Shown: in pieces, positions 1 through 64,000 of the stretch
Layout of the letters: each line of letters begins with the position of its first letter
Position numbering within the stretch: position 1 is the stretch's first letter
Source of the DNA: Ruania alba
Lineage (GTDB): Bacteria; Actinomycetota; Actinomycetes; Actinomycetales; Beutenbergiaceae
Length of the DNA: 64,000 nucleotides
Assembly (NCBI RefSeq): GCF_900105765.1
Contig: NZ_FNTX01000002.1
Coordinates: forward strand, 1,302,001 to 1,366,000
Direction of reading: 5' to 3'
Notes under the pieces: generated by a model
What the model was told of the DNA's origin: nothing
Seen by the model: only the letters and a program-made list of their open reading frames with translations
The model's database searches: none
Position numbers and translations under genes: made by a program

Positions 1-599
1 TCGGATGTGATGGCGAGCGTGGCCACCGTGCCGTCGGCGAGCAGGGACAGGGCTGTGAGGTTGATCGTGTGGTTGCGCAACCTGCGCCCGACCAGATCTG
101 CCACCGCGTCGGCAGGTACGGCCTCCCGGGCGGCGCTCACCTGGTCGGTGTCGGTCTCGCCGTGCTCGTAGTTGTCCCAGGCCTGGGACAACTCGAACAG
201 GCGACGCCCATGGGTCGCCCAGTACTCGGGCTCTTGCCGGCTGCGCGTGTTGTTGTCGTAGTGCGGAAGGCGGGTGACGACCTGGTACGCCGTGATCGGG
301 GAGGTGAGTCCTCGGAGTACCTCGAGCCGCGGGAGTGCATCGAGGATCCCGTCTGGCGTGTTCCGGGACGGGATGAGTCCGCCGTGCACCAGGAGGTCGA
401 GCGAGAGGACGACGGCATCGACGTCCCGGTCGATCTCCCGGAGCCACACGGCAAGCCCGGCTGTGTTCGCGCCCTCGCGGAAGCGCGGCATCAGATGCCG
501 AGGGGGCAGGAGAACGTCGACGCCGCAGCACCGGCCGAACCATTCTGCATAGCCGGCCGTGTTCGGGCGCTCGTCCGGCGGGAGGAGGGCGATGCGCAT
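1..599 (-). CDS. DUF4127 family protein (C-terminus beyond window)
   Basis: The reading frame starts at ATG 599 on the minus strand and is still open at base 1, so only about 199 N-terminal residues are seen. The N-terminus (MRIALLPPDERPNT), the block VVLSLDLLVHGGLIPSR near residues 63-79, and the stretch TRLPHYDNNT followed by EPEYW and GRRLFELS match the DUF4127 pattern of a beta-alpha protein with conserved DxRP and SLDxLxxGGL motifs. No function is established for this family; there is no signal peptide, so it is probably cytoplasmic. It is transcribed away from the secreted propeller protein across the palindrome at 661-684, which suggests joint control. The family call rests on recalled motif patterns; the biochemical role is unknown. 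Confidence 0.8.
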   Translation of the reverse strand, partial: MRIALLPPDERPNTAGYAEWFGRCCGVDVLLPPRHLMPRFREGANTAGLAVWLREIDRDVDAVVLSLDLLVHGGLIPSRNTPDGILDALPRLEVLRGLTSPITAYQVVTRLPHYDNNTRSRQEPEYWATHGRRLFELSQAWDNYEHGETDTDQVSAAREAVPADAVADLVGRRLRNHTINLTALSLLADGTVATLAITS

Positions 600-621
600 G
601 GATGGCCTTCCGAGCTCGGGC

Positions 622-684
622 TTGTGCAGTGTCGGTGGACCACGGTATCTTCGACGAGCCAGATCTGCAACCGATTGCAGATCT
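622..684 (+). promoter_or_regulatory. Promoter and LacI-type operator O1
   Basis: A perfect inverted repeat with 10-bp arms (AGATCTGCAA / TTGCAGATCT, 661-684) contains TGCAACCGATTGCA at 666-679. Upstream is a plausible -35 TTGTGC (622-627) and -10 TATCTT (646-651) with an 18-nt spacer, so the operator would sit just after the -10, where a LacI-family repressor blocks transcription. The same 14-mer recurs at 8248, 10474, 11581 and 12962. It lies between the divergent DUF4127 and secreted propeller genes. Confidence 0.75.
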
Positions 685-739
685 GCGGCTTGTTGAAAAG
701 CGCGCGACGCCGTTGTCCCAGCGCGGAGGAGAAGTGACC

Positions 740-3694
740 ATGACACAGTCCAGAAGGTTGCTGACACGAGCAGCGGGTGTCCTGCTGGCGGGAGTGATGC
801 TTGCCGTGGCGGGCGTCAGTGCACATGCAGCAGGCGATCCGCCGGCTGAGGAGCCCAATCGGCTCACGAACACGAGCTTTGAAGAAGGCGAGGACGCAAC
901 CAGTGCGCCGGGGTGGTCGCCATTGTGGGGGAGGGACGAGCTTGTCTCGTTCTCCGAGGAGCGCGCCAGCGATGGCGTGCGGAGTCTGCACGTTGTCCGG
1001 GAAGACGGGATGCGCACCGGTGGGTTCGTCTCTGATCCGGTGCCAGCCGACGGCGGCGAAACGTATGAGTTCAACTTTGATCAGTATCGCGTGGGCGGCG
1101 CGCTGAGCGTCACGTTCTACTTCGACGACTCCGACGGGAACGTGATCAGCCAGCCGTACGAGATGGTGCGTTCTACGACCGACAGGTGGGAGCGTACGGC
1201 GGTTCGTTTCGAGGCTCCCGAGGGAACAGTCTCGGCACGTCTGCTCTTCTATGCGGTCTCCGGGGCGACGCTCAACACGTTCATCGATGATGTGTGGTTC
1301 GGGCCGGCGAGTGAGGAACCTGAGGAGCCTGAACTGTCTCCTGTCGAGACGATTCTCGCCCAGGATGAGAATCTCGAGTACCTCGGTACTCCCGTGACCA
1401 CTCAGATCCCGAGTCAGGCGGCTCACGGCATCGAGGACGGGCGGCACGTGTCGTATCAGGCGTTCAAGGGCGCGCCGGACACGGGATATCCGGCAACCTT
1501 TGCGGTGACTGATGTGGCCACCGGCGAGCAGGTCCGCACCTGTGAGATCGACGGTGCTGAGCACTCGAGGAACCTCAACATCGCTGATGACGGTCGCGTG
1601 TACTGGGGGACGTACCACGATTCCATGCTGTGGCGCTATGACCCCGCCACGGGCGAGTGCGAGAATCTGGGCCGGATGAGCGACCAGAAGGACTCGACCT
1701 TCGGCATGTCTCCCGGACCTGACGCATCGATGTATATCGGGGCTTACCCCGATGGTCGCCTCCTGCATGTGGACCCGGTGACCGATGAGGTCGAGCTGCT
1801 GCGCGAGATCGATCCGAATGCGGACTACATCCACTCGATCGCTTACCACGAGGAGACTGACACGGTTTATGTCGGCTCCGGCGGGCAAGTCCCTCAAATC
1901 TGGAAGATCACGGACGCCGGACGCGGCGAACAGACGCTGATCGCCGACGAATCCACGGCACCAGGCCTGAACGATGGAGCTACCTTCGTGGGCCGGATGG
2001 ACATCGTCGGTGACCGGATCTTCGCTCAGGTCGGGCTGCGAATGCTCGTCCTGGATCTGGACGGGAACGTCATCCACTGGGACGCCGACCAGACTCGCTA
2101 CTTCTTCGGGCACCACCTCATCGCTGGTGCGGATCCCGGTACCGCGATCTTCTCGACCGCAGGCGGGACATTGGTGGAATACGACATCGCGACCAATTCC
2201 TTCGCGCCAACGAGTATCAGCATCGGTGGCTACCTCTCGAACGGCATCGTTGACGACTCGAGCGGCACGCCTCTTCTCTATGGAACCTCGGCGTCCGGTG
2301 TGTTCGTCGCCGATCTTGAGAGCGAATCGCTGATCTCGGAGAACGCGATCGACTTCGCCCAGCCCACGCTGATCCAGAAGCTCCACACGGGGCCCGGCAA
2401 CACCGTGTGGGCCTCCGGCTACATGGTGGGTCTGGCGCAGGTGGACAAGAGCGGCGCCGATCACGGCCCCACCATGCAGCGCGGTCAGTATGAGTCGGCT
2501 GCGGTGCGCGATGGGAAGCTCTACCTCGGCGCCTACGGGCACGCCAAGCTCGAAGTCCTCGACCCCGAGACATACGATCCCACGGATGGGAGCACGGTCC
2601 CGAGGCTCTTCGATGGCCTGGCCGAGGGGCAGGATCGTCCTTTCGGCATGGCGTATAACCCCGATCGTGACGAGATCTACATGGGCACAGTTGCCATCTA
2701 CGGGCAGACCCAGGGTGGACTTGCGATCTGGGACGGAGCCACTGGCGAACACGAATGGCTGACCTCTGAGATCGGTCAGGACGAGAACATCGTCTCAGTC
2801 GCGTACAACCCCGTCGACGGTCTCGTGTACCTCGGCAGCACCGTCGATGGCGGGCTCGGATCGGACCCGAGCGGCAATACGGCGGGCAAGTTGATCGTGT
2901 TCGATCCGGAGACCCGGAGCGTTGTCACCACGATCGATCCGGCCGGAAGTGAGCGTGAGGGCATCACCGGACTGATGGTCGATCCCGACGGCGTGGTGTG
3001 GGGGGTGGCTGAGGAGGCACTGTTCGCCTACGATCCCGCCACCGGTGAGTCGGAGGTGAGGGGCACCGTGGGCGGTCGCTACCCGGACGGCAGGACCTTC
3101 TGGGCCTACGGCACAGTCTCGATGTCAGATGCGGACGGAAGGATCTACGTCACGGCGGGGAGTCGCTTCAGCGTTCACGATCCCGAGACCGGTGAGACAA
3201 CGCGAATCGCGAACGGGCTCCAGTGGAGCACCGTGGATGAGGACGGTGACGTCTACCTGAGTTCGGGTGCCAACCTGTTCCGGTACAACGTGACTGGTTC
3301 CCAGGAGCCATCGACTTGCAGCGAGACGCTCACCGACCGGGTGAACGGTGGCCTCACCGTTGCCGACGGGGACGTCCTATGCCTCGACGCCGCGCTCGTG
3401 AACGGGGGCGTATCAGTCGAGGTCGGTGGCACGCTGGTCGTCGAGGGGTTGAGTCAGATCCGCGGTGGCCTGACAGCGGTGGATGCTGTGAGTGTGCAGG
3501 TGCGTGACAGTCAGATCCGCGGTGACGTGTCGGTCACTGGCACCGCCGATGAGTTCGTGTTCGCGGGCAACGATGTGCACGGCTCCGTGCAGTGCTCCGA
3601 CAACACCTCCGATCCGGACGATGAGGCCAGTGCCAGCACGATCACCGGCTCGGCCGACGGCCAATGCGCCGGGCTCGCCCTGGGAGGCGGATGA
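740..3694 (+). CDS. Secreted CBM-like / beta-propeller / beta-helix protein (copy 1)
   Basis: 984 residues; start ATG 740 is preceded by GGAGGAG. Residues 1-30 are a signal peptide (twin R, hydrophobic core, AHA-A cleavage) with no lipobox. Residues about 40-195 form a jelly-roll, carbohydrate-binding-like module (NTSFEEG at its head, FIDDVWFGP at its end). About 200-855 is a many-bladed beta-propeller: the motif YxG...LxxYDPxTGE recurs roughly every 45-55 residues. Residues 860-984 are a short right-handed beta-helix with VNGGLTV / SQIRGGLTAV-type rungs and a conserved end (CSDN, DGQCAGL). No catalytic residues are recognisable, so it could be a lyase, hydrolase or binding protein. It is paralogous to the protein at 13021-16422, and the enolase-superfamily gene follows 50 bp downstream. 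Confidence 0.75.
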   Translation: MTQSRRLLTRAAGVLLAGVMLAVAGVSAHAAGDPPAEEPNRLTNTSFEEGEDATSAPGWSPLWGRDELVSFSEERASDGVRSLHVVREDGMRTGGFVSDPVPADGGETYEFNFDQYRVGGALSVTFYFDDSDGNVISQPYEMVRSTTDRWERTAVRFEAPEGTVSARLLFYAVSGATLNTFIDDVWFGPASEEPEEPELSPVETILAQDENLEYLGTPVTTQIPSQAAHGIEDGRHVSYQAFKGAPDTGYPATFAVTDVATGEQVRTCEIDGAEHSRNLNIADDGRVYWGTYHDSMLWRYDPATGECENLGRMSDQKDSTFGMSPGPDASMYIGAYPDGRLLHVDPVTDEVELLREIDPNADYIHSIAYHEETDTVYVGSGGQVPQIWKITDAGRGEQTLIADESTAPGLNDGATFVGRMDIVGDRIFAQVGLRMLVLDLDGNVIHWDADQTRYFFGHHLIAGADPGTAIFSTAGGTLVEYDIATNSFAPTSISIGGYLSNGIVDDSSGTPLLYGTSASGVFVADLESESLISENAIDFAQPTLIQKLHTGPGNTVWASGYMVGLAQVDKSGADHGPTMQRGQYESAAVRDGKLYLGAYGHAKLEVLDPETYDPTDGSTVPRLFDGLAEGQDRPFGMAYNPDRDEIYMGTVAIYGQTQGGLAIWDGATGEHEWLTSEIGQDENIVSVAYNPVDGLVYLGSTVDGGLGSDPSGNTAGKLIVFDPETRSVVTTIDPAGSEREGITGLMVDPDGVVWGVAEEALFAYDPATGESEVRGTVGGRYPDGRTFWAYGTVSMSDADGRIYVTAGSRFSVHDPETGETTRIANGLQWSTVDEDGDVYLSSGANLFRYNVTGSQEPSTCSETLTDRVNGGLTVADGDVLCLDAALVNGGVSVEVGGTLVVEGLSQIRGGLTAVDAVSVQVRDSQIRGDVSVTGTADEFVFAGNDVHGSVQCSDNTSDPDDEASASTITGSADGQCAGLALGGG

Positions 3695-3744
3695 CGTGCC
3701 GTGTGGCTTCATCGACCTTCGTGCGATGAGGGACGCAAGCCACG

Positions 3745-5067
3745 ATGGCCGGGACTGACATCCGGGTACTCGACGCAACTGTCGCCTACCGCGACGTGAA
3801 GCTTGAGTCGCCGCTGACGATCAGCGGAGGGTCGATCACGCACTTCACCGTGGCCGAAGTCGATGTGGAGGTCGTGAATCGTTCAGGCGCGCGCGGAACG
3901 GGGCACGGCGAGAGTGTGCTGTCGGTGCCATGGGCCTGGCCGGGAAGCGCCCTTTCCGTCGGAGAACGAGACGCAGTGCTGCGCGGGTTCGTGCGTCACT
4001 ACGCACAGCACGCTGCGAGGCTCGACCCGGCCGATCCGATCGCGATATGGGGCCACCTGGCCACCAGCACTGAGGACAGCCGCGCAGCCCTGCAGGCAGT
4101 TGCGCACGAGCGAGTTCCGGAGCTGGGCATAGCCCTGGCCCTGGGCGCCGTCGACAATGCGCTGCATGATGCGTGGGGCAACGCGGCCGGCCAGAACGTA
4201 TTCGAGATGTACACGGCCGATCATCTGGCCGATGATCTGCGTGCCCATGGTTTGCCCGGCTGCTACCCCGGCGACGGGGTCGAACCTTCGCCGCGGCAGT
4301 CGTTGCCTGTGCAGCACGTCGTCGGCATCTCCGATCCGCTGACCTCCGCGGCAGCAGGGGACGGGTCGACCGCGCTCGCGGACTGGATGGTGCAGGAGGG
4401 TGTCGACCGTCTCAAGGTCAAAGTGGCAGGTGCCGACCCAGCTGTCGATGCCCAGCGGATCTCTGACATCTATCGCATTGCCAGGTCACATGGCTTTTCC
4501 CCGCAACTGGCCGTCGACCCGAACGAAGGTTACCCGGACGCGATCGTCGCGGGAACCATGCTCGACGAGCTCTCCGCTTCCGATCCGGAAGCCGCCGCCA
4601 CCGTGCAGTACCTGGAGCAACCGATCTCGCGCTCAGTGGTCGTCGACCCGGACCAGATGCGGTACCTCTCCGAACAGGTGCCCACCATCATGGACGAGGG
4701 ATTCACGTCCCTCGCGCGACTACCGCAACTTCGCGCAGAGGGATGGTCCGGTGTGGTCATCAAGGCCAGCAAGGGGCAGACACCCGCGGTGATCGCCGCT
4801 GCTGTTGCACGGCACCTCGGACTGTTCGTCACCGTTCAGGACCTCACCGCCACTGGAGGTGCCTATCTGCACTCCGCGCGGATTGCCAGCGTCTTGCGGG
4901 TGAGCGTGCCGCAGCTCGAGTACAACAGCAGGCAGTACGCTCCTGCCGACAATGACGGGCTCCGTCGCATGCTCCCGAAGCTGGCTCACGTGAAGGACGG
5001 CCAGGTGAGGATGGACGGGCTCGACGGAGCGGGGCTCTACGGCGCTACTTCATCCCGGACATCATGA
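3745..5067 (+). CDS. Enolase-superfamily protein (mandelate racemase / muconate lactonizing type)
   Basis: 440 residues, the usual length. The C-terminal barrel carries the superfamily signature: K224-x-K226 (LKVKV), metal ligands D258 (AVDPNEGY), E291 (YLEQPI) and D317/E318 (IMDEGF), and an opposite lysine K340 (VVIKASKG). Lysines on both sides of the site are typical of the muconate-lactonizing/dipeptide-epimerase branch rather than of acid-sugar dehydratases that use a His-Asp dyad. Likely chemistry is proton abstraction alpha to a carboxylate (epimerization, racemization or dehydration); the substrate is unknown. It follows the secreted propeller gene in the same direction and is probably co-transcribed from O1. 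Its last 23 bases overlap the 3' end of the converging permease gene. Confidence 0.85.
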   Translation: MAGTDIRVLDATVAYRDVKLESPLTISGGSITHFTVAEVDVEVVNRSGARGTGHGESVLSVPWAWPGSALSVGERDAVLRGFVRHYAQHAARLDPADPIAIWGHLATSTEDSRAALQAVAHERVPELGIALALGAVDNALHDAWGNAAGQNVFEMYTADHLADDLRAHGLPGCYPGDGVEPSPRQSLPVQHVVGISDPLTSAAAGDGSTALADWMVQEGVDRLKVKVAGADPAVDAQRISDIYRIARSHGFSPQLAVDPNEGYPDAIVAGTMLDELSASDPEAAATVQYLEQPISRSVVVDPDQMRYLSEQVPTIMDEGFTSLARLPQLRAEGWSGVVIKASKGQTPAVIAAAVARHLGLFVTVQDLTATGGAYLHSARIASVLRVSVPQLEYNSRQYAPADNDGLRRMLPKLAHVKDGQVRMDGLDGAGLYGATSSRTS

Positions 5068-5938
5068 CGCCCCGGACGAAGTAGCGCTGCAGCAGGATGA
5101 AGATGATGAGAGTCGGGATGAAGCTGACCACCGCGGCCGCCATCATGGTCGAGAGCGGGACCTGCTGCTCCTGCAGGGTGTTCAGGCCGACCGTCAGCAC
5201 GTAGTTCTCCGGAGACTGCTGCGAGATCATCGGCCACAGGAAGTCGTTCCAGTGCCAGAGGAAGACGAATGTGCCCAGCGTCGCCATGATGGGCTTGGTC
5301 TGCGGCAGCACGATCGACCAATAGATCCGGAACTCGCCGGCACCGTCGATCTTGGCCGCGTCGAGCATCTCGTCCGGGATGCTGTAGATGAATTGCCGCA
5401 TCAGGAACATCGCCTGGGCATTCGCGATCGTTGCCGCGATCATTCCCCACATGGTGTCGAGACCGTTGAGCCCGCCGACGATGAGGTATTGCGGGATGAT
5501 CGTGAGGTGGTAGGGGATCATCAGCATCGCGATGAAGACCCAGAAGATGACCTCTCGTCCCGCGAATCGCTTCTTGGCGAAGGCGTATCCGGCCATGGAC
5601 GCGAACAGCAGCACGATGACCACTGACACGACCGAGTAGATCGCTGAGTTCAACGCCCATTGCGGAATGTTCTGGCTGTTGAGTGCATCTTCGAAGGCAG
5701 CGAGGGAAAGCTCCTCCGGGAACATCGATTCCGGGAGAACGATGGCTTGGCCCGGTTGGAACGCGATGATCACCATGGCGTAGAAGGGGAACGCCGTCAC
5801 CACCGCGACGACGAGGAGCAGCGCGTGCATCGGGACGAGGCGGCGGGCCCGGGTCAGGCGGCGTGACAGTGGCATGGACGCACTCGTGCGAGGCGGTGTG
5901 GGAGCGGGAGCTGGTGAGAGATCACGTGTGACGGACAT
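5045..5938 (-). CDS. CUT1 sugar ABC transporter permease, MalG type
   Basis: 297 residues with six predicted membrane segments and the permease EAA loop (EMLDAAKIDGAGEFRIYWSIVLP). The N-terminal tail is proline-rich and cytoplasmic. This is the second inner-membrane subunit of a binding-protein-dependent sugar importer. Its start codon overlaps the stop of the upstream permease (TGATG), and the order binding protein, MalF-like, MalG-like is the classic CUT1 operon. No ATPase gene is present, so a shared MsmK-type ATPase encoded elsewhere is expected. The tail overlaps the converging enolase-superfamily gene by 23 bp. Confidence 0.95.
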   Translation of the reverse strand: MSVTRDLSPAPAPTPPRTSASMPLSRRLTRARRLVPMHALLLVVAVVTAFPFYAMVIIAFQPGQAIVLPESMFPEELSLAAFEDALNSQNIPQWALNSAIYSVVSVVIVLLFASMAGYAFAKKRFAGREVIFWVFIAMLMIPYHLTIIPQYLIVGGLNGLDTMWGMIAATIANAQAMFLMRQFIYSIPDEMLDAAKIDGAGEFRIYWSIVLPQTKPIMATLGTFVFLWHWNDFLWPMISQQSPENYVLTVGLNTLQEQQVPLSTMMAAAVVSFIPTLIIFILLQRYFVRGVMMSGMK

Positions 5939-6876
5939 CAGTCGTCCCTCCCGACCAGTCGGCGTTGGATGAGTGAGAAGACCAGGGCGATGATCAGTAG
6001 GACGACGCCCACTGCGCTGGCGTAGCCGAAGTCGAAGTACCCGAATCCCTGGTCATAGAGCATGAAGGTGAGCGTGTAGCTCGCCCGTACGGGGCCGCCG
6101 CCGGTCATCACGAAGATGGTGTCGAATGTCTGGAACGACTTGACGGTCTCGAGCACCAGCACGAAGAAGAGAGCGGGCCGAAGGGACGGCAGCGTGATAC
6201 GCGTGAAACGTTGCCACCCGTTCGCACCATCGATCGATGCCGCCTCGTAGTACTCCTGCGGGATCGCCAGCATGCCGGCCAGCAGGATCAGCATGTTGTA
6301 GCCGAAGCTCATCCACGCACTCACGAGCGCCAGCGCCGGGAGCACCCAGAATCCGTCCTGCAGCCAGCTGATCGGCTGGAGTCCCACGGCTCTGACGAGG
6401 CCGTTGATCGGGCCCGAGTCGGAGAAGATCCACACGAAGATGAGCCCGGAGAGCACCGGTGATGTCACGGCCGGAAGGAAGAAGATGGAGCGGTAGAAGG
6501 ACATGCCGCGCATCACGCGGTTGCACAGTTGAGCGATCGCGAGGGAGAGCACCACTGTCAGCGGCATGGCGATCGCTGCGTATTTCAGCGTGACCCAGAG
6601 CGCCCCCCAGAAGTTGGGGTCGTCGAAGAGCCTGGCGTAGTGCTCGAGCCCGACGAAGGTGAGCGCGCCTGAGAGACTGTACTCGCCGAAGCTGAGACCG
6701 ATCCCGAAGATCGCCGGCAGGATGCGAAACACCATGAAGAACACGACGTACGGCGCAATGAAGATGTACGCCGCGATCGCGCTCTTCGACCTCCACCACC
6801 GTCGCTTGCGGGTCGGCGGCTGCCGTGTGTCCTGCGCCGTCTGGTCTGCCGGTGCGGATCCCGTGGCTACTGCCAT
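5938..6876 (-). CDS. CUT1 sugar ABC transporter permease, MalF type
   Basis: 312 residues from ATG 6876, which is preceded by AAAGGGA; an in-frame ATG further upstream would add an unlikely tail and lacks a ribosome site. Six membrane segments and the EAA motif (EYYEAASIDGANGWQRFTRITLP) identify the first permease of a CUT1 carbohydrate importer. It pairs with the MalG-type gene, which it overlaps by one base, and with the binding protein 76 bp upstream. Co-regulation through O2 is inferred from the operon structure. Confidence 0.95.
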   Translation of the reverse strand: MAVATGSAPADQTAQDTRQPPTRKRRWWRSKSAIAAYIFIAPYVVFFMVFRILPAIFGIGLSFGEYSLSGALTFVGLEHYARLFDDPNFWGALWVTLKYAAIAMPLTVVLSLAIAQLCNRVMRGMSFYRSIFFLPAVTSPVLSGLIFVWIFSDSGPINGLVRAVGLQPISWLQDGFWVLPALALVSAWMSFGYNMLILLAGMLAIPQEYYEAASIDGANGWQRFTRITLPSLRPALFFVLVLETVKSFQTFDTIFVMTGGGPVRASYTLTFMLYDQGFGYFDFGYASAVGVVLLIIALVFSLIQRRLVGRDD

Positions 6877-6952
6877 GATCGATCCCTTTCTGAATAGGCG
6901 TGGGGCCAGCGCGGTGGCTGGCCCCACGCACACACGAGGCTCTGACTCGGGG

Positions 6953-8200
6953 TCAGAGGGCCCCGTTCACCTCTTCGGCGGCTGCGTCCAGTGCTTCCTG
7001 CGGATCGGCACCTTCGAGCAGCACACTCTGGATGTGCGGGCGGATCATGTCGATGATCTCCCGAGCCTTGGGGTGCTGGACGCCGGTGCGGAGGTACTCG
7101 AGGTAGTCGGACCCGCCGGCGATCTGCGGATCATCGGCGAACAGGCCGTCGAGGTCCGTGCGCGGTGAGAGATATCCCGACTCGCTGAGGAAGTCCTCGA
7201 GGAACTCCGGCTCGCCGAGGAACCGAACCCAAGCCTGAGCGGCTTCCGGGGACTCGGTGGTGTTGAACACCGACCACGCACCCACTGAGCCGGAGGCGAC
7301 CTGTTCGACGCCGCTCATCGGTGGGACCGTCTCGATGACGTCGGGGTCGACGAACTCACGAGTCGCCGCCAGGTTCGCCCCCATCACGTAGCCGAGGTTC
7401 CCTTGCCCGGCCTCGGTCTGCTCGAAGGGCTCAGCGATGCTCAACGGTTCCTGCGGAACCCACTCGTTGTCCACCATCTCCTGGATGAACTCCAGCGCCT
7501 GCAGGCCCTCCGGGCCGTTGAACGTCGCCTCGGTCATGTCCTCGTTGAGGACCTCACCGCCTGCCTGCCAGAGGTACATGTAGAAGGTGTGGTTCAGCGT
7601 GGAGACGCCGTTGTACTCCGTGGCGTAGTAGCCGGCTTCCCGGATGGCGGGTGCGGCGTCACGGAACTCGTCCCACGTGGTCGGGCAGGCGGCGACACCT
7701 GCCTCCTCTAGCACGTCGGTGTTGCAGTAGGACGTCTGCAGCTGCATCAGCATGGGTTGTCCGTAGAGGGTGTCGTCCCAGGTCATGGCCTCGAGTGAGG
7801 AGTCGTAGAACTGGTCCCAGTCCTCGCGCAGGTCGTCCATCGGGAGCAGCAGGTCCTGGTCGGCATACTTCGGTACGAAGTCGGGATTGAAGTACACGAC
7901 ATCGGGTGCGTTGTTGCCCGTGATCGCCGTGACGAGCGACTCCTCACGCCCCTGCCAGGCCTGCATCACGACCTCGACCTCGACATTCGGGTACTCCTCG
8001 TTGAACTCGTCCACGTACGGCTGCCACCAGGACGCCTCGGTGATCGTCGAGAACGGGTACGTCCAGAACGTCACGGTGCCGGAGACGTCCTCCGGCGCGG
8101 CGTTCTCCTGTTCGGGAGACTCGTCCTCGCCACTGCATGCCGCGAGCAGCAGTGCGCTCGTAACGGCCGCGCTCACGGCGACCTTGGCCTTGTGCTTCAT
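6953..8200 (-). CDS. Sugar ABC transporter substrate-binding lipoprotein (family 1)
   Basis: 415 residues starting at ATG 8200 with GGAGGG immediately upstream. The N-terminus is a lipoprotein signal with lipobox LLAAC, followed by an acidic linker (SGEDESPEQENAAPED). The body has the extracellular solute-binding family 1 pattern (VTFWTYPFS, EEYPNVEVEVV, TGNNAPDVVYFNPD, NTDVLEEAG, and FLGEPEFL near the C-terminus). It should capture an oligo- or monosaccharide for the two permeases encoded downstream. The promoter and operator O2 at 8248-8294 head this operon, so the transported sugar is likely the inducer or a product of the secreted propeller proteins' action. That link is inference. Confidence 0.93.
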   Translation of the reverse strand: MKHKAKVAVSAAVTSALLLAACSGEDESPEQENAAPEDVSGTVTFWTYPFSTITEASWWQPYVDEFNEEYPNVEVEVVMQAWQGREESLVTAITGNNAPDVVYFNPDFVPKYADQDLLLPMDDLREDWDQFYDSSLEAMTWDDTLYGQPMLMQLQTSYCNTDVLEEAGVAACPTTWDEFRDAAPAIREAGYYATEYNGVSTLNHTFYMYLWQAGGEVLNEDMTEATFNGPEGLQALEFIQEMVDNEWVPQEPLSIAEPFEQTEAGQGNLGYVMGANLAATREFVDPDVIETVPPMSGVEQVASGSVGAWSVFNTTESPEAAQAWVRFLGEPEFLEDFLSESGYLSPRTDLDGLFADDPQIAGGSDYLEYLRTGVQHPKAREIIDMIRPHIQSVLLEGADPQEALDAAAEEVNGAL

Positions 8201-8247
8201 GAGCCCTCCATTGGGTGTGTGAATGATCAGCGTCGAGGTCGGCAACC

Positions 8248-8294
8248 TGCAATCGGTTGCACGCAACGTAACGATCGGCAGGATGCCCTGTCAA
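8248..8294 (-). promoter_or_regulatory. Promoter with LacI-type operator O2
   Basis: Reading the minus strand, -35 TTGACA (8294-8289), an 18-nt spacer and -10 TACGTT (8270-8265) form a good sigma-70-type promoter. The 14-mer TGCAACCGATTGCA (8261-8248) lies directly after the -10, covering the expected transcription start. It is the clearest promoter/operator arrangement of the five sites and controls the CUT1 importer operon. Confidence 0.8.
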
Positions 8295-8427
8295 GGCGCG
8301 TGGTGTCCGTATCCGAACTGTGACGTCTCACGTCGTCTGGGCCGCCGTGGTACCCGTGAGCACGCCCACACGCGCAGATCCCGCACACGCATCTGGGTCA
8401 GGTCTCCACCATGGGCGGGGTTCGTCC

Positions 8428-9417
8428 TCACCAGTGGCGCGGGGCGCCGTCGTGATCGGCACTGTCCTGAGCCAGCAAGGCGACCCGTGTGGCCAACACG
8501 CTCTGCGCCGTCGTGATCTCCGGCTCGTGGCCGGCCGCCACCGCATCGAAGAAGTAGGCGGCCGGGCGCCGGCCCGGCGGGAGGTCCACCTGACGGCGGG
8601 GCTCGCCGTGCGTGGTGACCGTCACCGCGTCATAGGCCCAGTCCAGCTCGGCCGTGCCGTTCGTCCCGGCCAGGCGCATCCGGTAGTGGCCGTGCACATC
8701 GGCTGCCTGGGGGGCGAGCCAGTTGGCCTCGATCGTCGCCGTGAGATCCCCGGCGTGCAGCAGCACCGCCACATGGTCATCGAACCGGGGGTGGTCGGCC
8801 GCCCGGGCGTTGCCCGTGATGGCTGAGACGGTCCCCGAGGTCGCGCCGCTGAGTATCAGGGCGAGGTCGATGTCGTGCACCGGGAGGTCTCCGGCGATCC
8901 CGCCATAGGTGCTGCGGTCCAGGAACCAGGCCGGCCGGTTGGGGAGGTTGAGCTTGTGCGGACCGGTACTGGCCATCAGCGCCGGCCGGCCCAGCGTTCC
9001 GTCCTCAAGCAGGTCTCGCAGCGCGAGTGTGGCCGGATAGAACCGCTTCTCGAAGACGACGGAGACGTGCCGGTGTGCCGCGGCGGCGAGTTCCTCGATC
9101 TGGTTCAGCTCGTCCAGGGAGGTGCACAGCGGCTTGTCTGCCACCACATGTGCCCCCGCCTCCAGGGCCGCGATCACGGCCGCACCGCGGCGGGAATAGA
9201 CGCCGGCGACCAGTGCGACGTCGACCTGGTGGGCTGCCAGTAGCTCAGCGGGGGAGTCGTAACGCGGTGTGTCGCCGATGTCCGGCAGGTGTGCCGCCTG
9301 CATGTCCGGGTCCGGTTCGGCGACGGCGACCAGTGTGCAGTTCTCCCGCGCAGCCACCTCGTCGAGCGCGTACGAGACGTGCGGATGTGCCGCTCCCAGA
9401 ATGGCGACCCGGATCAT
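8428..9417 (-). CDS. Gfo/Idh/MocA family oxidoreductase
   Basis: 329 residues from ATG 9417, preceded by GGTGGAGG. The N-terminal Rossmann fold begins MIRVAILGAAHPHVSY, a variant of the usual GxGxxG with His residues, and the NAD(P)-site signature is VADKPLCTS (DKP in place of EKP). The C-terminal half carries the family's substrate domain with GGIAGDLPVHDIDL, the usual position of the catalytic Lys/His pair. Such enzymes oxidize or reduce sugars, inositols or sugar acids. It overlaps the upstream oxidoreductase gene by 4 bp (ATGA), so the two are translationally coupled. Substrate unknown. Confidence 0.88.
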   Translation of the reverse strand: MIRVAILGAAHPHVSYALDEVAARENCTLVAVAEPDPDMQAAHLPDIGDTPRYDSPAELLAAHQVDVALVAGVYSRRGAAVIAALEAGAHVVADKPLCTSLDELNQIEELAAAAHRHVSVVFEKRFYPATLALRDLLEDGTLGRPALMASTGPHKLNLPNRPAWFLDRSTYGGIAGDLPVHDIDLALILSGATSGTVSAITGNARAADHPRFDDHVAVLLHAGDLTATIEANWLAPQAADVHGHYRMRLAGTNGTAELDWAYDAVTVTTHGEPRRQVDLPPGRRPAAYFFDAVAAGHEPEITTAQSVLATRVALLAQDSADHDGAPRHW

Positions 9418-10442
9418 GCCGACACCTCCACCTGAGTGCCGGTATCGGCAGCCCGGTAGATCGCATCCAGCAGCTGGACGGTGCGGGCAGCCTCCGGTGC
9501 ATCGATGGCGCATGGGCGTCCCTCGCGCAGCGCAGCCAGGACCTCCTGCCACATGGTGACGTGCCCGGCGATGCCGATGGCGGCCGGATCGGCGGATCCG
9601 CTGGTGACCGACGCTGATGAGGCGGGACGTGGGACTCCGGGAACGTCCCAGCGCAGGATCTCCCCTTGTCCGAGCTCGACGGTGCCGCGCGAGGTGTGCA
9701 GGGTCAGGGTCGCGGGCGAGCCCGGAGGTGTGGCCGTCGAGGTACTGATGAGGCCCAGGCCGCCGGACGCCAACCTGAGGGTCGCCACGGTGGTGTCCTC
9801 GGCTGGCATGTCATGGCCCAGAGTGGCCTGCTGCGCGGTCACGGTTTCCACCGGGCCGCACAGCCAGCGCAGCAGGTCGGCGTTGTGGACGCCCTGATTC
9901 ATCAGGGATCCGCCGGCGGGCATCGTGGTCCGCCAGGGGGCTGCGTGGTAGTAGTCGTCGTCACGGCTCCAGTGGACCTGAGTAACGGCGAGCCGGATCT
10001 CACCCAGCTCGCCGGAATCGAGCAGCTGCTTGACGGCGGCGACCTCGGGCTCGAACCGGCGTTGGGCGACCATCGCGACGAGGACCCCGTGCTCGCGTGC
10101 CGCGGCGACGATCCGGTCCGCATCGGCAGCCGTGGTGGCGAGAGGCTTCTCGACCACGGCGTTCTTGCCGGCGGCGATAGCGGCGAGCGTGAGCGAGGCG
10201 TGGGTCTGCGACGGCGTGCAGATCGCGACGACATCGACATCCGGATGGTCGATCACCTCGTCGGCACTGCACTGACGTGCCGCCGGCCATCCGCACCCGG
10301 AGATCACCTCCGGGTTGCCCCCGCTGTAGGCGACCAGTGTGGTGGCCGCCACCTGCTGCAACGCCCGCGCGTGGGTGGTGCCGATACTCCCGGCGCCGAC
10401 GATTCCGACGCCGATCGATTCTGCCATCGTGTGTTGCCGCAT
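9414..10442 (-). CDS. Gfo/Idh/MocA family oxidoreductase
   Basis: 342 residues; ATG 10442 has AGGGTGAG upstream, though ATG 10427 is an alternative. The dinucleotide site is canonical (GIVGAGSIGTTHA), followed by VVEKPLA and, in the C-terminal domain, GGSLMNQGVHNADLLRWL with the conserved His. It belongs to the glucose-fructose oxidoreductase/inositol dehydrogenase superfamily and probably acts on a sugar or sugar derivative from the same locus. The first gene of a two-gene unit, it has operator O3 32 bp upstream of its start. The two tandem oxidoreductases may catalyse successive or opposite oxidation steps, for example a redox-neutral epimerization; this is speculation. Confidence 0.9.
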   Translation of the reverse strand: MRQHTMAESIGVGIVGAGSIGTTHARALQQVAATTLVAYSGGNPEVISGCGWPAARQCSADEVIDHPDVDVVAICTPSQTHASLTLAAIAAGKNAVVEKPLATTAADADRIVAAAREHGVLVAMVAQRRFEPEVAAVKQLLDSGELGEIRLAVTQVHWSRDDDYYHAAPWRTTMPAGGSLMNQGVHNADLLRWLCGPVETVTAQQATLGHDMPAEDTTVATLRLASGGLGLISTSTATPPGSPATLTLHTSRGTVELGQGEILRWDVPGVPRPASSASVTSGSADPAAIGIAGHVTMWQEVLAALREGRPCAIDAPEAARTVQLLDAIYRAADTGTQVEVSA

Positions 10443-10473
10443 GGGCTCACCCTACGAGAGTTCGCCCCGGTGC

Positions 10474-10487
10474 TGCAACCGATTGCA
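10474..10487 (-). promoter_or_regulatory. LacI-type operator O3
   Basis: This is an exact copy of TGCAACCGATTGCA, 32 bp upstream of the first of the two Gfo/Idh/MocA genes. No convincing -35/-10 pair could be assigned by eye. It is identical to the four other sites in the locus. Confidence 0.75.
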
Positions 10488-10529
10488 CGTTGATGAGTCT
10501 GCTTCCGTGGCACCGTCGAAGACTCGAGC

Positions 10530-11534
10530 TCAGCTGAGCCGATCGTAATTCTCGGGTGTCACCTCAGCACGGAGTGTGCCCTCCCGCAGGAAGCTCTCCA
10601 CCTCGGCGACCACGGTCGTACCTTGCGCGAACCGTGCCTGCACGGTGCCGCCGGCGACGTGTGGTGTCAGAATCGCATTGTCCAAGCCGAAGAACGGGCT
10701 CTCCACCGGAAGCGGCTCGGTGGTGAACACGTCGAGGCCCACCTTGAGTCGACCGGCCGTGACCTCGGCGAGCAGTGCCTCCTCGTCGGTCACCTGGGCG
10801 CGTGCGGTATTGGTGACGATCGCGCCGTCGGGGAGCAGCGCGAGTTGTGGGGCGCCAAGCATTCCGACGGTCTCGGCCGTGACGGGAGCATGGATCGAGA
10901 GGACGTCGCTCGTCGCGCACAGTTCGTCCAGCTCGCACAGTTCGACGCCGAGCTGGCGGGCGTCGTCGGCCGAGCAGTACGGGTCGAATGCGCGCACGGA
11001 CGTGGCGCCGAGTCCCTGGACCAGGGAGGCGAAATGCCGGCCGGCGCGGCTGAGGGAGACGATGCCGATGCGCTGCGCGGCAATGCTCTGACCCAGGACG
11101 CCCTGGCCGCCCTCGCGCCAGTCGCGGGTGCGCTGAAGAGCCCGATCGTGCCACACGAGATTGCGCAGATGCGCGAGTGTGAAGGTGAGTGCCAGCTCGG
11201 CCACCGGAAGCGCCATCGCATCGGCGCCACCCTGTGCCAGGCGAAGCCGGTCGCCCAGGCATTCCGCAGGGAACAGCTTGCGCACCGATCCGGCGCTGTG
11301 CACCGCCAGGCGAAGCCGTGAACCAGCCAGGACGGCCGGATCGAAGGGCTCGGTGCTCCATGAGGTGAGCAGCACATCGAATTCGTCGCCGACGTCTGTG
11401 GGTACGGCAACCTTCCCGGAAGTCTCGGTGCCGAAGACGACCTCCCCGAGGTCGTGGAGCTTCGCCTGGGTCTGCTCATCGTAGAGGCGGGCGAACTGAT
11501 CCGCGGTGATCGCGACGAAGATGCGGGCGCTCAT
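10530..11534 (-). CDS. D-2-hydroxyacid dehydrogenase family protein with altered glycine motif
   Basis: 334 residues from ATG 11534, preceded by AGGAGC. The catalytic Arg (TNTARAQVTDEEAL), Glu (LDVFTTEPLP) and His (LTPHVAGGT) of the D-isomer-specific 2-hydroxyacid dehydrogenase family are all present. The Rossmann loop reads IGIVSLSRAGR: S160 and S162 stand where GxGxxG has its first two glycines, while the third, G165, is kept. It probably reduces or oxidizes a 2-keto/2-hydroxy acid generated in this locus. It is divergent from the epimerase gene, with O4 between them. Confidence 0.88.
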   Translation of the reverse strand: MSARIFVAITADQFARLYDEQTQAKLHDLGEVVFGTETSGKVAVPTDVGDEFDVLLTSWSTEPFDPAVLAGSRLRLAVHSAGSVRKLFPAECLGDRLRLAQGGADAMALPVAELALTFTLAHLRNLVWHDRALQRTRDWREGGQGVLGQSIAAQRIGIVSLSRAGRHFASLVQGLGATSVRAFDPYCSADDARQLGVELCELDELCATSDVLSIHAPVTAETVGMLGAPQLALLPDGAIVTNTARAQVTDEEALLAEVTAGRLKVGLDVFTTEPLPVESPFFGLDNAILTPHVAGGTVQARFAQGTTVVAEVESFLREGTLRAEVTPENYDRLS

Positions 11535-11580
11535 GATGCTCCTGTTCTCGAAGTCAGTCTGCACGACTATCGCACATCGT

Positions 11581-11594
11581 TGCAATCGGTTGCA
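11581..11594. promoter_or_regulatory. LacI-type operator O4 (divergent)
   Basis: An exact TGCAATCGGTTGCA (the complement of the other sites' TGCAACCGATTGCA) lies 34 bp upstream of the epimerase start and 47 bp upstream of the dehydrogenase start. One site can therefore control both divergent genes. Confidence 0.75.
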
Positions 11595-11627
11595 ATCACG
11601 GAAACGAATCACCTACGATCGTGCAGC

Positions 11628-12908
11628 ATGACGACCCTCGAGAGTGCCGCCGTCGACGCCCGGGACCAGCTGGAGCAGGTGGTGCTGCCGTTCTGGCTGG
11701 CACACGGGATCGACCACGAGCGCGGGGGATTCCATACGTGCTTCGACAACCGCGGCCGCACCCAGGTCTCCGGCGACAAGTTCACCTGGTCGCAGGGTCG
11801 ATTCGTGTGGATGCTGGCGCGGGCTGCTTCCCTGACCCGCGCAGGTTTGCTCCGTCCAGTTGACGGCTTCGACGCTGATGCGTTGATGGCGTGCGCTACC
11901 CGCGGCGCCGACTTCCTCGAGAAATACGCCCTTCGCCCCGACGGCACCTGCTCGTTCGCGCTCGTGCGCGACGGATCCGCCGAAGCGGCGGGCCACCCCG
12001 CGAGAAGCGTCTATGCCGATCTGTTTGTCGCGATGGGATTCGCAGAGATCGCGCGGCAGGGCGGGCCGCAGCGGTGGCTGGAACCGGTGCGCCTCATCGT
12101 CGACCGCGCTCGGGAGGACATCCACCAGCGGGTTGCGCCCACGCCGCCGTACACGATTCCGGAGGGGCACCGAGCCTTCGGGCCCCACCTGATCCTCCTG
12201 AATGCGCTCCTCGTCCTGAGTGAGGCTGAGCGGAGTCTGGAGGTGCCGATCTCACGCCGGGAGGCGCTCGCCTCCGAACTCGATGCGGTGATGTCATTTC
12301 ACGACGGCGGACACGGCTTTCGGGAGATGCCTCCGTTGGGGAGGGCTCGCTCCGGCGCACCCGGCGAGGGTTCGGTTGGCCCGTCCGGTTCGGGCCTGGT
12401 CGCCACGCATCGCGTACCGGGCCACGCGCTGGAAGCGATGTGGATCGCCCTCGAGGCGATGGATCTGCTCGGCGATGCGACACATCGGGAGACTGCCCTG
12501 GCGAGTATCGCCCCGCTGTGCGAACTCGGGTGGGATGGTGAGCACGGCGGGCTGTTCCGGTACGTCGACGAGGCCGGCGGCCCGCCCACCGGTGTGGCCG
12601 GGGTGAGCGATTATGAACGTCTGGTGCAGACCACCTGGGACACCAAGCTGTGGTGGGTGCACACCGAAGCAGCAGCCGTCGCCGCCACGGCGGCCTGGCG
12701 GTACGACCGCCCGGAGGCTGCTGCGTGGTTCGACCGGATCTGGCGCTACACCATGAGCACGTTCCCTGGCGGGGATGAGGGTGAGGAGTGGGTGCAGATT
12801 CGCAATCGGGATGGATCTCCGCGCGATGAGGTCGTGGCACTTCCGGTGAAGGATCCGTTCCACATCACGCGGAACCTGATGCAGATTGTGGAGCTCGCGC
12901 CTTGGTGA
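11628..12908 (+). CDS. AGE family epimerase/isomerase
   Basis: 426 residues, close to the usual 390-420 of the N-acylglucosamine 2-epimerase family ((alpha/alpha)6 barrel). Family hallmarks are WSQGRFVWMLARA (residues about 48-60), HGGLFRYVDEAGG, WDTKLWWVHTEAAA (a catalytic His region) and KDPFHITRNLMQ near the C-terminus. Enzymes of this fold epimerize or isomerize N-acetylglucosamine, mannose, cellobiose or sulfoquinovose-type sugars. Which sugar is used here cannot be read from the sequence. The start ATG 11628 lies 34 bp after O4, and no strong ribosome site is seen. Confidence 0.88.
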   Translation: MTTLESAAVDARDQLEQVVLPFWLAHGIDHERGGFHTCFDNRGRTQVSGDKFTWSQGRFVWMLARAASLTRAGLLRPVDGFDADALMACATRGADFLEKYALRPDGTCSFALVRDGSAEAAGHPARSVYADLFVAMGFAEIARQGGPQRWLEPVRLIVDRAREDIHQRVAPTPPYTIPEGHRAFGPHLILLNALLVLSEAERSLEVPISRREALASELDAVMSFHDGGHGFREMPPLGRARSGAPGEGSVGPSGSGLVATHRVPGHALEAMWIALEAMDLLGDATHRETALASIAPLCELGWDGEHGGLFRYVDEAGGPPTGVAGVSDYERLVQTTWDTKLWWVHTEAAAVAATAAWRYDRPEAAAWFDRIWRYTMSTFPGGDEGEEWVQIRNRDGSPRDEVVALPVKDPFHITRNLMQIVELAPW

Positions 12909-12916
12909 TGTGATCC

Positions 12917-12975
12917 TTGCCACAGTGCATAGGTGGTGTGTAAGGTCGTCGCTCAATTCGTTGCAACCGATTGCA
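12917..12975 (+). promoter_or_regulatory. Promoter and LacI-type operator O5
   Basis: A candidate -35 TTGCCA (12917-12922), an 18-nt spacer and -10 TAAGGT (12941-12946) precede TGCAACCGATTGCA at 12962-12975. The next gene, the second secreted propeller protein, starts at 13021 after GAGGAGA. The layout repeats that of O1 and O2. Confidence 0.72.
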
Positions 12976-13020
12976 CAGGCCTCCACGATCACTCGACCGC
13001 CGGCCCGAGGAGACATCACG

Positions 13021-16000
13021 ATGCACCCGTTCCGCCGACTCCCCGCTGCGCTCGCCGTCGGAGCGCTGCTCTCGACTACGGTCGCTGCGGTCGCGCACGC
13101 AGACACCGCTTCAGTCGCAGCCGAGGACCCATCGAACCTGCTGGCGAACCACTCGTTCGAGGACGGCTCCGAAGTGGGGAGTCTGCCGGGCTGGTCGCCG
13201 ATCTGGCCGGGGTCGGTGGAGTACTTCGAACTGGACGAGACGCGGGCGAGCGAGGGTGCTCGGAGCCTGCGGGTGCTGGATGAGCGCACCGACGGTGGGG
13301 GTGGCATGGTGGCCGACGCGGTGCCGGTCGAGGCTGGCGCCGTCTATGAGCTGAGCTTCGACATGTTCCTGGTCTCGGGTGTGCTGAACCCGTTGGTGTA
13401 CTTCGACGATGCCGACGGCCAGGTGGTGAGTCAGCCGATGAACTCGGTCACCACGACGGCCGGCCAGTGGGAGCAGGTGACGCTCACGTTCGAGGTGCCG
13501 GCGGGTGCAGTGGCCGCGCGGGTGGCCCCGTACTCCTCGATCGGTGGCGTGGTCGACGCCTCGATCGACAACGTCTCCTTCGCGCTCGGGACCAGTACCC
13601 CGGACGAACCGCGCGACCCGGACAATCCGGACAACGCCGTCGTCAATCACAGCTTCGAGCACGGCACCGGCGTGACCGACCTGCCCGGCTGGGCGCCGTG
13701 GTCATCGACCTCGACGAACCATCTCGAGGTCGCCACCGAGACCGCCAGTGACGGTGACCGCAGCCTGCACGTGCTCGACGATCGAGCCGATCAGGGTGCC
13801 GGTCTGCTCTCCTCCGACATGCCCGTCGAGCCGGGAGAGGTCTACGAGCTGAGCTTCGACCACTACACGACCTCGGGCGTCCTTCAGCCCTACGTCTACT
13901 TCGACGACGCCGACGGACAGCGGATCACCTCCTCCTATGAGATCGTCCGGACGCCCGTCGGTGAGTGGAGCCGCGCCGGGTTCGAGTACACCGTGCCCAG
14001 CGGCGCCGCCGTGGCTCGGGTGATGATCTACAGCTCGATCGGCGGACTGGTCGACGCCTATGTCGACGACCTCTACTTCGGCCCCACCTCCGGCACTGTC
14101 CCGACGCAGCCGTCGCTGCCGGAGGAGATCACCTCACAGGACTCCGACATCTCCTACCTGGGCACCCCGGTGATGGGCCAGGTGGTCACCAATACCGAGC
14201 TCGGCATGGAGAACGGCGTGTCCATGTCCTACGGCGTCTACTCCGGTGTCGCCGGGACCGAGACCCCCGGCACCCTCGTGGTCGCGGAGACCATGACGGG
14301 GGAGATCGTCCGCACGTTCCCACTCGATGGGGTGAGCGGTTCGCGGTACATCGCCAGGTCCACGGACGGCAAGATCTACTTCGTCACCACCGGGACGAAC
14401 AGCCTGTGGGTCTACGACCCGGAGATCGCCGACGTGCGGCGCATCGGCCTGATCAACCCCGACGACCCGAACACCACCGTCGGCTGGTCGCTCACCGAGG
14501 GCGCCAACGGGTCGATGTACATCGGCACGTACTCTCAGGGCCGGCTCTACCACTACGACCCCGCTGACGACTCGATCACCGACATGGGCCAGATCGACCC
14601 CACCCAGGGGTATATCCACTCCCTCGCCTACGACCATGAGCGGGGCAACCTCTACGTCGGCGCCGGCGGGAACAAGGGGCAGATCTACAAGGTGGAGCCG
14701 GACGGCACCACCACGGCCCTGCTCAGTGAGGAGCGCACCCCGGGTGCGACAGAGCACTCGTTCGTCACCTCGTTCACGTTCTCCGGCGATCGCCTCTTCG
14801 CCCGGACCGAGCGGAGCCAGCTCATCGTGATCACCGCCGACGACGAAATCGAGTACTGGCAGGGCGGGGACAAGGAGGCATTCGGTTACCACGTCAGCGA
14901 GCGCCCGGACGCCCCGGGGCGGTACATCTTCACCTTTTCGGGGACCTTCTGGGAGTACGACTCCGCCACGGCGACCACCAGTGACCTCGGGATCGCGGTG
15001 AACGGTTCTCTCAACGACTCGACCTGGACGCAACTGGACGACCCCGCGTGGCCGGGCTGGACCATGCTCGCGGCGACGTCCGGTGGCGTGATCCGGCTCA
15101 ACCTGGAGACGGGGACCTCGGACGCGGACCCGGTCGACTTCCTGAACCCGGTGCGGATCCAGCAGATCTTCAACGGGCCGGACTCGATGTACGCCTCGGG
15201 GTACATGCGTGGCCTGACGCCCTTCGACTCGATGACCGGTGAGGCGGGGGAGACGCACCAGTCCGGCCAGTACGAGGCCGCCGCGGTGCGCGACGACACA
15301 CTGCTGCTCGCCGCCTACGGCAACGCCCGACTGCTGGAGTACGACCCCGCCGCCGGAGACTCGCCGCGAGAGATCTTCACCCTGGTGGACGAGCTCCAGG
15401 ACCGGCCGCGGATGGACTACGACCCGGGCACGGACCGCGTCTTCATGGGCACGGTCGCCCATTACGGACACAACCAGGGTGCACTCGCTGTGCATGACTT
15501 CGCGACCGGCGAGACCGAGGTGTTCACCGACGAGATCGTCACCGACCAGTCGATCATCAGCGTTCTGCACCACGACGGGCTCGTATATCTCGGGACCACC
15601 CTCGACGGAGCCCTGGATGCGCCGGACTCCGGTCAGACCGACGCCCACTTCATCGTCTGGGATCCGGACACGGAGCAAGTCGTGCAGGACATCGTCCCGG
15701 TGGCCGGCGACGAAGGTGTGACAGGTCTGATCGTCGGACCTGACGGGTTGATCTGGGGTGTGTCGGAGGACACGGTCTTCCGGTACGATCCGCAGTCCCA
15801 GGAGATGGCCTCCTCCGAGGCAATGCTCGGGCACCGGTATGGCGGCGGCACGGTGTGGACCTACGCGCAATTGGCCGTGGGAGCGGACGGGAACGTCTAC
15901 GGCACGAACCGGTCCTCGCTGTTCCGCATCGATCCAGACACGATGGAGTACAGCCTGGTGGTGAACACGCCGGTGGACAACCTCACGGTGGACGGCGCGG

Positions 16001-16422
16001 GGAACCTGTACTTCTCGACCTCGGTCTATCTCTTCAGGTACACAGTTCCGGTCGAGACGGCCTGCGACGAGACGCACACCGGCCTGGTCGCGAGCGGGCT
16101 CGTCGTCCCTGCCGACACGGTGACCTGCCTCGAGGCCTCGCAGGTGAACGGCCCACTCGACGTGGAGCCGGGTGGGTCTCTCCTGGCGAGCGATGTGCAG
16201 ATCAACGGCGGCGTGACGTCCGACGGCGCTGACACGATACAGATCCGGGACAGCGCCGTGCACGGCCGCACCGCGATCACGGGAACGTCAGGAACAGTGG
16301 TCCTGGCAGGGAACACCGTCCGCGGGCCGCTGATCTGTTCCGACAACGACACGCCTGCCGACGATGAAGGCATCACCAACACAGTTCGTGGGCCCGCGAC
16401 GGGACAGTGCGCGAACCTGTAG
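13021..16422 (+). CDS. Secreted double-CBM-like / beta-propeller / beta-helix protein (copy 2)
   Basis: 1133 residues from ATG 13021. Signal peptide 1-27 (cleavage AHA-D). Two tandem jelly-roll modules follow, about 39-190 and 205-355, each opening N(H)SFE(D/H)G and containing YFDDADGQ; copy 1 of this family has only one. About 363-1010 is the beta-propeller with the same YxG...LxxYDP repeat, and 1013-1133 a beta-helix (VNGPLDV, VQINGGVTSDG) ending CSDN...TGQCANL as in copy 1. No anchor motif, lipobox or recognised catalytic site is present. Control by O5 places it in the same regulon. A role in binding or degrading an extracellular glycan is inferred. Confidence 0.75.
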   Translation: MHPFRRLPAALAVGALLSTTVAAVAHADTASVAAEDPSNLLANHSFEDGSEVGSLPGWSPIWPGSVEYFELDETRASEGARSLRVLDERTDGGGGMVADAVPVEAGAVYELSFDMFLVSGVLNPLVYFDDADGQVVSQPMNSVTTTAGQWEQVTLTFEVPAGAVAARVAPYSSIGGVVDASIDNVSFALGTSTPDEPRDPDNPDNAVVNHSFEHGTGVTDLPGWAPWSSTSTNHLEVATETASDGDRSLHVLDDRADQGAGLLSSDMPVEPGEVYELSFDHYTTSGVLQPYVYFDDADGQRITSSYEIVRTPVGEWSRAGFEYTVPSGAAVARVMIYSSIGGLVDAYVDDLYFGPTSGTVPTQPSLPEEITSQDSDISYLGTPVMGQVVTNTELGMENGVSMSYGVYSGVAGTETPGTLVVAETMTGEIVRTFPLDGVSGSRYIARSTDGKIYFVTTGTNSLWVYDPEIADVRRIGLINPDDPNTTVGWSLTEGANGSMYIGTYSQGRLYHYDPADDSITDMGQIDPTQGYIHSLAYDHERGNLYVGAGGNKGQIYKVEPDGTTTALLSEERTPGATEHSFVTSFTFSGDRLFARTERSQLIVITADDEIEYWQGGDKEAFGYHVSERPDAPGRYIFTFSGTFWEYDSATATTSDLGIAVNGSLNDSTWTQLDDPAWPGWTMLAATSGGVIRLNLETGTSDADPVDFLNPVRIQQIFNGPDSMYASGYMRGLTPFDSMTGEAGETHQSGQYEAAAVRDDTLLLAAYGNARLLEYDPAAGDSPREIFTLVDELQDRPRMDYDPGTDRVFMGTVAHYGHNQGALAVHDFATGETEVFTDEIVTDQSIISVLHHDGLVYLGTTLDGALDAPDSGQTDAHFIVWDPDTEQVVQDIVPVAGDEGVTGLIVGPDGLIWGVSEDTVFRYDPQSQEMASSEAMLGHRYGGGTVWTYAQLAVGADGNVYGTNRSSLFRIDPDTMEYSLVVNTPVDNLTVDGAGNLYFSTSVYLFRYTVPVETACDETHTGLVASGLVVPADTVTCLEASQVNGPLDVEPGGSLLASDVQINGGVTSDGADTIQIRDSAVHGRTAITGTSGTVVLAGNTVRGPLICSDNDTPADDEGITNTVRGPATGQCANL

Positions 16423-16437
16423 TGCGGCTCTGTCGCA

Positions 16438-16496
16438 CGTGACGTCAGGGTCCGCCGATCGCGAGCAGATCGCGATCGGCGGACCCTGACGTCACG
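16438..16496. terminator. Perfect 27-bp hairpin between convergent genes
   Basis: CGTGACGTCAGGGTCCGCCG... (16438-16464) is exactly complementary to 16470-16496, leaving a 5-nt loop (GCAGA). There is no U-tract on either side, the form common for actinobacterial terminators. Its position between two converging stop codons suggests a bidirectional terminator. Confidence 0.85.
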
Positions 16497-16526
16497 CAGG
16501 CTCGAATCCAGGTGGCTCCTCGTTGA

Positions 16527-18581
16527 TCAGGAGCCCTGGCCGATCCGACCACCCTCGGTGTTCCAGACCACGGCGACGGACGGGCGCGGAACGGAAGAGC
16601 CGCCGTCGGGCCAGTGCGAGGACGGGTTCGCGAAGCTGGAACCGTCCGTCTCACCCGGGTGCTGCACGTTCACGAAGACCTGGCGGTCGTCCACCCACGG
16701 GCCGCAGGTCTCCGCACCGAAGGGCACGGTGAGGAACTGCTTCACCTGGCCGCGGTACGGGCCCTCCACGGCCACGCCGAACAGGCCGTCGTTCGCGCCG
16801 AGCGCATTGCCGTCGGTGCTGATCCACAGGTTGCCGAAGGAATCGAAGGTGAGGTTGTCCGGGCAGGAGATCGGGGAGACCTGCTCCGGGTCGAAACCGG
16901 CGAAGTGGGTGCTCGGGTCCTGCGGGTCCCCACAGACCAGGAACAGCGACCAGGAGAAGGTGTCGGCCGCAGCGTCGTTGCCTGTTTCGACCAGTTCGAG
17001 CACCTGGCCGTGCTTGTTGCCCACACGCGGATTCGCCTCGTCCACTCCGGGGTTCGATCCGGTGCCGCGGCGGCTGTTGTTCGTCAGTGCGACGTACACG
17101 TGCCCCGACGTCGGGCTCGGCACAACATCCTCCGGGCGGTCCATCGCCGTCGCCCCGACGGCGTCCCCCGCCTCCCGGGTGAACAGCAGCACCTCTTCCG
17201 CGCTCATCCCGGGCACGAAGGATTCGGTGCCCGAGACCAGGGCGATCCACTCGCCAGACCCGTCGAAGGCGCCGTCGGAGGGCAGGTCACCAGTGCCGGT
17301 GATCTCCTCGGCCGGGGAGTTGCCGGTGAACCGGGCCACGTACAGCGTGCCCTCGTCCAGCAGCGCGGCGTTGTTCGCCTTGGCGGCGGCGGAGTTGCCC
17401 GGCTGGTAGGTGCCGGAGGAGACGAACTTGTAGAAGTAGTCGAAGCGCTCGTCATCACCCATATAGACGGCGACGCGGCCGTCGTTGGTGATCCGCGGCT
17501 GGGCCGCCTCGTGCTTGAACCGGCCGAGCGCGGTGCGCTTCTTCGGGGTGGACGTGGGGTCGTACGGGTCGATCTCCACGACCCAGCCGAACCGGTTCGC
17601 CTCGTTCGGCTCCTGGGCGAGGTCGAACCGAGGGTCGAAGTCCTCCCACTTGCGCCCCGTAGCGCCGCCGCTCATCCCGTACCGGGCCAGGCGCCCGGAG
17701 ACCACCGGGTCGCTCACCTGGTTCGCGTTCGCGAAGTACTGGTTGAAGTTCTCCTCGGCGGTGAGCCAGGTGCCCCACGGGGTGAGGCCACCGGCGCAGT
17801 TGTTCAGCGTGCCGAGTACCGTCCGTCCCTCGGGGTCGGCCGTGGTGCGCAGGTGCTCGGAGCCGGCGGCTGGGCCGGTGAGCTCGAACGGCGAACCGTT
17901 GTGGAAGCGCCGGTTCAGCTCGTGCCCGACCACCGGCTGCAGACCGGCCGGGCCGCCCCGCGGCGGTTCCACGACCACCACGCTCAGACCGTGTGCCGCC
18001 CAGGCCACCTGCACCTGCTCGTCGGTGGGGTTCGCCGGGTCGTAGTCATCGAACATCATGTCTTCGCTGGTGTACTCGTGGTTGCTGACCAGCAGTTGTT
18101 GACGGCCACGCAGCGGGAGGAAGCCGAGGAAGTCGCAGTTGTAGCCGAACTGGCGCTGCTGCTTCTCGGGCGTCTGGTCGAACGGGTCGAACTCGTCGTC
18201 GGGGTCGAAGAGCGGGTCGCCCCAGCGGATCACCACGTCCCAGGCGTACCCGTCCGGCACGGTGAGGGTGTCGGCGGTGTTCGGCTGGACCGGGGTGAAC
18301 CGGAGCCCGGGGGCGGCGCTCGCCCCGGTGCTCGGGTTGCCCGGGGTTGCGGCCGCTGGTGCGGTGGCACCCAGAGCGCCGACGGCGCCGGTCCCGGCGA
18401 GCACCATCCCGGCGCGCAGCACGGATCGGCGGGAGAGTGCACCGGCGACCAGGTCGCCGAAGTACGGGTTCCCTGAGGTGTTCGGGGCCTCCTGGAAGCA
18501 GGCGTCGCCGCACTTGGCGCGACAGGTCATGGCGGACCGGCCGCCGGTGTGGGTGATCAGGGGCAGAGATCGGCGCACCAC
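16527..18581 (-). CDS. phoX: PhoX-family alkaline phosphatase (DUF839), Tat-exported
   Basis: 684 residues. GTG 18581 is chosen because AAGGAG lies 7 nt upstream; the in-frame ATG at 18599 has the ribosome site inside its coding part. The N-terminus contains TCRAKCGDACFQEAPN and NPYFGD, typical of actinobacterial PhoX, then a twin-arginine segment (SRRSVLRAGMVLAG) at about residues 55-70. The body has DUF839 blocks such as LLVSNHEYTSEDMMF, GGLTPWGTWLTAEEN and VFVNVQHPGE. PhoX is a calcium- and iron-dependent secreted phosphomonoesterase used in phosphate scavenging. It stands alone, bounded by the 27-bp hairpin and a possible PHO-box. Confidence 0.93.
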   Translation of the reverse strand: MVRRSLPLITHTGGRSAMTCRAKCGDACFQEAPNTSGNPYFGDLVAGALSRRSVLRAGMVLAGTGAVGALGATAPAAATPGNPSTGASAAPGLRFTPVQPNTADTLTVPDGYAWDVVIRWGDPLFDPDDEFDPFDQTPEKQQRQFGYNCDFLGFLPLRGRQQLLVSNHEYTSEDMMFDDYDPANPTDEQVQVAWAAHGLSVVVVEPPRGGPAGLQPVVGHELNRRFHNGSPFELTGPAAGSEHLRTTADPEGRTVLGTLNNCAGGLTPWGTWLTAEENFNQYFANANQVSDPVVSGRLARYGMSGGATGRKWEDFDPRFDLAQEPNEANRFGWVVEIDPYDPTSTPKKRTALGRFKHEAAQPRITNDGRVAVYMGDDERFDYFYKFVSSGTYQPGNSAAAKANNAALLDEGTLYVARFTGNSPAEEITGTGDLPSDGAFDGSGEWIALVSGTESFVPGMSAEEVLLFTREAGDAVGATAMDRPEDVVPSPTSGHVYVALTNNSRRGTGSNPGVDEANPRVGNKHGQVLELVETGNDAAADTFSWSLFLVCGDPQDPSTHFAGFDPEQVSPISCPDNLTFDSFGNLWISTDGNALGANDGLFGVAVEGPYRGQVKQFLTVPFGAETCGPWVDDRQVFVNVQHPGETDGSSFANPSSHWPDGGSSVPRPSVAVVWNTEGGRIGQGS

Positions 18582-18646
18582 GAGTGTGCTCCTTCGCATC
18601 TGAGGGGTTGGACGCCCCAGACGCTACGAAGCGTGGCCGGTCGATC

Positions 18647-18665
18647 ATCTGACCTCTGGATGAAC
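18647..18665 (-). promoter_or_regulatory. Possible PHO-box upstream of phoX
   Basis: On the minus strand GTTCATCCAGA is followed directly by GGTCAGATGAT, two 11-nt units sharing G(T/G)TCA. This is the direct-repeat form of actinobacterial PhoP sites (GTTCACC-like). It lies about 65-85 bp upstream of the phoX start. The match is imperfect, so the assignment is tentative. Confidence 0.35.
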
Positions 18666-18835
18666 GAGACATGAAAGCTCGTTGACGATCTGTTGCCCAG
18701 GATGGTCGGAGAGCCGACTCCGTGTTAATGAAAGATTGGCCATTCGTAAAACGACCACCTAGAAGTGTTCGTCGAATTGGCGGCTGTGCTCACCAGCGGC
18801 AACCGCCAGATCGACGTGCGATTCCGGAGGGAGGG

Positions 18836-20572
18836 TCAGCCCTCCAGCTCGGCGAGCGGGACCAGATCAGCGACGGCGAGCCGGGCCGCCTCGGCCTCGG
18901 CGTCGGTCATCGTGCCCAGCGCGGCCTCCTCGGCTGCGGACATCTCGGCGTACGCGCTCACCTCGCGGCGAACGGTCTGCTCGTCCCACTCCAGCAGCGG
19001 TGCGACGATCTGCGCCATCTCCTCGAGCGCGCTCACGCCGCGGTCGCGCTGCTCGAAGAACAGTCGGATCCGCCGCATCAGGATGTCCTCCAGATGGAGA
19101 GCCCCCTCGTAGCGGACTGCCATCACGACCTCGGCCCGCAGATACGCCGGAGCCGATTCCAACGGCTTGCCCAGCTCGGGGTCGGCGTCCACCAGTTCCA
19201 GCAGCGTGTTCAGGTCCGAGCCGTACCGGCTGAGCAGGTGCTCCATCCGCGCCTTGTCCCAGCCGTACCGGGCGGCGATCTGCGGCGCCTGGCGGGTGAT
19301 CGCCTCGAGGCGGGGCGCGCCGATCAGTGGTGTGTCCGGGGTGACCGACGGCTTGCGCTTCGCCTGGGTCTCGCCAAGGGCGTGATCGACCGCATGTTCG
19401 GCCATCAGGCGGTACGAGGTGAGCTTGCCGCCGGAGATGACGGTCAGGCCAGGGGTGGACTCCACCACCGTGTGGTCACGAGAGACCTTCGTCGACGCAG
19501 CGCCACCGTCCTTGGTCCCGGGTTGCACGAGGGGGCGCAGGCCCGCGTAGACGCCGATCACGTCGTCGAAGGTGAGGTTGGAGGAGAGGACGTCGTTGGC
19601 GTGGTCGAGGATGTAGTCCACATCTGCGCGGGTAGCCACGGGGTGCAGCCGCTCCTCGTCCCAAGGAGTGTCGGTGGTGCCGATGATCCAGTACCGCTGC
19701 CACGGGATGATGAACAGCACGGACTTCTCCGTGCGCAGGAACAGGCCGACGTCACCGGAGATGCGTTCCTTCGGGATCACCACGTGCGCGCCCTTGGAGG
19801 CGAGCACCTGGAGTCCGCCCTCGTTCCCCCCGAGGGCCTCGGTGTCCTCGGTCCAGACGCCGGTCGCGTTGATCACCCGCTTCGCGCGGATGGTGTGCCG
19901 GGCGCCGGTCTCCAGATCGATCACGTCGGCGCCGACGACGCGTCCGCCTTCGTTGATGTAGTCCACCACCTGGGTGCGGGCCGCGGCGTGCGCGCCGAAC
20001 GAGGCGGCGGTGCGCACCAGGGTCATCACCAGCCGGGCATCGTCCACCCGGGCGTCATAGAACCGGATGCCGCCGACCAGCTTGTCGGCGCGCACGTCCG
20101 GGAACAGCTCCTGCACCCCGGCCCGGGAGTAGTGCTTCTGGATCGGCACGGCCATCCCGCGGTGCCCGACCACCGCCATCGCGTCGTACAGGCCGATACC
20201 CAGGGCGCTGTAGGCGCGCTCGATCACCGGTTGCTTGAGCGGCCACAGGAACGGTTGCGCCTTGACCAGGTGTGGCGCGGTCTTGGTCAGGAGCAGCCCG
20301 CGTTCGCGCAGCCCCTCGGCCACGAGCTTGAAGTCGAGGTTGTACAGATAGCGCACGCCGCCGTGCACCAGCTTGGAGGACCACGACGACGTCCCACCGG
20401 CCCAGTCCTGCATTTCCACAATGCCTGTGGTCAGGCCCCGGGTGACCGAGTCGAGCACGATTCCCGCCCCGGTGATTCCACCCCCGACGACGAGGATGTC
20501 CAGCGGTTCACCGGACGTCATCGCTTCGAGGGCGGCGGCGCGGCTGTGCTTCGTCAGCGCTGAGCGTGTCAC
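18836..20572 (-). CDS. glpD: Glycerol-3-phosphate dehydrogenase (FAD-dependent)
   Basis: 578 residues. GTG 20572 is the likely start, with AGGAG five bases upstream. The FAD-binding loop is ILVVGGGITGAGIVLD (about residues 22-37), followed by the family blocks GGTSSWSSKLVHGGVRYL, GGIRFYDARVDDARL, WIIGTTDTPW and VISGGKLTSYR; the C-terminal 170 residues are the GlpD cap domain. It oxidizes sn-glycerol 3-phosphate to dihydroxyacetone phosphate at the membrane. Related polyol-phosphate dehydrogenases such as EryB share the fold, and the nearby RpiB/FGGY kinase operon makes a different polyol phosphate conceivable. A LacI gene lies directly upstream on the same strand. Confidence 0.9.
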   Translation of the reverse strand: MTRSALTKHSRAAALEAMTSGEPLDILVVGGGITGAGIVLDSVTRGLTTGIVEMQDWAGGTSSWSSKLVHGGVRYLYNLDFKLVAEGLRERGLLLTKTAPHLVKAQPFLWPLKQPVIERAYSALGIGLYDAMAVVGHRGMAVPIQKHYSRAGVQELFPDVRADKLVGGIRFYDARVDDARLVMTLVRTAASFGAHAAARTQVVDYINEGGRVVGADVIDLETGARHTIRAKRVINATGVWTEDTEALGGNEGGLQVLASKGAHVVIPKERISGDVGLFLRTEKSVLFIIPWQRYWIIGTTDTPWDEERLHPVATRADVDYILDHANDVLSSNLTFDDVIGVYAGLRPLVQPGTKDGGAASTKVSRDHTVVESTPGLTVISGGKLTSYRLMAEHAVDHALGETQAKRKPSVTPDTPLIGAPRLEAITRQAPQIAARYGWDKARMEHLLSRYGSDLNTLLELVDADPELGKPLESAPAYLRAEVVMAVRYEGALHLEDILMRRIRLFFEQRDRGVSALEEMAQIVAPLLEWDEQTVRREVSAYAEMSAAEEAALGTMTDAEAEAARLAVADLVPLAELEG

Positions 20573-20653
20573 TGCATCTCCTGTGATGGATCGTGGGCCT
20601 CGACGTGCTTCCGCTCCGATGGTGCCGCCCAACGCACTGACGTGCAATTGACT

Positions 20654-20672
20654 TGCACGAACGTGCACACGT
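20654..20672. promoter_or_regulatory. Overlapping palindromes upstream of glpD
   Basis: TGCACG-AA-CGTGCA (20654-20667) overlaps ACGTG-CA-CACGT (20661-20672) in the 137-bp gap between the lacI stop and the glpD start. Position and symmetry suggest a binding site for the adjacent LacI-type regulator. It lacks the central CG pair typical of LacI operators, so the assignment is uncertain. Confidence 0.4.
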
Positions 20673-20709
20673 CAGAGGTCACGTCGCACGATGCGCGCGT
20701 CAATGCCGA

Positions 20710-21714
20710 TCACCAGGGTGGGGGGCCGACGGAGTCGCGCCACACGATCCGGGTGATCGGTTCCGGGTCCGGTACGTGCTCGGTCCCCCGCACGGCCGCC
20801 ACGAGCGAGTCCATCGCACGCGTTCCCAGGCGAACGTGGTCGATGGCCACAGTGGTGAGCCGGGGGGAGAGCCACTCGCCGAGCAGGTGCTCGTCCCACC
20901 CGGTCAGGCTCAGTCGGCCGGGTACCAGCCAGCCGCGTTCGAGGGCCCCGCGTGCGGCGCCGGCCGCCACCACGTCGTTCGCGGCCACGATGGCCGTGGG
21001 ACCGGAGTCCTCCGGCAGTGCGAGGACGGCGCGACGCCCCACCTCCCCGGACCAGTCGCCGTCCACCACACGGTAGGTGAGGCCCAGTCGTCGGGCCGAG
21101 GCGATGAACTCGTCCCGACGCGACCGGGCGGAGGTGTGCCGGTAGTCGCCGGAGACGTGCAGGACGTCGCGGTGCCCGAGCTCGGCGAGGCGGTCCAGGA
21201 AGTCGCCGATCCGGGAGGCGTCGGCGAGTGGGCCGATCCCGCGCATCTCGGCGTCGTAGTCGGGTGAGACCATCACGGGCACGGCTGCCGATGTCCACGT
21301 CTCGGCCGGCACAGGCGTCAGGCAGAGCACGCCTTCGAACAGGGTGGACTCGGCGATCGCACGCAAGCGCTGGTCGCGCTCGGAGTCGTCGCCGCCGAGG
21401 AGGACCACCTCCACGTCGTATCCCTGTTGCCGCGCGGCATCTGTGGCGCCGTTGAGCACCTCCAGGGAGCTGATCGCGTTTCCCGAGGGGAGAACGAGTG
21501 CGAGCCGTCCGGTGCGGCGGCCGCGCATCGCCTGCGCCACCAGGCTGGGCCGGTAGTCGAGCTCGGCGACAGCGGACCTGATCCGTTCCAGAGTCGCGGG
21601 CTTCATCCCGGCACCCTGATACTTCAGAAACCGCGAGACGGTCTGGTGCGAGACGTCGGCCGCGCGTGCCACATCTCTGATCGTCACCCGGTCGGCGCGG
21701 GCCGCTTCCGTCAT
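20710..21714 (-). CDS. LacI family transcriptional regulator
   Basis: 334 residues; ATG 21714 is preceded by GGAGGT. The helix-turn-helix is at the N-terminus (VTIRDVARAADVSHQTVSRFL), with the hinge helix RPSLVAQAMRG. A periplasmic-binding-like effector domain follows (LALVLPSGNA, GVLCLTPVP, TAIVAANDVVAAGAARG, LTGWDEH). The gene sits 137 bp upstream of glpD in the same orientation, with palindromes between, so local regulation of glpD is likely. Whether it also binds the TGCAACCGATTGCA sites far to the left cannot be told from sequence. Confidence 0.92.
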   Translation of the reverse strand: MTEAARADRVTIRDVARAADVSHQTVSRFLKYQGAGMKPATLERIRSAVAELDYRPSLVAQAMRGRRTGRLALVLPSGNAISSLEVLNGATDAARQQGYDVEVVLLGGDDSERDQRLRAIAESTLFEGVLCLTPVPAETWTSAAVPVMVSPDYDAEMRGIGPLADASRIGDFLDRLAELGHRDVLHVSGDYRHTSARSRRDEFIASARRLGLTYRVVDGDWSGEVGRRAVLALPEDSGPTAIVAANDVVAAGAARGALERGWLVPGRLSLTGWDEHLLGEWLSPRLTTVAIDHVRLGTRAMDSLVAAVRGTEHVPDPEPITRIVWRDSVGPPPW

Positions 21715-21924
21715 GCGGACCTCCATGTCATCACGGCCTCATCCTGGCAGATGGTGATCGTTCGGCGTCCTGTCATTGACCCGTCACGACGGTGGGATAC
21801 GCACCGAAGTGACTGGTCGCTCGGTCCGGTGCGAAGAGGCGATGGCTGGGAGCCGTCGACGGAACCTCGTGCGCAGGGAGCTGAGGTCGGGCAGTAGTCT
21901 CGGCGGGGAGAACGGGAGGTGACC

Positions 21925-22745
21925 GTGTCCCCAGCTGCCCAGGAACGTCGATCGTCCGGCCGTGGCTGTGCGCCCGCGGAGGCGACCCAGCGGCGGAACC
22001 GCATCGTGGACCTGGTGCTGCGCGACGGCGCGGTGAGCGTGGACGAGCTCGGGTCCACCTTCGGGGTCTCGCCGGTCACGATCTATCGGGATCTGGCCGA
22101 CCTGGAGTCCCTCGGCATGGTCGTACGTCAGCGTGGCGTCGTCACGGCTGCCGGCTCCAACCTGCAGGAGGCACCGGCCCGGTTCCGCCTCGGCCAGCAC
22201 GAGGCGGCCAAGCGGGCCATCGCCCATCACGCCGCCGCCGCGGTGCCGCGCGGGAGTGCAGTGATGCTGGACGATTCCACCACCGGGGTGCTGGCCGCGC
22301 GTGAGCTGCGGGAGCAGACGCCGGTGACGGTGGTGACGAACTCGCTGCTGGTGGCGGAGGAGGTCCGCGGGCGCCCGGGGTGCAGCTGGTGCTCACCGGT
22401 GGTGAGTACGAGGCCTGGGCCGAGGCTTTGCTCGGACCGGTTGCCGCCACCGTGGTGGGGTCTCTGGCGGCCGACGTCTGCATGGTCTCGGTCTCGGGGA
22501 TCACCGACGGCGTCACGTACCACCCGTATGCGGAGGTCGCCGCTGTGAAGAAGGCCATGATGGCCGCCTCGGCGCGCAGCGTGGCGCTGATCGATCACAC
22601 CAAGTTCCGCCGTCGGGCACTGCACCGGGTGGCCCCGTTGACGGCCTTCGACATGGTGATCACCGACGAGGGCACACCTGCGGAGGTGTTGGAACGACTG
22701 GGTGAGGCTGGGGTGCACGTCGAGGTAGCGGCACCCGTCACGTAG
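21925..22745 (+). pseudogene. DeoR family regulator split by a 1-nt frameshift
   Basis: GTG 21925 (GGGAGG upstream) opens a DeoR-type protein: the helix-turn-helix (RNRIVDLVLRDGAVSVDELG then SPVTIYRDLADLE) and the start of the sugar-phosphate sensor domain (AVMLDDSTTG, VVTNSLLVAEEVR). At the G-run 22377-22380 the frame fails. The C-terminal half continues in the +1 frame as GVQLVLTGGEYEAWAEALLG to the stop at 22745, including the sensor block SGITDGVTYHPY. Adding one G to the GGGG run would restore a full-length protein. This may be a real mutation or an assembly error. It is the likely repressor of the operon starting at 22837. Confidence 0.85.
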
Positions 22746-22836
22746 TTCTTCTCACAATCCATGGAGTTTTTTGCGCCACCGCTGATAATCTGAGTGAAGT
22801 CGTCGCGCGCAGAGGCGCCGGGAAGGCAGGAGAGCC

Positions 22837-23295
22837 ATGGGTTTGCGAATCATCGTCGGTGCTGACAGCGCCGGGTTCGACTACAAAGAGAAGATCAAGG
22901 CCGACTTCGAGGCCGATGACCGGGTCGACTCCGTCGTCGACGTCGGCGTCGGATCTGACGAGGACGTCGACTACCCGCACGTGGCCGTCGACGCCGCCCG
23001 GAAGGTGGCTGCCGGCGAGGCGGACCGGGCACTGCTGATCTGCGGTACCGGGATGGGCGTGGCGATCGCCGCGAACAAGGTGCCGGGGATCCGGGCGTCC
23101 GTGGCGCACGACAGTTTCTCCGTGGAGCGCCTGGTGAAGTCGAACAACGCCCAGGTGCTCACCTTCGGCCAGCGGGTGATCGGCCTCGAGCTGGCCCGCA
23201 AGCTCGCCGGGGAGTGGCTCGAGCACGTCTTCGACCCGAGCTCGCCCTCGAAGCAGAAGGTCGACGCGATCTGCTCCTACGAGCCCACGGACTGA
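22837..23295 (+). CDS. RpiB/LacAB family sugar-phosphate isomerase
   Basis: 152 residues, starting 5 bases after AGGAGA. The family signature is clear: [14 protein letters not shown] at the N-terminus, [15 protein letters not shown], and the phosphate-binding loop [22 protein letters not shown] with the catalytic Cys, then [28 protein letters not shown]. RpiB interconverts ribose 5-phosphate and ribulose 5-phosphate; close relatives isomerize tetrulose phosphates (EryI, DerI type). Being the first gene of a kinase/dehydrogenase operon and starting GADSAGF rather than the usual GSDHAG, it may well act on a tetrose, pentose or deoxy-sugar phosphate other than ribose 5-phosphate. Confidence 0.9.
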
Positions 23296-23311
23296 CCGGA
23301 GAGCGCCACCG

Positions 23312-24154
23312 ATGACGCAAGGGATCGAGCCCACCCAGCTGTATGACGCCTATGTGTTCGACATGGACGGCACCATCTACTTGGGTGAGGACCTGCTGCC
23401 TGGTGCCGAGCGCCTGATCACCGAGCTGCGGCAGCGGGAGATCCCGGTGCGGTTCCTGTCGAACAACCCCACGAAGGATCCCGGCCAGTACGCCGAGAAG
23501 TTGGACCGGCTCGGTCTGCCGACCGCGGTGGAGGAGATCGCGAACACCGTGGTGGTGATGGTGCGCTGGTTGCAGGCCAACCACCCCGGCAAGACGGTGT
23601 TCCCGATCGCCGAGGAACCGCTCGTGCGCGCCCTGCGCGAGGCCGGGATCGCCATCTCCGAGGATCCGGCCGAGATCGACATCGTGATCGCCAGCTACGA
23701 CCGCACCTTCGAGTACCGCAAGCTGCAGATCGCCTTCGACGCCATCTGGTATCACCAGCGGGCGATCCTGGTGACCACCAACCCGGACAAGTACTGCCCG
23801 TTCCCCGGAGGGCGTGGTGAGCCGGACGCCGCCGCCATCGTGGCCGCGATCGAGGCATGCACGGGAGCCACCCTCGCCAAGAACGTCGGCAAGCCGGACC
23901 CGGACATGCTCACCGCTGCGCTCGCCGGCCTGGACGTGGATCCGCGCCGGGCCATGATGGTGGGGGACCGGCTCGGTACCGACATCCAGATGGCCGTGAA
24001 CACCGACATGGTCTCCACGCTCGTGCTCACCGGTGACTCCACCCGAGTCGAGGCGGAGGCGCTGCCGGAGGCGAACCAGCCCACGTTCGTGCTCGAGCGG
24101 ATCGACCACCTCGTCCCGGCAGCGCAGCGCGCCGAGCTCGGTTGGACCGACTGA
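23312..24154 (+). CDS. HAD-IIA family phosphatase (NagD/AraL-like)
   Basis: 280 residues. HAD motifs are all present: VFDMDGTIYLG (nucleophile Asp), LSNNPTKD, the Lys in KNVGKPDPDML, and MVGDRLGTDIQMA. The large C2 cap places it in class IIA with NagD and AraL, which are promiscuous sugar-phosphate phosphatases. It follows rpiB by 16 bp and precedes an FGGY kinase by 3 bp. A HAD-IIA phosphatase next to an sn-glycerol-1-phosphate dehydrogenase recalls araL-araM of the Bacillus subtilis arabinose operon. A likely role is clearing off-path or toxic phosphorylated intermediates. Confidence 0.88.
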   Translation: MTQGIEPTQLYDAYVFDMDGTIYLGEDLLPGAERLITELRQREIPVRFLSNNPTKDPGQYAEKLDRLGLPTAVEEIANTVVVMVRWLQANHPGKTVFPIAEEPLVRALREAGIAISEDPAEIDIVIASYDRTFEYRKLQIAFDAIWYHQRAILVTTNPDKYCPFPGGRGEPDAAAIVAAIEACTGATLAKNVGKPDPDMLTAALAGLDVDPRRAMMVGDRLGTDIQMAVNTDMVSTLVLTGDSTRVEAEALPEANQPTFVLERIDHLVPAAQRAELGWTD

Positions 24155-24157
24155 TCC

Positions 24158-25726
24158 ATGACCGGCTACCTGCTCGGCATCGACTTCGGTACGGAGAGCT
24201 GCCGCGCTGCCGTGATCGATGCAGCAGGTCGGATCGTGGGCGTGGCCAGCACGGGGTACACCACCACGCATGCCCGCCCCGGCTGGGCCACCCAGAGCCC
24301 GGATGAGTGGTGGTCCGCGCTGCGGTCGGCCACCGCGGAAGTGCTGCGAACGACCGGCGTGAGCGGCGAGCAGATCATCGGGATCGGGTATGACGCCACC
24401 ACCATGACCGTGGTGCCGATGGCCGCCAGTGGCGAGCACCTGGCGGACGCCATCCTGTGGATGGACGTGCGCGCGGTGGAGCAGGCAGGCCGCGCCGCCA
24501 CATCGTCGTCGGTCGCCGTGCGATACATCGGTGACGGCGCAGCACCAGCCAGCGCCGAGTGGTTCCCTTTCAAGGCGGCATGGCTCGCCGAGAACGAGCC
24601 GGAGCTGTTCGATCGTGCCGACTATCTGGTGGATGCGCCCGACTGGCTCACCCACCGGCTCACTGGCGAGTGGACACAGAACATCAACACCGCCGCCCTG
24701 CGGATGTTCCACAACAGGGACGCCGGTGGGTGGCCGAGAGACTTCTACGACGACGTCGGTGCTGAGGCTGCGCTCGCGAAGGTGCCGGAACGGGTGGTCG
24801 ACCTGGGCACGAGAGTGGGTGGCCTCACCGCGGGCGCTGCCGCTGAGCTCGGCCTGCCCGCCGGTACCCCGGTGGCGCAGGGCTGTGGCGACGCGTGGGC
24901 CGGGCAGATCGGGCTGAACGTGCTCCGACCCGGCCGGATGGCGTTGATCACCGGCTCCTCGCACGTGCTCACCGGACAGAGCGCCGCACCGATCAATGGC
25001 CCCGGCTTCTTCGGCGCCTACACCGACGCGGTGATGCCCGGGCAATACACCGTGGAGGCGGGGCAGGTCTCCACCGGCTCGGTGCTGAAGTGGTTCGTGG
25101 AGAACTTCGCCCGGGATGTGGTCGCCGAGGCCGAGACGCGAACGGCCGAGAATACGGGCAGCGCCTGCAGTGCTTTTGATCTGTTGAACGAACGCTCCGC
25201 GCATCTGCCTCCCGGGGCGGAAGGGCTCGTGATGAACGAGTACTTCCAGGGCAACCGCACGCCGTACACCGACGGGCGGGCACGCGGGATCCTGTGGGGG
25301 ATGAGCCTGCGGCACACCCGCGAGCACCTGTACCGGGCCATCCAGGAAGCCGTCTGCTACGGCAGCGAGCACAACCTGCGCACGATGCGGCAGGCGGGCC
25401 TGAGCGTCGAGACGATCGTGGCCTGCGGTGGCGCGACCAAGGGCGCGGACTGGATGCAGATGCATGCCGACGTGACCGGGGTGCCGATCGAGCTGACCGA
25501 GGTGAGTGACGCCGTCGTGCTCGGTGCCGGGATCCTCGCGGCCACGGCTGCCGGACTGTACCCGAGCGTGAGCGAGGCGGCCGACGCGATGGTGCGCACC
25601 GCCGTCGTGATCGAACCCGACCCCGGGCGCCACGACGCCTACCGGCCGTACGTGGACGCCTACACCCAGACCTATCCGCTGCTGCGCGGCACGATGCACG
25701 CGCTCGCTGACCAAGGAGAACGATGA
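24158..25726 (+). CDS. FGGY family carbohydrate kinase (ribulokinase-like)
   Basis: 522 residues, normal for the ribulokinase branch. The two actin-like ATPase domains show LLGIDFGTESCRAAVIDAAG at the N-terminus, the substrate-side ILWMDVRA and DAPDWLTHRLTGEW, and the C-terminal nucleotide site VACGGATKGADWMQMHADV. It transfers phosphate from ATP to a ketose or polyol; which one is unknown. It lies in a tight operon (3 bp after the HAD gene, overlapping the next start by 4 bp). With a dehydrogenase, isomerase and phosphatase beside it, a polyol or rare-sugar pathway is likely. Confidence 0.9.
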   Translation: MTGYLLGIDFGTESCRAAVIDAAGRIVGVASTGYTTTHARPGWATQSPDEWWSALRSATAEVLRTTGVSGEQIIGIGYDATTMTVVPMAASGEHLADAILWMDVRAVEQAGRAATSSSVAVRYIGDGAAPASAEWFPFKAAWLAENEPELFDRADYLVDAPDWLTHRLTGEWTQNINTAALRMFHNRDAGGWPRDFYDDVGAEAALAKVPERVVDLGTRVGGLTAGAAAELGLPAGTPVAQGCGDAWAGQIGLNVLRPGRMALITGSSHVLTGQSAAPINGPGFFGAYTDAVMPGQYTVEAGQVSTGSVLKWFVENFARDVVAEAETRTAENTGSACSAFDLLNERSAHLPPGAEGLVMNEYFQGNRTPYTDGRARGILWGMSLRHTREHLYRAIQEAVCYGSEHNLRTMRQAGLSVETIVACGGATKGADWMQMHADVTGVPIELTEVSDAVVLGAGILAATAAGLYPSVSEAADAMVRTAVVIEPDPGRHDAYRPYVDAYTQTYPLLRGTMHALADQGER

Positions 25727-27072
25727 GTCTCATCGACCAAGCCCTCGCCGACGCCACCGACACCCGCGCGATCGCGATCGGTACCGACGTGCTGGAAAGC
25801 ACCGGCGCCGTGTACGCCGAGCTGTTCGGCACGCGCACGGCGATCGTGGTGGCCGACGAGAACACCTGGGCGGTGGCCGGTGCCGCGGTGACCTCGTCGC
25901 TGGAGGCGGCCGGGGTTCCGCTGGTGGAGCCGTACGTCTTCCCCGGGGTTCCCACGCTGTACGCCAGCTATGAGAACGTCTCGACGCTGCGCGAGCACCT
26001 GCGTCCGCTCGATGCGATCGCGGTCTCCATCGCCTCCGGCACCCTCAACGACCTCACCAAGCTGGCCTCCGGGGAGCTCGAGCGCGAGTATCTGAACGTG
26101 GCCACCGCGGCCTCGATGGACGGATACACCGCATACGGCTCATCGATCACCAAGGACGGCTTCAAGCAGACCATCTTCTGCCCGGCTCCGGCTGGTCTGG
26201 TGGCCGACCAGCGGATTCTCGCCGCCGCGCCGCCGCGGCTTACCGCCACCGGGGTGGGCGACCTGATCGAGAAGGTGCCCGCCGGTGCGGACTGGATCAT
26301 CGCCGACGAGCTCGGGATCGAGCCGATCGAGCAGGGGGTGTGGGACCTGGTGCAGGGCCCCCTGCGCGCGTCGCTGAGCAATCCGGAAGGCCTGCGTGAC
26401 GGTGATACCGACGCGATCTCCGGGCTCACCGAGGGGCTGATCATGTCCGGGCTGAGCATGCAGGCCTACCAGTCCTCCCGGCCCGCGTCGGGAGCGGGAC
26501 ACCAGTTCTCCCACCTGTGGGAGATGGAGAAGCTCGGCATGGACGACGAGCCGCCGCTCTCGCACGGGATGAAGGTGGGACTTGGGACGATCTCGCTGTG
26601 TGCCCTGTACGAGGTGGTGCTCCGGCGCGATCTGGCGGGTGTGGACGTGGAGGCAGCGGTTGCGGCGTGGCCGAGCTGGTCCGAGCGGGAGGCCCAGATC
26701 CGCGCCACCTTCCCCGACGACCTGGTCGAGGCGACCGTGGCGCAGAGCAGGGCCAAGCACCTGGAGGCCGAGCAGCTGCGCGAGCGGCTCGCACTGGTGC
26801 AGCAGAAGTGGCCGCAGATCGCCGAGCGGGTGCGCGAGCAGCTGCTCCCGGCCGCCGAGATCGAGCGGATCCTGGATGTGGTGGGTGCGGTGACGCATCC
26901 GGCGCAGATCGGCGTGGATGCCGGCCGGTTCCGGGAGACGTACTTCCGGGCCCAGGCGATCCGCAGCCGCTACACGCTCCTGGACCTGCTGTTCGAGACG
27001 GGCCTGCTGACCGAGTGCGTGGACGAGCTGTTCGCCGACGGCGGGTTCTGGGCCGAGCGCCCCTGGTCCTGA
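25723..27072 (+). CDS. sn-Glycerol-1-phosphate dehydrogenase family protein (EgsA/AraM-like)
   Basis: 449 residues. It belongs to the iron/zinc alcohol dehydrogenase superfamily: the NAD loop SIASGTLNDLTKLAS, the metal Asp in TAASMDGYTAYGSS, and the metal histidines in SGAGHQFSHLWEM and LSHGMKVGLGT. Family members reduce dihydroxyacetone phosphate to sn-glycerol 1-phosphate. Bacterial copies (AraM) occur inside sugar operons, where the true substrate may be another polyol phosphate. It overlaps the FGGY kinase gene by 4 bp (ATGA), so the two should be made together. It is last in the operon. The C-terminal 80 residues are helical and Arg/Glu-rich. Confidence 0.9.
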   Translation: MSLIDQALADATDTRAIAIGTDVLESTGAVYAELFGTRTAIVVADENTWAVAGAAVTSSLEAAGVPLVEPYVFPGVPTLYASYENVSTLREHLRPLDAIAVSIASGTLNDLTKLASGELEREYLNVATAASMDGYTAYGSSITKDGFKQTIFCPAPAGLVADQRILAAAPPRLTATGVGDLIEKVPAGADWIIADELGIEPIEQGVWDLVQGPLRASLSNPEGLRDGDTDAISGLTEGLIMSGLSMQAYQSSRPASGAGHQFSHLWEMEKLGMDDEPPLSHGMKVGLGTISLCALYEVVLRRDLAGVDVEAAVAAWPSWSEREAQIRATFPDDLVEATVAQSRAKHLEAEQLRERLALVQQKWPQIAERVREQLLPAAEIERILDVVGAVTHPAQIGVDAGRFRETYFRAQAIRSRYTLLDLLFETGLLTECVDELFADGGFWAERPWS

Positions 27073-27113
27073 CCCCGCTCTACCGCCCCGCCACCGGCAC
27101 CCCCACCCCCAGC

Positions 27114-27171
27114 GCGAGTGCCGCCGAATTCGCTCATTCCCTGAGATATAGGCGAGATCGGCCGCACTCGC
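27114..27171 (+). terminator. Imperfect inverted repeat after the G1P-dehydrogenase operon
   Basis: GCGAGTGCCGCCGA (27114-27127) pairs with TCGGCCGCACTCGC (27158-27171) with one mismatch and a 30-nt loop. It lies 42 bp after the operon's stop codon and could end transcription. The large loop makes this uncertain. Confidence 0.35.
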
Positions 27172-27269
27172 CGCGTTGCGAGTGCCTTCTCACGGAATGA
27201 CATGACCGGGCCAGTGCGTTGTGCATCTGTGCCAGTTGATCCACGCCACCTGCTCCCGGAAGGTCACTC

Positions 27270-28241
27270 ATGTCCGTTCTCTCCCTGCTCGATCTCGCCG
27301 TCGTCGGACGGGAGCAGACCACCCGGGAGAGTCTGGACGGGACGGTGGCGCTCGCCCGAGCCGCGGAGCAGGCGGGCTACGAGCGCGTCTGGTATGCCGA
27401 GCACCACAACAACCCGGCGATCGCCTCTTCGGCCACCAGTGTGCTGATCGCGCATGTGGCTGCGCACACGAGCTCGATCAGGCTCGGGGCGGGTGGCGTG
27501 ATGCTGCCCAACCATGCGCCGTTGGTGATCGCCGAACAGTTCGGCACCCTGGCCACCCTGCACCCGGACCGGATCGACCTCGGCCTGGGGCGTGCCCCCG
27601 GAACTGACCAGAACACGATGCTGGCGCTGCGGCGGGACGCGCGTTCGGCGGAGAGCTTCCCGGCCGATGTGGCCGAGCTCGACGGGTATCTGCGCGGACG
27701 CACCACGATCGAGGGCGTGAATGCTTACCCGGGGATCGGGACGAATGTGCCGCTGTACATCCTCGGATCCTCGCTGTTCGGTGCCCAGCTTGCCGCCAAG
27801 CTCGGGCTGCCGTACGCCTTCGCCTCGCACTTCGCGCCGGCGGCACTGGAGCAGGCAGTGGCCACCTACCGGGCCGAGTTCACGCCGTCGGAGCAGCTGG
27901 CCGAGCCGTACGTGATCGCCGCTGTGGGCGTGGTGGCTGCGGACACCTCGGCCGAGGCCGCCGATCAGCTCCTGACGGCGCAGCGTCGCCGGGTGGGCCT
28001 GTTGCTGCCACCTGGACGCACGGTCACCGATGACGAGGCGGACATGGTGCTCGCCTCACCGCAGGGCCGCCAGTTGCTGGAGATGATGCGCTACACGGCG
28101 GTCGGGACGAAGGGCGAGGTGGCCGAGTACCTGCGGTCCTTCGCCACCCACGCCGACGCCGACGAGCTGATGGTGGCGCTGCACGCCGACGGGGTGGCCG
28201 AGCGGGTGCGGGCTGCAGAGATCGTGGCGGAGGCCTTCTAG
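27270..28241 (+). CDS. Luciferase-like (LLM class) flavin-dependent oxidoreductase
   Basis: 323 residues. The bacterial-luciferase fold is recognised by the sequence around [15 protein letters not shown] (about residues 38-49), [20 protein letters not shown], and [12 protein letters not shown]. This is the MsnO8-like subgroup, whose physiological substrates are mostly unknown. It is a single gene, 197 bp after the G1P dehydrogenase and 73 bp before a membrane protein, with no obvious partner. Reduced FMN would have to come from a separate reductase, or from F420 in the relatives that use it. Confidence 0.88.
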
Positions 28242-28251
28242 CACCTCACGT

Positions 28252-28306
28252 CGAACGCAATTCTATGCGGCGTTTCGGTGAAGAGGGCCGCACAACTTTG
28301 CGTTCG
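28252..28306. repeat. Interrupted inverted repeat
   Basis: CGAACGCAA (28252-28260) pairs with TTGCGTTCG (28298-28306), and an inner TGCGGC pairs with GCCGCA. The stem has a 5-base internal loop. It lies between the oxidoreductase stop and the next gene, and may be a terminator without a U-tract. Confidence 0.45.
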
Positions 28307-28314
28307 GCGGCGGA

Positions 28315-29181
28315 GTGAGGCTGGTGGGCTGGCATGCTGGTGAGGTGCCCGCGGACCTGCCGACTTCCCTCCCGACCACCGATCGAGCTGCGCTCTCCCT
28401 GACTACGGTGCTCCCCGCCGTCGGGGTCTCGCTCTCTGCGTTCCTGTTGTTCGGACTGATGCTGCCCGGCTGGGGGCACGGCCTGCTGGTGCTAAGCCTT
28501 GCCGCGGCCTGGTGGGTCTCCCGTGAGTTGGGCAAGGACCTCAGCCTGATCGGGATCGGCATCGCGATTGTCTCGATCACGTCGGTCGAGGCGGACGTGC
28601 ACTGGGACCGGTTCTTCACCATCGGGATCGTGCTGCTGCTCGCGGTGCTTGCGCCGTCGCTGATCGATCGGCTGGTGTACCGGCGGCACGCGATCCGGTT
28701 CCCGTGGCGGACCGGGCAGAAGTGGTCCCGCCTGGAGAAGAGCTACTTGGTGGCAGTACCACTGCTGGGTTGGCTGATCCTGCCGTTCTACTTCATCTCC
28801 TCCGGTACCTACCTGAACTGGCCGTACATCACCGACGGCAGCGAATTGGCCCGCTTCTTCGTCGGCGTGAACTTCGTGGGCACCTGGGACGAACTGTTCT
28901 TCATCTGCACCTGCTTCGCGCTGTTGCGGCGGCACTTCCCGGTATGGCTGGCGAACCTGCTGCAGGCGACGATCTTCGTCTCGTTCCTGTGGGAGCTCGG
29001 CTACCGGGAGTGGGGGCCGCTCCTCACCGCACCGTTTGCACTTCTGCAGGGGTGGATCTTCACCAAGACCGGCTCGCTCACCTACGTGCTGATCGTTCAC
29101 CTGCTGTTCGATGTGGTGGTGTTCCTCTCGATCGTGCATGCGCACAACCCCGGAGTGATGGGCTTCTTCCTGGTGGGGTGA
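28315..29181 (+). CDS. CPBP-like intramembrane protease family protein
   Basis: 288 residues from GTG 28315; a GTG at 28345 is also possible. About eight hydrophobic segments are seen. The block GTWDELFFICTCFALLRR and the later IVHLLFDVVVF (HxxxD) resemble motifs 1 and 4 of the CPBP (Abi/CAAX) membrane glutamic proteases. The usual EE pair is DE here, and the FxxxH motif is not clear, so activity is doubtful. It stands alone. An uncharacterised membrane protein of unknown role is the safe alternative. Confidence 0.6.
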   Translation: MRLVGWHAGEVPADLPTSLPTTDRAALSLTTVLPAVGVSLSAFLLFGLMLPGWGHGLLVLSLAAAWWVSRELGKDLSLIGIGIAIVSITSVEADVHWDRFFTIGIVLLLAVLAPSLIDRLVYRRHAIRFPWRTGQKWSRLEKSYLVAVPLLGWLILPFYFISSGTYLNWPYITDGSELARFFVGVNFVGTWDELFFICTCFALLRRHFPVWLANLLQATIFVSFLWELGYREWGPLLTAPFALLQGWIFTKTGSLTYVLIVHLLFDVVVFLSIVHAHNPGVMGFFLVG

Positions 29182-29225
29182 GGGGCCTCGCGTCGCCACT
29201 TCCGGATGTCGGTGACGGGACCTAG

Positions 29226-29262
29226 TATGGGTGCCCATATCGACGGATACGGGTGAGCATAT
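29226..29262 (+). promoter_or_regulatory. Tandem VapBC operator
   Basis: TATGGGTGCCCATAT (29226-29240; arms TATGGG/CCCATA) is followed 22 bp later by a degenerate copy, TACGGGTGAGCATAT (29248-29262), which overlaps the vapB start codon at 29261. The centre-to-centre distance is two helical turns, as expected for two VapBC complexes bound side by side. Confidence 0.65.
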
Positions 29263-29503
29263 GAAGACCACGATCGACCTCCCGGACCCGCTGGTGCGTC
29301 GCGTGCGAGCTGCGGCGCGCGAGCGAGGAGTCACCATGCGTGAGCTCATGATCGACGGCTTGTACAGCGAGCTCGAGCGGTGGGAGCAGAGAGAGCAGGG
29401 GGCGCCATCCGGGCTCGTCTTTCGTTCGTTCGGTGGAGACGGGCTCGATCCCGAGCTCGACCCCGCTGAGGTGATCGAGCTCTCTTACGGCCTGTCGCGA
29501 TGA
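29261..29503 (+). CDS. vapB: VapB-type antitoxin
   Basis: 80 residues. The N-terminal MKTTIDLPDPLVRRVRAAAR is a ribbon-helix-helix DNA-binding domain, followed by RGVTMRELMIDGL. The acidic C-terminal part (GLDPELDPAEVIELS) would fold over the toxin. The stop overlaps the toxin start by 4 bp (ATGA). It neutralizes VapC and, with it, represses its own promoter. An ATG 30 bp upstream lies within the operator and would add an unlikely tail. Confidence 0.88.
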   Translation: MKTTIDLPDPLVRRVRAAARERGVTMRELMIDGLYSELERWEQREQGAPSGLVFRSFGGDGLDPELDPAEVIELSYGLSR

Positions 29504-29934
29504 TCGCTGTCGACACCAATCTGCTGGTGTACGCACATCGGCTGGACTCGGCACATCACGAACGCAGTCGTGAGGCGCTCGAGGGGCTGGTCCGTTCGCG
29601 GCGCCGCTGGGTGGTGCCATGGCCATGTGTGCACGAGTTCTTGGCCATCGTCACCCACCCACGCATCTACCGGCCGGCGACGCCTCCGCGCGAGGCGCTC
29701 GGCGCGGTCGAGGATCTGCGGACCCTTCCCGGCGTCTTGCTGCTCGGCGAAACGTCGGAGTACCCCGAGGTCCTCACTCGACTCCTCTCGGCGGCGCAGG
29801 TGGTGGGCCCAAAGGTGCATGACGCCCGCATTGCGGCGATTTGTCTCGCGCACGGTGTCGACACCCTCTGGACCGCCGATCGTGACTTCAGCTACTTCCC
29901 CGAACTTTCCACCCACAACCCGCTCGCCGGCTGA
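29500..29934 (+). CDS. vapC: VapC-type PIN-domain toxin (ribonuclease)
   Basis: 144 residues. PIN-domain acidic residues are all visible: D5 (MIAVDTNLLVYA), the Glu in VHEFLAIVT, the Asp in VHDARIAAIC, and TADRDFSYF. These four carboxylates bind magnesium and cleave RNA. It belongs with the TA-type PIN proteins (VapC group) that usually cut tRNA or rRNA. Translationally coupled to the antitoxin upstream. A genome-stabilising or stress-response role is inferred. Confidence 0.88.
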   Translation: MIAVDTNLLVYAHRLDSAHHERSREALEGLVRSRRRWVVPWPCVHEFLAIVTHPRIYRPATPPREALGAVEDLRTLPGVLLLGETSEYPEVLTRLLSAAQVVGPKVHDARIAAICLAHGVDTLWTADRDFSYFPELSTHNPLAG

Positions 29935-29952
29935 CCACCTCGCCGGGTGAGG

Positions 29953-30702
29953 CTACTGGCGGTGGGTGGCTCCGCCGTCGACGTGCAGCACCTGACCGGT
30001 GACATGGCCGGCCTGTGGGGATGCCAGGAACGCCACTGTGGCCGCGATGTCCTCCGGATGGCCCGCGCGCTTGGTCATCGTGGCGGCGACCAGCCGCTCG
30101 CGGCGCTCGACGGACATGGAATCGCCGAAGAACTCGGTCTCCGTCACCAGGCCCGGCGCCACCACGTTGGCCGTGATGCGGCGGGGGCCGAGTTGGCGCG
30201 CGAGTCCGACGACCCACGACTCCAGTGCCGCCTTCGCCGCCCCGTAGGCGCCGCTGCCCTGGGCGCCGGCGATGGACCCGATGGCCACCACGCGGCCCTC
30301 CTCAGCCAGGCGGTCGGCCAGCACGGTCACCGGCACGACGGCGGTCAGCACGTTGCGTGTGAACGTCGCCGTCCACGTGGTGGCGGTTCGCCGGGCAGCT
30401 GCCTCGACGGGGTGGTCGTCCGTCGTGTCGCTGTCGGTCACCGTGGGGTTCCCGCCGGCGTTGGCGACGAGGACATCGATGCGCGTGGGGAGGGCGTCGG
30501 CGAGGCGCGCGATGTCCGCTGGATCCTCGAGGTCGGCTGCCACGGCACGGACGTCGAGCTCGGCGGCGGTGCGCTCGAGCACGTCGGGTCGGCGTCCCAC
30601 GATGGTCACGTCGTGCCCGGAGGCGGCCAGATCGGCGGCGATGGCGCGCCCGATCCCGGTTCCTCCACCCGTCACGACGGCGATGCGTCCAGAGTTCGTC
30701 AT
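29953..30702 (-). CDS. SDR family oxidoreductase
   Basis: 249 residues, classical short-chain dehydrogenase: TGGGTGIGRA (cofactor loop, residues about 11-20), VLVANAGG, catalytic Ser in AIGSIAG and YGAAK (Tyr/Lys). GRRP after strand 2 suggests NADPH preference. Substrate unknown. It is divergent from a MarR gene 29 bp away, with a palindrome between, so the regulator probably controls it. The C-terminus (GQVLHVDGGATHR) is typical. Confidence 0.9.
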   Translation of the reverse strand: MTNSGRIAVVTGGGTGIGRAIAADLAASGHDVTIVGRRPDVLERTAAELDVRAVAADLEDPADIARLADALPTRIDVLVANAGGNPTVTDSDTTDDHPVEAAARRTATTWTATFTRNVLTAVVPVTVLADRLAEEGRVVAIGSIAGAQGSGAYGAAKAALESWVVGLARQLGPRRITANVVAPGLVTETEFFGDSMSVERRERLVAATMTKRAGHPEDIAATVAFLASPQAGHVTGQVLHVDGGATHRQ

Positions 30703-30710
30703 CTCTCCTC

Positions 30711-30724
30711 CTTTAGGGCTAAAG
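30711..30724. promoter_or_regulatory. MarR-type operator between divergent genes
   Basis: CTTTAG-GG-CTAAAG, a 14-bp inverted repeat, is AT-rich against a GC-rich background and occupies the 29-bp gap between the SDR and MarR starts. It is the likely autoregulatory site. Confidence 0.6.
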
Positions 30725-30731
30725 TAGTTCT

Positions 30732-31256
30732 ATGATGGCACAGGACGAACAGGCGCGCGACGCCGTCGACGAGATCGCCGAGGCGTGGCGCCGAGAGCTC
30801 CCGGGCGCTCCGGTGGAGTCCATTGGCGTGATCACGAGGATCTGGCGGATCGCTCACCTGCTCGAGAACGATCGGCGCGCCACGATGCAGCGCCTCGGGA
30901 TGGAAGTGTCGACGCGCAGCCTGCTCGCCACCCTGCGCCGGGCGGGCCATCCCTATGTGCTCGCTCCCTCGGAGATCGCCCGTAGGGCCGGCGTCAGTGC
31001 GGGAGCTGTCTCGCAGTGGGTGTCGCGCGCCGAGCGGGACGGATGGGTGGTGCGGCGCCGCGGAGCGGGTGCCGATGGGCGGGCTGTCGAGGTGACCTTG
31101 ACCGATGCCGGGCGGGAGCGGATCGATGCCGTGGTCGGTGACCTGCTCGAGCATGAGGCGGAGCTGGTGGCGGGGCTCGACGAGCGGGAAGTGGCTCGGC
31201 TCGGGAACTTGCTGCGGCGGCTCATGGCAGGGCTCGAGCACAGGAACGACGCGTAG
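30732..31256 (+). CDS. MarR family transcriptional regulator
   Basis: 174 residues. The winged helix is seen at about residues 70-125: LATLRRAGHPYVLAPSEIARRAGVSAGAVSQ as the recognition part, then RDGWVVRRRGAGADGRAVEVTLTDAGRERID as the wing and C-terminal helix. Start is ATG 30732 or the adjacent ATG 30735. It is divergent from the SDR gene; the shared 29-bp gap carries the 14-bp palindrome. Its ligand is unknown, but such pairs often respond to aromatic or oxidising compounds. Confidence 0.88.
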   Translation: MMAQDEQARDAVDEIAEAWRRELPGAPVESIGVITRIWRIAHLLENDRRATMQRLGMEVSTRSLLATLRRAGHPYVLAPSEIARRAGVSAGAVSQWVSRAERDGWVVRRRGAGADGRAVEVTLTDAGRERIDAVVGDLLEHEAELVAGLDEREVARLGNLLRRLMAGLEHRNDA

Positions 31257-31326
31257 GGGTCTCCCGAGTCACGGCGGTGCCGCCGTGTCGCGTCCACGGC
31301 GGGCGGCAGCGGTGTAGATTGCGGCG

Positions 31327-31824
31327 GTGTCGACCGCGCCGCCACTGCCGTGTGATATTCGCGCATATCGCTCTCCTGATGACGCCGCGGCGACCTACGC
31401 CGTCTTCCAGGCCGCGATTCGTCAGACGGCCTCGTCGGTCTACGGACCGGGCCAGGTGGAAGCATGGGCTGGCCCCGCTCCGACCGACCTGAATGATTGG
31501 GACAGGCGGCGAGGAGAGGCGTCGACCCTCGTCGCAGAGGTCGACAACACCGTCGTGGGTTTCACGGACCTGCTCCCGGACGGCCTGGTCGACATGCTGT
31601 TCGTTCATCCGCGATCAGGCGGCAGGGGTATCGCACGCGCCCTGCTGACCGCCACCATGTACGACGCGCGTTCCCGTGGGTTCACCGAACTGCGGACCTT
31701 TGCCAGCCGGAGCGCTCAGCCGACGTTCGAACGCCTCGGATTCACAGTGATTGCCGATCGCCCGGACAACATGGTCCGCGGGGTCTCCATCCCCCATGCA
31801 GAAATGTGCCGGTACCTTTCCTAG
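31327..31824 (+). CDS. GNAT family N-acetyltransferase
   Basis: 165 residues from GTG 31327. The acetyl-CoA loop is DMLFVHPRSGGRGIARALL, with the FERLGFTVIADR motif near the C-terminus, as in the YafP-like subgroup. The acceptor is unknown. A stand-alone gene between MarR and a converging oxidoreductase. Confidence 0.85.
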   Translation: MSTAPPLPCDIRAYRSPDDAAATYAVFQAAIRQTASSVYGPGQVEAWAGPAPTDLNDWDRRRGEASTLVAEVDNTVVGFTDLLPDGLVDMLFVHPRSGGRGIARALLTATMYDARSRGFTELRTFASRSAQPTFERLGFTVIADRPDNMVRGVSIPHAEMCRYLS

Positions 31825-31910
31825 GGGGCGCGGAACTGAGGGTGAGGATCGACGTCCTGCAACGGCCTGGTCCGCGTGTGTCGGCGTGCCCGGCGCTCCT
31901 GGAGATCTCC

Positions 31911-32939
31911 TCAGCGCCAACCGAGCGCAGGCGCGACGTGCGTGAGGATCGCGTCAAGAACGTGAGTGTTGTAGTCAACGCCGAGCTGGTTCGGCACCGT
32001 GAGCAGTACCGTGTCCGCCGCTGCAATCGCCTCGTCGCCTCGGAGCTGCTCGACGAGAGTCTCGGGTTCGTCGGCGTACGCGCGGCCGAACACCGATCGC
32101 GTGCTCTCGATGTACCCGAACTGGTCGTTGCGGTCCCCACTTCCGAGGAAGTAGCGCCGGTCCTGGTCGTCAACGATCGCGAAGATCGACCGTGATACCG
32201 ACACCCGCGGCTCGAAGCCGTGGTCGAACTTCGCCCACTCCGCGCGGAACGCCTCGATCTGCTGACGCTGTTGTACGTGGAATGGCTCACCGGACTCGTC
32301 GTCCTTGAGCGTCGAGGACATGAGATTCATCCCCTGCTGCGCCGCCCAGCGCGCCGTGGTATCGGAACCTGCGCCCCACCAGATGCGCTGGCGCAGGCCC
32401 TCCGAGTACGGCTCGACGCGCAGCATTCCCGGAGGGTTCGGGAACATCGGCCGCGGGTTCGGCTGCGCGAACTGCTTTCCCGAGATCGCCTCCAGGGCGA
32501 CCCCGGCATGCCTGCGCGCCATGTCGGCGTCGGACTCGCCCTCGGCGGGTTCGTAGCCGAAGTATCGCCAGCCGTTGATCACCTGCTCCGGAGACCCTCG
32601 TGAGATCCCGAGTTGGAGCCTTCCGCCTGCGATCAGGTCCGCTGCTCCGGCATCCTCGGCGAAGGCCAGCGGGTTCGTGTACCGCATATCAATGACGCCG
32701 GTGCCGATTTCGATGCGGCTCGTCTTTGCGCCTGCCGCGGCCAGCAGCGGGAACGGCGAGCCGAGCTGCCGAGCGAAGTGGTGCACCCGGAAGTATGCGC
32801 CGTCCGCGCCCAGCTCCTCGGCGGCGACCGCGAGGTCGATGCTCTGGAGCAGAGCGTCCGCCGCGGTCTGGGTGGCGGAGGTGGGATGCGGGTTCCAGTG
32901 TCCGAAGGACAGGAAGCCGATGTTCTTTCGCGCGTTCAT
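31911..32939 (-). CDS. LLM class flavin-dependent oxidoreductase
   Basis: 342 residues with ATG 32939 chosen so that the protein begins MNARKNIGFLSFGHW. The luciferase-like barrel shows ADGAYFRVHHFARQ (residues about 46-59), SRIEIGTGVIDMRYTNPLAFAEDAGA and LQLGISRGSPEQVINGW, plus a C-terminal VLLTVPNQLGVDYN that is usual in the group. It is distinct from the LLM protein at 27270. It probably uses FMN or F420; the substrate is unknown. The gene ends 49 bp upstream of the quinone-reductase-like gene's stop, in the same orientation, and may be co-transcribed with it under the HxlR regulator. Confidence 0.88.
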   Translation of the reverse strand: MNARKNIGFLSFGHWNPHPTSATQTAADALLQSIDLAVAAEELGADGAYFRVHHFARQLGSPFPLLAAAGAKTSRIEIGTGVIDMRYTNPLAFAEDAGAADLIAGGRLQLGISRGSPEQVINGWRYFGYEPAEGESDADMARRHAGVALEAISGKQFAQPNPRPMFPNPPGMLRVEPYSEGLRQRIWWGAGSDTTARWAAQQGMNLMSSTLKDDESGEPFHVQQRQQIEAFRAEWAKFDHGFEPRVSVSRSIFAIVDDQDRRYFLGSGDRNDQFGYIESTRSVFGRAYADEPETLVEQLRGDEAIAAADTVLLTVPNQLGVDYNTHVLDAILTHVAPALGWR

Positions 32940-32988
32940 CTGGGTGTCGTGCCTCCCGTCTTGGGTCAGTCCTGTGGTGAATGCTGAC

Positions 32989-33846
32989 TTATGCCAGTGC
33001 CGCACGCAGCCCGTCCGCGAGCGGCGTCGTCGGCCGCCCGATCAGCCGGGTCAGGTCGCCGGTCACCTCGGCAAGGAGCCCGTCCTTGATGTTCTGGTCC
33101 AGTGCGACGACGAACGTGGCCGTCCCCTCGTCCAGCCCGGCCTCGCGCAGGGTCGCCTCGTGCTCGGCCGGCGTCAGGTTCCGGAACGTCACCTCGCGCC
33201 CCACGACGGCGGACGCTGCCTCTGCGAGGTCGTCGTGCGTCCACGCCACGTCGCCACCGAGTTCATAGATCGCGCCCGCGTGCCCGTCCGTGCTGAGCAC
33301 GGCCGCAGCAGCCTCGGCGTAGTCCTTCCGGGTCGCGCTCGCCACCTTGCCGGTTCCTGCCGAGGCCACGAGTTCGCCGGTCTCACCTGCGCGAGCGACG
33401 GCATCGGTGTAGTTCTCCGTGTACCAGTTGTTGCGCAGGATCGTGGTGGCGACCGGGGCGGCTGCCAGCAGCTCCTCGGTAGCCTTGTGCTCGGGGGCGA
33501 GTACCAGGGCGGAGGTGTCGGCGTGCGGTGCTGAGGTGTAGACGATCCGCTGCACGCCCGCGCTCACGGCGGCGTCGATGACGTTGCCGTGCTGGCGTGC
33601 CCGCTCACCGATTGCGTTCCCGGAGACCAACAGCAGCGTCTCGACGCCGACGAACGCGGTGCTCAGGGTGGTCGGGTCGTCGTAGTCGGCGACGACGGTG
33701 CGCACCCCCCGATCGGCCAGATCGGTGACGGACTCGGGGCGGCGTGCCATGGCGACGATCTCACCCGCAGGTACCCCACGGTCGAGCAGGGCAAGCACGG
33801 TCAGTCGGCCCAGGTGGCCGGAGGCTCCGGTGACGGCAATGGTCAT
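32989..33846 (-). CDS. NmrA/QOR2-like NAD(P)H quinone oxidoreductase
   Basis: 285 residues; ATG 33846 has AAAGGA upstream. TGASGHLGRL is the Rossmann loop and MARRPES the NADP-selecting turn; TSAPHAD, NNWYTENY and LGGDVAWTHDDLA match the YtfG (QorB) branch of atypical SDRs that reduce quinones. It is divergent from an HxlR gene, the same pairing as ytfG/ytfH in enterobacteria. The palindrome at 33950-33966 lies between them. A response to quinone or electrophile stress is inferred. Confidence 0.88.
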   Translation of the reverse strand: MTIAVTGASGHLGRLTVLALLDRGVPAGEIVAMARRPESVTDLADRGVRTVVADYDDPTTLSTAFVGVETLLLVSGNAIGERARQHGNVIDAAVSAGVQRIVYTSAPHADTSALVLAPEHKATEELLAAAPVATTILRNNWYTENYTDAVARAGETGELVASAGTGKVASATRKDYAEAAAAVLSTDGHAGAIYELGGDVAWTHDDLAEAASAVVGREVTFRNLTPAEHEATLREAGLDEGTATFVVALDQNIKDGLLAEVTGDLTRLIGRPTTPLADGLRAALA

Positions 33847-33949
33847 GACGGATGAGTCCTTTCCTCGAGCGTCCCGCCCGGATGGCGGGACCTGCTGCTC
33901 TGTGAACCAGTTCGCCCTGAGGTAACTTCCCAAACCGCCGTACCCACTT

Positions 33950-33966
33950 ATCAGTAAGGTACTGAT
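33950..33966. promoter_or_regulatory. HxlR operator
   Basis: ATCAGTA-AGG-TACTGAT is a perfect 7-bp inverted repeat directly abutting the HxlR start codon at 33967. ACTTA and TAAGT on either side extend the symmetry. It should serve both divergent genes. Confidence 0.7.
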
Positions 33967-34359
33967 ATGAAGGTAAGTACCCAGGTCACGAGCCCAAATT
34001 CGGTCATCGCGCAGGTCCTCGATCTCGGATCGGGAACCTTCACCCAGCAGTGCCCGACCCGCACCCTTCTCGACCACGTCACGAGCAAGTGGGGCGTGCT
34101 CGTCCTCGTCGCCCTCACCAGCCGCACACTGCGCTGGGGTGAGCTGCGCCGCGCCGTCGACGGGGTGAGCGAGAAGATGCTCGCCCAGACCTTGCGCACC
34201 TTGGAGAGCGACGGCCTGGTGCTCCGCGAGGCTCGCCCGACCATCCCGCCCCGGGTGGACTACAGCCTGACCGACCCGGGCCGGGAGCTGGCCGGCCACC
34301 TTGTGCCGCTGTTGCGCTGGGTGGCTGCACATGCCGACGCGACGTCCACCGACCACTGA
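33967..34359 (+). CDS. HxlR family redox-responsive regulator
   Basis: 130 residues. A single conserved Cys (QQCPTRTLLDHVTSKWGVLVL) precedes the winged helix (LRWGELRRAVDGVSEKMLAQTLRTLE), as in QorR and HypR regulators that sense quinones, diamide or hypochlorite through that Cys. LVPLLRWVAAHA closes the C-terminus. Divergent from the quinone-reductase-like gene. The start codon abuts the palindromic operator. Confidence 0.92.
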   Translation: MKVSTQVTSPNSVIAQVLDLGSGTFTQQCPTRTLLDHVTSKWGVLVLVALTSRTLRWGELRRAVDGVSEKMLAQTLRTLESDGLVLREARPTIPPRVDYSLTDPGRELAGHLVPLLRWVAAHADATSTDH

Positions 34360-34452
34360 CGCCCGGCCCGCGCTGGGTGGCCTTAATGTCGCAGATCGCC
34401 ACGATCTCGACACTCATGCCACCCTCGCAAACGGGTGGGCTCGTTCTGAGGA

Positions 34453-34917
34453 TCAGAGCGAGTCCAGCACCTGTGGGTCGGCACAGCCCGCCGCGAATCC
34501 GTCGATCCGACGGCGTACGTCCCGTCCGAGCACCCAGGTGCCGATCCGTTCGGCCACCGGGGCGAGCCAGCGGGGCCGGCAGGAGAAGGAGTACTTCCAC
34601 ACCGCCCGGGTGCCGGAGCCTGCCGCCTCGAAGCGCCACCCACCGGCCAGGTGCGAGAAGAACCAGGGCCCGCCCAGCATCCGCATCCCGACGTTGCGCG
34701 GCGGCGCGTAGGAGACGTACTCGCTCACCATCCGCAGCCTGCTGCGGTGCACGGTCAGCGTGCGCACTCCCTTCGCCGGTGCCGTGGCGCCGTCGAGGAA
34801 CTGTTGACGGCGGATGAACGGGTCCCAGCGCAGGCGCACCTCTCCCGTGGTCTGGGACACGGCAAACGCTGTCGCCGGGTCGACATCGACGGTCACCTCG
34901 GCCTGCACGACGGGCAT
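34453..34917 (-). CDS. SRPBCC family protein
   Basis: 154 residues from ATG 34917; a start at 34965 would add 16 residues of unlikely sequence, but no clear ribosome site supports either. The polyketide-cyclase/START-like (SRPBCC) fold is suggested by the N-terminal strand VVQAEVTVDVDPATAFAVSQ, the central LRWDPFIRRQQFLDG, and WFFSHLAGGWRFEAAG. Function is unknown. It is divergent from the amidohydrolase gene, 128 bp away. Confidence 0.7.
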   Translation of the reverse strand: MPVVQAEVTVDVDPATAFAVSQTTGEVRLRWDPFIRRQQFLDGATAPAKGVRTLTVHRSRLRMVSEYVSYAPPRNVGMRMLGGPWFFSHLAGGWRFEAAGSGTRAVWKYSFSCRPRWLAPVAERIGTWVLGRDVRRRIDGFAAGCADPQVLDSL

Positions 34918-35045
34918 AGGTGCAGTGTGCCAGTGCGCCCGCTCGCCCCGCCCCGTATCTGACATACCGAGCGCAGTCTGACCCAGGGCGGCGGTGACTC
35001 AGTCTGCCGGAGGTGTGTCAGAGGCGCCGGGGTTAGGGTTCCCGG

Positions 35046-36554
35046 GTGAGTGAACCGCCCCTGCTGCTGCGGCGCGTGCGCCGCCCGGGCAGCGACGATC
35101 TGCTGGACGTACTGATCACCGATGGGCGGGTCGCGCGGATCGCACCCACCGGCACCGTTGATCCCTCCAGCTCCAGCCCCGTCGAGCCGATCGACGCCGA
35201 CGGCGCCGTGCTGCTGCCCGGCCTGTGGGACCACCACGTGCACTTCCGGCAGTGGGCGCTGCGGCGGGAGCGCCTCGACCTCAGCCAAGCCACCGATGCC
35301 CGCGCCGTGCTGGATCTGGTCCGTGCCCAACCGCGCCTCGACGAACCGCTCGTCGGGTACGGCTTCCGGGACGCCACCTGGCCCGAACCGCCCACCCAGG
35401 AGGCCCTCGACGCCGTGGCTGGTGACCGCCCGGTGGTGCTCATCGCGTGGGATCTGCACTGCGCTTGGCTGTCCACCGCCGCCGCCCGGTGGCTCGGCGT
35501 GCATCCGGACCCGGACGGCGTGGTGCGCGAGGCCGAGTGGTTCACCACCTCCCGGCGGCTCGACGAGGCAGGCCAAGGCGAGCAGAGCGACGTCGGTGCG
35601 CTGCGCCGGGCCGCCGACGCTGCCGCAGCGCGCGGCGTCGTCGGCATCATGGACGTGGAGATGGCCGACAACATCGCCACCTGGCCGGAGCGCATCGACC
35701 ATGGCGTGGACGCCCTCCGGGTCCGGGCCGGCTTCTACCCGGACCGGCTGGATGCCGTGATCGATGCCGGTCTGCGTTCCGGCGACGCCCTCAATGCGGC
35801 CGGCCTGGCGACGGTCGGACCGCTGAAGGTGATCGCGGACGGCTCCCTCAACACCCGGACGGCGTGCTGCCGCGACCCGTACAGCGGCCTGGTGGCCGGG
35901 CACGACGGTGAACACGGGGATGTCGGGCACCTGGAGTACGACGTCGACACGCTCACCGACCTGGTCACCCGCGCCCGGGACGCGGGCCTGAGCACCGCCG
36001 TCCATGCTATCGGTGACGCGGCCGTGACCGCCGCCCTGGACGCCTACGCGGCTAGCGCTGCCCCAGCGCCGGCACTGACCAGCACCATCGAGCACGCCCA
36101 GCTCGTGCACCCCGACGATCTGCCCAGGTTCGCCGCACTCGGTATCACCGCCAGCATGCAGCCCGAGCATGCGATGGACGACCGGGACATCGCCGAGGAG
36201 TACTGGCCCGGCCGCACGCAGTGGGCGTTCCCGGCCCGGAGCCTGCTCGATGCCGGGGCATCGATCACCCTCGGCTCCGACGCCCCGGTCGCACCGCTGG
36301 ACCCCTGGGCAGCGATCGGCGCGGCCGTCACCCGCACTCGCGACGGCCGCGAGCCCTGGCACCCCGAACAGCGGATCACCCTCGCCGAGGCGCTGACCGC
36401 GAGCACCGCGACCCGCGGGACCGTGCATGAAGGGGACGTCGCCGACCTGGTGCTCGTGGCACAGGACCCGTTGCGCTGCGATCCGTCCGCCTTGCGAACC
36501 ATGGAAGTTCTCGGCACCTTGCTCGGCGGCCGCTGGACGCACCGGACCTGGTGA
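35046..36554 (+). CDS. Amidohydrolase family protein (YtcJ-like)
   Basis: 502 residues from GTG 35046. The metal site is complete: DHHVHF (strand 1), AVHAIGD and TIEHAQL (His ligands), and LGSDAPVAPLDPW (catalytic Asp). IADGSLNTRTA is typical of YtcJ/exoenzyme-regulatory AepA-like proteins of the amidohydrolase superfamily. The substrate is unknown; relatives hydrolyse N-formyl or cyclic amides. Cytoplasmic, single gene. Confidence 0.9.
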   Translation: MSEPPLLLRRVRRPGSDDLLDVLITDGRVARIAPTGTVDPSSSSPVEPIDADGAVLLPGLWDHHVHFRQWALRRERLDLSQATDARAVLDLVRAQPRLDEPLVGYGFRDATWPEPPTQEALDAVAGDRPVVLIAWDLHCAWLSTAAARWLGVHPDPDGVVREAEWFTTSRRLDEAGQGEQSDVGALRRAADAAAARGVVGIMDVEMADNIATWPERIDHGVDALRVRAGFYPDRLDAVIDAGLRSGDALNAAGLATVGPLKVIADGSLNTRTACCRDPYSGLVAGHDGEHGDVGHLEYDVDTLTDLVTRARDAGLSTAVHAIGDAAVTAALDAYAASAAPAPALTSTIEHAQLVHPDDLPRFAALGITASMQPEHAMDDRDIAEEYWPGRTQWAFPARSLLDAGASITLGSDAPVAPLDPWAAIGAAVTRTRDGREPWHPEQRITLAEALTASTATRGTVHEGDVADLVLVAQDPLRCDPSALRTMEVLGTLLGGRWTHRTW

Positions 36555-36638
36555 GCTGCGCCGTCGGGTGCTGAGATACCCCGGCGCGCCGATCCCCTGC
36601 TCGCTACGGTGGTCGAGCGTACGCGCGGAGAGGGAGTC

Positions 36639-37181
36639 ATGAACGACCTGTTGTTGATCACACCGACGGAGGCGCTCGCCGTCGTGCTCGGCACCGTCGG
36701 TATGTACGTCGCCATGGTGGTGCTCGTCAAGGTGCTCGGTCAGCGGATGCTCGCCACCATGTCGAGCTACGACCTCGCCGCCGTGGTCGCCTTCGGTGCG
36801 ATCATCGGCCGGGCCAGCCTGGGTGAGGTGCCCCGGCTCGCAGCAGGTGTGCTCGCGCTCGCCACGCTGATCCTGCTCCAGGCGATCGCGGGCATGATCC
36901 GAGTGACCCGTTCCGGGCACCATGCGGTCGCGGTGCCTCCGGTGCTGCTGATGGCCGGCGCCACCGTGATCGAGGAGAACATGAAGCGATGCCACGTGGT
37001 CCAGCACGAGCTGGCATCGAGGCTCCGGCAGGCCGGGGTCCGGCACCGCAACGAGGTGGCAGCGGTGATCTTCGAACCATCCGGGGCGATCAGCGTGCTC
37101 CGCCGCGGTGACGGCATCGAGCCCGAGCTGCTCGAGGGGGTCCGCGGCGCCGAGCAGATCCCGCCCGAGCTGCTCCGTTAG
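36639..37181 (+). CDS. DUF421 membrane protein (YetF-like)
   Basis: 180 residues with GAGGGAG before ATG 36639. Three N-terminal membrane segments (AVVLGTVGMYVAMVVLVKVLG, then LAAVVAFGAIIGR and LAAGVLALATLILLQAI) precede a cytoplasmic domain with HRNEVAAVIFEPSGAISVLRRG, the conserved DUF421 block. Function is unknown; spore-forming bacteria have homologues in membrane quality or germination roles. It lies 38 bp before the first of the paralogous lipoproteins. Confidence 0.88.
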   Translation: MNDLLLITPTEALAVVLGTVGMYVAMVVLVKVLGQRMLATMSSYDLAAVVAFGAIIGRASLGEVPRLAAGVLALATLILLQAIAGMIRVTRSGHHAVAVPPVLLMAGATVIEENMKRCHVVQHELASRLRQAGVRHRNEVAAVIFEPSGAISVLRRGDGIEPELLEGVRGAEQIPPELLR

Positions 37182-37219
37182 GCGATATCGGCGGGCTGTC
37201 GGCCGCTAGGCTCAGTCGC

Positions 37220-38059
37220 ATGCACAGTCTGTCCGCACGCCTGGGGAGCGTGCTCGGTGTGCTGGCCCTGACGGCTAGCCTCGCGAGCTGCTCCGTGATC
37301 GGCCTCGAGCCGAACGAACCGTTGGCGTGCGAGGGGGAGTCCGCCCCCACGACGGCGCCCGGTGAAGCCCGCGCACTGCTCACCGTGGCCGAGGGCACCA
37401 GTGCCTGGGACCTGGTCACCGTGGTCTACTCCGACGGCGTGGTGGTCCGTGCCCCCGACGGGTCCAGCGCCGCTGATGTGCGCGCCGCCGCCGCCGCGGC
37501 TGAGTCCGCCTCGCCCGACGCGACCGCCGCCCCTGCGACAGGAAGCCCGTGGGTCTCCGGCTACCTGCTCCCGTGCGCGGTGACCGAGCTGCGTGAACGT
37601 GCCGAGGGGGCGATGTTCGGCGGTCCCGAGTTCGGGCGGGTCGATCTCTCCGGCCAGGAGTGGACCTACCTGCGCTACGACAACGGCATCTCCTCGGCAT
37701 CGGTGGAGGTGCACGCCTACGACCTGGGCTTCACCGAAGGCCTGGAGTGGTCCGAACGTCGCGCCCGCGACAAGCTGCGGGAGGTCACCGACCTGCTCCG
37801 GGTGAACCTGGTGATCACCGGCGACGAGGTGCCCGTGGCTGGTGTCCAGCTCGACGGTGAGATGCCCGATGGTGCGGTGCTGCCCTCCACCTGGCCGGGT
37901 CCGACGGCGGAACAGCTGCTCGGGGACGCCGGGTGCGGAGCCTTCGCTGACGAAGGAGCCATCGACGCCTGGACCTATGCCGTGACCGATGGCCTCGGGG
38001 ATGCCGGCGCGGACCTGCACGCACGCGCACTGCCGCCGGGAGTCTCTGGCTGCAACTGA
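37220..38059 (+). CDS. Lipoprotein, paralogous family (copy A)
   Basis: 279 residues with a lipoprotein signal (lipobox LASC at about residues 22-25). It shares with the proteins at 40398 and 41852 a central YxDGxV block, GYLLPCAVTELRERAEG, FG followed by RYDNG and VEVHAYDLGF, the helix ERRARDKLREVTDLL, and the ending LPPGVSGC. Four or five conserved cysteines suggest disulfides. The family is not one I recognise. It would be anchored to the outer face of the membrane; the role is unknown. Confidence 0.75.
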   Translation: MHSLSARLGSVLGVLALTASLASCSVIGLEPNEPLACEGESAPTTAPGEARALLTVAEGTSAWDLVTVVYSDGVVVRAPDGSSAADVRAAAAAAESASPDATAAPATGSPWVSGYLLPCAVTELRERAEGAMFGGPEFGRVDLSGQEWTYLRYDNGISSASVEVHAYDLGFTEGLEWSERRARDKLREVTDLLRVNLVITGDEVPVAGVQLDGEMPDGAVLPSTWPGPTAEQLLGDAGCGAFADEGAIDAWTYAVTDGLGDAGADLHARALPPGVSGCN

Positions 38060-38158
38060 GGGCGGGAAGTTCTGCCCATTCATGATCGCGCCGGACCTCG
38101 CTAGGTTCGATCCGCCAACACGTACCCGGGTCGATCAACGGCCCGGAGGGGAGAGATC

Positions 38159-38839
38159 ATGAAGACGTTCACGACGCGCACCCGCCACCTCGCCACCGCG
38201 ACGGGGCTCGGGATGCTGCTCGCGCTGACCGCGTGTGGCGGTGACGCCGAGGAGACCCAGGAGCCGGACACCACCACCGAGGAAAGCTCGGAGGAGAGCG
38301 GCGCGGATGAGGGTGACGGCGGCGCGGAGGAGGCCGCAGCCACCGACGAGGACACCACGGAAGACACCTCTGAGGAGACCGAGGACGGCGGTGACGAAGC
38401 GGCGGACGCTGGTGCGGTCGCACCGGCCGAGGACTTCGACCCGTGCGCCGCGGTCACGGCCGACGAGGTGAGTGGGATCGTCGGCTTCACCGTGAGTGAG
38501 GGGTCAGGCGAGGAGATGATGGGCTCGCAGATGTGCACCTTCGCCGCGACCGACGGGGCCGCCGCCAGCGTGCTGATCCAGTGGATCCCGATGGGCGGCG
38601 ACTTCGACAGCAACGTCGAGGCGGCCACTTCGTCCTACTCCGACGCCAGCGAGCCCGAAGAGGTTACCGTCGCCGGCGCCACGCGCGCTGCGACAGTCAC
38701 CGGCGAGAACATGAGCCTGCCGACCGTGGTGGCCTTCTCCCAGGTGGATGGGGGCGTGTTCCAGGTGATGATCGCGGGCGAGGGCGGTCAGGTCGACCAG
38801 GTTGTGGCTCTCTCCGAGCTGACGATCGCCCAGGTCTGA
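38159..38839 (+). CDS. Lipoprotein with acidic linker (DUF3558-like)
   Basis: 226 residues. Lipobox LTAC at about residue 26 is followed by some 70 residues of Glu/Asp/Thr-rich low-complexity linker. A globular C-terminal domain begins DFDPCAAVTADEVSGIVGFTV and contains one paired Cys (SQMCTFAATDG), a pattern of DUF3558-type actinobacterial lipoproteins. It is probably membrane-anchored and reaches through the cell wall. Function is unknown. Confidence 0.7.
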   Translation: MKTFTTRTRHLATATGLGMLLALTACGGDAEETQEPDTTTEESSEESGADEGDGGAEEAAATDEDTTEDTSEETEDGGDEAADAGAVAPAEDFDPCAAVTADEVSGIVGFTVSEGSGEEMMGSQMCTFAATDGAAASVLIQWIPMGGDFDSNVEAATSSYSDASEPEEVTVAGATRAATVTGENMSLPTVVAFSQVDGGVFQVMIAGEGGQVDQVVALSELTIAQV

Positions 38840-38854
38840 GTTCAGGGCAGCGTG

Positions 38855-38889
38855 GCGAGGGCCCCGGGATGACCGCCCGGGGCCCTCGC
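38855..38889. terminator. Perfect 14-bp hairpin between convergent genes
   Basis: GCGAGGGCCCCGGG (38855-38868) is complementary to CCCGGGGCCCTCGC (38876-38889), with a 7-nt loop. It ends two bases before the photolyase stop codon, between converging genes. No U-tract is present. Confidence 0.85.
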
Positions 38890-38890
38890 A

Positions 38891-40249
38891 CTACCGTCGG
38901 ATCTGCTCGTACGCCTCCAGCGCGTCCCGGCGCGACTGGGCCAGATCGACCATGGGTTCGGGGTAGTCGCCTGTGCCGACCTCGGGCACCCAGCGGCGCA
39001 CGTACTCACCGTCGCGGTCGAACCGGTCGGCCTGGGCGCGGGGGTTGAAGATCCGGAAGTAGGGCGCGGCGTCGGCGCCCGAGCCCGCCACCCACTGCCA
39101 GTTTCCGGGGTTGTTCGCCTCGTCGGCGTCCACGAGCGTGTCCCAGAACCACTGTTCGCCGACGCGCCAGTCCACCAGCAGGTTCTTCACCAGGAACGAG
39201 GCGGCCACCATCCGCACTCGATTGTGCATGTACCCGGTGTGCCACAGCTCTCGCATCCCCGCGTCCACCAGGGGGATCCCGGTGCGTCCGTAGCGCCACC
39301 GGTCCAGCTCCTCGTCCCCCGGTGTCTCCCAGCCGAAGTCGTCGAACCGGCGCCGCACGTTCACGGTTGCGAGATCCTCCGCGTGGAAGGCCACGTGGTG
39401 GTGGAACTCCCGCCAGCCCACCTCGCTGAGGAACTTGCCTCGTTGCTGGTGTGCCGCCGTCGACAAGGCCTCGTGCATTCGGTGCCAGATCTGGAACGGG
39501 CTGATCTCCCCGAACGCCAGTGACGGGGAGAGCCTGGAGGTGACCTCGCGTGCCGGTTCGTCCCGCAGCCCGTACGCGGCCAGGGTGTCCGTCGCGAACT
39601 CCTCCAGGCGTCGGCGAGCATCCCTCTCCCCAGGGGTCCAGTTCTCGCGCAGGCCGCCGGCCCAGTCCGGTCGCGTGGGCAGCAGTTCCCAGTCGTCCAG
39701 GCGGTCCGAGGCCACCGGATCGGCCGGTGCAGGCACATGCTTGGGTGCGGGCAGCGGGTCCCGTGGTGGCGGCCCGTTCACGCACGCCCGCCAGAAAGGC
39801 GTGAACACCTGGTACGGCTTCCCCGCTCCGGTCTGGATGGTCCAGGGTTCGAACAGCAGGTTCGCGTGGAAGCTCTCCGCGTGCACCCCGTGGGCACGCA
39901 AGCTCTCCTTCAGCCCGGCGTCCGCGGCGCGCCCACCCTGGCTGTAACGCCGATTCCAGACGACGGTGCTCGCCCCGGTCTGTGCCACCACCTCGTGCAC
40001 CACGTGGGTTCCGCTGCCCCGCCGTAGCACCAGTCTTCCGCCTCGCCGTGCCAACCGGTCACCGAGCTCGGTGAGGCTGTGGTGCAACCACCAGCGGGAG
40101 GCGCCACCGAGCGGACGCACCCCGGGCGTCACGTCGTCCAGGACATACAGCACCACCACCGGGGCGCCGGCGTCGACGGCGGCGAGCAAAGCTGGGTTGT
40201 CGGCGAGGCGCAGGTCGTGGCGCAGCCAGAGCACGGTGGGGGCGGTCAC
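38891..40249 (-). CDS. phrB: Deoxyribodipyrimidine photolyase
   Basis: 452 residues, starting at GTG 40249. The N-terminal antenna domain (VLWLRHDLRLADNPAL) precedes the FAD domain with GWREFHHHVAFH, TGIPLVDAGMRELWHTGYMHNRVRM and ANNPGNWQWVAGSGADAAPYFRIFNP, the signature of class I CPD photolyases. It uses blue light to split UV-induced pyrimidine dimers. It is a single gene closed by the 14-bp hairpin. Confidence 0.95.
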   Translation of the reverse strand: MTAPTVLWLRHDLRLADNPALLAAVDAGAPVVVLYVLDDVTPGVRPLGGASRWWLHHSLTELGDRLARRGGRLVLRRGSGTHVVHEVVAQTGASTVVWNRRYSQGGRAADAGLKESLRAHGVHAESFHANLLFEPWTIQTGAGKPYQVFTPFWRACVNGPPPRDPLPAPKHVPAPADPVASDRLDDWELLPTRPDWAGGLRENWTPGERDARRRLEEFATDTLAAYGLRDEPAREVTSRLSPSLAFGEISPFQIWHRMHEALSTAAHQQRGKFLSEVGWREFHHHVAFHAEDLATVNVRRRFDDFGWETPGDEELDRWRYGRTGIPLVDAGMRELWHTGYMHNRVRMVAASFLVKNLLVDWRVGEQWFWDTLVDADEANNPGNWQWVAGSGADAAPYFRIFNPRAQADRFDRDGEYVRRWVPEVGTGDYPEPMVDLAQSRRDALEAYEQIRR

Positions 40250-40397
40250 GGGAGGAGTCTTGCATTGTCAGCCTGGGCCTGTCTCGAGGCTCAGGAGCCC
40301 TGGGCCCGGGCCGATCGTGGGGCACTCCTGCCCATCGGCAGCCGATCGCGGCCGTCGTAGGCTCATGCCACGGGCCGAGGCGAGGGAGACACCAGCG

Positions 40398-41225
40398 ATG
40401 ACGACGTCGACAGTGCAGCGCCGCCATGGGGCCGCTGCAACAGCGGCAGCCGTTCTGGTGATGACCCTGACCGGGTGCGGCCTGCTGGACAGCTCCGGAC
40501 CCGCCCTGCCGACCGAGTCGTGCCCACCGGCAGGTTCCCCGTCTGAAGGTGCCCCCGGTGCGGCCGACCCCTTGGTGACGGTCGCCGTCGGGCAGGGTCC
40601 GCAGGACCTCACCCACGTGCTGTACGAGGACGGGTGGGTGCTCTCCCTGGCCGAGGCCACTCCGGAGGCGCTGGCTGCCGTGCGCCTCCCACGGTATGTC
40701 CCGTCCCCATACGACGACGGTCCGATGGCGTGGCAGATCGGATACCTGGGGGAGTGCGCGATGGAGCAGGTGACCGACCTGGCCGAGAGCGTCGTCACCG
40801 AGAACGCACGGTTCGGTGACCCCATGATCACCGACCAGCCGACCACCTACGTCACCCGGTACGGATCGGGCGAACCGGTGCGAGTGCAGGCGTACGCGCT
40901 CGGCAGGGAAGCCGACGCCTCCGGCCTCGACCGAGGCGAGCAGGATGCCCGAGAAGGACTGATCGCTCTCCGTGATATCGCGGCCGATGCCGTCCCGACC
41001 GGTGAGGTGCTCGAGGTGACGACCCTGAGCGTCCGGGGTGACCCGGAGTACAACCTGCCGTCGGGCTGGCCGGGTCCACCCCTGAAGGAGATCCTCGGGT
41101 CGGAGCCTTGCGGTGAGCTCGTCGGCGACGACGCCCAGGCCGTGTACGACTACCTGCTCGGAGAACCGGACGATCTGGGGTGGACGAAGGTCGCGGTCGT
41201 TCCACCGGGCATCCCGGCGTGCTGA
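40398..41225 (+). CDS. Lipoprotein, paralogous family (copy B)
   Basis: 275 residues; ATG 40398 with a weakly spaced GGGAG. Lipobox LTGC at about residue 26. Shared with copies A and C: YEDGWVLSL, GYLGECAMEQVTDLAESVV, FGDPMITDQPTTYVTRYGSG, VQAYALGREADA, EQDAREGLIALRDIA, LPSGWPGPPLKEILGSEPC and PPGIPAC. Closest to copy C in the motif strings. Extracytoplasmic; function is unknown. Confidence 0.75.
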   Translation: MTTSTVQRRHGAAATAAAVLVMTLTGCGLLDSSGPALPTESCPPAGSPSEGAPGAADPLVTVAVGQGPQDLTHVLYEDGWVLSLAEATPEALAAVRLPRYVPSPYDDGPMAWQIGYLGECAMEQVTDLAESVVTENARFGDPMITDQPTTYVTRYGSGEPVRVQAYALGREADASGLDRGEQDAREGLIALRDIAADAVPTGEVLEVTTLSVRGDPEYNLPSGWPGPPLKEILGSEPCGELVGDDAQAVYDYLLGEPDDLGWTKVAVVPPGIPAC

Positions 41226-41265
41226 GACCGGGAATGTGCGCCACGCACGCCTGGTTGACCTCGCC

Positions 41266-41715
41266 ATGGCACTTCATGGCGACTACGAGCCCAGCCCGAG
41301 TGCGTGGGTACGCGAGCAGGTCGAGGACTACGAGGCCAGCGGCGGGCGCGAGGCGAACACCCTGATGAACCGGCCGGAGTGGCCCATCGTGGTGATCACC
41401 TCCCAGGGCGCGAAGACCGGCAAGCTGCGCAAGAACCCGGTGATGCGGGTGGAGTCCGGCGGTGTGTACGCGGCCGTCGCGTCCAAGGGTGGGGCACCGG
41501 AGCATCCGGTCTGGTACGACAACTTCATCGCCCACCCGGTGGTGGAGCTGCAGGACGGGCCCGAGCCGCGGCTGTACCGCGCACGCCTGGCCGAGGGCAA
41601 TGAGCGACAGGAGTGGTGGGAGCGGTCGGTGGCCGTGTATGCCCCGTACGCCGACTACCAGGAGAAGACCGACCGACTGATCCCCGTGTTCCTGCTGGAA
41701 CCGGTCGAGGAGTAG
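41266..41715 (+). CDS. Nitroreductase/quinone reductase of the F420 (DDN) family
   Basis: 149 residues. The split-barrel pattern TSQGAKTGKLRKNPVMRVES, YAAVASKGGAPEHPVWYDN and LQDGPEPRLYRARLAEG identifies the deazaflavin-dependent nitroreductase (Ddn) family. It binds the deazaflavin F420 and reduces quinones or nitroaromatics. It sits between two copies of the lipoprotein family. The start ATG 41266 gives the standard N-terminal length. Confidence 0.9.
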   Translation: MALHGDYEPSPSAWVREQVEDYEASGGREANTLMNRPEWPIVVITSQGAKTGKLRKNPVMRVESGGVYAAVASKGGAPEHPVWYDNFIAHPVVELQDGPEPRLYRARLAEGNERQEWWERSVAVYAPYADYQEKTDRLIPVFLLEPVEE

Positions 41716-41851
41716 GCACGCCGTCGGTGCCCCACCGAGATGATCTGGTCGGTGACATGGGAAGGCCTGCCCATGTCACCGGCGCCTCGCGAGGCTTCTG
41801 ACGCCATAGTCTCACCTGTGGAACAGCTCAGTCGGTACGGGGAGAGGCATC

Positions 41852-42673
41852 ATGCGGGGAGTCCATCGGGTGCGGCGACGCAGCACTGTCGGCGCGGTAG
41901 CCGGCGCGTTCGCGGCCCTGCTGTCGGCCACGCTGAGCGGGTGCATGGAGCCATCCGTCCCGGACCCGGCCACCTGTCCGGCGCCGGAATCGCCGCCTGC
42001 ATCGGAGCCGGGCAGCGGTGAGCTGCTCGCGAGCCAGGGCGCGTGGCCGTACGGGAACGCCTGGGTGGTCTATGACGACGGCTGGGTACTGACTCCGGGC
42101 CCTGCCCGCGACGGCGGATTCGCCCCCGGTGCGCGTGTGGCACCGCCGCCGGGCTTCGACGGCGATGCCGGCGCCTGGGAGGCCTCCTACCTCTCCGAGT
42201 GTGAGCTGGAGATGCTCATCGAGCTGGCCGGATCGACGATCCAGGAGGAGGTGGACTTCGGTAGTCCGCAGGCCACCGATGGGCTGTCGACCTCTGTCAG
42301 CTACTGGGACGGCGGCGAGGACACCCGCGTCAGCGTCTACATGCTTGGGAACGACGGCGGTCTCTCACGGAGCCAGCGGGCGGCCCGGGAGAGGCTGGAA
42401 CTGATCGGAGCGATCGCCGAGAGCGCCCGTGCGACGGACCACGTGGCACCGGCGACGGGTCTGCTGCTGCACTGGCGGCTGGGTCCAGTTGATGTCTCGA
42501 CACCGCAGGCCTGGCCGGTCCAGCCCATCGAGGAACTTCTCGGGTCGGAGGACTGTGCGGTTCTCTCCGGTGCCGAGGCAGAGACGCTCTACCGTTACCT
42601 GCTCGACGGCGGGGAGGTGCCCGAGGATGTGTACGTGCGGGCGCTGGCGCCGGGGTTCGAGGGTTGCACCTGA
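41852..42673 (+). CDS. Lipoprotein, paralogous family (copy C)
   Basis: 273 residues; GGGGAGAGG before ATG 41852. Lipobox LSGC at about residue 30. It carries YDDGWVLTPG, YLSECELEMLIELAGSTI, FGSPQATDGLSTSVSYWDGG, VSVYMLGNDGGLSRSQRAARERL, the LLGSEDC block and APGFEGC. The three copies lie within 5.5 kb, interrupted by unrelated genes, which indicates local duplication. Function is unknown. Confidence 0.75.
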   Translation: MRGVHRVRRRSTVGAVAGAFAALLSATLSGCMEPSVPDPATCPAPESPPASEPGSGELLASQGAWPYGNAWVVYDDGWVLTPGPARDGGFAPGARVAPPPGFDGDAGAWEASYLSECELEMLIELAGSTIQEEVDFGSPQATDGLSTSVSYWDGGEDTRVSVYMLGNDGGLSRSQRAARERLELIGAIAESARATDHVAPATGLLLHWRLGPVDVSTPQAWPVQPIEELLGSEDCAVLSGAEAETLYRYLLDGGEVPEDVYVRALAPGFEGCT

Positions 42674-43151
42674 ACCGACGGTTGCAGGTAGCAAGGTTCC
42701 CCGGGGATCCAGGCGGTTGACGAAGACTGACAGTGCGGTTCACTTCCGACCGGCCCTGAGACTTCCGCACACCACACTCCCGACCGTATCGGCCACGGGG
42801 TGTGTCAATGAGACGACCACAACCCGCTGACCAGCACAGACACGGCAAAAACCCCGAAACCACCATCAACTGGCACGGGTCTGAACCCAGTGCGGTTCAT
42901 CAGGACATATGACCGCTCCTCGTTAGTGATTGCGACAGCACCAGCATGCCTTTTGGGAGCCCTCTAAAATCTGGTACCCCAAACCAGTCATAGTGCTCCA
43001 CGATTCCGTCTAGGCTCAACACAGGCTGCCATACCCGTTCTCCTATGCCTCGATGCCTGCGTCTCAAAAAGCGGACCTCCCGAGGCCTTTTCGCGCGCGA
43101 TCTATGCCGCCTACATGTTGACACTGACCGCCTGACGTGAAAGGAACGCTC
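42674..43151. other. Gene-free, relatively AT-rich interval with a repeated 12-mer
   Basis: No convincing gene is seen. CAGTGCGGTTCA occurs at 42731-42742 and again at 42888-42899; the second copy lies in a TGAACC...GGTTCA inverted repeat (42882-42899). Composition is visibly less GC-rich than its surroundings (for example CTCTAAAATC at about 42962). It marks the left edge of a probable foreign segment and may retain the end of an insertion sequence. Confidence 0.45.
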
Positions 43152-46100
43152 GTGAAACATCGCGCCTCGCAACACCCTGTTGCCAGACGATCCCTCAACT
43201 CGAGTGGTAATGCTCACCGTCCTTTCCTGAAGTGGTCGGCGCTGAAGCGCTTGGTTGCTATGACGGGTGCTCTTGCCCTTGTCTCAGGTGTCCTGGGCGC
43301 CGGTGCTTCGCTGGTCACGGCTGCTCCCGCGCGCGCGGCGTATGCCGCCGGTGGTGACGGCCTGTACCAGGGTTCGATCGACTGGTTCGAGTGGGGCGAG
43401 CACGGCGAGGGCTTGAGCAACCAGACGGTGACGAACACGCGCACCGTCGCCGGCACGGACCTGGCCACGACGTGCACGATCTCCGGGCTGAACGGGCAGG
43501 CCGAGGCGTATCGGTCCGGCACCTGGGAGGGTGACGGGCTGGACAACCTGTACAACATCGGCGGCACTGGCACCAGCAACCAGCTCATCTCGGGCATCTC
43601 GAACACCAACCCCGGCACGCAGGTGAGCTTCAACTTCGACTGCCAGGTCACCCTCGACGGTGTGCCGGTGCCGTTGAAAGGGCTCGTGATCGCCGATGCT
43701 GAAGCAAGCAACACCGGCAATGGTTCTTTGCAGGACGAGTTCATTGAGGCCACCCCGAACAGTGCGGACTCGACGTGGCGGGTGATCGACCGGTTCCGGG
43801 CGGACGGCTGCGACGCCTCGACGTTGGCGTCGGTCGACAGCAGCAACAAGCTGCGCTTCACCGCAGACGGTGATGAGTGCGTCTACCGGCCTGGTGGCAA
43901 GGACGGGCCGATGGCGGTCGGCTTCATGGAAGGCGCCACCGGCGCCAGCGTGGCGTTGCAGGGTGGCGGCAAGAGCGCGATCGCGCTTGGTGTGGTCCTT
44001 GCGAGTGATTTTGGTGACGCTCCGGAAAGTTACGGCGTGGCTGGTGCGTTGTTCGACCGGGGGTGGCAGGGCGGTGAAGTCCCCGTCGGGACGACTGCGG
44101 TCTCCGGTGATGACTTCGAAGTCGGGGCGCCTGGGGAGCCGGCTCTCCGTCTCGGCGCGATGGTTGACTCTGAGTCGGAGCACCAGCACACCGCGGACGC
44201 TACTGGCGATGATGCCAACCGTGAGGGGGACGAGGATGCACTTGACCCGCCCGGAACGATCCACGTCACCCCGGGCGAGACCTATACTCTTGAGGGCGTC
44301 GAGTCCCGCGGCACCGGATACGTGTCCGGGTGGATTGACTTCAACGGCAACGGCGTCTTCGATGATGGCGAGCAGTCCGATGTGGTTGCCGCCGGTGGCG
44401 CGGTGGATCTGACCTGGACAGTCCCGGCCGACACCGTCACTTCAAGCGGTGACGATCTGAGTTTCCTGCGGTTGCGGATCGCGCAGGATGAGGCTGGCGT
44501 CGCCAGTGCGACGGGTATGTCCACGTCCGGTGAGGTTGAGGACCATGCGGTGAACATCGCCCTGCCCGGCTTGGAAATTGAGAAGACTTCCGATGCCACT
44601 GAGAACACCCGCCCTGGCGATACGGTCACGTACACGGTGACGGCGACCAACACCGGCGATGCCGCGTTCACCGAAGACTTCCCGGCCGCGGTGTTCGACG
44701 ACCTGTCCGGTGTGCTGGACGACGCGACCTACAACAATGACGCGGCGGCGGACCAGTCCGGCGAGGTGTCTTATGCCGAACCGCTGTGTCCTGGACCGGT
44801 GCGCTCGGTGCCGGCGAGAGCGTAGAACTGAGCTACACCGTCACTGTCGAACCCGGTGGTGACGGCATCGTCCGTAATGTCGCCTGGGAGCCGGAGGACC
44901 CGCAGAACCCGGTGCCACCGGAGTGTGACCCGCCCGAGGAAGGCGCCGACCCCGACACCGGTGAGCCGTGCGCGCAGACCGAGCATCTGCTGCCACGCCT
45001 GACGGTGACGAAGACGGCCGACCGCGCCGAACTGCCCGCCGTCGGCGAGAGCGTCGAGTACACGATCACGGTCACCAACGACGGCCCCGGTGCCTACACG
45101 GCAGACTCACCGGCCACCCTCACCGACGATCTGGAAGACGTCCTCGACGCCGCGACCTTCAACAACGACGCGACCGCCACCACCGGCGAGGTCTCCTACG
45201 ACGAACCGACCCTGTCCTGGCAGGGGGCACTTGAGGCCGGCGCATCAGCCACCATCACCTACTCGGTGACCTACACCGGTGAGGCAGACCAGAACCTGCG
45301 CAACCTCGCCTGCGTCCCCGAGTCCGAGACCGCACCCGATGAGGCCTCATGTGACGCCGTGCAGATCCCCGGTGCGGGGCTGACCGCATGGAAGCAAGTC
45401 GACTCCAGCGACGAACCAGCAGTCGCAGGCAGCGTACTGACCTACACACTGTTCTTCGCCAACGATGGCGAGGCCACCGCGACGGTGGACCACATCGACG
45501 ACCTAGCCCACGTGAGCGACGACGCCGACATCACCTCAGAACCGACAAGCACAGACGGACTCCTCGTCTCCCGCGACGGCAACCAGATCGCCATCACCGG
45601 CGACGTGCCCGCGGGGCAGACACGCACCGCCACCTACCAGGTCACGGTGAAGCCAGATGGGCAACGCGGAGACGACATCGCGGCGAACTTCCTCCTGGTC
45701 AACGACCCAGACAACCCACCAACGCCCCCAGAAGAGCCAGTATGCAACCCCACCGACACGGAGTTCCCCGACTGCACAAGCACACCCATCGGCGCAGTCG
45801 AGTACACCAAGAACGTGACGGCATCGAGTGATCCTGTGGCCGCGGGCACGGTCCTGACCTACACCATCACGGTGACCAACACCGGCCAGGCCACCGCCCC
45901 ACTCTCTCGTGAGGATGTCCTGACCGACGTACTCGACGACGCGGAACTGACTAGTGTTCCGGAGTCGGACACCGACTCGGTGACCATCTCGGACGTGGCC
46001 GAGGACCGTTTCCAGATCGGTGGTGAGCTCGCTGCTGGTGAGACTGCGACGATCACCTACCAAGCAACCGTGAACGCCGACACCGAGCGCGGTAACAACA

Positions 46101-46774
46101 CAGCCGACAACTTCCTCGTTACCCCCGGTGATACCCCACCGGCCGAATGCGAAGACGGGGCCACCGACTGCACCACCACCCCACTACCGCAGGTCGAGGC
46201 GAGCAAGTCCTCTGACCCAGAATCGGGCTCGTCCGTGACGGCCGACCAAGAGGTCACCTACACGCTCACCTTCGCCAACACCGGCGAGGCAGCAGGCGCT
46301 GTGGACTACACCGACCACCTCACCGACGTCCTTGACGATGCCGTCCTGACAGCAGGCCCCACGGCCTCGAACCAGGACCTCACCGCCATCACCGAGGGCG
46401 AGACGATCCGAATCACCGGCACGGTGCCCGCCGGAGCAGTGCACACGGTCAACTACACCGTGACAGTGAATGCCTACGACCAGCAAGGCAACCACCAACT
46501 CAACAATGTCATCGCCGTCACCGGTGAGGAACCGGTCTGCGTCGACGACTCATCGCTGTGCACCGAGCACGAGATCCCCGAGCCACCGGCACTCCCGACA
46601 CCACCCCAAGAGCCCGGTGGGAACCTGCCCAACACAGGTGCAGACACCACCACCGTGCTACTCGCAACACTGCTCCTGCTCGGAATCGGAGCCGGGATGA
46701 CCCACCTCGCACGACGCCGCAAAAACACCCTGCAAGAACCCTCACAGAAGGCAACACTCGGCAACCTGATGTGA
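43152..46774 (+). pseudogene. CshA-like fibrillar adhesin with LPNTG anchor, frameshifted
   Basis: GTG 43152 follows AAAGGA. A signal peptide (LALVSGVLGAGASLVTAAPARA) leads into a CshA non-repeat-type head (YAAGGDGLYQGSIDWFEWG), then DFGDAPESYG and a GEVEDHAV region (GEVED domain). DUF11-like repeats follow, each with TYTVTVTNTGxA and a D-DVLDDA block. The C-terminus is a sortase signal, LPNTG, a hydrophobic span and RRRKN. The frame breaks at 44784-44789: GEVSYAEP is followed by LCPGP instead of LSWTGAL, which resumes in the next frame; the parallel repeat reads GEVSYDEPTLSWQGAL. One missing base explains it. Without repair only a truncated secreted form of about 557 residues is made. Predicted role: cell-surface adhesion. 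Confidence 0.82.
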
Positions 46775-46776
46775 TG

Positions 46777-46822
46777 ACCGTGCCGCCGGGCAACCGCACT
46801 CTAGAGCGCCCGGCGGCACGGT
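46777..46822 (+). terminator. 15-bp hairpin terminator
   Basis: ACCGTGCCGCCGGGC (46777-46791) is complementary to GCCCGGCGGCACGGT (46808-46822), with a 16-nt loop. It begins 3 bp after the adhesin stop codon. There is no U-tract. Confidence 0.75.
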
Positions 46823-47320
46823 TCACGCCCGGCAGGAAGACGCTGTCATCCTGCGTCGACTCCTGAGTGGCTCTCCGATGAACGACCTGGATCCTCCTAG
46901 GCAACCTCCCTGGGCGCTATTCAAGCAATCGTGTTTCCCAGCTCAGTCGACGGGAAACTTACTCCACCTATATCGCCTACGATCCCCGTGCAACATGCCC
47001 CAAACCAGCGCAGACGCTCACCGTGGTGATGGCTGGAGATGTGGAGACGCTGCGCTCCATCGCTGAATTAGACAGTGAGATTGACGACCTGATTGCCGCA
47101 GTTGTGTTGTGTGCGATCGAGGAGGACGCGAAAGAAGCTGGTGCACGGCGGCATCCGTGTATGACCCTGACTCCGACTACTTCACCTCTGACACCGTTCC
47201 CGAGCGGGGAACCCGGTGCGATTTGGATACGTCACCGCGCGGGTCTAATCGCTCACACTCGCAGGTGCCATTTCCGGCTCTTGTAAGCCTTCGTGGGTGG
47301 CCTGGGGCCTGCCTGCCACC
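46823..47320. other. No gene recognised
   Basis: Several short frames are open, but none shows a recognisable domain or a good ribosome site. The segment MVMAGDVETLRSIAELDSEID (from 47023) is helical but unassigned. It probably belongs to the degenerate island around the IS110 remnant. Confidence 0.4.
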
Positions 47321-47520
47321 GTGGCCGACATCTACCGCTACGTCGTCGGAGTCGATACTCGCGCCCGGGACCCACAGTTACGCTGTCGTCGCCGCGACCA
47401 GTGGTGCTGTCATTGACGAGGCGACGTTCGCAGACCTGCGCTGCCGGTCTGCGGCGTGCGCGAGACAGGATCGGCCGCCGCACCGACGGCCTCCTCCACG
47501 CTGTCCTGAGTGATTCCGCA
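47321..47520 (+). pseudogene. IS110 family transposase remnant, multiply frameshifted
   Basis: Three successive frames together spell the N-terminal RNase-H-like part of an IS110 (DEDD) transposase: VADIYRYVVGVDTRAR from GTG 47321, then THSYAVVAATSGAVIDEATF from 47370, then TCAAGLRRARDRIGRRTDGLL from about 47430. The Asp in VGVDT is the first catalytic acid. Each junction needs one inserted or deleted base, and the rest of the gene is absent. This is a dead insertion-sequence fragment beside the adhesin gene. Confidence 0.75.
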
Positions 47521-47740
47521 CCCATGACCTGGGAACTGAGGTGCGCAATTCGCTGAGCGTCTCTCAGATCGAGGCGATCAGGCGCTGGCGGCTGCGAGAA
47601 TAACTGTTCGGCATCGCTATCGCGTGCAGGGAGCCCTTTCGGACCTGACCGCTGCTCAGCCGACAATCCAGTTCCTCACGTCAACGGCTGATGTTCCCAT
47701 CGAGGCATCCTGGACTGACCGACGTCTCCCTGTCCGTTTG

Positions 47741-49426
47741 TCAGGGAGCGGCAGTCCGCATCACCAGGGCGAGGGAGACAGCGCCCGGGTCCGGGTGCCC
47801 GATGCTGCGCTCGGCCAGCGGTCGGGCACGCCCGATCCGCGGGGTGAGGTCCGCCGTCGCCTGGGCATGCTCTGTCGCGATGTCGGCGGCGGCCGACCAC
47901 GCCGCGGACAGGTCCCGATCGTCCTGCTCGAGGGCCTCGGTGAACGGGATGAGCGCATCGAGCATCGTCTTGTCGCCCCGCTCGGCCTTGCCGTAGGAGA
48001 GCAGCTGGTCCAGCGCCGCACGAACGGCCGCGCGCACCGCCGCACCCGACGGCGCCTCCTCGTCGGAGAGTGCACCGGCCGCGGCCCGTAGCCCCGCCCC
48101 CCACAGGGCGCCTGACGTCCCGCCGGCCCGGTCACCCCAGGCGTCCCCAGCGGCAGCCAAGGCGGAGGCGACGCCCGCACCCGCGTTGACGGCCGCCGTC
48201 AGTGCGTTCAGCGCGGCGTCGGCGCCGTTGGTCATGCCGCGGCCGTGGTCGCCGTCGCCGGCGATCGCGTCGAGCTTGCCGAACTCCTCCTCGTGCTCGT
48301 GCAGCACCGCCGCGAGGCGGGTGCCGATCTCGACCAGGCGTTGCGCGCTCGCCTGCGAAGCCTCGCTCGCGGGCGGGAATGAGGTGTCGGCGGCGGCGTC
48401 CGTTGCTGTGCGGGTCCGCCGGGTGGTAGCCACGGCAGCACCCCGCCGGAACCCCGGGGTCTGCGCCGGAGCGAGCCACAGCTCTTCCAGCTCGGGGTCC
48501 AGCCAGAACAGCGTGAGGGAGACCCCGGTCATGTCCAGGCTGGTGATCAGCTCACCGACCTCGGGAGCCACCATCTCCACGCCGGCTTCGTCGAGCAAGG
48601 GGGCGACGCTGTTCCACAGCACGAACATCTCCTCGTACTTCGTGCCCCCGAGCCCGTTCACCAAGACGGCGGCGCGGGTGGCGCCCTCGGGTCGTTCGGT
48701 GAGCAGCTTGTCCACCAGCATCGTGGCCAGCTCTGAGGCCGGCAGCACGTCCTGTTCGCCGATTCCGGGCTCGCCGTGCACCCCCATGCCCACGCCCATC
48801 CGTCCGGCGGGAACGGTGAACAGTGGCTCGCTGTCACCGGGCAGTGTGCACCCGGCGAATGCTACGGCGAACGAGAACGTCGCGTCGTTCGCGCGCTCGG
48901 CCACCTCCACCACGCCGTCGAGGTCATACCCGGCTTCGGCGGCCGCCCCGGCGATCTTGAAGACCACCAGATCACCCGCGGTGCCGCGGCGCTTGTGCCG
49001 CTCCTCGGTGCTGGCCGAGGTGATGTCGTCCGAGACGACGACGGTCTTGGTGGGGATGCCGTCGGTGATCAGCCGCTCCTGGGCGAGATCGAAGTTCAAC
49101 ACGTCCCCGGCGTAGTTGCCGTAGGAGAGGAACACGCCACCGCCGCGCTCGGCCGCCGTGGCCACGGCGTGCACCTGCTGGGTGGAGGGGGAGGAGAACA
49201 CATTTCCGACGACGGCCCCGTCGGCCATTCCTGGCCCGACCCAGCCGACGAATGCCGGGTAGTGCCCGGAGCCACCGCCGATCACGACGGCCACTTTGCC
49301 CTCAGGGGTCTCGGTGGCACGGATCGCACCGCCGGTCACGGGTTCCACCGTGTCGGCATGCAAGCGGCAGAAGCCGGCAAGCATGTCCTGGGCGAACTGG
49401 GTGGGATCGTTGAACACCGTCGTCAT
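47741..49426 (-). CDS. Dihydroxyacetone kinase, fused DhaK-DhaL (ATP-dependent)
   Basis: 561 residues; ATG 49426 follows AAGGAG. Residues 1-330 are DhaK: GGGSGHYPAF, FLSYGNYAGDVLNFD and MGVGMGVHGEPG with the substrate-binding His. Residues about 365-561 are DhaL, with the metal/ATP site LDAIAGDGDHGRGM and GGTSGALWG. The fused form uses ATP rather than the PTS. It phosphorylates dihydroxyacetone, glyceraldehyde or, in related proteins, erythrulose. It is divergent from the nucleoside hydrolase operon across 304 bp. The nearby polyol genes make a tetrulose substrate conceivable. Confidence 0.92.
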   Translation of the reverse strand: MTTVFNDPTQFAQDMLAGFCRLHADTVEPVTGGAIRATETPEGKVAVVIGGGSGHYPAFVGWVGPGMADGAVVGNVFSSPSTQQVHAVATAAERGGGVFLSYGNYAGDVLNFDLAQERLITDGIPTKTVVVSDDITSASTEERHKRRGTAGDLVVFKIAGAAAEAGYDLDGVVEVAERANDATFSFAVAFAGCTLPGDSEPLFTVPAGRMGVGMGVHGEPGIGEQDVLPASELATMLVDKLLTERPEGATRAAVLVNGLGGTKYEEMFVLWNSVAPLLDEAGVEMVAPEVGELITSLDMTGVSLTLFWLDPELEELWLAPAQTPGFRRGAAVATTRRTRTATDAAADTSFPPASEASQASAQRLVEIGTRLAAVLHEHEEEFGKLDAIAGDGDHGRGMTNGADAALNALTAAVNAGAGVASALAAAGDAWGDRAGGTSGALWGAGLRAAAGALSDEEAPSGAAVRAAVRAALDQLLSYGKAERGDKTMLDALIPFTEALEQDDRDLSAAWSAAADIATEHAQATADLTPRIGRARPLAERSIGHPDPGAVSLALVMRTAAP

Positions 49427-49730
49427 CGAGCACTCCTTGTTGCGAGCGGCGACGCGGGTACGGGCATCGCCTCGTCGCGCATGGTTCGTGGTGTGAACGT
49501 GCTCATCTTGCCTGGTTGTGACCGGTGATGCCATGGCCGTCGTCATGGTGAGACGGCGGCCCCAGGGCACGGTCCTGCCGGCACGCGTGGGGGCGTGCGC
49601 ACTGCCGGGCTTGCGATACGCGTATGTATCACATTGTGGGATCGATCTCAGATCGGTTGTCCGTGCTCCTCAACACGTGTCACAGTTGATGCAACACGAG
49701 TTGACACGGACGTTGACGAGGGAGTGGGCG
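49427..49730. promoter_or_regulatory. Divergent control region with palindromes
   Basis: No gene is seen. ATACGCGTAT (49616-49625) is a perfect 10-bp palindrome, and CGTGTCA (49676-49682) pairs with TGACACG (49702-49708), close to the nucleoside hydrolase start. These are the likely operator sites for the LacI gene at the far end of that operon. No confident -10/-35 was assigned. Confidence 0.45.
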
Positions 49731-50681
49731 ATGCGGGCGATTCTGGATACCGACATGGGCATGGGTGCCCCGGGGTCGGAGATCGACGATGGGTTCGCGC
49801 TGGCGTTGCTGCTGGCAGAGGAGTCCTTCGAGCTGGAGCTGGTGACCTCGGTCAACGGCAACATCGACGTCGAGTCGGGCACCTACCTGAGCGTGGAGAT
49901 GCTGCGCCGGCTCGGCCGCGAGGACATCTCCGTCGTCCGTGGCGCGGCGGCTCCGATGGTCGAGCCGCACCGTGCCCGTTCCGCGCCGGTCTCGGTGCGG
50001 GACGCCTTTGGGCACCATCGCGCGGAGCCCGGGTTCGCGGCCGCGGAGATCGCTCGGAGGGTGCTCGATTCCCCGGGCGAGATCACCGTGATCGCCATCG
50101 GGCCGCTGACCAACCTCGCCCTCGCGATCGCCCTCGATCCCGCGGTGGCGACCGCGATCAAGGAGATCGTGGTGATGGGCGGTGTCTTCCAGGGGCAGAC
50201 CAACCAGCGGCGGATGCCGGGGGAGTTCAACTGGTGGGTCGACCCGCACGCCGCCCGCGCCGTGCTGGCCAGCGGGGCCTCGATCCGGCTCGTCGGACTG
50301 GACGTCACCACCAAGGTGCGGCTCACTCGCGAGCACGCCACCCAGATGGCTGCCAGTGGGCGGCCGTTCGGGGCGTTCGCGGGTGAGTGCACGGTCGCCT
50401 GGCTCGACCGGCTCGCAGTGGAGAACCCCGGTGACCCCCAGGCAGGCGAGTCCTGTGCGATGCACGACCCGCTCGCCGTCGCCGTGATCCCCCACCCGGA
50501 CCTGGTGACCTGGGCTCCCGCTCACCTGGACGTGCTCACCGCCGAGGAAGCAGGCCGCGGTGTGGCGATCGCGGATCTGCAGACCGCCCGGGACGCACCG
50601 GCACCGAACGCACAGATCGCCACCGACGTGGACACCGACCGCTTCCTCGACTACTTCCTCGACCGGATCTCTGCCCTGTAA
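49731..50681 (+). CDS. Nucleoside hydrolase (IUNH family)
   Basis: 316 residues from ATG 49731 (GAGGGAG upstream). The calcium site opens DTDMGMGAPGSEIDDG, an expanded version of the usual DTDPGxDD with about six extra residues. The other conserved blocks are VTSVNGNIDVE, ITVIAIGPLTNLALAI, VVMGGVFQG, EFNWWVDPHAA and MHDPLAVA (His/Asp). It hydrolyses the N-glycosidic bond of ribonucleosides to base and ribose. The downstream ribokinase would phosphorylate the ribose. Base specificity cannot be told. Confidence 0.9.
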   Translation: MRAILDTDMGMGAPGSEIDDGFALALLLAEESFELELVTSVNGNIDVESGTYLSVEMLRRLGREDISVVRGAAAPMVEPHRARSAPVSVRDAFGHHRAEPGFAAAEIARRVLDSPGEITVIAIGPLTNLALAIALDPAVATAIKEIVVMGGVFQGQTNQRRMPGEFNWWVDPHAARAVLASGASIRLVGLDVTTKVRLTREHATQMAASGRPFGAFAGECTVAWLDRLAVENPGDPQAGESCAMHDPLAVAVIPHPDLVTWAPAHLDVLTAEEAGRGVAIADLQTARDAPAPNAQIATDVDTDRFLDYFLDRISAL

Positions 50682-50716
50682 CAACCGATGACACCGACGT
50701 CATGAAAGGAACTGCC

Positions 50717-52030
50717 ATGCGGACCCCCACCGTTCGGCTCGCCACCACCAGCGCAGCCGTGGCGCTGCTGCTCACTGCCTGCTCCTCTGGCTCCGAACCG
50801 GCCACCGGAGGAGACGGCGACTGGTCCTTCCCGGAGACGGACCCGACCGCCACCATCCAGGTGCTCGGACACCAGGACTCCGACGAGCTCCAGCCCGTGT
50901 TCGACGCGTTCAGCGAGGCACACCCGGACATCACCGTGCAGTACGAGGCCGTCCCGTTCGACGAGCTCAACTCCGTGCTCGACGCCCGGATTGGTAACCA
51001 GGACGGCAATCCGGACGTGTTCTGGGCCGACCAGCCGCGGATCCCGGCGCTCGCCGCTCGCGGGTACACCGAGGACATCACGGAGCAGTTCAGCGAGTTC
51101 ACGGACGTCTTCGACCCCGCGCCACTGCAGTCCAGCTCCTACGAGGACAGCCTCTGGGCGATGCCGATCGCGAACTCGACCCAGTTGCTCTACTACAACA
51201 AGGAGTTGGTCGAATCGGCCGGTGACGAGCTCCCGTCCGCGGCCGTCGAGGACCGGATGACCTGGGCGGAGACAACCGAGCGTGCCCAGGCCGCCGTCGA
51301 CGCTGGAGCGACCAACGGCCTGCTGTTCGGGCAGACGCACCGCTACTACCAGCTCGAACCGCTGCCGGTCTCGCTCGGCGGCTCGGTCGGCGCCACCGGA
51401 GAGGGAAACCTGACGCCGGACATCACCTCCCAGGCCTGGGTCGACTCGATGGAGTGGTACCAGTCGATCTTCGCCGACGGCATCTCGCCGCTCGGGGTGC
51501 CACCGGAGCAGTCCAATGCCGAGTTCCTCACCGGGAACACCGCCTACATCGTGCAGGGTCCCTGGTTGCTGCCTGAGCTCGAGGACGCCACCTTCGAGTG
51601 GGGAGTGGCGCCACACCCGTACTTCGAGGGCGGCGAGGCGGCCACACCCACCGGTTCCTGGTCGCTGGCGATGAGCCCGTTCAGCGACGAGAAGGAGGCG
51701 GCGGCCGTCTTCATGCACTGGATGTCCGTCGAGGGCGGGGGAGGCTATGCGAACAACATGGCCGCACCGGAGCTCCCGGCCACCCCGGAGGGCAAGGTCG
51801 CCTACTTCGAACGGGACGTGTTCGCCTCCGATTCCGGTCAGGATGCCGTAGCCATCATCGACTTCGAGTCCTCCAACACGGCGGTGCCGCGGGTGCAGAC
51901 CGTGGGTTTCGTGGAGTTCGAGGAGATCCTCGGCCGGGCCTACTCCGACGTGGCCAACGGCACCGACCCGGCACAGGCTCTCGAGGCGGCCTCGGCAGAG
52001 CTCGAGACAGCCTGGGCCAAGTACCAGTAG
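50717..52030 (+). CDS. ABC transporter substrate-binding lipoprotein (family 1)
   Basis: 437 residues; ATG 50717 after AAAGGA. Lipobox LLTAC near residue 22. Family-1 solute-binding blocks: TIQVLGHQDSDELQPVFDAF, HPDITVQYEAVPFDELN, NPDVFWADQPRIPALAARG and LYYNKELVE. It is the binding protein for the two permeases that follow. Its place behind a nucleoside hydrolase suggests a nucleoside or ribose-containing ligand, unusual for the CUT1 class, whose members mostly bind oligosaccharides. Confidence 0.92.
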   Translation: MRTPTVRLATTSAAVALLLTACSSGSEPATGGDGDWSFPETDPTATIQVLGHQDSDELQPVFDAFSEAHPDITVQYEAVPFDELNSVLDARIGNQDGNPDVFWADQPRIPALAARGYTEDITEQFSEFTDVFDPAPLQSSSYEDSLWAMPIANSTQLLYYNKELVESAGDELPSAAVEDRMTWAETTERAQAAVDAGATNGLLFGQTHRYYQLEPLPVSLGGSVGATGEGNLTPDITSQAWVDSMEWYQSIFADGISPLGVPPEQSNAEFLTGNTAYIVQGPWLLPELEDATFEWGVAPHPYFEGGEAATPTGSWSLAMSPFSDEKEAAAVFMHWMSVEGGGGYANNMAAPELPATPEGKVAYFERDVFASDSGQDAVAIIDFESSNTAVPRVQTVGFVEFEEILGRAYSDVANGTDPAQALEAASAELETAWAKYQ

Positions 52031-52043
52031 CCCGGGATCATCG

Positions 52044-52994
52044 ATGACTGCTCCAGACGCAGGGGTCACCCGCGGCCGGGTGCGCGCCGCACCCGGCGCG
52101 GGGGCCCCGGCCCGCAACGTCGCCCACCGTCGCACCAAGGAGATCGCCTGGGCGGCGGCCTTCCTCGCCCCTGCACTCCTGGCAATCGTCGCCCTGCGGA
52201 TCGCCCCGACGATCGACGCTGTGGTCACGAGTCTGCACCGGGGGTTCCCGGGCGGGGTGCGCCCCGCCGAGTTCGCCGGCCTGCGCAACTACAGGGACCT
52301 GTTCTCGAACGAGATCTTCGTGGACACGGTGATCCGCACGATCGTGTTCAACGTGATCATCAACCCGCTGCAGATCTTCATCGCGCTGATGATCGCCGTA
52401 CTGCTCACCCGCAAGATCGTGGCCCCGCAGCTGTGGCGCACGCTCGTGTTCGTCCCCGCCACGGTGCCGATCGTGGGGTCGAGCATCGTGTGGGGGATCG
52501 CACTGCGGGACCGCGGCCCGGTCAACGGCCTGATCGAGATGGTCGGCGGGTCGCCGCAGCCGTTCTTCACCTCACCCAGTCAGGCAATGGCCTCGATCAT
52601 GCTGGTGATCTCCTGGATCGGCGTCGGCTACTGGATGCTCTTCCTCATCTCGGGCCTGCAGTCCATCTCCCCGGAGTACTTCGAGGCGGCCCGGCTGGAC
52701 CGTGCCGGCCCGGTCCGCACGTTCGTCTCGATCACGGTCCCGCTGTTGAAACGGCCATTGCTGTTCGTTCTGGTGGCGGCCACGGTGGCGAACTTCGTGC
52801 TCTTCGTCCCGATCCAGTTACTCACCAACGGAGGGCCGGAGAACAGCACCACGATGCAGATGTTCAACGCATTCCGCACCACGTACACGTACTCGAGCAG
52901 GAACCTGGGAGCCGCCGAGGTGGTCATCCTCACCGTGATCATGCTCGCCTTCGTCGCCCTGCAGTTCCGCCTTCTGAAGGAGGACCGGTCATGA
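52044..52994 (+). CDS. CUT1 ABC transporter permease, MalF type
   Basis: 316 residues, six membrane segments and the EAA loop (EYFEAARLDRAGPVRTFVSITVPLL). It follows the binding protein by 13 bp and overlaps the next permease by 4 bp (ATGA). No ATPase is encoded in the operon. Confidence 0.94.
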   Translation: MTAPDAGVTRGRVRAAPGAGAPARNVAHRRTKEIAWAAAFLAPALLAIVALRIAPTIDAVVTSLHRGFPGGVRPAEFAGLRNYRDLFSNEIFVDTVIRTIVFNVIINPLQIFIALMIAVLLTRKIVAPQLWRTLVFVPATVPIVGSSIVWGIALRDRGPVNGLIEMVGGSPQPFFTSPSQAMASIMLVISWIGVGYWMLFLISGLQSISPEYFEAARLDRAGPVRTFVSITVPLLKRPLLFVLVAATVANFVLFVPIQLLTNGGPENSTTMQMFNAFRTTYTYSSRNLGAAEVVILTVIMLAFVALQFRLLKEDRS

Positions 52995-53857
52995 CGACGT
53001 CCGCTCCCGCGCGCGCGCCGCGGAGGCGGCCGTTGCAGCGCCGGTCACCGGTGCTGACGATCGTCGCCATCGTCACCGCCGCCCTGTTCATCCTGCCCGC
53101 CCTGTGGATGCTGATCGGGTCGGTGCGCCCGTCCTCGGAGATCTTCTCCTCGATCTACCCGTTGAGCTGGCGGATCCTCGTGCCGAGCTCGGTGAGCCTG
53201 GAGAATTACGCAGCGCTGGTCACCGGGCCCTTCGGCCGGGCGCTCGGTGTCTCGTTCCTGGTCTGCCTGCTCACGGTCGCGCTGGGTCTGGCGATGTCCG
53301 CGACGGCGGCCTATGCGCTCTCCGTGCTGCACTTCCCCGGGCGCGCGGTGGTCTTCGCGTTCGTGGTGATCAGTTTCATGGTCCCCTTCGACGCGATCGC
53401 GATCCCGCTCTCCCAGCTGTTCACCACGTGGGGACTGACGAACACACTCATCGGCCTGGTGCTGCCCGGCATCGGCAACGGCCTGGCGATTTTCAACCTG
53501 CGCCAGTACTTCCTCGGGGTGCCGCGCTCCTACCGGGAGGCTGCCACTATCGACGGTGCGTCCGAGCCGCGGGTGCTGATGTCGGTATACGTGCCGTTGA
53601 GTGGGCCCGCGCTGGCGAACTCGGCGCTGCTGATCTTCCTCGGCCAGTGGACCGCCTACCTGTGGCCGCTGCTGGTGGTGTCCGAGCAGCGACTCCAGGT
53701 GGCGCCGGTGGCGCTCGCCCGCACCTTCGGTGAGCACAGTTTCGACTACGGCCAGAATTTCGCCGGTGCTGTGGTGCTCTCCCTGGTGCCGGCGCTGACC
53801 ATGTTCATCCTGCAGCGATCCTTCGGAGGGCTATCCCTGGCGTCGGGGGAGAAGTGA
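52991..53857 (+). CDS. CUT1 ABC transporter permease, MalG type
   Basis: 288 residues from ATG 52991. Six membrane segments with the EAA loop SYREAATIDGASEPRVLMSVYVPLS. It overlaps the upstream permease and the downstream ribokinase start by 4 bp each (ATGA, GTGA), showing tight translational coupling. Confidence 0.94.
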   Translation: MTTSAPARAPRRRPLQRRSPVLTIVAIVTAALFILPALWMLIGSVRPSSEIFSSIYPLSWRILVPSSVSLENYAALVTGPFGRALGVSFLVCLLTVALGLAMSATAAYALSVLHFPGRAVVFAFVVISFMVPFDAIAIPLSQLFTTWGLTNTLIGLVLPGIGNGLAIFNLRQYFLGVPRSYREAATIDGASEPRVLMSVYVPLSGPALANSALLIFLGQWTAYLWPLLVVSEQRLQVAPVALARTFGEHSFDYGQNFAGAVVLSLVPALTMFILQRSFGGLSLASGEK

Positions 53858-54792
53858 CGGTTCAGGTGCGGCCTTCGCCCATCCTGGTGATCGGTTCGGC
53901 GAACCTCGACTACCTGATCCGCGTCGACGTGGGACCGCGCCCGGGTGAGACAGTTCTCGCGCGGTCGATGCTGAAGGCACCGGGCGGCAAGGGCGCGAAT
54001 CAGGCGGTCGCTGCGGCGCGGCTCGGCGGCGACGTCCGGTTCGTCGGATGTGTCGGTGACGACAATGACGGCGCCCTCTTGATGCGCGAGCTCAGGGCCG
54101 AAGGCGTCGACATCGGCGACGTCGAGATCTTCACGAGCCATCACACCGGGATGGCCGTCGTAGCGGTCGAACGGAGTGGCCAGAACTCCATCATGGTGGT
54201 CCCGGGCGCCAACTTCGCCCTCACCGAGTCCCGGGTAGCTCATGTCCTGGGGCGAGCTGAACCTCCCAGCTTGGTGGTGCTCCAGGCTGAGATCCAGGCG
54301 TCTATCGTGACCGCTGCCGTTGAACAGGCTGCATCGTCCGGTGCGCGTGTGGTGCTCAACCTCGCCCCTTTTGTCGCTCTCCCGGCACGCGTGACTGCCC
54401 TGTGCGATCCGCTGGTCATGAACGAGGCCGAGGCTGAGGCACTCGTTGGCGAGTCAATCGCGTCATTGGCCGACGCCAGGCGCATCGCTCGTGAACTGCG
54501 TCGCGCGGTCAGGTCGGTGGTGATCACCCTGGGGGTGCAGGGAGCCGTATGGGCAGATCCGGACGACGACGGCGTCGTCCCGGCCGAGGCTGTACCTCAT
54601 GTCGTCGACACCACCGGTGCCGGGGATGCTTTTGTTGGTGCGCTCGCGGTGCGGCTCGCGGCCGGCGCCGAGCTTCGGCAGGCGGTAGGTATCGGGGTCG
54701 CCGCGGGGACGTTCGCCGTCACGAGGGACGGCGCGCAGTCCTCGTACGCGATGGCATCTGATCTTGAGATGAATGAGCACGTAGCAGGCTGA
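53854..54792 (+). CDS. rbsK: Ribokinase (PfkB family)
   Basis: 312 residues from GTG 53854. PfkB signatures are APGGKGANQAVAAARLGG (residues about 45-62) and the C-terminal HVVDTTGAGDAFVGALA with the catalytic Asp. VIGSANLDYLIRVD matches ribokinase. It converts ribose to ribose 5-phosphate. As the fourth gene of the operon it completes uptake, hydrolysis and phosphorylation of nucleosides. Specificity for ribose is inferred from the nucleoside hydrolase. Confidence 0.9.
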   Translation: MTVQVRPSPILVIGSANLDYLIRVDVGPRPGETVLARSMLKAPGGKGANQAVAAARLGGDVRFVGCVGDDNDGALLMRELRAEGVDIGDVEIFTSHHTGMAVVAVERSGQNSIMVVPGANFALTESRVAHVLGRAEPPSLVVLQAEIQASIVTAAVEQAASSGARVVLNLAPFVALPARVTALCDPLVMNEAEAEALVGESIASLADARRIARELRRAVRSVVITLGVQGAVWADPDDDGVVPAEAVPHVVDTTGAGDAFVGALAVRLAAGAELRQAVGIGVAAGTFAVTRDGAQSSYAMASDLEMNEHVAG

Positions 54793-54843
54793 ATCGCGGG
54801 GCGGCGTTGATACTGTCTGCAGTTCCTTGAGGAAGGGAGACTC

Positions 54844-55896
54844 GTGGCAGTCACGCGTGCCGAGGTCGCGGCCAAGGCCGGGGTTTCTCCGGCCGTGGTC
54901 TCCTACGTCGTCAATGGTGGACCGCGACCTGTGGCATCAGGCACGCGCATGCGTGTCGAGGCGGCCATCGACGAGCTCGGCTACCGCCCGAACCGGATCG
55001 CCGCCGCGTTGCGCGGAGGCATGACGCGCTCGATCGGTCTGTTGACACCGAGCACCAGAAATCCGTTCTATGCCGAGCTGGCAGAAGCGCTCGTCGGGGA
55101 ACTGTTCCGCCAAGGCAATACGTTGTCGATAGGAATCACGGACGACGACCAGTCCCGGGAGCGCCTGTACCTGCGTTCTCTTCTCGACCGCCGGGTCGAT
55201 GGGATCATCCTCACCTCCGCGCACCTCGTTCGGACCTTGGGCGATCTGGACCGTTCCGATATCCCGACGTTGCTGATCGACAGGGTGAACGAGGAGACCG
55301 TCAACTCGTGCTCACGGGTCTATGTGGACAGCGAGAGAGGTGCACGGCACGCCGTCGAACATCTGCAGGCTCACGGACATTCCGTCATCGGGTGCGTGGC
55401 GGGTCCATGGCCTGTCCCGCTGGTCGAGGACCGGGTGCAGGGGTGGCGTACTCAGCAGCAGGTTCTCGGATTCCGCGAGACGTCTGAGCTGATCGAGCAC
55501 GCCGACTTCTCTGAGGCCGGCGGCCGCGAGGCGACACTGGCGCTGCTCGGTTCCGGTTCCCGCAGAAACGCTGCGCACACGCCGCGGCCCACGGCGTTGT
55601 TCGTGACCTCCGATGTGCAGGCGTTCGGAGCGATTGTCGCGTGCCGTGAGTTGGGACTGCAGGTCCCGGAGGATGTCGCGATCGTGAGCTTTGACGGGAC
55701 CGCCACCGGAAGGTTCGCGAACCCTCCCTTGACCAGTGTCCGGCAGCCGATTGTTGATATGGCCCGAACGGCTGTTGAACTACTCCTCGAACGGACCGGT
55801 GGCTCCCCGCATGGCCCAGCCGACAGGATGTTTGCGGGCAACCTGGTGATCGGTGAGACCTGTGGGTGCGGGGTGTACCAGCCTGAGACGCCTTGA
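54844..55896 (+). CDS. LacI family transcriptional regulator
   Basis: 350 residues from GTG 54844 (GGAAGGGAG upstream). HTH VTRAEVAAKAGVSPAVVSYVVN and hinge RPNRIAAALRGG, then the periplasmic-binding effector domain (SIGLLTPSTRNPFYAEL, GIILTS, ALFVTSDVQAFGAIVACREL, DVAIVSFDGT). It ends the nucleoside operon and is its likely repressor, sensing ribose or a nucleoside. The C-terminal IGETCGCG is unusual but common in actinobacterial LacI proteins. Confidence 0.93.
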   Translation: MAVTRAEVAAKAGVSPAVVSYVVNGGPRPVASGTRMRVEAAIDELGYRPNRIAAALRGGMTRSIGLLTPSTRNPFYAELAEALVGELFRQGNTLSIGITDDDQSRERLYLRSLLDRRVDGIILTSAHLVRTLGDLDRSDIPTLLIDRVNEETVNSCSRVYVDSERGARHAVEHLQAHGHSVIGCVAGPWPVPLVEDRVQGWRTQQQVLGFRETSELIEHADFSEAGGREATLALLGSGSRRNAAHTPRPTALFVTSDVQAFGAIVACRELGLQVPEDVAIVSFDGTATGRFANPPLTSVRQPIVDMARTAVELLLERTGGSPHGPADRMFAGNLVIGETCGCGVYQPETP

Positions 55897-55922
55897 CAGG
55901 CTCACAGTTGGGGTGCTGCGCT

Positions 55923-56414
55923 TCAGAACTGGCTGAGCACGCTGTGCAGCAACCTGCCGAGCGCATAGATGACGTTGGGTCCGAAGCCCGCGAGCCCGAG
56001 CCCGAGCCCGACGGCCGCTGCACGTTGCGGGAGGGTCGAGCGACGCAGCCCGATGGCCCCGAGGATGCAGGCCGTGACACTGGTGCCGAGGACCAGCACG
56101 TCATAGCCGATGTTGAACGCGCGCTCGATCGCCGAGCCGTACAGCACGCCCGGTAGGAAGGACCACACCATCTGGGCCAGGACCGTGATCGCGAGGCAGA
56201 TGAGGCCGAACGCCAGAGCGAGCATTCCCGCGGTGTTTCGGCCGGTTCGAGCCGGGCTGGCGGGCCCGCCGTACGGCTGCGGTGCCCCGTGCTCCTGCGC
56301 CCCCGGCGGTTGCGGTGCTCCGTACTGCTGTGGGGTGCCGAACTGTTGATTCGGCTGAGACGGCTGTTGCTGATTCATCTCCGGTGGGTAAGACATTTCG
56401 CGAGTCTGGTCCAT
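55923..56414 (-). CDS. Proline/glutamine-rich small membrane protein
   Basis: 163 residues. The first 57 residues are disordered and rich in Gln, Pro, Gly and Tyr, followed by three hydrophobic segments (MLALAFGLICLAITVLAQMV, VLVLGTSVTACILGAIGL, AAAVGLGLGLAGFG). GGAGGG lies upstream of ATG 56414. Such proteins are common in actinobacteria and have no known function. Confidence 0.7.
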   Translation of the reverse strand: MDQTREMSYPPEMNQQQPSQPNQQFGTPQQYGAPQPPGAQEHGAPQPYGGPASPARTGRNTAGMLALAFGLICLAITVLAQMVWSFLPGVLYGSAIERAFNIGYDVLVLGTSVTACILGAIGLRRSTLPQRAAAVGLGLGLAGFGPNVIYALGRLLHSVLSQF

Positions 56415-56465
56415 CGATGTGTCCCTCCGCCAGTGGGTGCGATGGGGAGAAGTGCCTCTGTCTGC

Positions 56466-57425
56466 TCAGGCCAGCACCGGGGAGCGCAGACCCTCACCCA
56501 GCAGGGCGCGGCGGCCCTCTGCCACGGCGAGCTCCTGGAGGCGGATCATTGATTCGTTGGAGTAGAACGCCACGTGCGGGGTGAGGATCACATCGTCGCG
56601 GTGTCGTAGTGGGGAGTCGGTCGGAAGCGGTTCGGGGTCCGTCACGTCGAGCGCGGCTCCGGCCACCTCGCCCGATTCGAGCGCCCGGATCAGGGCGCCG
56701 GTGTCGACCAGTCCGCCCCGCGAGGTATTCACCAGGATGGCGCCGGGGCGCATCGCGGCGAGCTCGGGATCGCCCAGTAAGCCTTCGGTGGCCGGGGTGA
56801 GCGGGGCATGGACCGAGACCACGTGGCTGCGGCGCAGGAGCACGTCGAGCTCGACGTGTTCCACACCGATCGCCGCCAGCTCCGCGGCGTCCACATACGG
56901 GTCCGATGCGATCACCGTGCAGCCGAAACCCTGCAGGCGCTGCGCCGTGAGTCTCGCGATCCGTCCGGCGCCGACCAGGCCCACCGTGGTGGCCTCCAGG
57001 CTCCGGATCGACCCGAACTCCGCGGGCGTGACGTGCTCGCCCCGGCGGAGGCGGTCCGAGAGTTCGCGGATCCGGCGTTGCAGGGTGCCGATCAGCAGCA
57101 CGGTGTGATCGGCCACCACATTCGAACCGTAGTCGGGCACATTGGCGACCCGGACACCCAGGCGCTGCGCGGCGTCCAGGTCCACGTTGTCCACCCCGAC
57201 GCCGTATCTGATCACCACTGCGCGTGGGGCCAGCGCGGCCAGCTCGCGGTGGGTGATCGGATGGAAGTTCGTGAACAGCACCGCTGCCCCGTCCACGCAT
57301 GCGGAGATGGTGGTCGAGCCGTCGGTCATCGTCCGGTAGGTCGCGGAGAACTCCTCGGCGAGTTCGCGCTCGGCGGTCTCGTTGGCGACTGCCGTGTCGG
57401 TCACCGCGATGATCGGTGCTGTCAT
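56466..57425 (-). CDS. D-2-hydroxyacid dehydrogenase
   Basis: 319 residues from ATG 57425. Catalytic Arg (VNTSRGGLVD), Glu (DVTDPEPLP) and His (LTPHVAFYS) are all present, and the NAD loop GLVGAGRIA is nearly canonical. VANVPDYGSNVVADHTVLL is typical of the C-terminal-binding-protein/phosphoglycerate-dehydrogenase branch. Overlaps the upstream FAH-family gene by 4 bp (ATGA). It may reduce the 2-keto acid formed by a partner enzyme, or oxidise a sugar acid feeding the pathway. Confidence 0.9.
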   Translation of the reverse strand: MTAPIIAVTDTAVANETAERELAEEFSATYRTMTDGSTTISACVDGAAVLFTNFHPITHRELAALAPRAVVIRYGVGVDNVDLDAAQRLGVRVANVPDYGSNVVADHTVLLIGTLQRRIRELSDRLRRGEHVTPAEFGSIRSLEATTVGLVGAGRIARLTAQRLQGFGCTVIASDPYVDAAELAAIGVEHVELDVLLRRSHVVSVHAPLTPATEGLLGDPELAAMRPGAILVNTSRGGLVDTGALIRALESGEVAGAALDVTDPEPLPTDSPLRHRDDVILTPHVAFYSNESMIRLQELAVAEGRRALLGEGLRSPVLA

Positions 57426-58618
57426 GCCAGGTCCCGGAGCAGGTCGCGGATGCCGTACTCCCACCGGGGGGCCTCCTCGCTGGTGACGACATGGTTCACC
57501 AGTGTTCCGAGCTCGGGTGCGGCGATCTGGACGACGTCCCCGACGTGATGGGTGAAGCCGGAGCCCGGTGCGTCCCGGTCCTGCGTGGGTGCGAACGGTG
57601 TGCCGCAGTACAGCGCCAGACCGTCCGGGTACTGGTGCCGCCGACCGATCGCGTGCGTCACCAGATCCTGAGCCGAGCGGGACGCCTCGCTCTGTGGGGC
57701 GGTTGCCTCCAGATGGAACCCGTCGGTGCCGTCGATGCGCATCGTGATGCTGAGGGAACTCACCTCGTCCAACTCGAAGGAATTGTCGAAGAAGCGGATG
57801 AACGGGCCGAGGGAGGCGGAGGCGTTGTTGTCCTTGGCGAGCGGGAGCAGCAGGGCGCTAGCTCCCTCGACGTCCCGGAGGTTGACGTCGTTACCGAGCG
57901 TGACCCCGCGTGGAACGCCGGTGCTGTCGACGATGAGGACCAACTCGGGCTCGGGGTTGTTCCATGAGGAGATCGCGGAGACGCCCACGTCCGCACCATG
58001 TCCGACGGCAGAGAGCACCTGGGCTTTGGTGAAGATCTCTGGGTAGCGGCCCAGTCCCACCTCGAGGTACTGGGACCACAGGCCGTTTCCACGCAGGACC
58101 TCCAGCACCGCGAGAGCCTCGGGCGAGCCGGGTCGCACGTCCCGCACGGACTCGCCCAGCTGGTCCTGAATCTGGTCGCGCACCTGCACAGCCATTGCGG
58201 CGTCTCCGCCGACCTGTTCCTCGATCACTCGCTCGAGCATGCTGCGGGCGAAGGTGACGCCGGCTGCCTTGAGCGCGTGCAGATCGGTGGGTGCCAGCAG
58301 TACGGGCTCGGCAAGTTCTGGCGCGGGGTCGGTGCCGCGAGCGCTGTCCGCTCGGGCCGCCGTACTGGCCAACACCGTGGCGAGGTCGTGAACCGTCCGG
58401 GTGCTCCGGGCTGCCTCCGCCGCGATCCGGGCCGCGGCGTCGGGCAGTTCGGTCAGGTGGGCCATCGTGGGCCCCAGGTCGGTGATGTCGACCAGCTCCG
58501 CGCCGCGGACCACGACCAGCCTGGGACCGTGCCCGGGGACGAAGATGCGGCCGGCGAGCGTGGCGCCGTCGACGGTGGGGAGGGTGGTGGCGGGATCTCG
58601 ACGCAGATCGGTGGTCAT
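57422..58618 (-). CDS. Fumarylacetoacetate hydrolase family protein (2-keto-3-deoxy-acid dehydratase-like)
   Basis: 398 residues; ATG 58618 follows GGAAGG. The C-terminal FAH fold is seen from about residue 120 with GVTFARSMLERV, AVGHGADVG, NNPEPELVLIVDS, VTLGNDVNLRDVEGASA and FTHHVGDVVQI. The long N-terminal domain and length match the XylX/KDX dehydratase subgroup, which turns 2-keto-3-deoxy-pentonate into alpha-ketoglutarate semialdehyde. The divergent aldehyde dehydrogenase at 59404 would use exactly that product, which supports the assignment. Confidence 0.8.
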   Translation of the reverse strand: MTTDLRRDPATTLPTVDGATLAGRIFVPGHGPRLVVVRGAELVDITDLGPTMAHLTELPDAAARIAAEAARSTRTVHDLATVLASTAARADSARGTDPAPELAEPVLLAPTDLHALKAAGVTFARSMLERVIEEQVGGDAAMAVQVRDQIQDQLGESVRDVRPGSPEALAVLEVLRGNGLWSQYLEVGLGRYPEIFTKAQVLSAVGHGADVGVSAISSWNNPEPELVLIVDSTGVPRGVTLGNDVNLRDVEGASALLLPLAKDNNASASLGPFIRFFDNSFELDEVSSLSITMRIDGTDGFHLEATAPQSEASRSAQDLVTHAIGRRHQYPDGLALYCGTPFAPTQDRDAPGSGFTHHVGDVVQIAAPELGTLVNHVVTSEEAPRWEYGIRDLLRDLA

Positions 58619-58651
58619 CGTGCCTTCCAACGGTTGCCGGTCAGTGCGGCA

Positions 58652-58666
58652 GATCATATGATGATC
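58652..58666. promoter_or_regulatory. GntR operator in the divergent gap
   Basis: GATCAT-ATG-ATGATC (58652-58666) is a 6-bp-armed inverted repeat inside the 51-bp gap between the FAH-family and GntR starts. It overlaps upstream ATG codons, so the GntR start at 58670 was preferred. Confidence 0.55.
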
Positions 58667-58669
58667 CGT

Positions 58670-59401
58670 ATGAACGGTCAATCATCGACAGTACGGCCCA
58701 GGCGGCTGCCCCAGTGGCTGGCGGACCAGATCGAGGCGGAGGTGGTCCGCGCAGCCGCGCCCGCTGGGACGAAGCTGCCCACCGAGGTTGCGCTGGCGAA
58801 GGACTATGACGTGTCCCGTCAGGTGGTGCGTGAGGCGGCCCGGTTGCTCGAGGACCGGGGGCTGGTCTCGATCAGTCCCGGCCGGGGGATGACGGTGGCG
58901 GCGCTGGGAATGGACGTCCTCGTGGACCGGTACCAGTCCGTGCTGCGTCGGGACCGGGCTGGCTTCTCCGAATTGATGCACATGCGCCAGATGCTCGAGC
59001 CGGAGATGACCGCTGAGGCCGCGCGACGGCGGACCGGGGCCGACGTCAACGCGATCGAGCAGGCGGTCGATGCGGCGAGTGATGCGACCCGTGACTTCGC
59101 CTCGTGCCTCGACGCCGACATGGAGTTCCACCGTCTGGTAGCCGTCGCCACCCGAAACCGCTTCGTGGTCGCCTTCGTCGAACCGATCAACCGGGTGCTG
59201 CGCGAGACCTACACGGACCCGACCGGCTACTTGGCGACGCAGCCGGCCACGATCGAAGAGCACCGGGCGATCGCCCGAGCAATCCGGGCGCAGGACCCGG
59301 CGGCGGCGGCGCAGGCGGCGTCGACGCACCTGGCGCGGGTGACGTGCGATGCGCCGGTGCTTGTTGACGCTGACCCGACCGACCGCGACGAGAGGAGCTG
59401 A
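58670..59401 (+). CDS. GntR family regulator (FadR/FCD type)
   Basis: 243 residues if started at ATG 58670; ATG 58658 and 58661 are in frame. The N-terminal winged helix (LADQIEAEVV, TKLPTEVALAKDYDVSRQVVREAARLLEDRGLVSI) is followed by the FCD effector domain (MHMRQMLEPEMTAEAA, DMEFHRLVAVATRN, EHRAIARAI). FCD regulators bind sugar acids or other carboxylates. It is co-directional with the aldehyde dehydrogenase and divergent from the FAH-family gene. Confidence 0.92.
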   Translation: MNGQSSTVRPRRLPQWLADQIEAEVVRAAAPAGTKLPTEVALAKDYDVSRQVVREAARLLEDRGLVSISPGRGMTVAALGMDVLVDRYQSVLRRDRAGFSELMHMRQMLEPEMTAEAARRRTGADVNAIEQAVDAASDATRDFASCLDADMEFHRLVAVATRNRFVVAFVEPINRVLRETYTDPTGYLATQPATIEEHRAIARAIRAQDPAAAAQAASTHLARVTCDAPVLVDADPTDRDERS

Positions 59402-59403
59402 AC

Positions 59404-60828
59404 GTGAGCAGTACAGTGATGGACCCCGAGACCGAGCGTGTCGTGGAGGCAGCACACCGGGCCTCGCCCGAGGTCGCGGCCCGTCCGTACGCCGAACGTG
59501 CGGGATGGCTGGAGAGCCTGGCCGAGGCTCTCACTGCGCACCGGGACGAACTGGTCGACATCGCAGACCGGGAGACCCATCTTGGTGCGCAGCGACTCGC
59601 CGGGGAGGTCGTCCGGACGACAGGTCAGCTGCGGATGTTCGCCGATGCAGTGCGCGAGGGTGCCTTCCTCGAAGCGATCATCGACCATCGCCGTGACGAT
59701 GCCACGCCGCCCGCGCCGGACCTGCGGCGAATGCTGGTGCCGCTCGGCCCGGTGGCGGTGTTCGCCGCCAGCAACTTCCCGTTCGCATTCTCCGTGCTCG
59801 GTGGGGACACTGCCTCGGCGCTTGCCGGTGGCAACCCGGTGGTGGTCAAGGCGCACGAGGGGCATCCGGTGTTGTCGCGCCGCGTGCTCGAGCTCGCTCA
59901 GGAGGCAGTGCAGGACGCGCCTGCCGGGCTGATCGGCATGATCGAGGGGCAGGCACAGGGGGTCGCCCTGGTGCAGGATTCGCGTATCCGCGCGGTCGGC
60001 TTCACCGGCTCCCAGCGTGGCGGGCGCTACCTGTTCGACCTCGCCATGGCCCGCCCTGACCCGATCCCGTTCCACGGCGAGCTCGGCAGCCTCAACCCGG
60101 TGGTGGTCACCGAGGCCGCCGCCGAGGCACGGGCCGAGGAGATCGCCGCGGGCCTGGCCGCCTCGTTCACCCTCGGTGCCGGGCAGTTCTGCACGAAGCC
60201 GGGGCTGGTGCTCACCCCGGCCGGCTCCGGCCTCGCAGACCGGGTGGCCGCCCACGCCGGGCCCGTTCCACACCCGTTGTTGAACGAGCGAATCGCCGCG
60301 GGCTTCCGGGACGGGCTGGCGCAGATGCTGACCACCGACGGCGTGGAGCGCGTCTCCGATCACAGCGACACCGCGCCGGCGGTGTTGCGCACCTCGACCG
60401 ACCGCGTCCGGGAGGCGCCGGAGGTGCTCCTGGAGGAGGTCTTCGGGCCGACCACGCTGATCGTCGAGTATCGGGACGAGGCTGACCTCAACGACGTGCT
60501 CACGCTTCTGCCGGCGAGCCTGACCGCCTCCGTGCACACAGCAGAGGGGGAGGATGTCGGGGCCGCGATGGCCGCGCTCACTGAGCGGGCAGGACGAGTG
60601 GTCTTCGGCGGGTGGCCCACTGGCGTGGCGGTGACTGCCGCGCAACACCACGGCGGGCCGTATCCGGCGTCAACCTCAGTGCACACGTCGGTGGGTACGA
60701 CGGCCGTGCGGCGGTTCCTGCGGCCCCTTTGCTACCAGGACGTGCCCGAGGCGTGCCTGCCGCTTGCATTACGGGATGGCAACCCGCTCGGGATCCCCCG
60801 GCAGGTGGATGGAGCCACCGTCGGCTGA
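59404..60828 (+). CDS. Aldehyde dehydrogenase (NADP), alpha-ketoglutarate semialdehyde type
   Basis: 474 residues from GTG 59404, two bases after the GntR stop. The catalytic Cys is in GAGQFCTKPG and the general base Glu in FHGELGSLNPV. VFAASNFPFAFSVLGGDTASALAGGNPVVVKAHE is the signature of the KGSADH-III group, which oxidises 2,5-dioxopentanoate to alpha-ketoglutarate. Together with the FAH-family dehydratase it forms the last two steps of an oxidative (Weimberg-type) sugar-acid route. The upstream sugar dehydrogenase and sugar-acid dehydratase are not seen here. Confidence 0.9.
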   Translation: MSSTVMDPETERVVEAAHRASPEVAARPYAERAGWLESLAEALTAHRDELVDIADRETHLGAQRLAGEVVRTTGQLRMFADAVREGAFLEAIIDHRRDDATPPAPDLRRMLVPLGPVAVFAASNFPFAFSVLGGDTASALAGGNPVVVKAHEGHPVLSRRVLELAQEAVQDAPAGLIGMIEGQAQGVALVQDSRIRAVGFTGSQRGGRYLFDLAMARPDPIPFHGELGSLNPVVVTEAAAEARAEEIAAGLAASFTLGAGQFCTKPGLVLTPAGSGLADRVAAHAGPVPHPLLNERIAAGFRDGLAQMLTTDGVERVSDHSDTAPAVLRTSTDRVREAPEVLLEEVFGPTTLIVEYRDEADLNDVLTLLPASLTASVHTAEGEDVGAAMAALTERAGRVVFGGWPTGVAVTAAQHHGGPYPASTSVHTSVGTTAVRRFLRPLCYQDVPEACLPLALRDGNPLGIPRQVDGATVG

Positions 60829-60850
60829 GGTAATGACGCCCTGGTTGCGC

Positions 60851-61543
60851 TCAGGGCGTGTGCGGCGGGCGCTCGAACGAGCGCTCGCCGTGTACGGCGA
60901 GTTCGGCGAGCACCGCCTCGGGCTCGCCGGATTCGATCAGCTCCACCAGGAACCGGTGCCGCGCCACGTGCTCCACGAGGCTCTCGTAGTACCGCTCCCT
61001 GGTGTAGAGGTTGCGGGACATGCACACCACGATCTGCGCCTGGATCGAGCGATACATCGAGGTCAGCCGCCGCATCCCGGCTAAGTCAACGATCGAGGCG
61101 TGGAACTCGTAGCCATCCTGGACCAGTGAGGGACGGTCTTCGGCCTCTGCATCGGCCTCCATGCGTGCGAGTGAGGCGCGCACCGGGGCCAGGCGGTCGG
61201 GTTCGGTCACCGGGACGCCGTTCTCGATCGCGATGCGTTCCAGACCGGCCCGCAGGGTCATCACCTCGAAAACGTCGTGCTCGTCCATCGTGGTCACGAC
61301 GCAGCCCCGCCGCGGGCGCATCTCGACCAGCCCGTCGCTCTCCAGTTGGCGCATCGCCTCGCGCAGCGGAGGCCGGCTGATCCCTAGTTCATCGGTCAAT
61401 CGCTCCTCGATGAGGCGCTCACCCGGCTGGAGGTCGCCGGCGACGATCATCGTGCGGATGGCGTCTCGTGCCAGCGACACGACGCTCGGTGGGTCGACGC
61501 GATTCCGCTGCGTTGCCGGCGCCGGGGGGCGTGTGGATGCCAT
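60851..61543 (-). CDS. GntR family regulator (FCD type)
   Basis: 230 residues; ATG 61543 follows GGAG. The winged helix is at residues about 25-85 (ARDAIRTMIVAGDLQPGERLIEERL, ISRPPLREAMRQLE), then the FCD domain (EVMTLRAGLERIAIENG, FHASIVDLAGMRRL, HRFLVELIESGE). Divergent from the RraA-like gene across the 37-bp palindrome. Confidence 0.92.
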   Translation of the reverse strand: MASTRPPAPATQRNRVDPPSVVSLARDAIRTMIVAGDLQPGERLIEERLTDELGISRPPLREAMRQLESDGLVEMRPRRGCVVTTMDEHDVFEVMTLRAGLERIAIENGVPVTEPDRLAPVRASLARMEADAEAEDRPSLVQDGYEFHASIVDLAGMRRLTSMYRSIQAQIVVCMSRNLYTRERYYESLVEHVARHRFLVELIESGEPEAVLAELAVHGERSFERPPHTP

Positions 61544-61600
61544 CTGCTTGCTCCGTCTGTGCTGGTCCGTCTATCGATCTTCTGACCCATTATGCCTTGC

Positions 61601-61637
61601 GCTTCGCCTACTGTCTGTTGTAGACAATAGGCGAAGC
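61601..61637. promoter_or_regulatory. Large palindromic GntR operator
   Basis: GCTTCGCCTA (61601-61610) pairs perfectly with TAGGCGAAGC (61628-61637). Inside, TGTCT pairs with AGACA around GTTGT, leaving one unpaired base each side. The core TTGTAGACAA (61618-61627) is the TTGTNNACAA form of FCD-type GntR sites. It lies 58 bp before the GntR start and 108 bp before the RraA-like start. Confidence 0.8.
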
Positions 61638-61745
61638 AAGTTCGTGACCGACGGTCACCGCGCTCGGCGGCTCGTGGTCGCCGACGGCCGGGCATCCGAG
61701 GACGATCCCGTGCCGCACTCACCAACGACGATGGAGAAGCAACTG

Positions 61746-62498
61746 ATGAACTCGCCTGCCCCCGCCGACCGTGCGGACGCCAACGATGTCGCGTCGCTGT
61801 ACAAGTACCTGCGGGTCGCTGACGTGGCCGACGCCCTCGACGGCATCGGGTACTTCGACATCACCCTGGTCTCCCAGGAGATCCGGCCCCTGTGGGAGGG
61901 GATGAAGTTCTGGGGCCCGGCCGCCACTATCCGTGCGGTCCCGGCCAACAAGCCGATGTGGCAGCTGGAGACCACCGAGGAGATTGTGCGAGCGCACGGT
62001 GAGTGGTTCGACAAGTACCCGCCGGTCCGGCTCCCGCAGGAGGAACTGCCCGGTCACGTGGTGGTGATGGAGTCCGGTGGCGGCCGTGAGGTTGGCTTCT
62101 GGGGCTCCGAGAACGTGATGGGCACGATCGGCGCCGGAGCGGTCGGGATCGTCACCGACGGCTACTGCCGCGACACTGCCGAGGTCACCCTGCAGCAGAA
62201 TCCGATCTGTGTCCGTGGCCGCGGCCGCACCATCATCCCCGGGCGTATCGAGGTGGTGGAGGTGCAGGGCACGATCGCCGTCGGCGGGGTCCAGGTGCGA
62301 CCGGGCGACATCGTCGGCTGCGACGACGACGGCCTCATCGTGGTGCCGGCCGAGGTTGCCGAAGAGGTCGCCACCCATGCGCGTGCCGTCCTCCTCGCGG
62401 ACATGGAGGCGCGGCGCAAGCATTACCGAGCGCAGTCCCGGCCCGACGACGAGACCGTCGACGTCGAGGCCGTGATCGCCTACTACGCCGATCTGTGA
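61746..62498 (+). CDS. RraA-like aldolase/decarboxylase family protein
   Basis: 250 residues from ATG 61746, with GGAGA 8 nt upstream. The RraA/HMG-aldolase fold shows DVADALDGIGYFDITL, AGAVGIVTDGYCRDTAEV (catalytic Arg and Asp binding the metal) and RPGDIVGCDDDGLIVVPAEVAEEV. Relatives cleave 4-hydroxy-4-methyl-2-oxoglutarate or decarboxylate oxaloacetate; it may cleave a keto acid derived from a sugar acid. It is the first gene of a unit behind the GntR operator. Confidence 0.88.
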   Translation: MNSPAPADRADANDVASLYKYLRVADVADALDGIGYFDITLVSQEIRPLWEGMKFWGPAATIRAVPANKPMWQLETTEEIVRAHGEWFDKYPPVRLPQEELPGHVVVMESGGGREVGFWGSENVMGTIGAGAVGIVTDGYCRDTAEVTLQQNPICVRGRGRTIIPGRIEVVEVQGTIAVGGVQVRPGDIVGCDDDGLIVVPAEVAEEVATHARAVLLADMEARRKHYRAQSRPDDETVDVEAVIAYYADL

Positions 62499-63352
62499 CG
62501 ATGATCAGTCCGCAGACCTCCTCGGTGGCAGTGGTCGGCCTCGGCAACCTCGGTGCGCCGGTCGCCCACGCGCTCGTGGCGGCCGGCTGGCCGGTCACGG
62601 TCTCCGACCGGAATGAGCAGCGGGCGGTGGCGCTGGCCGACCAGCTCGGCGCTCGGGCAGTGTCCGGGTCGGCGGTCGCCGCCGACATCGTCGTGGTCGT
62701 GGTGACCGATGATGCGGCAGCACGTTCGGTGATCCTCGAGCCCGGCGGCCTGCTCGACCGGGATGCCGTGGGTCGGGGAGTCGTCCTGCACAGCACGGTG
62801 CTGCCGGAGACTGCGCAGGCTATCGCGACCGCGTGCGAGGGCCGCGGCATCGCTGTCCTGGATGCACCGGTGAGCGGTGGCTCGGCTCGTGCACGCGAGG
62901 GCGACCTCACGGCGATGGTGGGCGGGACCGCAACAGCGCTCGAGGAATTGCGGCCCGTCGTGGAATCGGTGGCCAGCACGCTCGTGCACGTTGGCCCACC
63001 TGGCGCCGGTGCGGCCGCCAAGCTGGGGAACCAGGTCATGATGTTCAGCGCCCTCGCCGGCGTGTTCGAGGCCATCGACCTCGCCTCGGCGCACGGGGTG
63101 AAGACCGATGCGCTCCTGCAGGTCGCGCAGAGCAGCACTGGCGCCTCGTGGGTGACCGAGCACTGGGGGTTCTTCCCGGAGACTGCCCGTGCCTACGACG
63201 AGTTGGGCACGCCGACGGCGCAGCGCCCCTGGTTCAAGGACCTGGACGAGATCGCGGCGGCCGCCGAGACTCAAGGGCTGACTCTGCCCTGGACCCTGGC
63301 CCTGGCCGGGACAATCGGCGAACGGATCGAGCGCGAGGCGGGGCAGCGATGA
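62495..63352 (+). CDS. NAD(P)-dependent beta-hydroxyacid dehydrogenase (3-hydroxyisobutyrate/6PGDH-like)
   Basis: 285 residues, GTG 62495 overlapping the previous stop (GTGA). The Rossmann loop is VGLGNLGAPVAHAL, the substrate loop VLDAPVSGGSARA, and the catalytic Lys lies in AAKLGNQVM. It should oxidise a 3-hydroxy acid such as tartronate semialdehyde- or hydroxyisobutyrate-like compounds. Coupled to the RraA-like gene before and the permease after it (4-bp overlaps). Confidence 0.9.
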   Translation: MTMISPQTSSVAVVGLGNLGAPVAHALVAAGWPVTVSDRNEQRAVALADQLGARAVSGSAVAADIVVVVVTDDAAARSVILEPGGLLDRDAVGRGVVLHSTVLPETAQAIATACEGRGIAVLDAPVSGGSARAREGDLTAMVGGTATALEELRPVVESVASTLVHVGPPGAGAAAKLGNQVMMFSALAGVFEAIDLASAHGVKTDALLQVAQSSTGASWVTEHWGFFPETARAYDELGTPTAQRPWFKDLDEIAAAAETQGLTLPWTLALAGTIGERIEREAGQR

Positions 63353-64000
63353 CCGCCACACCGGTCACCGCGGGCCGGACGAAGGTCGCCCTCTCTCGGA
63401 GCGAGAAGAAGGAGGCGCTGGCCGGGTTCGGATTCCTCAGTCCGTGGATCCTCGGCATGCTCACCCTCACCGCCGGACCGATGGCGTACTCGCTGTACCT
63501 GTCGTTCACCGACTACGACCTCCTCACACCACCGGAGTGGGCTGGTCTAGCCAACTACGAGGCGATGCTCGCTGACGACCGATTCCTCGCGTCCGCCGAG
63601 GTCACAGTGAAGTACGTGGCCGCCTCGGTGCCGCTGGTGCTGATCGCTGCGCTCGCCGTGGCCATGGTGCTGAGCCGAGGCCTGCGCTTCCTGCCGGGCT
63701 ACCGCGCTGCGTTCTACCTCCCCTCGCTGATCGGCGCGAGCGTGGCGATCGCGCTGCTATGGCGTGAGGTCTTCGGCCTGAACGGCATCGTCAACCAGGT
63801 CCTGGAATACGTCGGGATCGAGGGGCGCAGCTGGATCGGCAGCCCGGACACGGCGCTGCACACCCTGGTGATCCTGAATGTGTGGACCTTCGGTTCCACC
63901 ATGATCATCTTCCTGGCCGGGCTGCGGCAAGTGCCGCCTGAATACTACGAGGCGGCCGCCGTCGACGGTGCTGGGCGGGCTCGGAGGTTCTGGCACATCA
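63349..64000 (+). CDS. CUT1 ABC transporter permease, MalF type (C-terminus beyond window)
   Basis: About 217 residues are visible from ATG 63349 and the frame stays open at the right edge. Membrane segments begin at FLSPWILGMLTLTAGPMAYSLYLSF, and the EAA motif begins YYEAAAVDGAGRARRFW. It follows the dehydrogenase with an ATGA overlap, so it belongs to the same GntR-controlled unit. The remaining transporter genes lie beyond the window. Confidence 0.92.
   Translation, partial: MTATPVTAGRTKVALSRSEKKEALAGFGFLSPWILGMLTLTAGPMAYSLYLSFTDYDLLTPPEWAGLANYEAMLADDRFLASAEVTVKYVAASVPLVLIAALAVAMVLSRGLRFLPGYRAAFYLPSLIGASVAIALLWREVFGLNGIVNQVLEYVGIEGRSWIGSPDTALHTLVILNVWTFGSTMIIFLAGLRQVPPEYYEAAAVDGAGRARRFWHI

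Follow-up and report, generated by a model that had tools for sequence, protein, structure and literature searches.

A conserved operator and a linked LacI gene define a predicted glycan regulon with secreted candidate lyases in Ruania alba

A 14-mer operator and a conserved gene set define a glycan-related regulon in the actinomycete Ruania alba. We give an even chance to the reading that LacI controls a catabolic regulon here, directed at an extracellular polysaccharide of uronate and probably N-acetylhexosamine that is cut by secreted propeller proteins, which are candidate lyases. The first-pass annotation of the window (the whole 64,000-nt stretch analysed here) had proposed an operator-defined regulon for a glycan that it left unnamed. 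Operator specificity and gene-set conservation support the regulon, and a glycan-related role is supported as well; the substrate can be narrowed to one that probably contains uronic acid and N-acetylhexosamine.

A scan for TGCAACCGATTGCA recovered all five exact copies reported for the window, one before each of the five named transcription units. Allowing up to two mismatches gave 10 window matches, which correspond to five near-palindromic sites counted on both strands, with 0.30 matches expected from shuffled sequence. Genome-wide, there are eight exact copies and two with one mismatch (10 rows at ≤1 mismatch), and a reversed-pattern control gave 0. Scatter of the 14-mer over many unrelated places, a concern at the outset, was absent: all genomic copies are confined to two clusters of related genes, across which the near-palindromic pattern TGCAACCG[AC]TTGCA occurs in nine places. 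A LacI gene, predicted to lie left of the window and to be linked to the operator, was found 1.8 kb away (L011:15178-16191), and its product is the probable regulator acting through the 14-mer. LacI-family sugar regulons with CUT1 importers combine a near-palindromic operator with a central CG, a linked repressor, the importer and enzymes. We found all of these features here, with the operator common to the units and upstream of each, and with the LacI gene co-occurring with it. Unlike those systems, this regulon includes secreted enzyme candidates outside named families, with seven paralogues spread over two loci.

The gene set had been expected to recur in related genomes, and it does so beside the same operator. 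We detected TGCAACCGMTTGCA in 11 of 149 relatives (58 sites; reversed control, 7), namely in 10 of the 14 with a propeller-domain match versus 1 of the 135 without; in the class set, 12 of 21 propeller-bearing genomes carry it (49 sites; control, 8). We examined 93 sites from 20 genomes, and for 89 of them a homologue of the gene set follows closely, with the site at -150 to +350 nt from the projected homologue start; 107 sites were found, and the remaining 14 are outside the count. Leaving out R. alba itself, the figure is 80 of 84. The recognition helix S-T-V-S-R-A-F is common to all 17 predicted LacI proteins (53-100% identity), a number that includes the reference gene itself. In a relative from another family (G265), nearly the whole set, without NagA, Gfo1, SGNH and the peptide importer, lies within about 28 kb; operator and gene set co-travel through two families of Actinomycetes. 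Since 4 of the 14 relatives and 9 of the 21 class-set genomes bear propellers and no operator, the propellers are not bound to this one regulator. In several operator genomes, NagA, DHDPS, NAD-epimerase, enolase, DUF4127 or the importer is missing from the fetched loci; therefore, the route is not uniform.

Pfam searches returned the expected gene list: DUF4127, MR_MLE_C, BPD_transp_1 twice, SBP_bac_1, two Gfo/Idh/MocA proteins, 2-Hacid_dh_C and GlcNAc_2-epim (Table 1). The five sites do fall within the 12.3 kb first described, but the regulon is larger, extending left of the window and including a second cluster. To the left lie the rest of the DUF4127 gene and genes for an alpha/beta hydrolase, LacI, a third Gfo/Idh protein, and NAD-epimerase-like (sub-threshold NmrA match only), DHDPS-family, NagB-like and NagA-like proteins. 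The second cluster, 0.3 Mb away, holds five further propeller paralogues (a frameshift splits one of them), two Gfo/Idh genes, an SGNH hydrolase gene and a peptide-type ABC importer. Thus, the "two giant secreted proteins" of the first-pass annotation, PropA and PropB, are real and both have export signals (judged by eye), but they are two of seven paralogues (six intact, one frameshifted). As that annotation had stated, no glycoside hydrolase or lyase family was found among the regulon genes scanned in this genome. In one relative (G002, L050:13575), the same divergent DUF4127/PropA layout surrounds the operator.

Table 1. Features of the regulon within the window (window coordinates)
Feature	Position	Strand	Basis or context
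DUF4127 protein, N-terminal part	1..599, continues left to C2:1301121	-	PF13552 E 2.6e-109, whole gene
Operator TGCAACCGATTGCA	666..679	+	exact; between divergent DUF4127 (start near 599) and PropA (start 740)
PropA, secreted; probable double propeller (1361-3316) between N-terminal part and C-terminal repeat module	740..3694	+	AlphaFold model, Pfam
PropA invariant Tyr codon (domain residue 392)	2534..2536	+	Tyr in 63/63 non-redundant rows
PropA invariant Gln-x-Arg codons (domain residues 424, 426)	2630..2638	+	63/63 non-redundant rows
Enolase-superfamily protein, muconate-lactonizing-enzyme-like	3745..5067	+	MR_MLE_C; conserved motifs; fold search
CUT1 importer permease	5045..5938	-	BPD_transp_1
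CUT1 importer permease	5938..6876	-	BPD_transp_1; start by eye
CUT1 solute-binding protein	6953..8200	-	SBP_bac_1 E 4.3e-37; start by eye
Operator	8248..8261	-	exact; before CUT1 solute-binding protein (start codon near 8200)
Gfo2, Gfo/Idh/MocA oxidoreductase	8428..9417	-	Pfam; start by eye
Gfo3, Gfo/Idh/MocA oxidoreductase	9414..10442	-	Pfam; nearest solved relatives 3q2k, 3q2i
Operator	10474..10487	+	exact; before Gfo3-Gfo2 pair (start near 10427 or 10442)
2-hydroxyacid dehydrogenase family protein	10530..11534	-	2-Hacid_dh_C E 1.5e-43; start by eye
Operator	11581..11594	-	exact; between divergent 2-hydroxyacid dehydrogenase (start near 11534) and AGE epimerase (start near 11628)
AGE-family epimerase	11628..12908	+	GlcNAc_2-epim; nearest solved relatives are GlcNAc 2-epimerases
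Operator	12962..12975	+	exact; before PropB (start 13021)
PropB, secreted; probable double propeller (14137-16059) with CBM_4_9 domains and a C-terminal repeat module	13021..16422	+	Pfam, alignment with PropA

The intracellular proteins offer clues to the substrate. For Gfo3 and Gfo4, and for these two only, the best sequence match is to the WlbA-like uronate 3-dehydrogenase subgroup. The best solved relatives are 3q2k for Gfo3 (4.2e-46) and 3q2i for Gfo4 (1.1e-50), followed for Gfo4 by the glucuronide-3-dehydrogenase 8tdi (4.5e-28); we take 3q2k and 3q2i to be WlbA, acting on UDP-N-acetylglucosaminuronic acid. The best NCBIfam model for both proteins, inositol 2-dehydrogenase, scored far below cut-off. 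WbpB oxidises C3 of UDP-GlcNAcA (PMC10622841). Unlike WlbA/WbpB, the Gfo/Idh/MocA proteins here stand in a catabolic regulon, several per genome and paired. Among solved structures, the AGE protein is nearest to GlcNAc 2-epimerases. Hallmarks of the MLE subgroup are the K-x-K motif, the metal ligands and, across the barrel, a Lys, and the enolase-superfamily protein conserves the subgroup's motifs (K-x-K, D-P-N-E, E-Q and K-A-[SA]-K); its fold search returned dipeptide epimerases and MLE mixed with other subgroups. NagB deaminases have an active-site Asp in a D-G-H motif. The NagB-like protein belongs to the same Pfam family and keeps most of the motif around G-H-I-A-F-N-E-P, but in all 9 rows, which represent 8 genes, Asn replaces Asp before G-H; this speaks against its assignment as a standard GlcN-6-P deaminase. 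A second NagB-family protein in the genome (L117:15604-16389) retains the Asp.

Neighbours of the operator in single relatives include genes for a PL8 lyase, glucuronoyl-esterase-like proteins (GCE_fung) or glucuronate isomerase (UxaC). Genes at L102 and L103 score 100.8 and 95.6 bits against the GCE (CE15 glucuronoyl esterase) family; the regulon hydrolase of R. alba reaches 30.5 bits (cut-off 27) over 48 residues only. A PL8 gene was seen near an operator in one genome (G004, L102), where the operator is upstream of a solute-binding protein gene and the PL8 gene lies further downstream on the same strand. PL8 is present in 13 of the 14 operator genomes, and GH88 gave no match at 1e-10 in 11 of the 14, R. 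alba included. R. alba has six PL8 N-domain matches, all away from operator sites; five of the six lie in regions that also encode sulfatases, of which there are five altogether. Uronate is a likely component of the substrate because PL8, GCE_fung and UxaC genes lie near operators and because Gfo3 and Gfo4 resemble 3q2k and 3q2i, and Gfo4 also 8tdi; a hexosamine is likely because of the AGE protein's nearest relatives and the NagB-like and NagA-like genes. It is rather unlikely, we think, that the polymer is teichuronic-acid-like and not glycosaminoglycan-like, so that it would contain amino-uronic acids and come from a bacterial cell wall or capsule. The affinity of Gfo3 and Gfo4 to 3q2k and 3q2i favours amino-uronic acids, as do the DegT aminotransferases that some relatives have close to propellers or operator sites, but a glucuronate polymer, sulfated or plain, is what the PL8, sulfatase and glucuronoyl-esterase-like genes of these genomes indicate.

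The propeller proteins belong, on present evidence, to no named enzyme family. Whole PropA has three Pfam matches, every one below cut-off; trimming to the propeller domain lifts DUF6923 and Kelch_6 just above it. PropB, which aligns with PropA at 41%, matches CBM_4_9 (78.7 bits) and PQQ_2 (30.2 bits; cut-off 27.6). For the propeller domain Pfam thus returned generic repeat models only, and a match to a known non-glycan family, which had been feared, did not appear. An AlphaFold model of the PropA domain is all-beta (pLDDT 84.4, pTM 0.82) and contains 54 strands of at least three residues, versus 56 in two seven-bladed propellers; a fold search matched the double seven-bladed 1nr0. The domain is therefore probably a pair of propellers. 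Out of 1976 fold matches, the 50 listed belong to generic tandem propellers and sensor domains, and none of these 50 is named lyase or hydrolase. The "beta-helix" part of the original description applies at most to the C-terminal repeat module of about 120 residues, which also occurs without a propeller, and not to the whole proteins.

The idea that the propellers are the missing catalysts gains support, as candidates, from their conservation. Across 63 non-redundant sequences, Tyr392, Gln424 and Arg426 alone among the polar residues are invariant; position 376 is Gln or Glu in 62 of 63, and no His, Asp or Glu is invariant. The strand order in the model leads us to infer that Tyr, Gln and Arg lie near each other on the same face of one propeller, and the pattern suggests a lyase more than a hydrolase. 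PL22 oligogalacturonate lyases have a His and a metal site in the active centre, for which the propellers have no invariant counterpart; the profile match to the PL22 structure 3pe7 (E 0.024, profile positions 314-430) is not significant, and in that list PQQ-type and sensor propellers match better (best 1.9e-08). PL24, PL25 and PL42 (ulvan lyases and the lyase FoRham1) have one propeller, versus probably two per domain here, and none of these names appears among the 39 PDB sequences that the profile search matched with E no higher than 1. These three families carry a His-His-Asp triad, as the FoRham1 study relates (PMC10951650); the triad is absent from our proteins because no His is invariant in the 63 rows, which speaks against membership. 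FoRham1, an L-Rha-alpha-1,4-GlcA lyase, has its active site on one side of a seven-bladed propeller; it cleaves beside a uronate through beta-elimination, and Arg and Tyr are placed at the carboxylate (PMC10951650).

The organism may have depolymerases besides the propellers, given the PL8 gene near the G004 operator and the six PL8 matches in R. alba. We hold it to be less probable than our preferred reading, though not negligible, that in the same regulon they are secreted glycan-binding proteins that capture material for the importer while PL8 lyases elsewhere depolymerise. Their fold neighbours among the 50 listed of 1976 include the heparin-sensing BT4663 periplasmic domain, a tandem-propeller sensor; PropB has carbohydrate-binding domains; and most of the PL8 matches accompany sulfatases. 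On the other hand, binders of varied ligands would not obviously need three polar residues kept in diverged paralogues (63/63), the PL8 genes are away from operator sites, and G318 has a PropA-like protein behind an operator yet no PL8 match at 1e-10. GH74 enzymes have a conserved catalytic carboxylate pair and a cleft between two propellers, and a new hydrolase family of that kind is improbable: the tandem architecture of the model and an Asp at residue 425 in 67 of 89 aligned rows would suit it, but no Asp or Glu is invariant over 63 rows, and none of the 50 fold matches listed of 1976 is named a hydrolase.

We infer that the propellers are an undescribed depolymerase family, probably of lyases, in a regulon free of GH88. 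In the lyase reading, they would bind the polymer with carbohydrate-binding modules and cleave it; beta-elimination is the likeliest mechanism, with the invariant Tyr, Arg and Gln on one propeller face. Products would enter through the CUT1 importer and, in cluster two, the peptide-type importer, and esterase-like proteins would strip acyl groups inside the cell. The Gfo/Idh/MocA pairs might oxidise C3 of the uronosyl unit and thereby cause the glycosidic bond to break by elimination, which would replace the role that GH88 has elsewhere; within these pairs, Gfo3 and Gfo4 are similar to a UDP-GlcNAcA-type 3-dehydrogenase. The amino sugar may be handled by the AGE, NagB-like and NagA-like proteins, and the acid by the NAD-epimerase-like, enolase-superfamily, DHDPS-family and 2-hydroxyacid dehydrogenase proteins. 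We regard an imported oligosaccharide as the probable inducer. More tentatively, the double propellers could constitute a new lyase family that works through Tyr, Arg and Gln without a conserved His, alongside a GH88-independent route in which Gfo/Idh/MocA pairs split uronate-hexosamine oligosaccharides through C3 oxidation and elimination; DUF4127 and the NagB-like enzyme with Asn for Asp would then supply additional new steps.

The conserved operator and its repressor form a testable set that gives a route to the inducer. The fetched loci yield at least 63 non-redundant members of the secreted family, which is marked by three invariant polar residues and generic Pfam repeats only. The pattern of PL8 and GH88 across the operator genomes (13 of 14 with a PL8 match, 11 of 14 without a GH88 match) bears on how unsaturated or uronic oligosaccharides are opened. 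We know of no earlier functional context for DUF4127, which is not named in any paper of the literature searched. If the propellers do cut a glycan, they would represent a new enzyme family, and DUF4127 would gain its first known functional context.

The first-pass annotation had placed five exact copies of a 14-mer before five transcription units, and this was borne out. Five exact copies of the near-palindromic sequence TGCAACCGATTGCA, a putative LacI operator, lie between positions 666 and 12962 of the window, each a few tens of bases 5′ of its presumed target unit, measured to start codons assigned by eye; two of them separate divergent genes. The genes had also been named correctly, as judged by Pfam scans of the window genes. 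We then scanned the whole 4.83-Mb genome (two contigs) for the 14-mer and for a linked LacI gene, as had been proposed; copies fall in two clusters, and a LacI gene lies left of the window. The genome holds eight exact copies and two further matches at one mismatch, with zero matches to the reversed pattern used as a control. The window cluster accounts for six exact copies and for the variant TGCAACCGCTTGCA, and two exact copies and one other variant lie 0.3 Mb away. Operator matches at two mismatches stand between the divergent genes for PropC and PropD, paralogues in cluster two of the large secreted window proteins PropA and PropB.

Features of the two clusters (C2, contig; L011, locus left of the window; L014, locus of cluster two)
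Feature	Coordinates	Remarks
Exact operator copies	window: 666, 8248, 10474, 11581, 12962	
LacI	C2:1299178-1300191	in L011
Remainder of DUF4127 gene		in L011
Alpha/beta hydrolase		in L011; partial glucuronoyl-esterase match
Third Gfo/Idh		in L011; own operator site
NAD-epimerase-like, then DHDPS-family protein		in L011; own operator site
NagB-like, then NagA-like protein		in L011; own operator site
Nucleotidyltransferase-like and HEPN-like small pair (by eye)	L011:14435-15120	between Gfo1 and LacI; resembles MNT/HEPN toxin-antitoxin pair
PhoX-type phosphatase	window:16527-18599 (-)	adjoins cluster; no operator site before it
Cluster two	L014	SGNH hydrolase, Gfo4, Gfo5, five propeller paralogues, peptide-type ABC importer
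Propeller paralogue in two overlapping reading frames	L014:10548-13074 (-)	true frameshift or sequencing error
Solute-binding protein and first permease of peptide-type importer	L014:15672-18650 (+)	one long open frame

The binding protein and permease of the peptide-type importer are joined by an improbable stretch, and in G023 (L062) each has a frame of its own; in R. alba the binding-protein gene may have lost its frame towards the end. The PhoX-type phosphatase has a 91% identical counterpart in G002 (L051) that likewise borders the cluster.

The recognition helix of the LacI protein carries S-T-V-S-R-A-F, a sequence common to the 17 predicted LacI proteins with 53-100% identity (the reference gene among them); in two more distant LacI proteins (L113, L115) the helix differs. 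This pattern fits a single predicted repressor lineage reading one operator.

We looked for the propeller in 149 relatives, scoring at most seven first-look candidates per genome, such that absences are provisional. At 1e-10 a full-length alignment matched in 17, including three (G021, G056, G085) in which the match is confined to the C-terminal repeat module of the propeller proteins; the propeller is thus present in 14 of the 149. A long protein in L046 has the same module beside CBM96 and F5/8 type C domains, and the module is therefore mobile. The operator (TGCAACCGMTTGCA) occurs in 11 of the 149 relatives, 10 of them propeller-bearing; the sole operator-bearing relative without a propeller match, G019, has one site. 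Among eight genomes of the same genus, that of R. alba included, seven have both operator and propeller and G001 has neither. Class-wide and phylum-wide surveys, in which at most three first-look candidates were scored per genome and absences are again provisional, detected the propeller in 26 of 394 genomes (one other family accounts for 20 of the 26) and in 3 of 396 (R. alba counted), respectively. Within the class set, 21 propeller-bearing genomes (20 from that other family and one from a third) were scanned for the operator, and 12 have it.

The gene set was also to be sought in related genomes, and it proved conserved together with the operator. Using the regulon genes of R. alba as a reference set, we took in 93 of 107 listed operator sites from 20 genomes and left out 14 (five in G007, three in G333, two in G342 and one each in G019, G234, G245 and G318). 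A reference-set homologue starts within -150 to +350 nt of 89 of the 93 sites, and 80 of 84 precede one when the nine R. alba sites are excluded, counts that include some low-identity matches within broad families (e.g. 29% to Gfo3 in L083). The four sites lacking a homologue are in L100, L101, L103 and L104. Gene order is shuffled among genomes and the set itself is retained: G265, of the other family, has almost all of it within about 28 kb, and the most reduced version observed, from loci fetched for G017 and G020, retains LacI, NagB-like and Gfo pairs.

HMM and structure searches of the secreted proteins had been suggested as a check on their being missing catalysts; these gave a propeller model and generic repeat families, and no polysaccharide-lyase or glycoside-hydrolase family among the Pfam models and fold matches listed. 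The PropA domain model, built from a 16-row alignment of PropA, PropB and relatives, is all beta with 54 strands (mean pLDDT 84.4, pTM 0.82). The best 50 of 1976 Foldseek matches are tandem propellers with query TM-scores of at most 0.44 and large rmsd, as when two halves sit at different angles. They include SSU processome proteins, Gemin5, doublet-microtubule proteins, 1nr0, LRP6 and the periplasmic domain of heparin-sensing BT4663, and no glycan-cleaving enzyme is named among them; the best 50 matches listed from a viral fold library offered nothing useful. A profile search of PDB sequences returned 39 at E up to 1, led by PQQ-type and sensor propellers (7dxn, 1.9e-08; 4a2l, 3.2e-07). The PL22 protein 3pe7, at E 0.024 in that search, was not accepted as kin. 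All Pfam matches to whole PropA are sub-threshold; PropB has CBM_4_9 and PQQ_2 above cut-off, and over the 16 alignment rows the Pfam models are of repeat or generic-propeller type (DUF6923 in 13 rows, PQQ_2 in 10). Zero NCBIfam models match PropA at 0.01 or PropC at 1e-12.

For a survey of invariant residues (PropA domain numbering), we kept the 88 domain sequences that span 560 or more of the 647 profile positions, dropped shorter ones, added the query and reduced the whole to 63 non-redundant rows under 85% identity. Fully invariant are Gly172, Pro201, Tyr392, Gln424, Arg426 and Gly452; at position 376, 62 rows have Gln or Glu, and no carboxylate or His is invariant. In the model, a b-c loop holds Tyr392, and the inner strand of the next blade begins with Gln424-Arg426. 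These two elements usually share a face of a propeller, from which we infer that Tyr392 and Gln424-Arg426 do so here. Such a set would suit a mechanism of charge neutralization and proton abstraction on a uronate more than one of acid-base hydrolysis. PMC10951650 describes a His-His-Asp triad common to PL24, PL25 and PL42, whereas the present family lacks it. Judged from sequence, the propellers are a secreted family outside any named enzyme family, with a strict three-residue signature; most likely these candidate enzymes cleave a glycan, and cleavage by elimination is a reasoned guess.

Several lines of evidence bear on the polymer. A sialidase reading, suggested by AGE, DHDPS-like, NagA-like and NagB-like genes together, was set aside because no sialidase is among the 16 Pfam families listed for the propellers and only one Arg is invariant. 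Gfo3 and Gfo4 have as best solved relatives 3q2k and 3q2i, respectively, both of which we take to be WlbA, and the next for Gfo4 is a glucuronide-3-dehydrogenase; their best NCBIfam model is inositol 2-dehydrogenase, far under its cut-off. For WbpB, PMC10622841 describes oxidation of UDP-GlcNAcA at C3. The AGE protein is closest to GlcNAc 2-epimerases. In G004, two operator copies adjoin a solute-binding protein gene followed 2 kb later on the same strand by a PL8 lyase, with NagB-like and GCE_fung genes on the other side. In G003 and G007 an operator site separates NagB-like from glucuronoyl-esterase-like genes (Pfam-confirmed for G003), and in G318 the operator precedes a PropA relative (73%) followed by LacI-like and glucuronate isomerase genes. 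In G342, a sulfatase-like gene, which contains a masked stretch and is named by eye from C-x-P-S-R, adjoins an operator site on the side opposite the genes that the site precedes. Propellers that lack the operator have a PL8 gene nearby in G350 and a sulfatase gene nearby in G166. PL8 is found in 13 of 14 operator genomes and GH88 in 3 of 14; R. alba has six PL8 N-domain matches (one partial), five sulfatases in four of five PL8 regions read, and no GH88 match at 1e-10. Taken together, the Gfo proteins, the PL8, GCE, isomerase and sulfatase neighbours and AGE speak for a polymer built of uronic acid and N-acetylhexosamine; glycosaminoglycan-like and teichuronic-acid-like polymers would fit this evidence alike.

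Four R. alba PL8 loci (L117, L118, L119, L121) have importer genes and the five sulfatases in the same regions, and no operator site; in L121 the PL8 gene is in two frames. Between two operator sites of G003 (L103:8936-16147) is a 2403-residue open frame with alkaline phosphatase and calcineurin-like domains. Operator-free propeller genes in genomes of other families (L085, L086, L087, L089, L093) lie near DegT-like aminotransferases and DHDPS-like and amidohydrolase-like proteins (most by eye), and other propeller clusters may thus serve other glycans.

Three further proteins are unusual. The NagB-like protein has N-G-H in nine of nine rows (one the reference gene re-predicted), whereas NagB deaminase has D-G-H. 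The enolase-superfamily protein matches 2p88 alone in the PDB at 1e-5, and its model (four sequences; pLDDT 80.1, pTM 0.85) resembles many members of the superfamily, including dipeptide epimerases and muconate-lactonizing enzymes, with a putative sugar isomerase (4dye) at rank 1 and talarate dehydratase at rank 35. Given the K-x-K pattern and second Lys of this protein, a sugar-acid dehydratase is not favoured, though in light of the rank 1 and rank 35 matches it keeps some probability. A search of 42 genomes found DUF4127 in 16 of them, with three copies in R. alba; beyond that of the window cluster, two DUF4127 proteins there (L122, C2:2158001-2173000) lie near CUT1-like permeases and, by eye, an FAD-dependent oxidoreductase-like protein. 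In the literature searched, whose coverage excludes most subscription journals, we found nothing on DUF4127 and no description of the regulon or the propeller family.

The operator-defined regulon proposed earlier is, on this comparative evidence, real and conserved; its extent did not stand, being larger than first reported. We regard it as a sugar-catabolic regulon built on ordinary logic, with key enzymes that appear to be undescribed.
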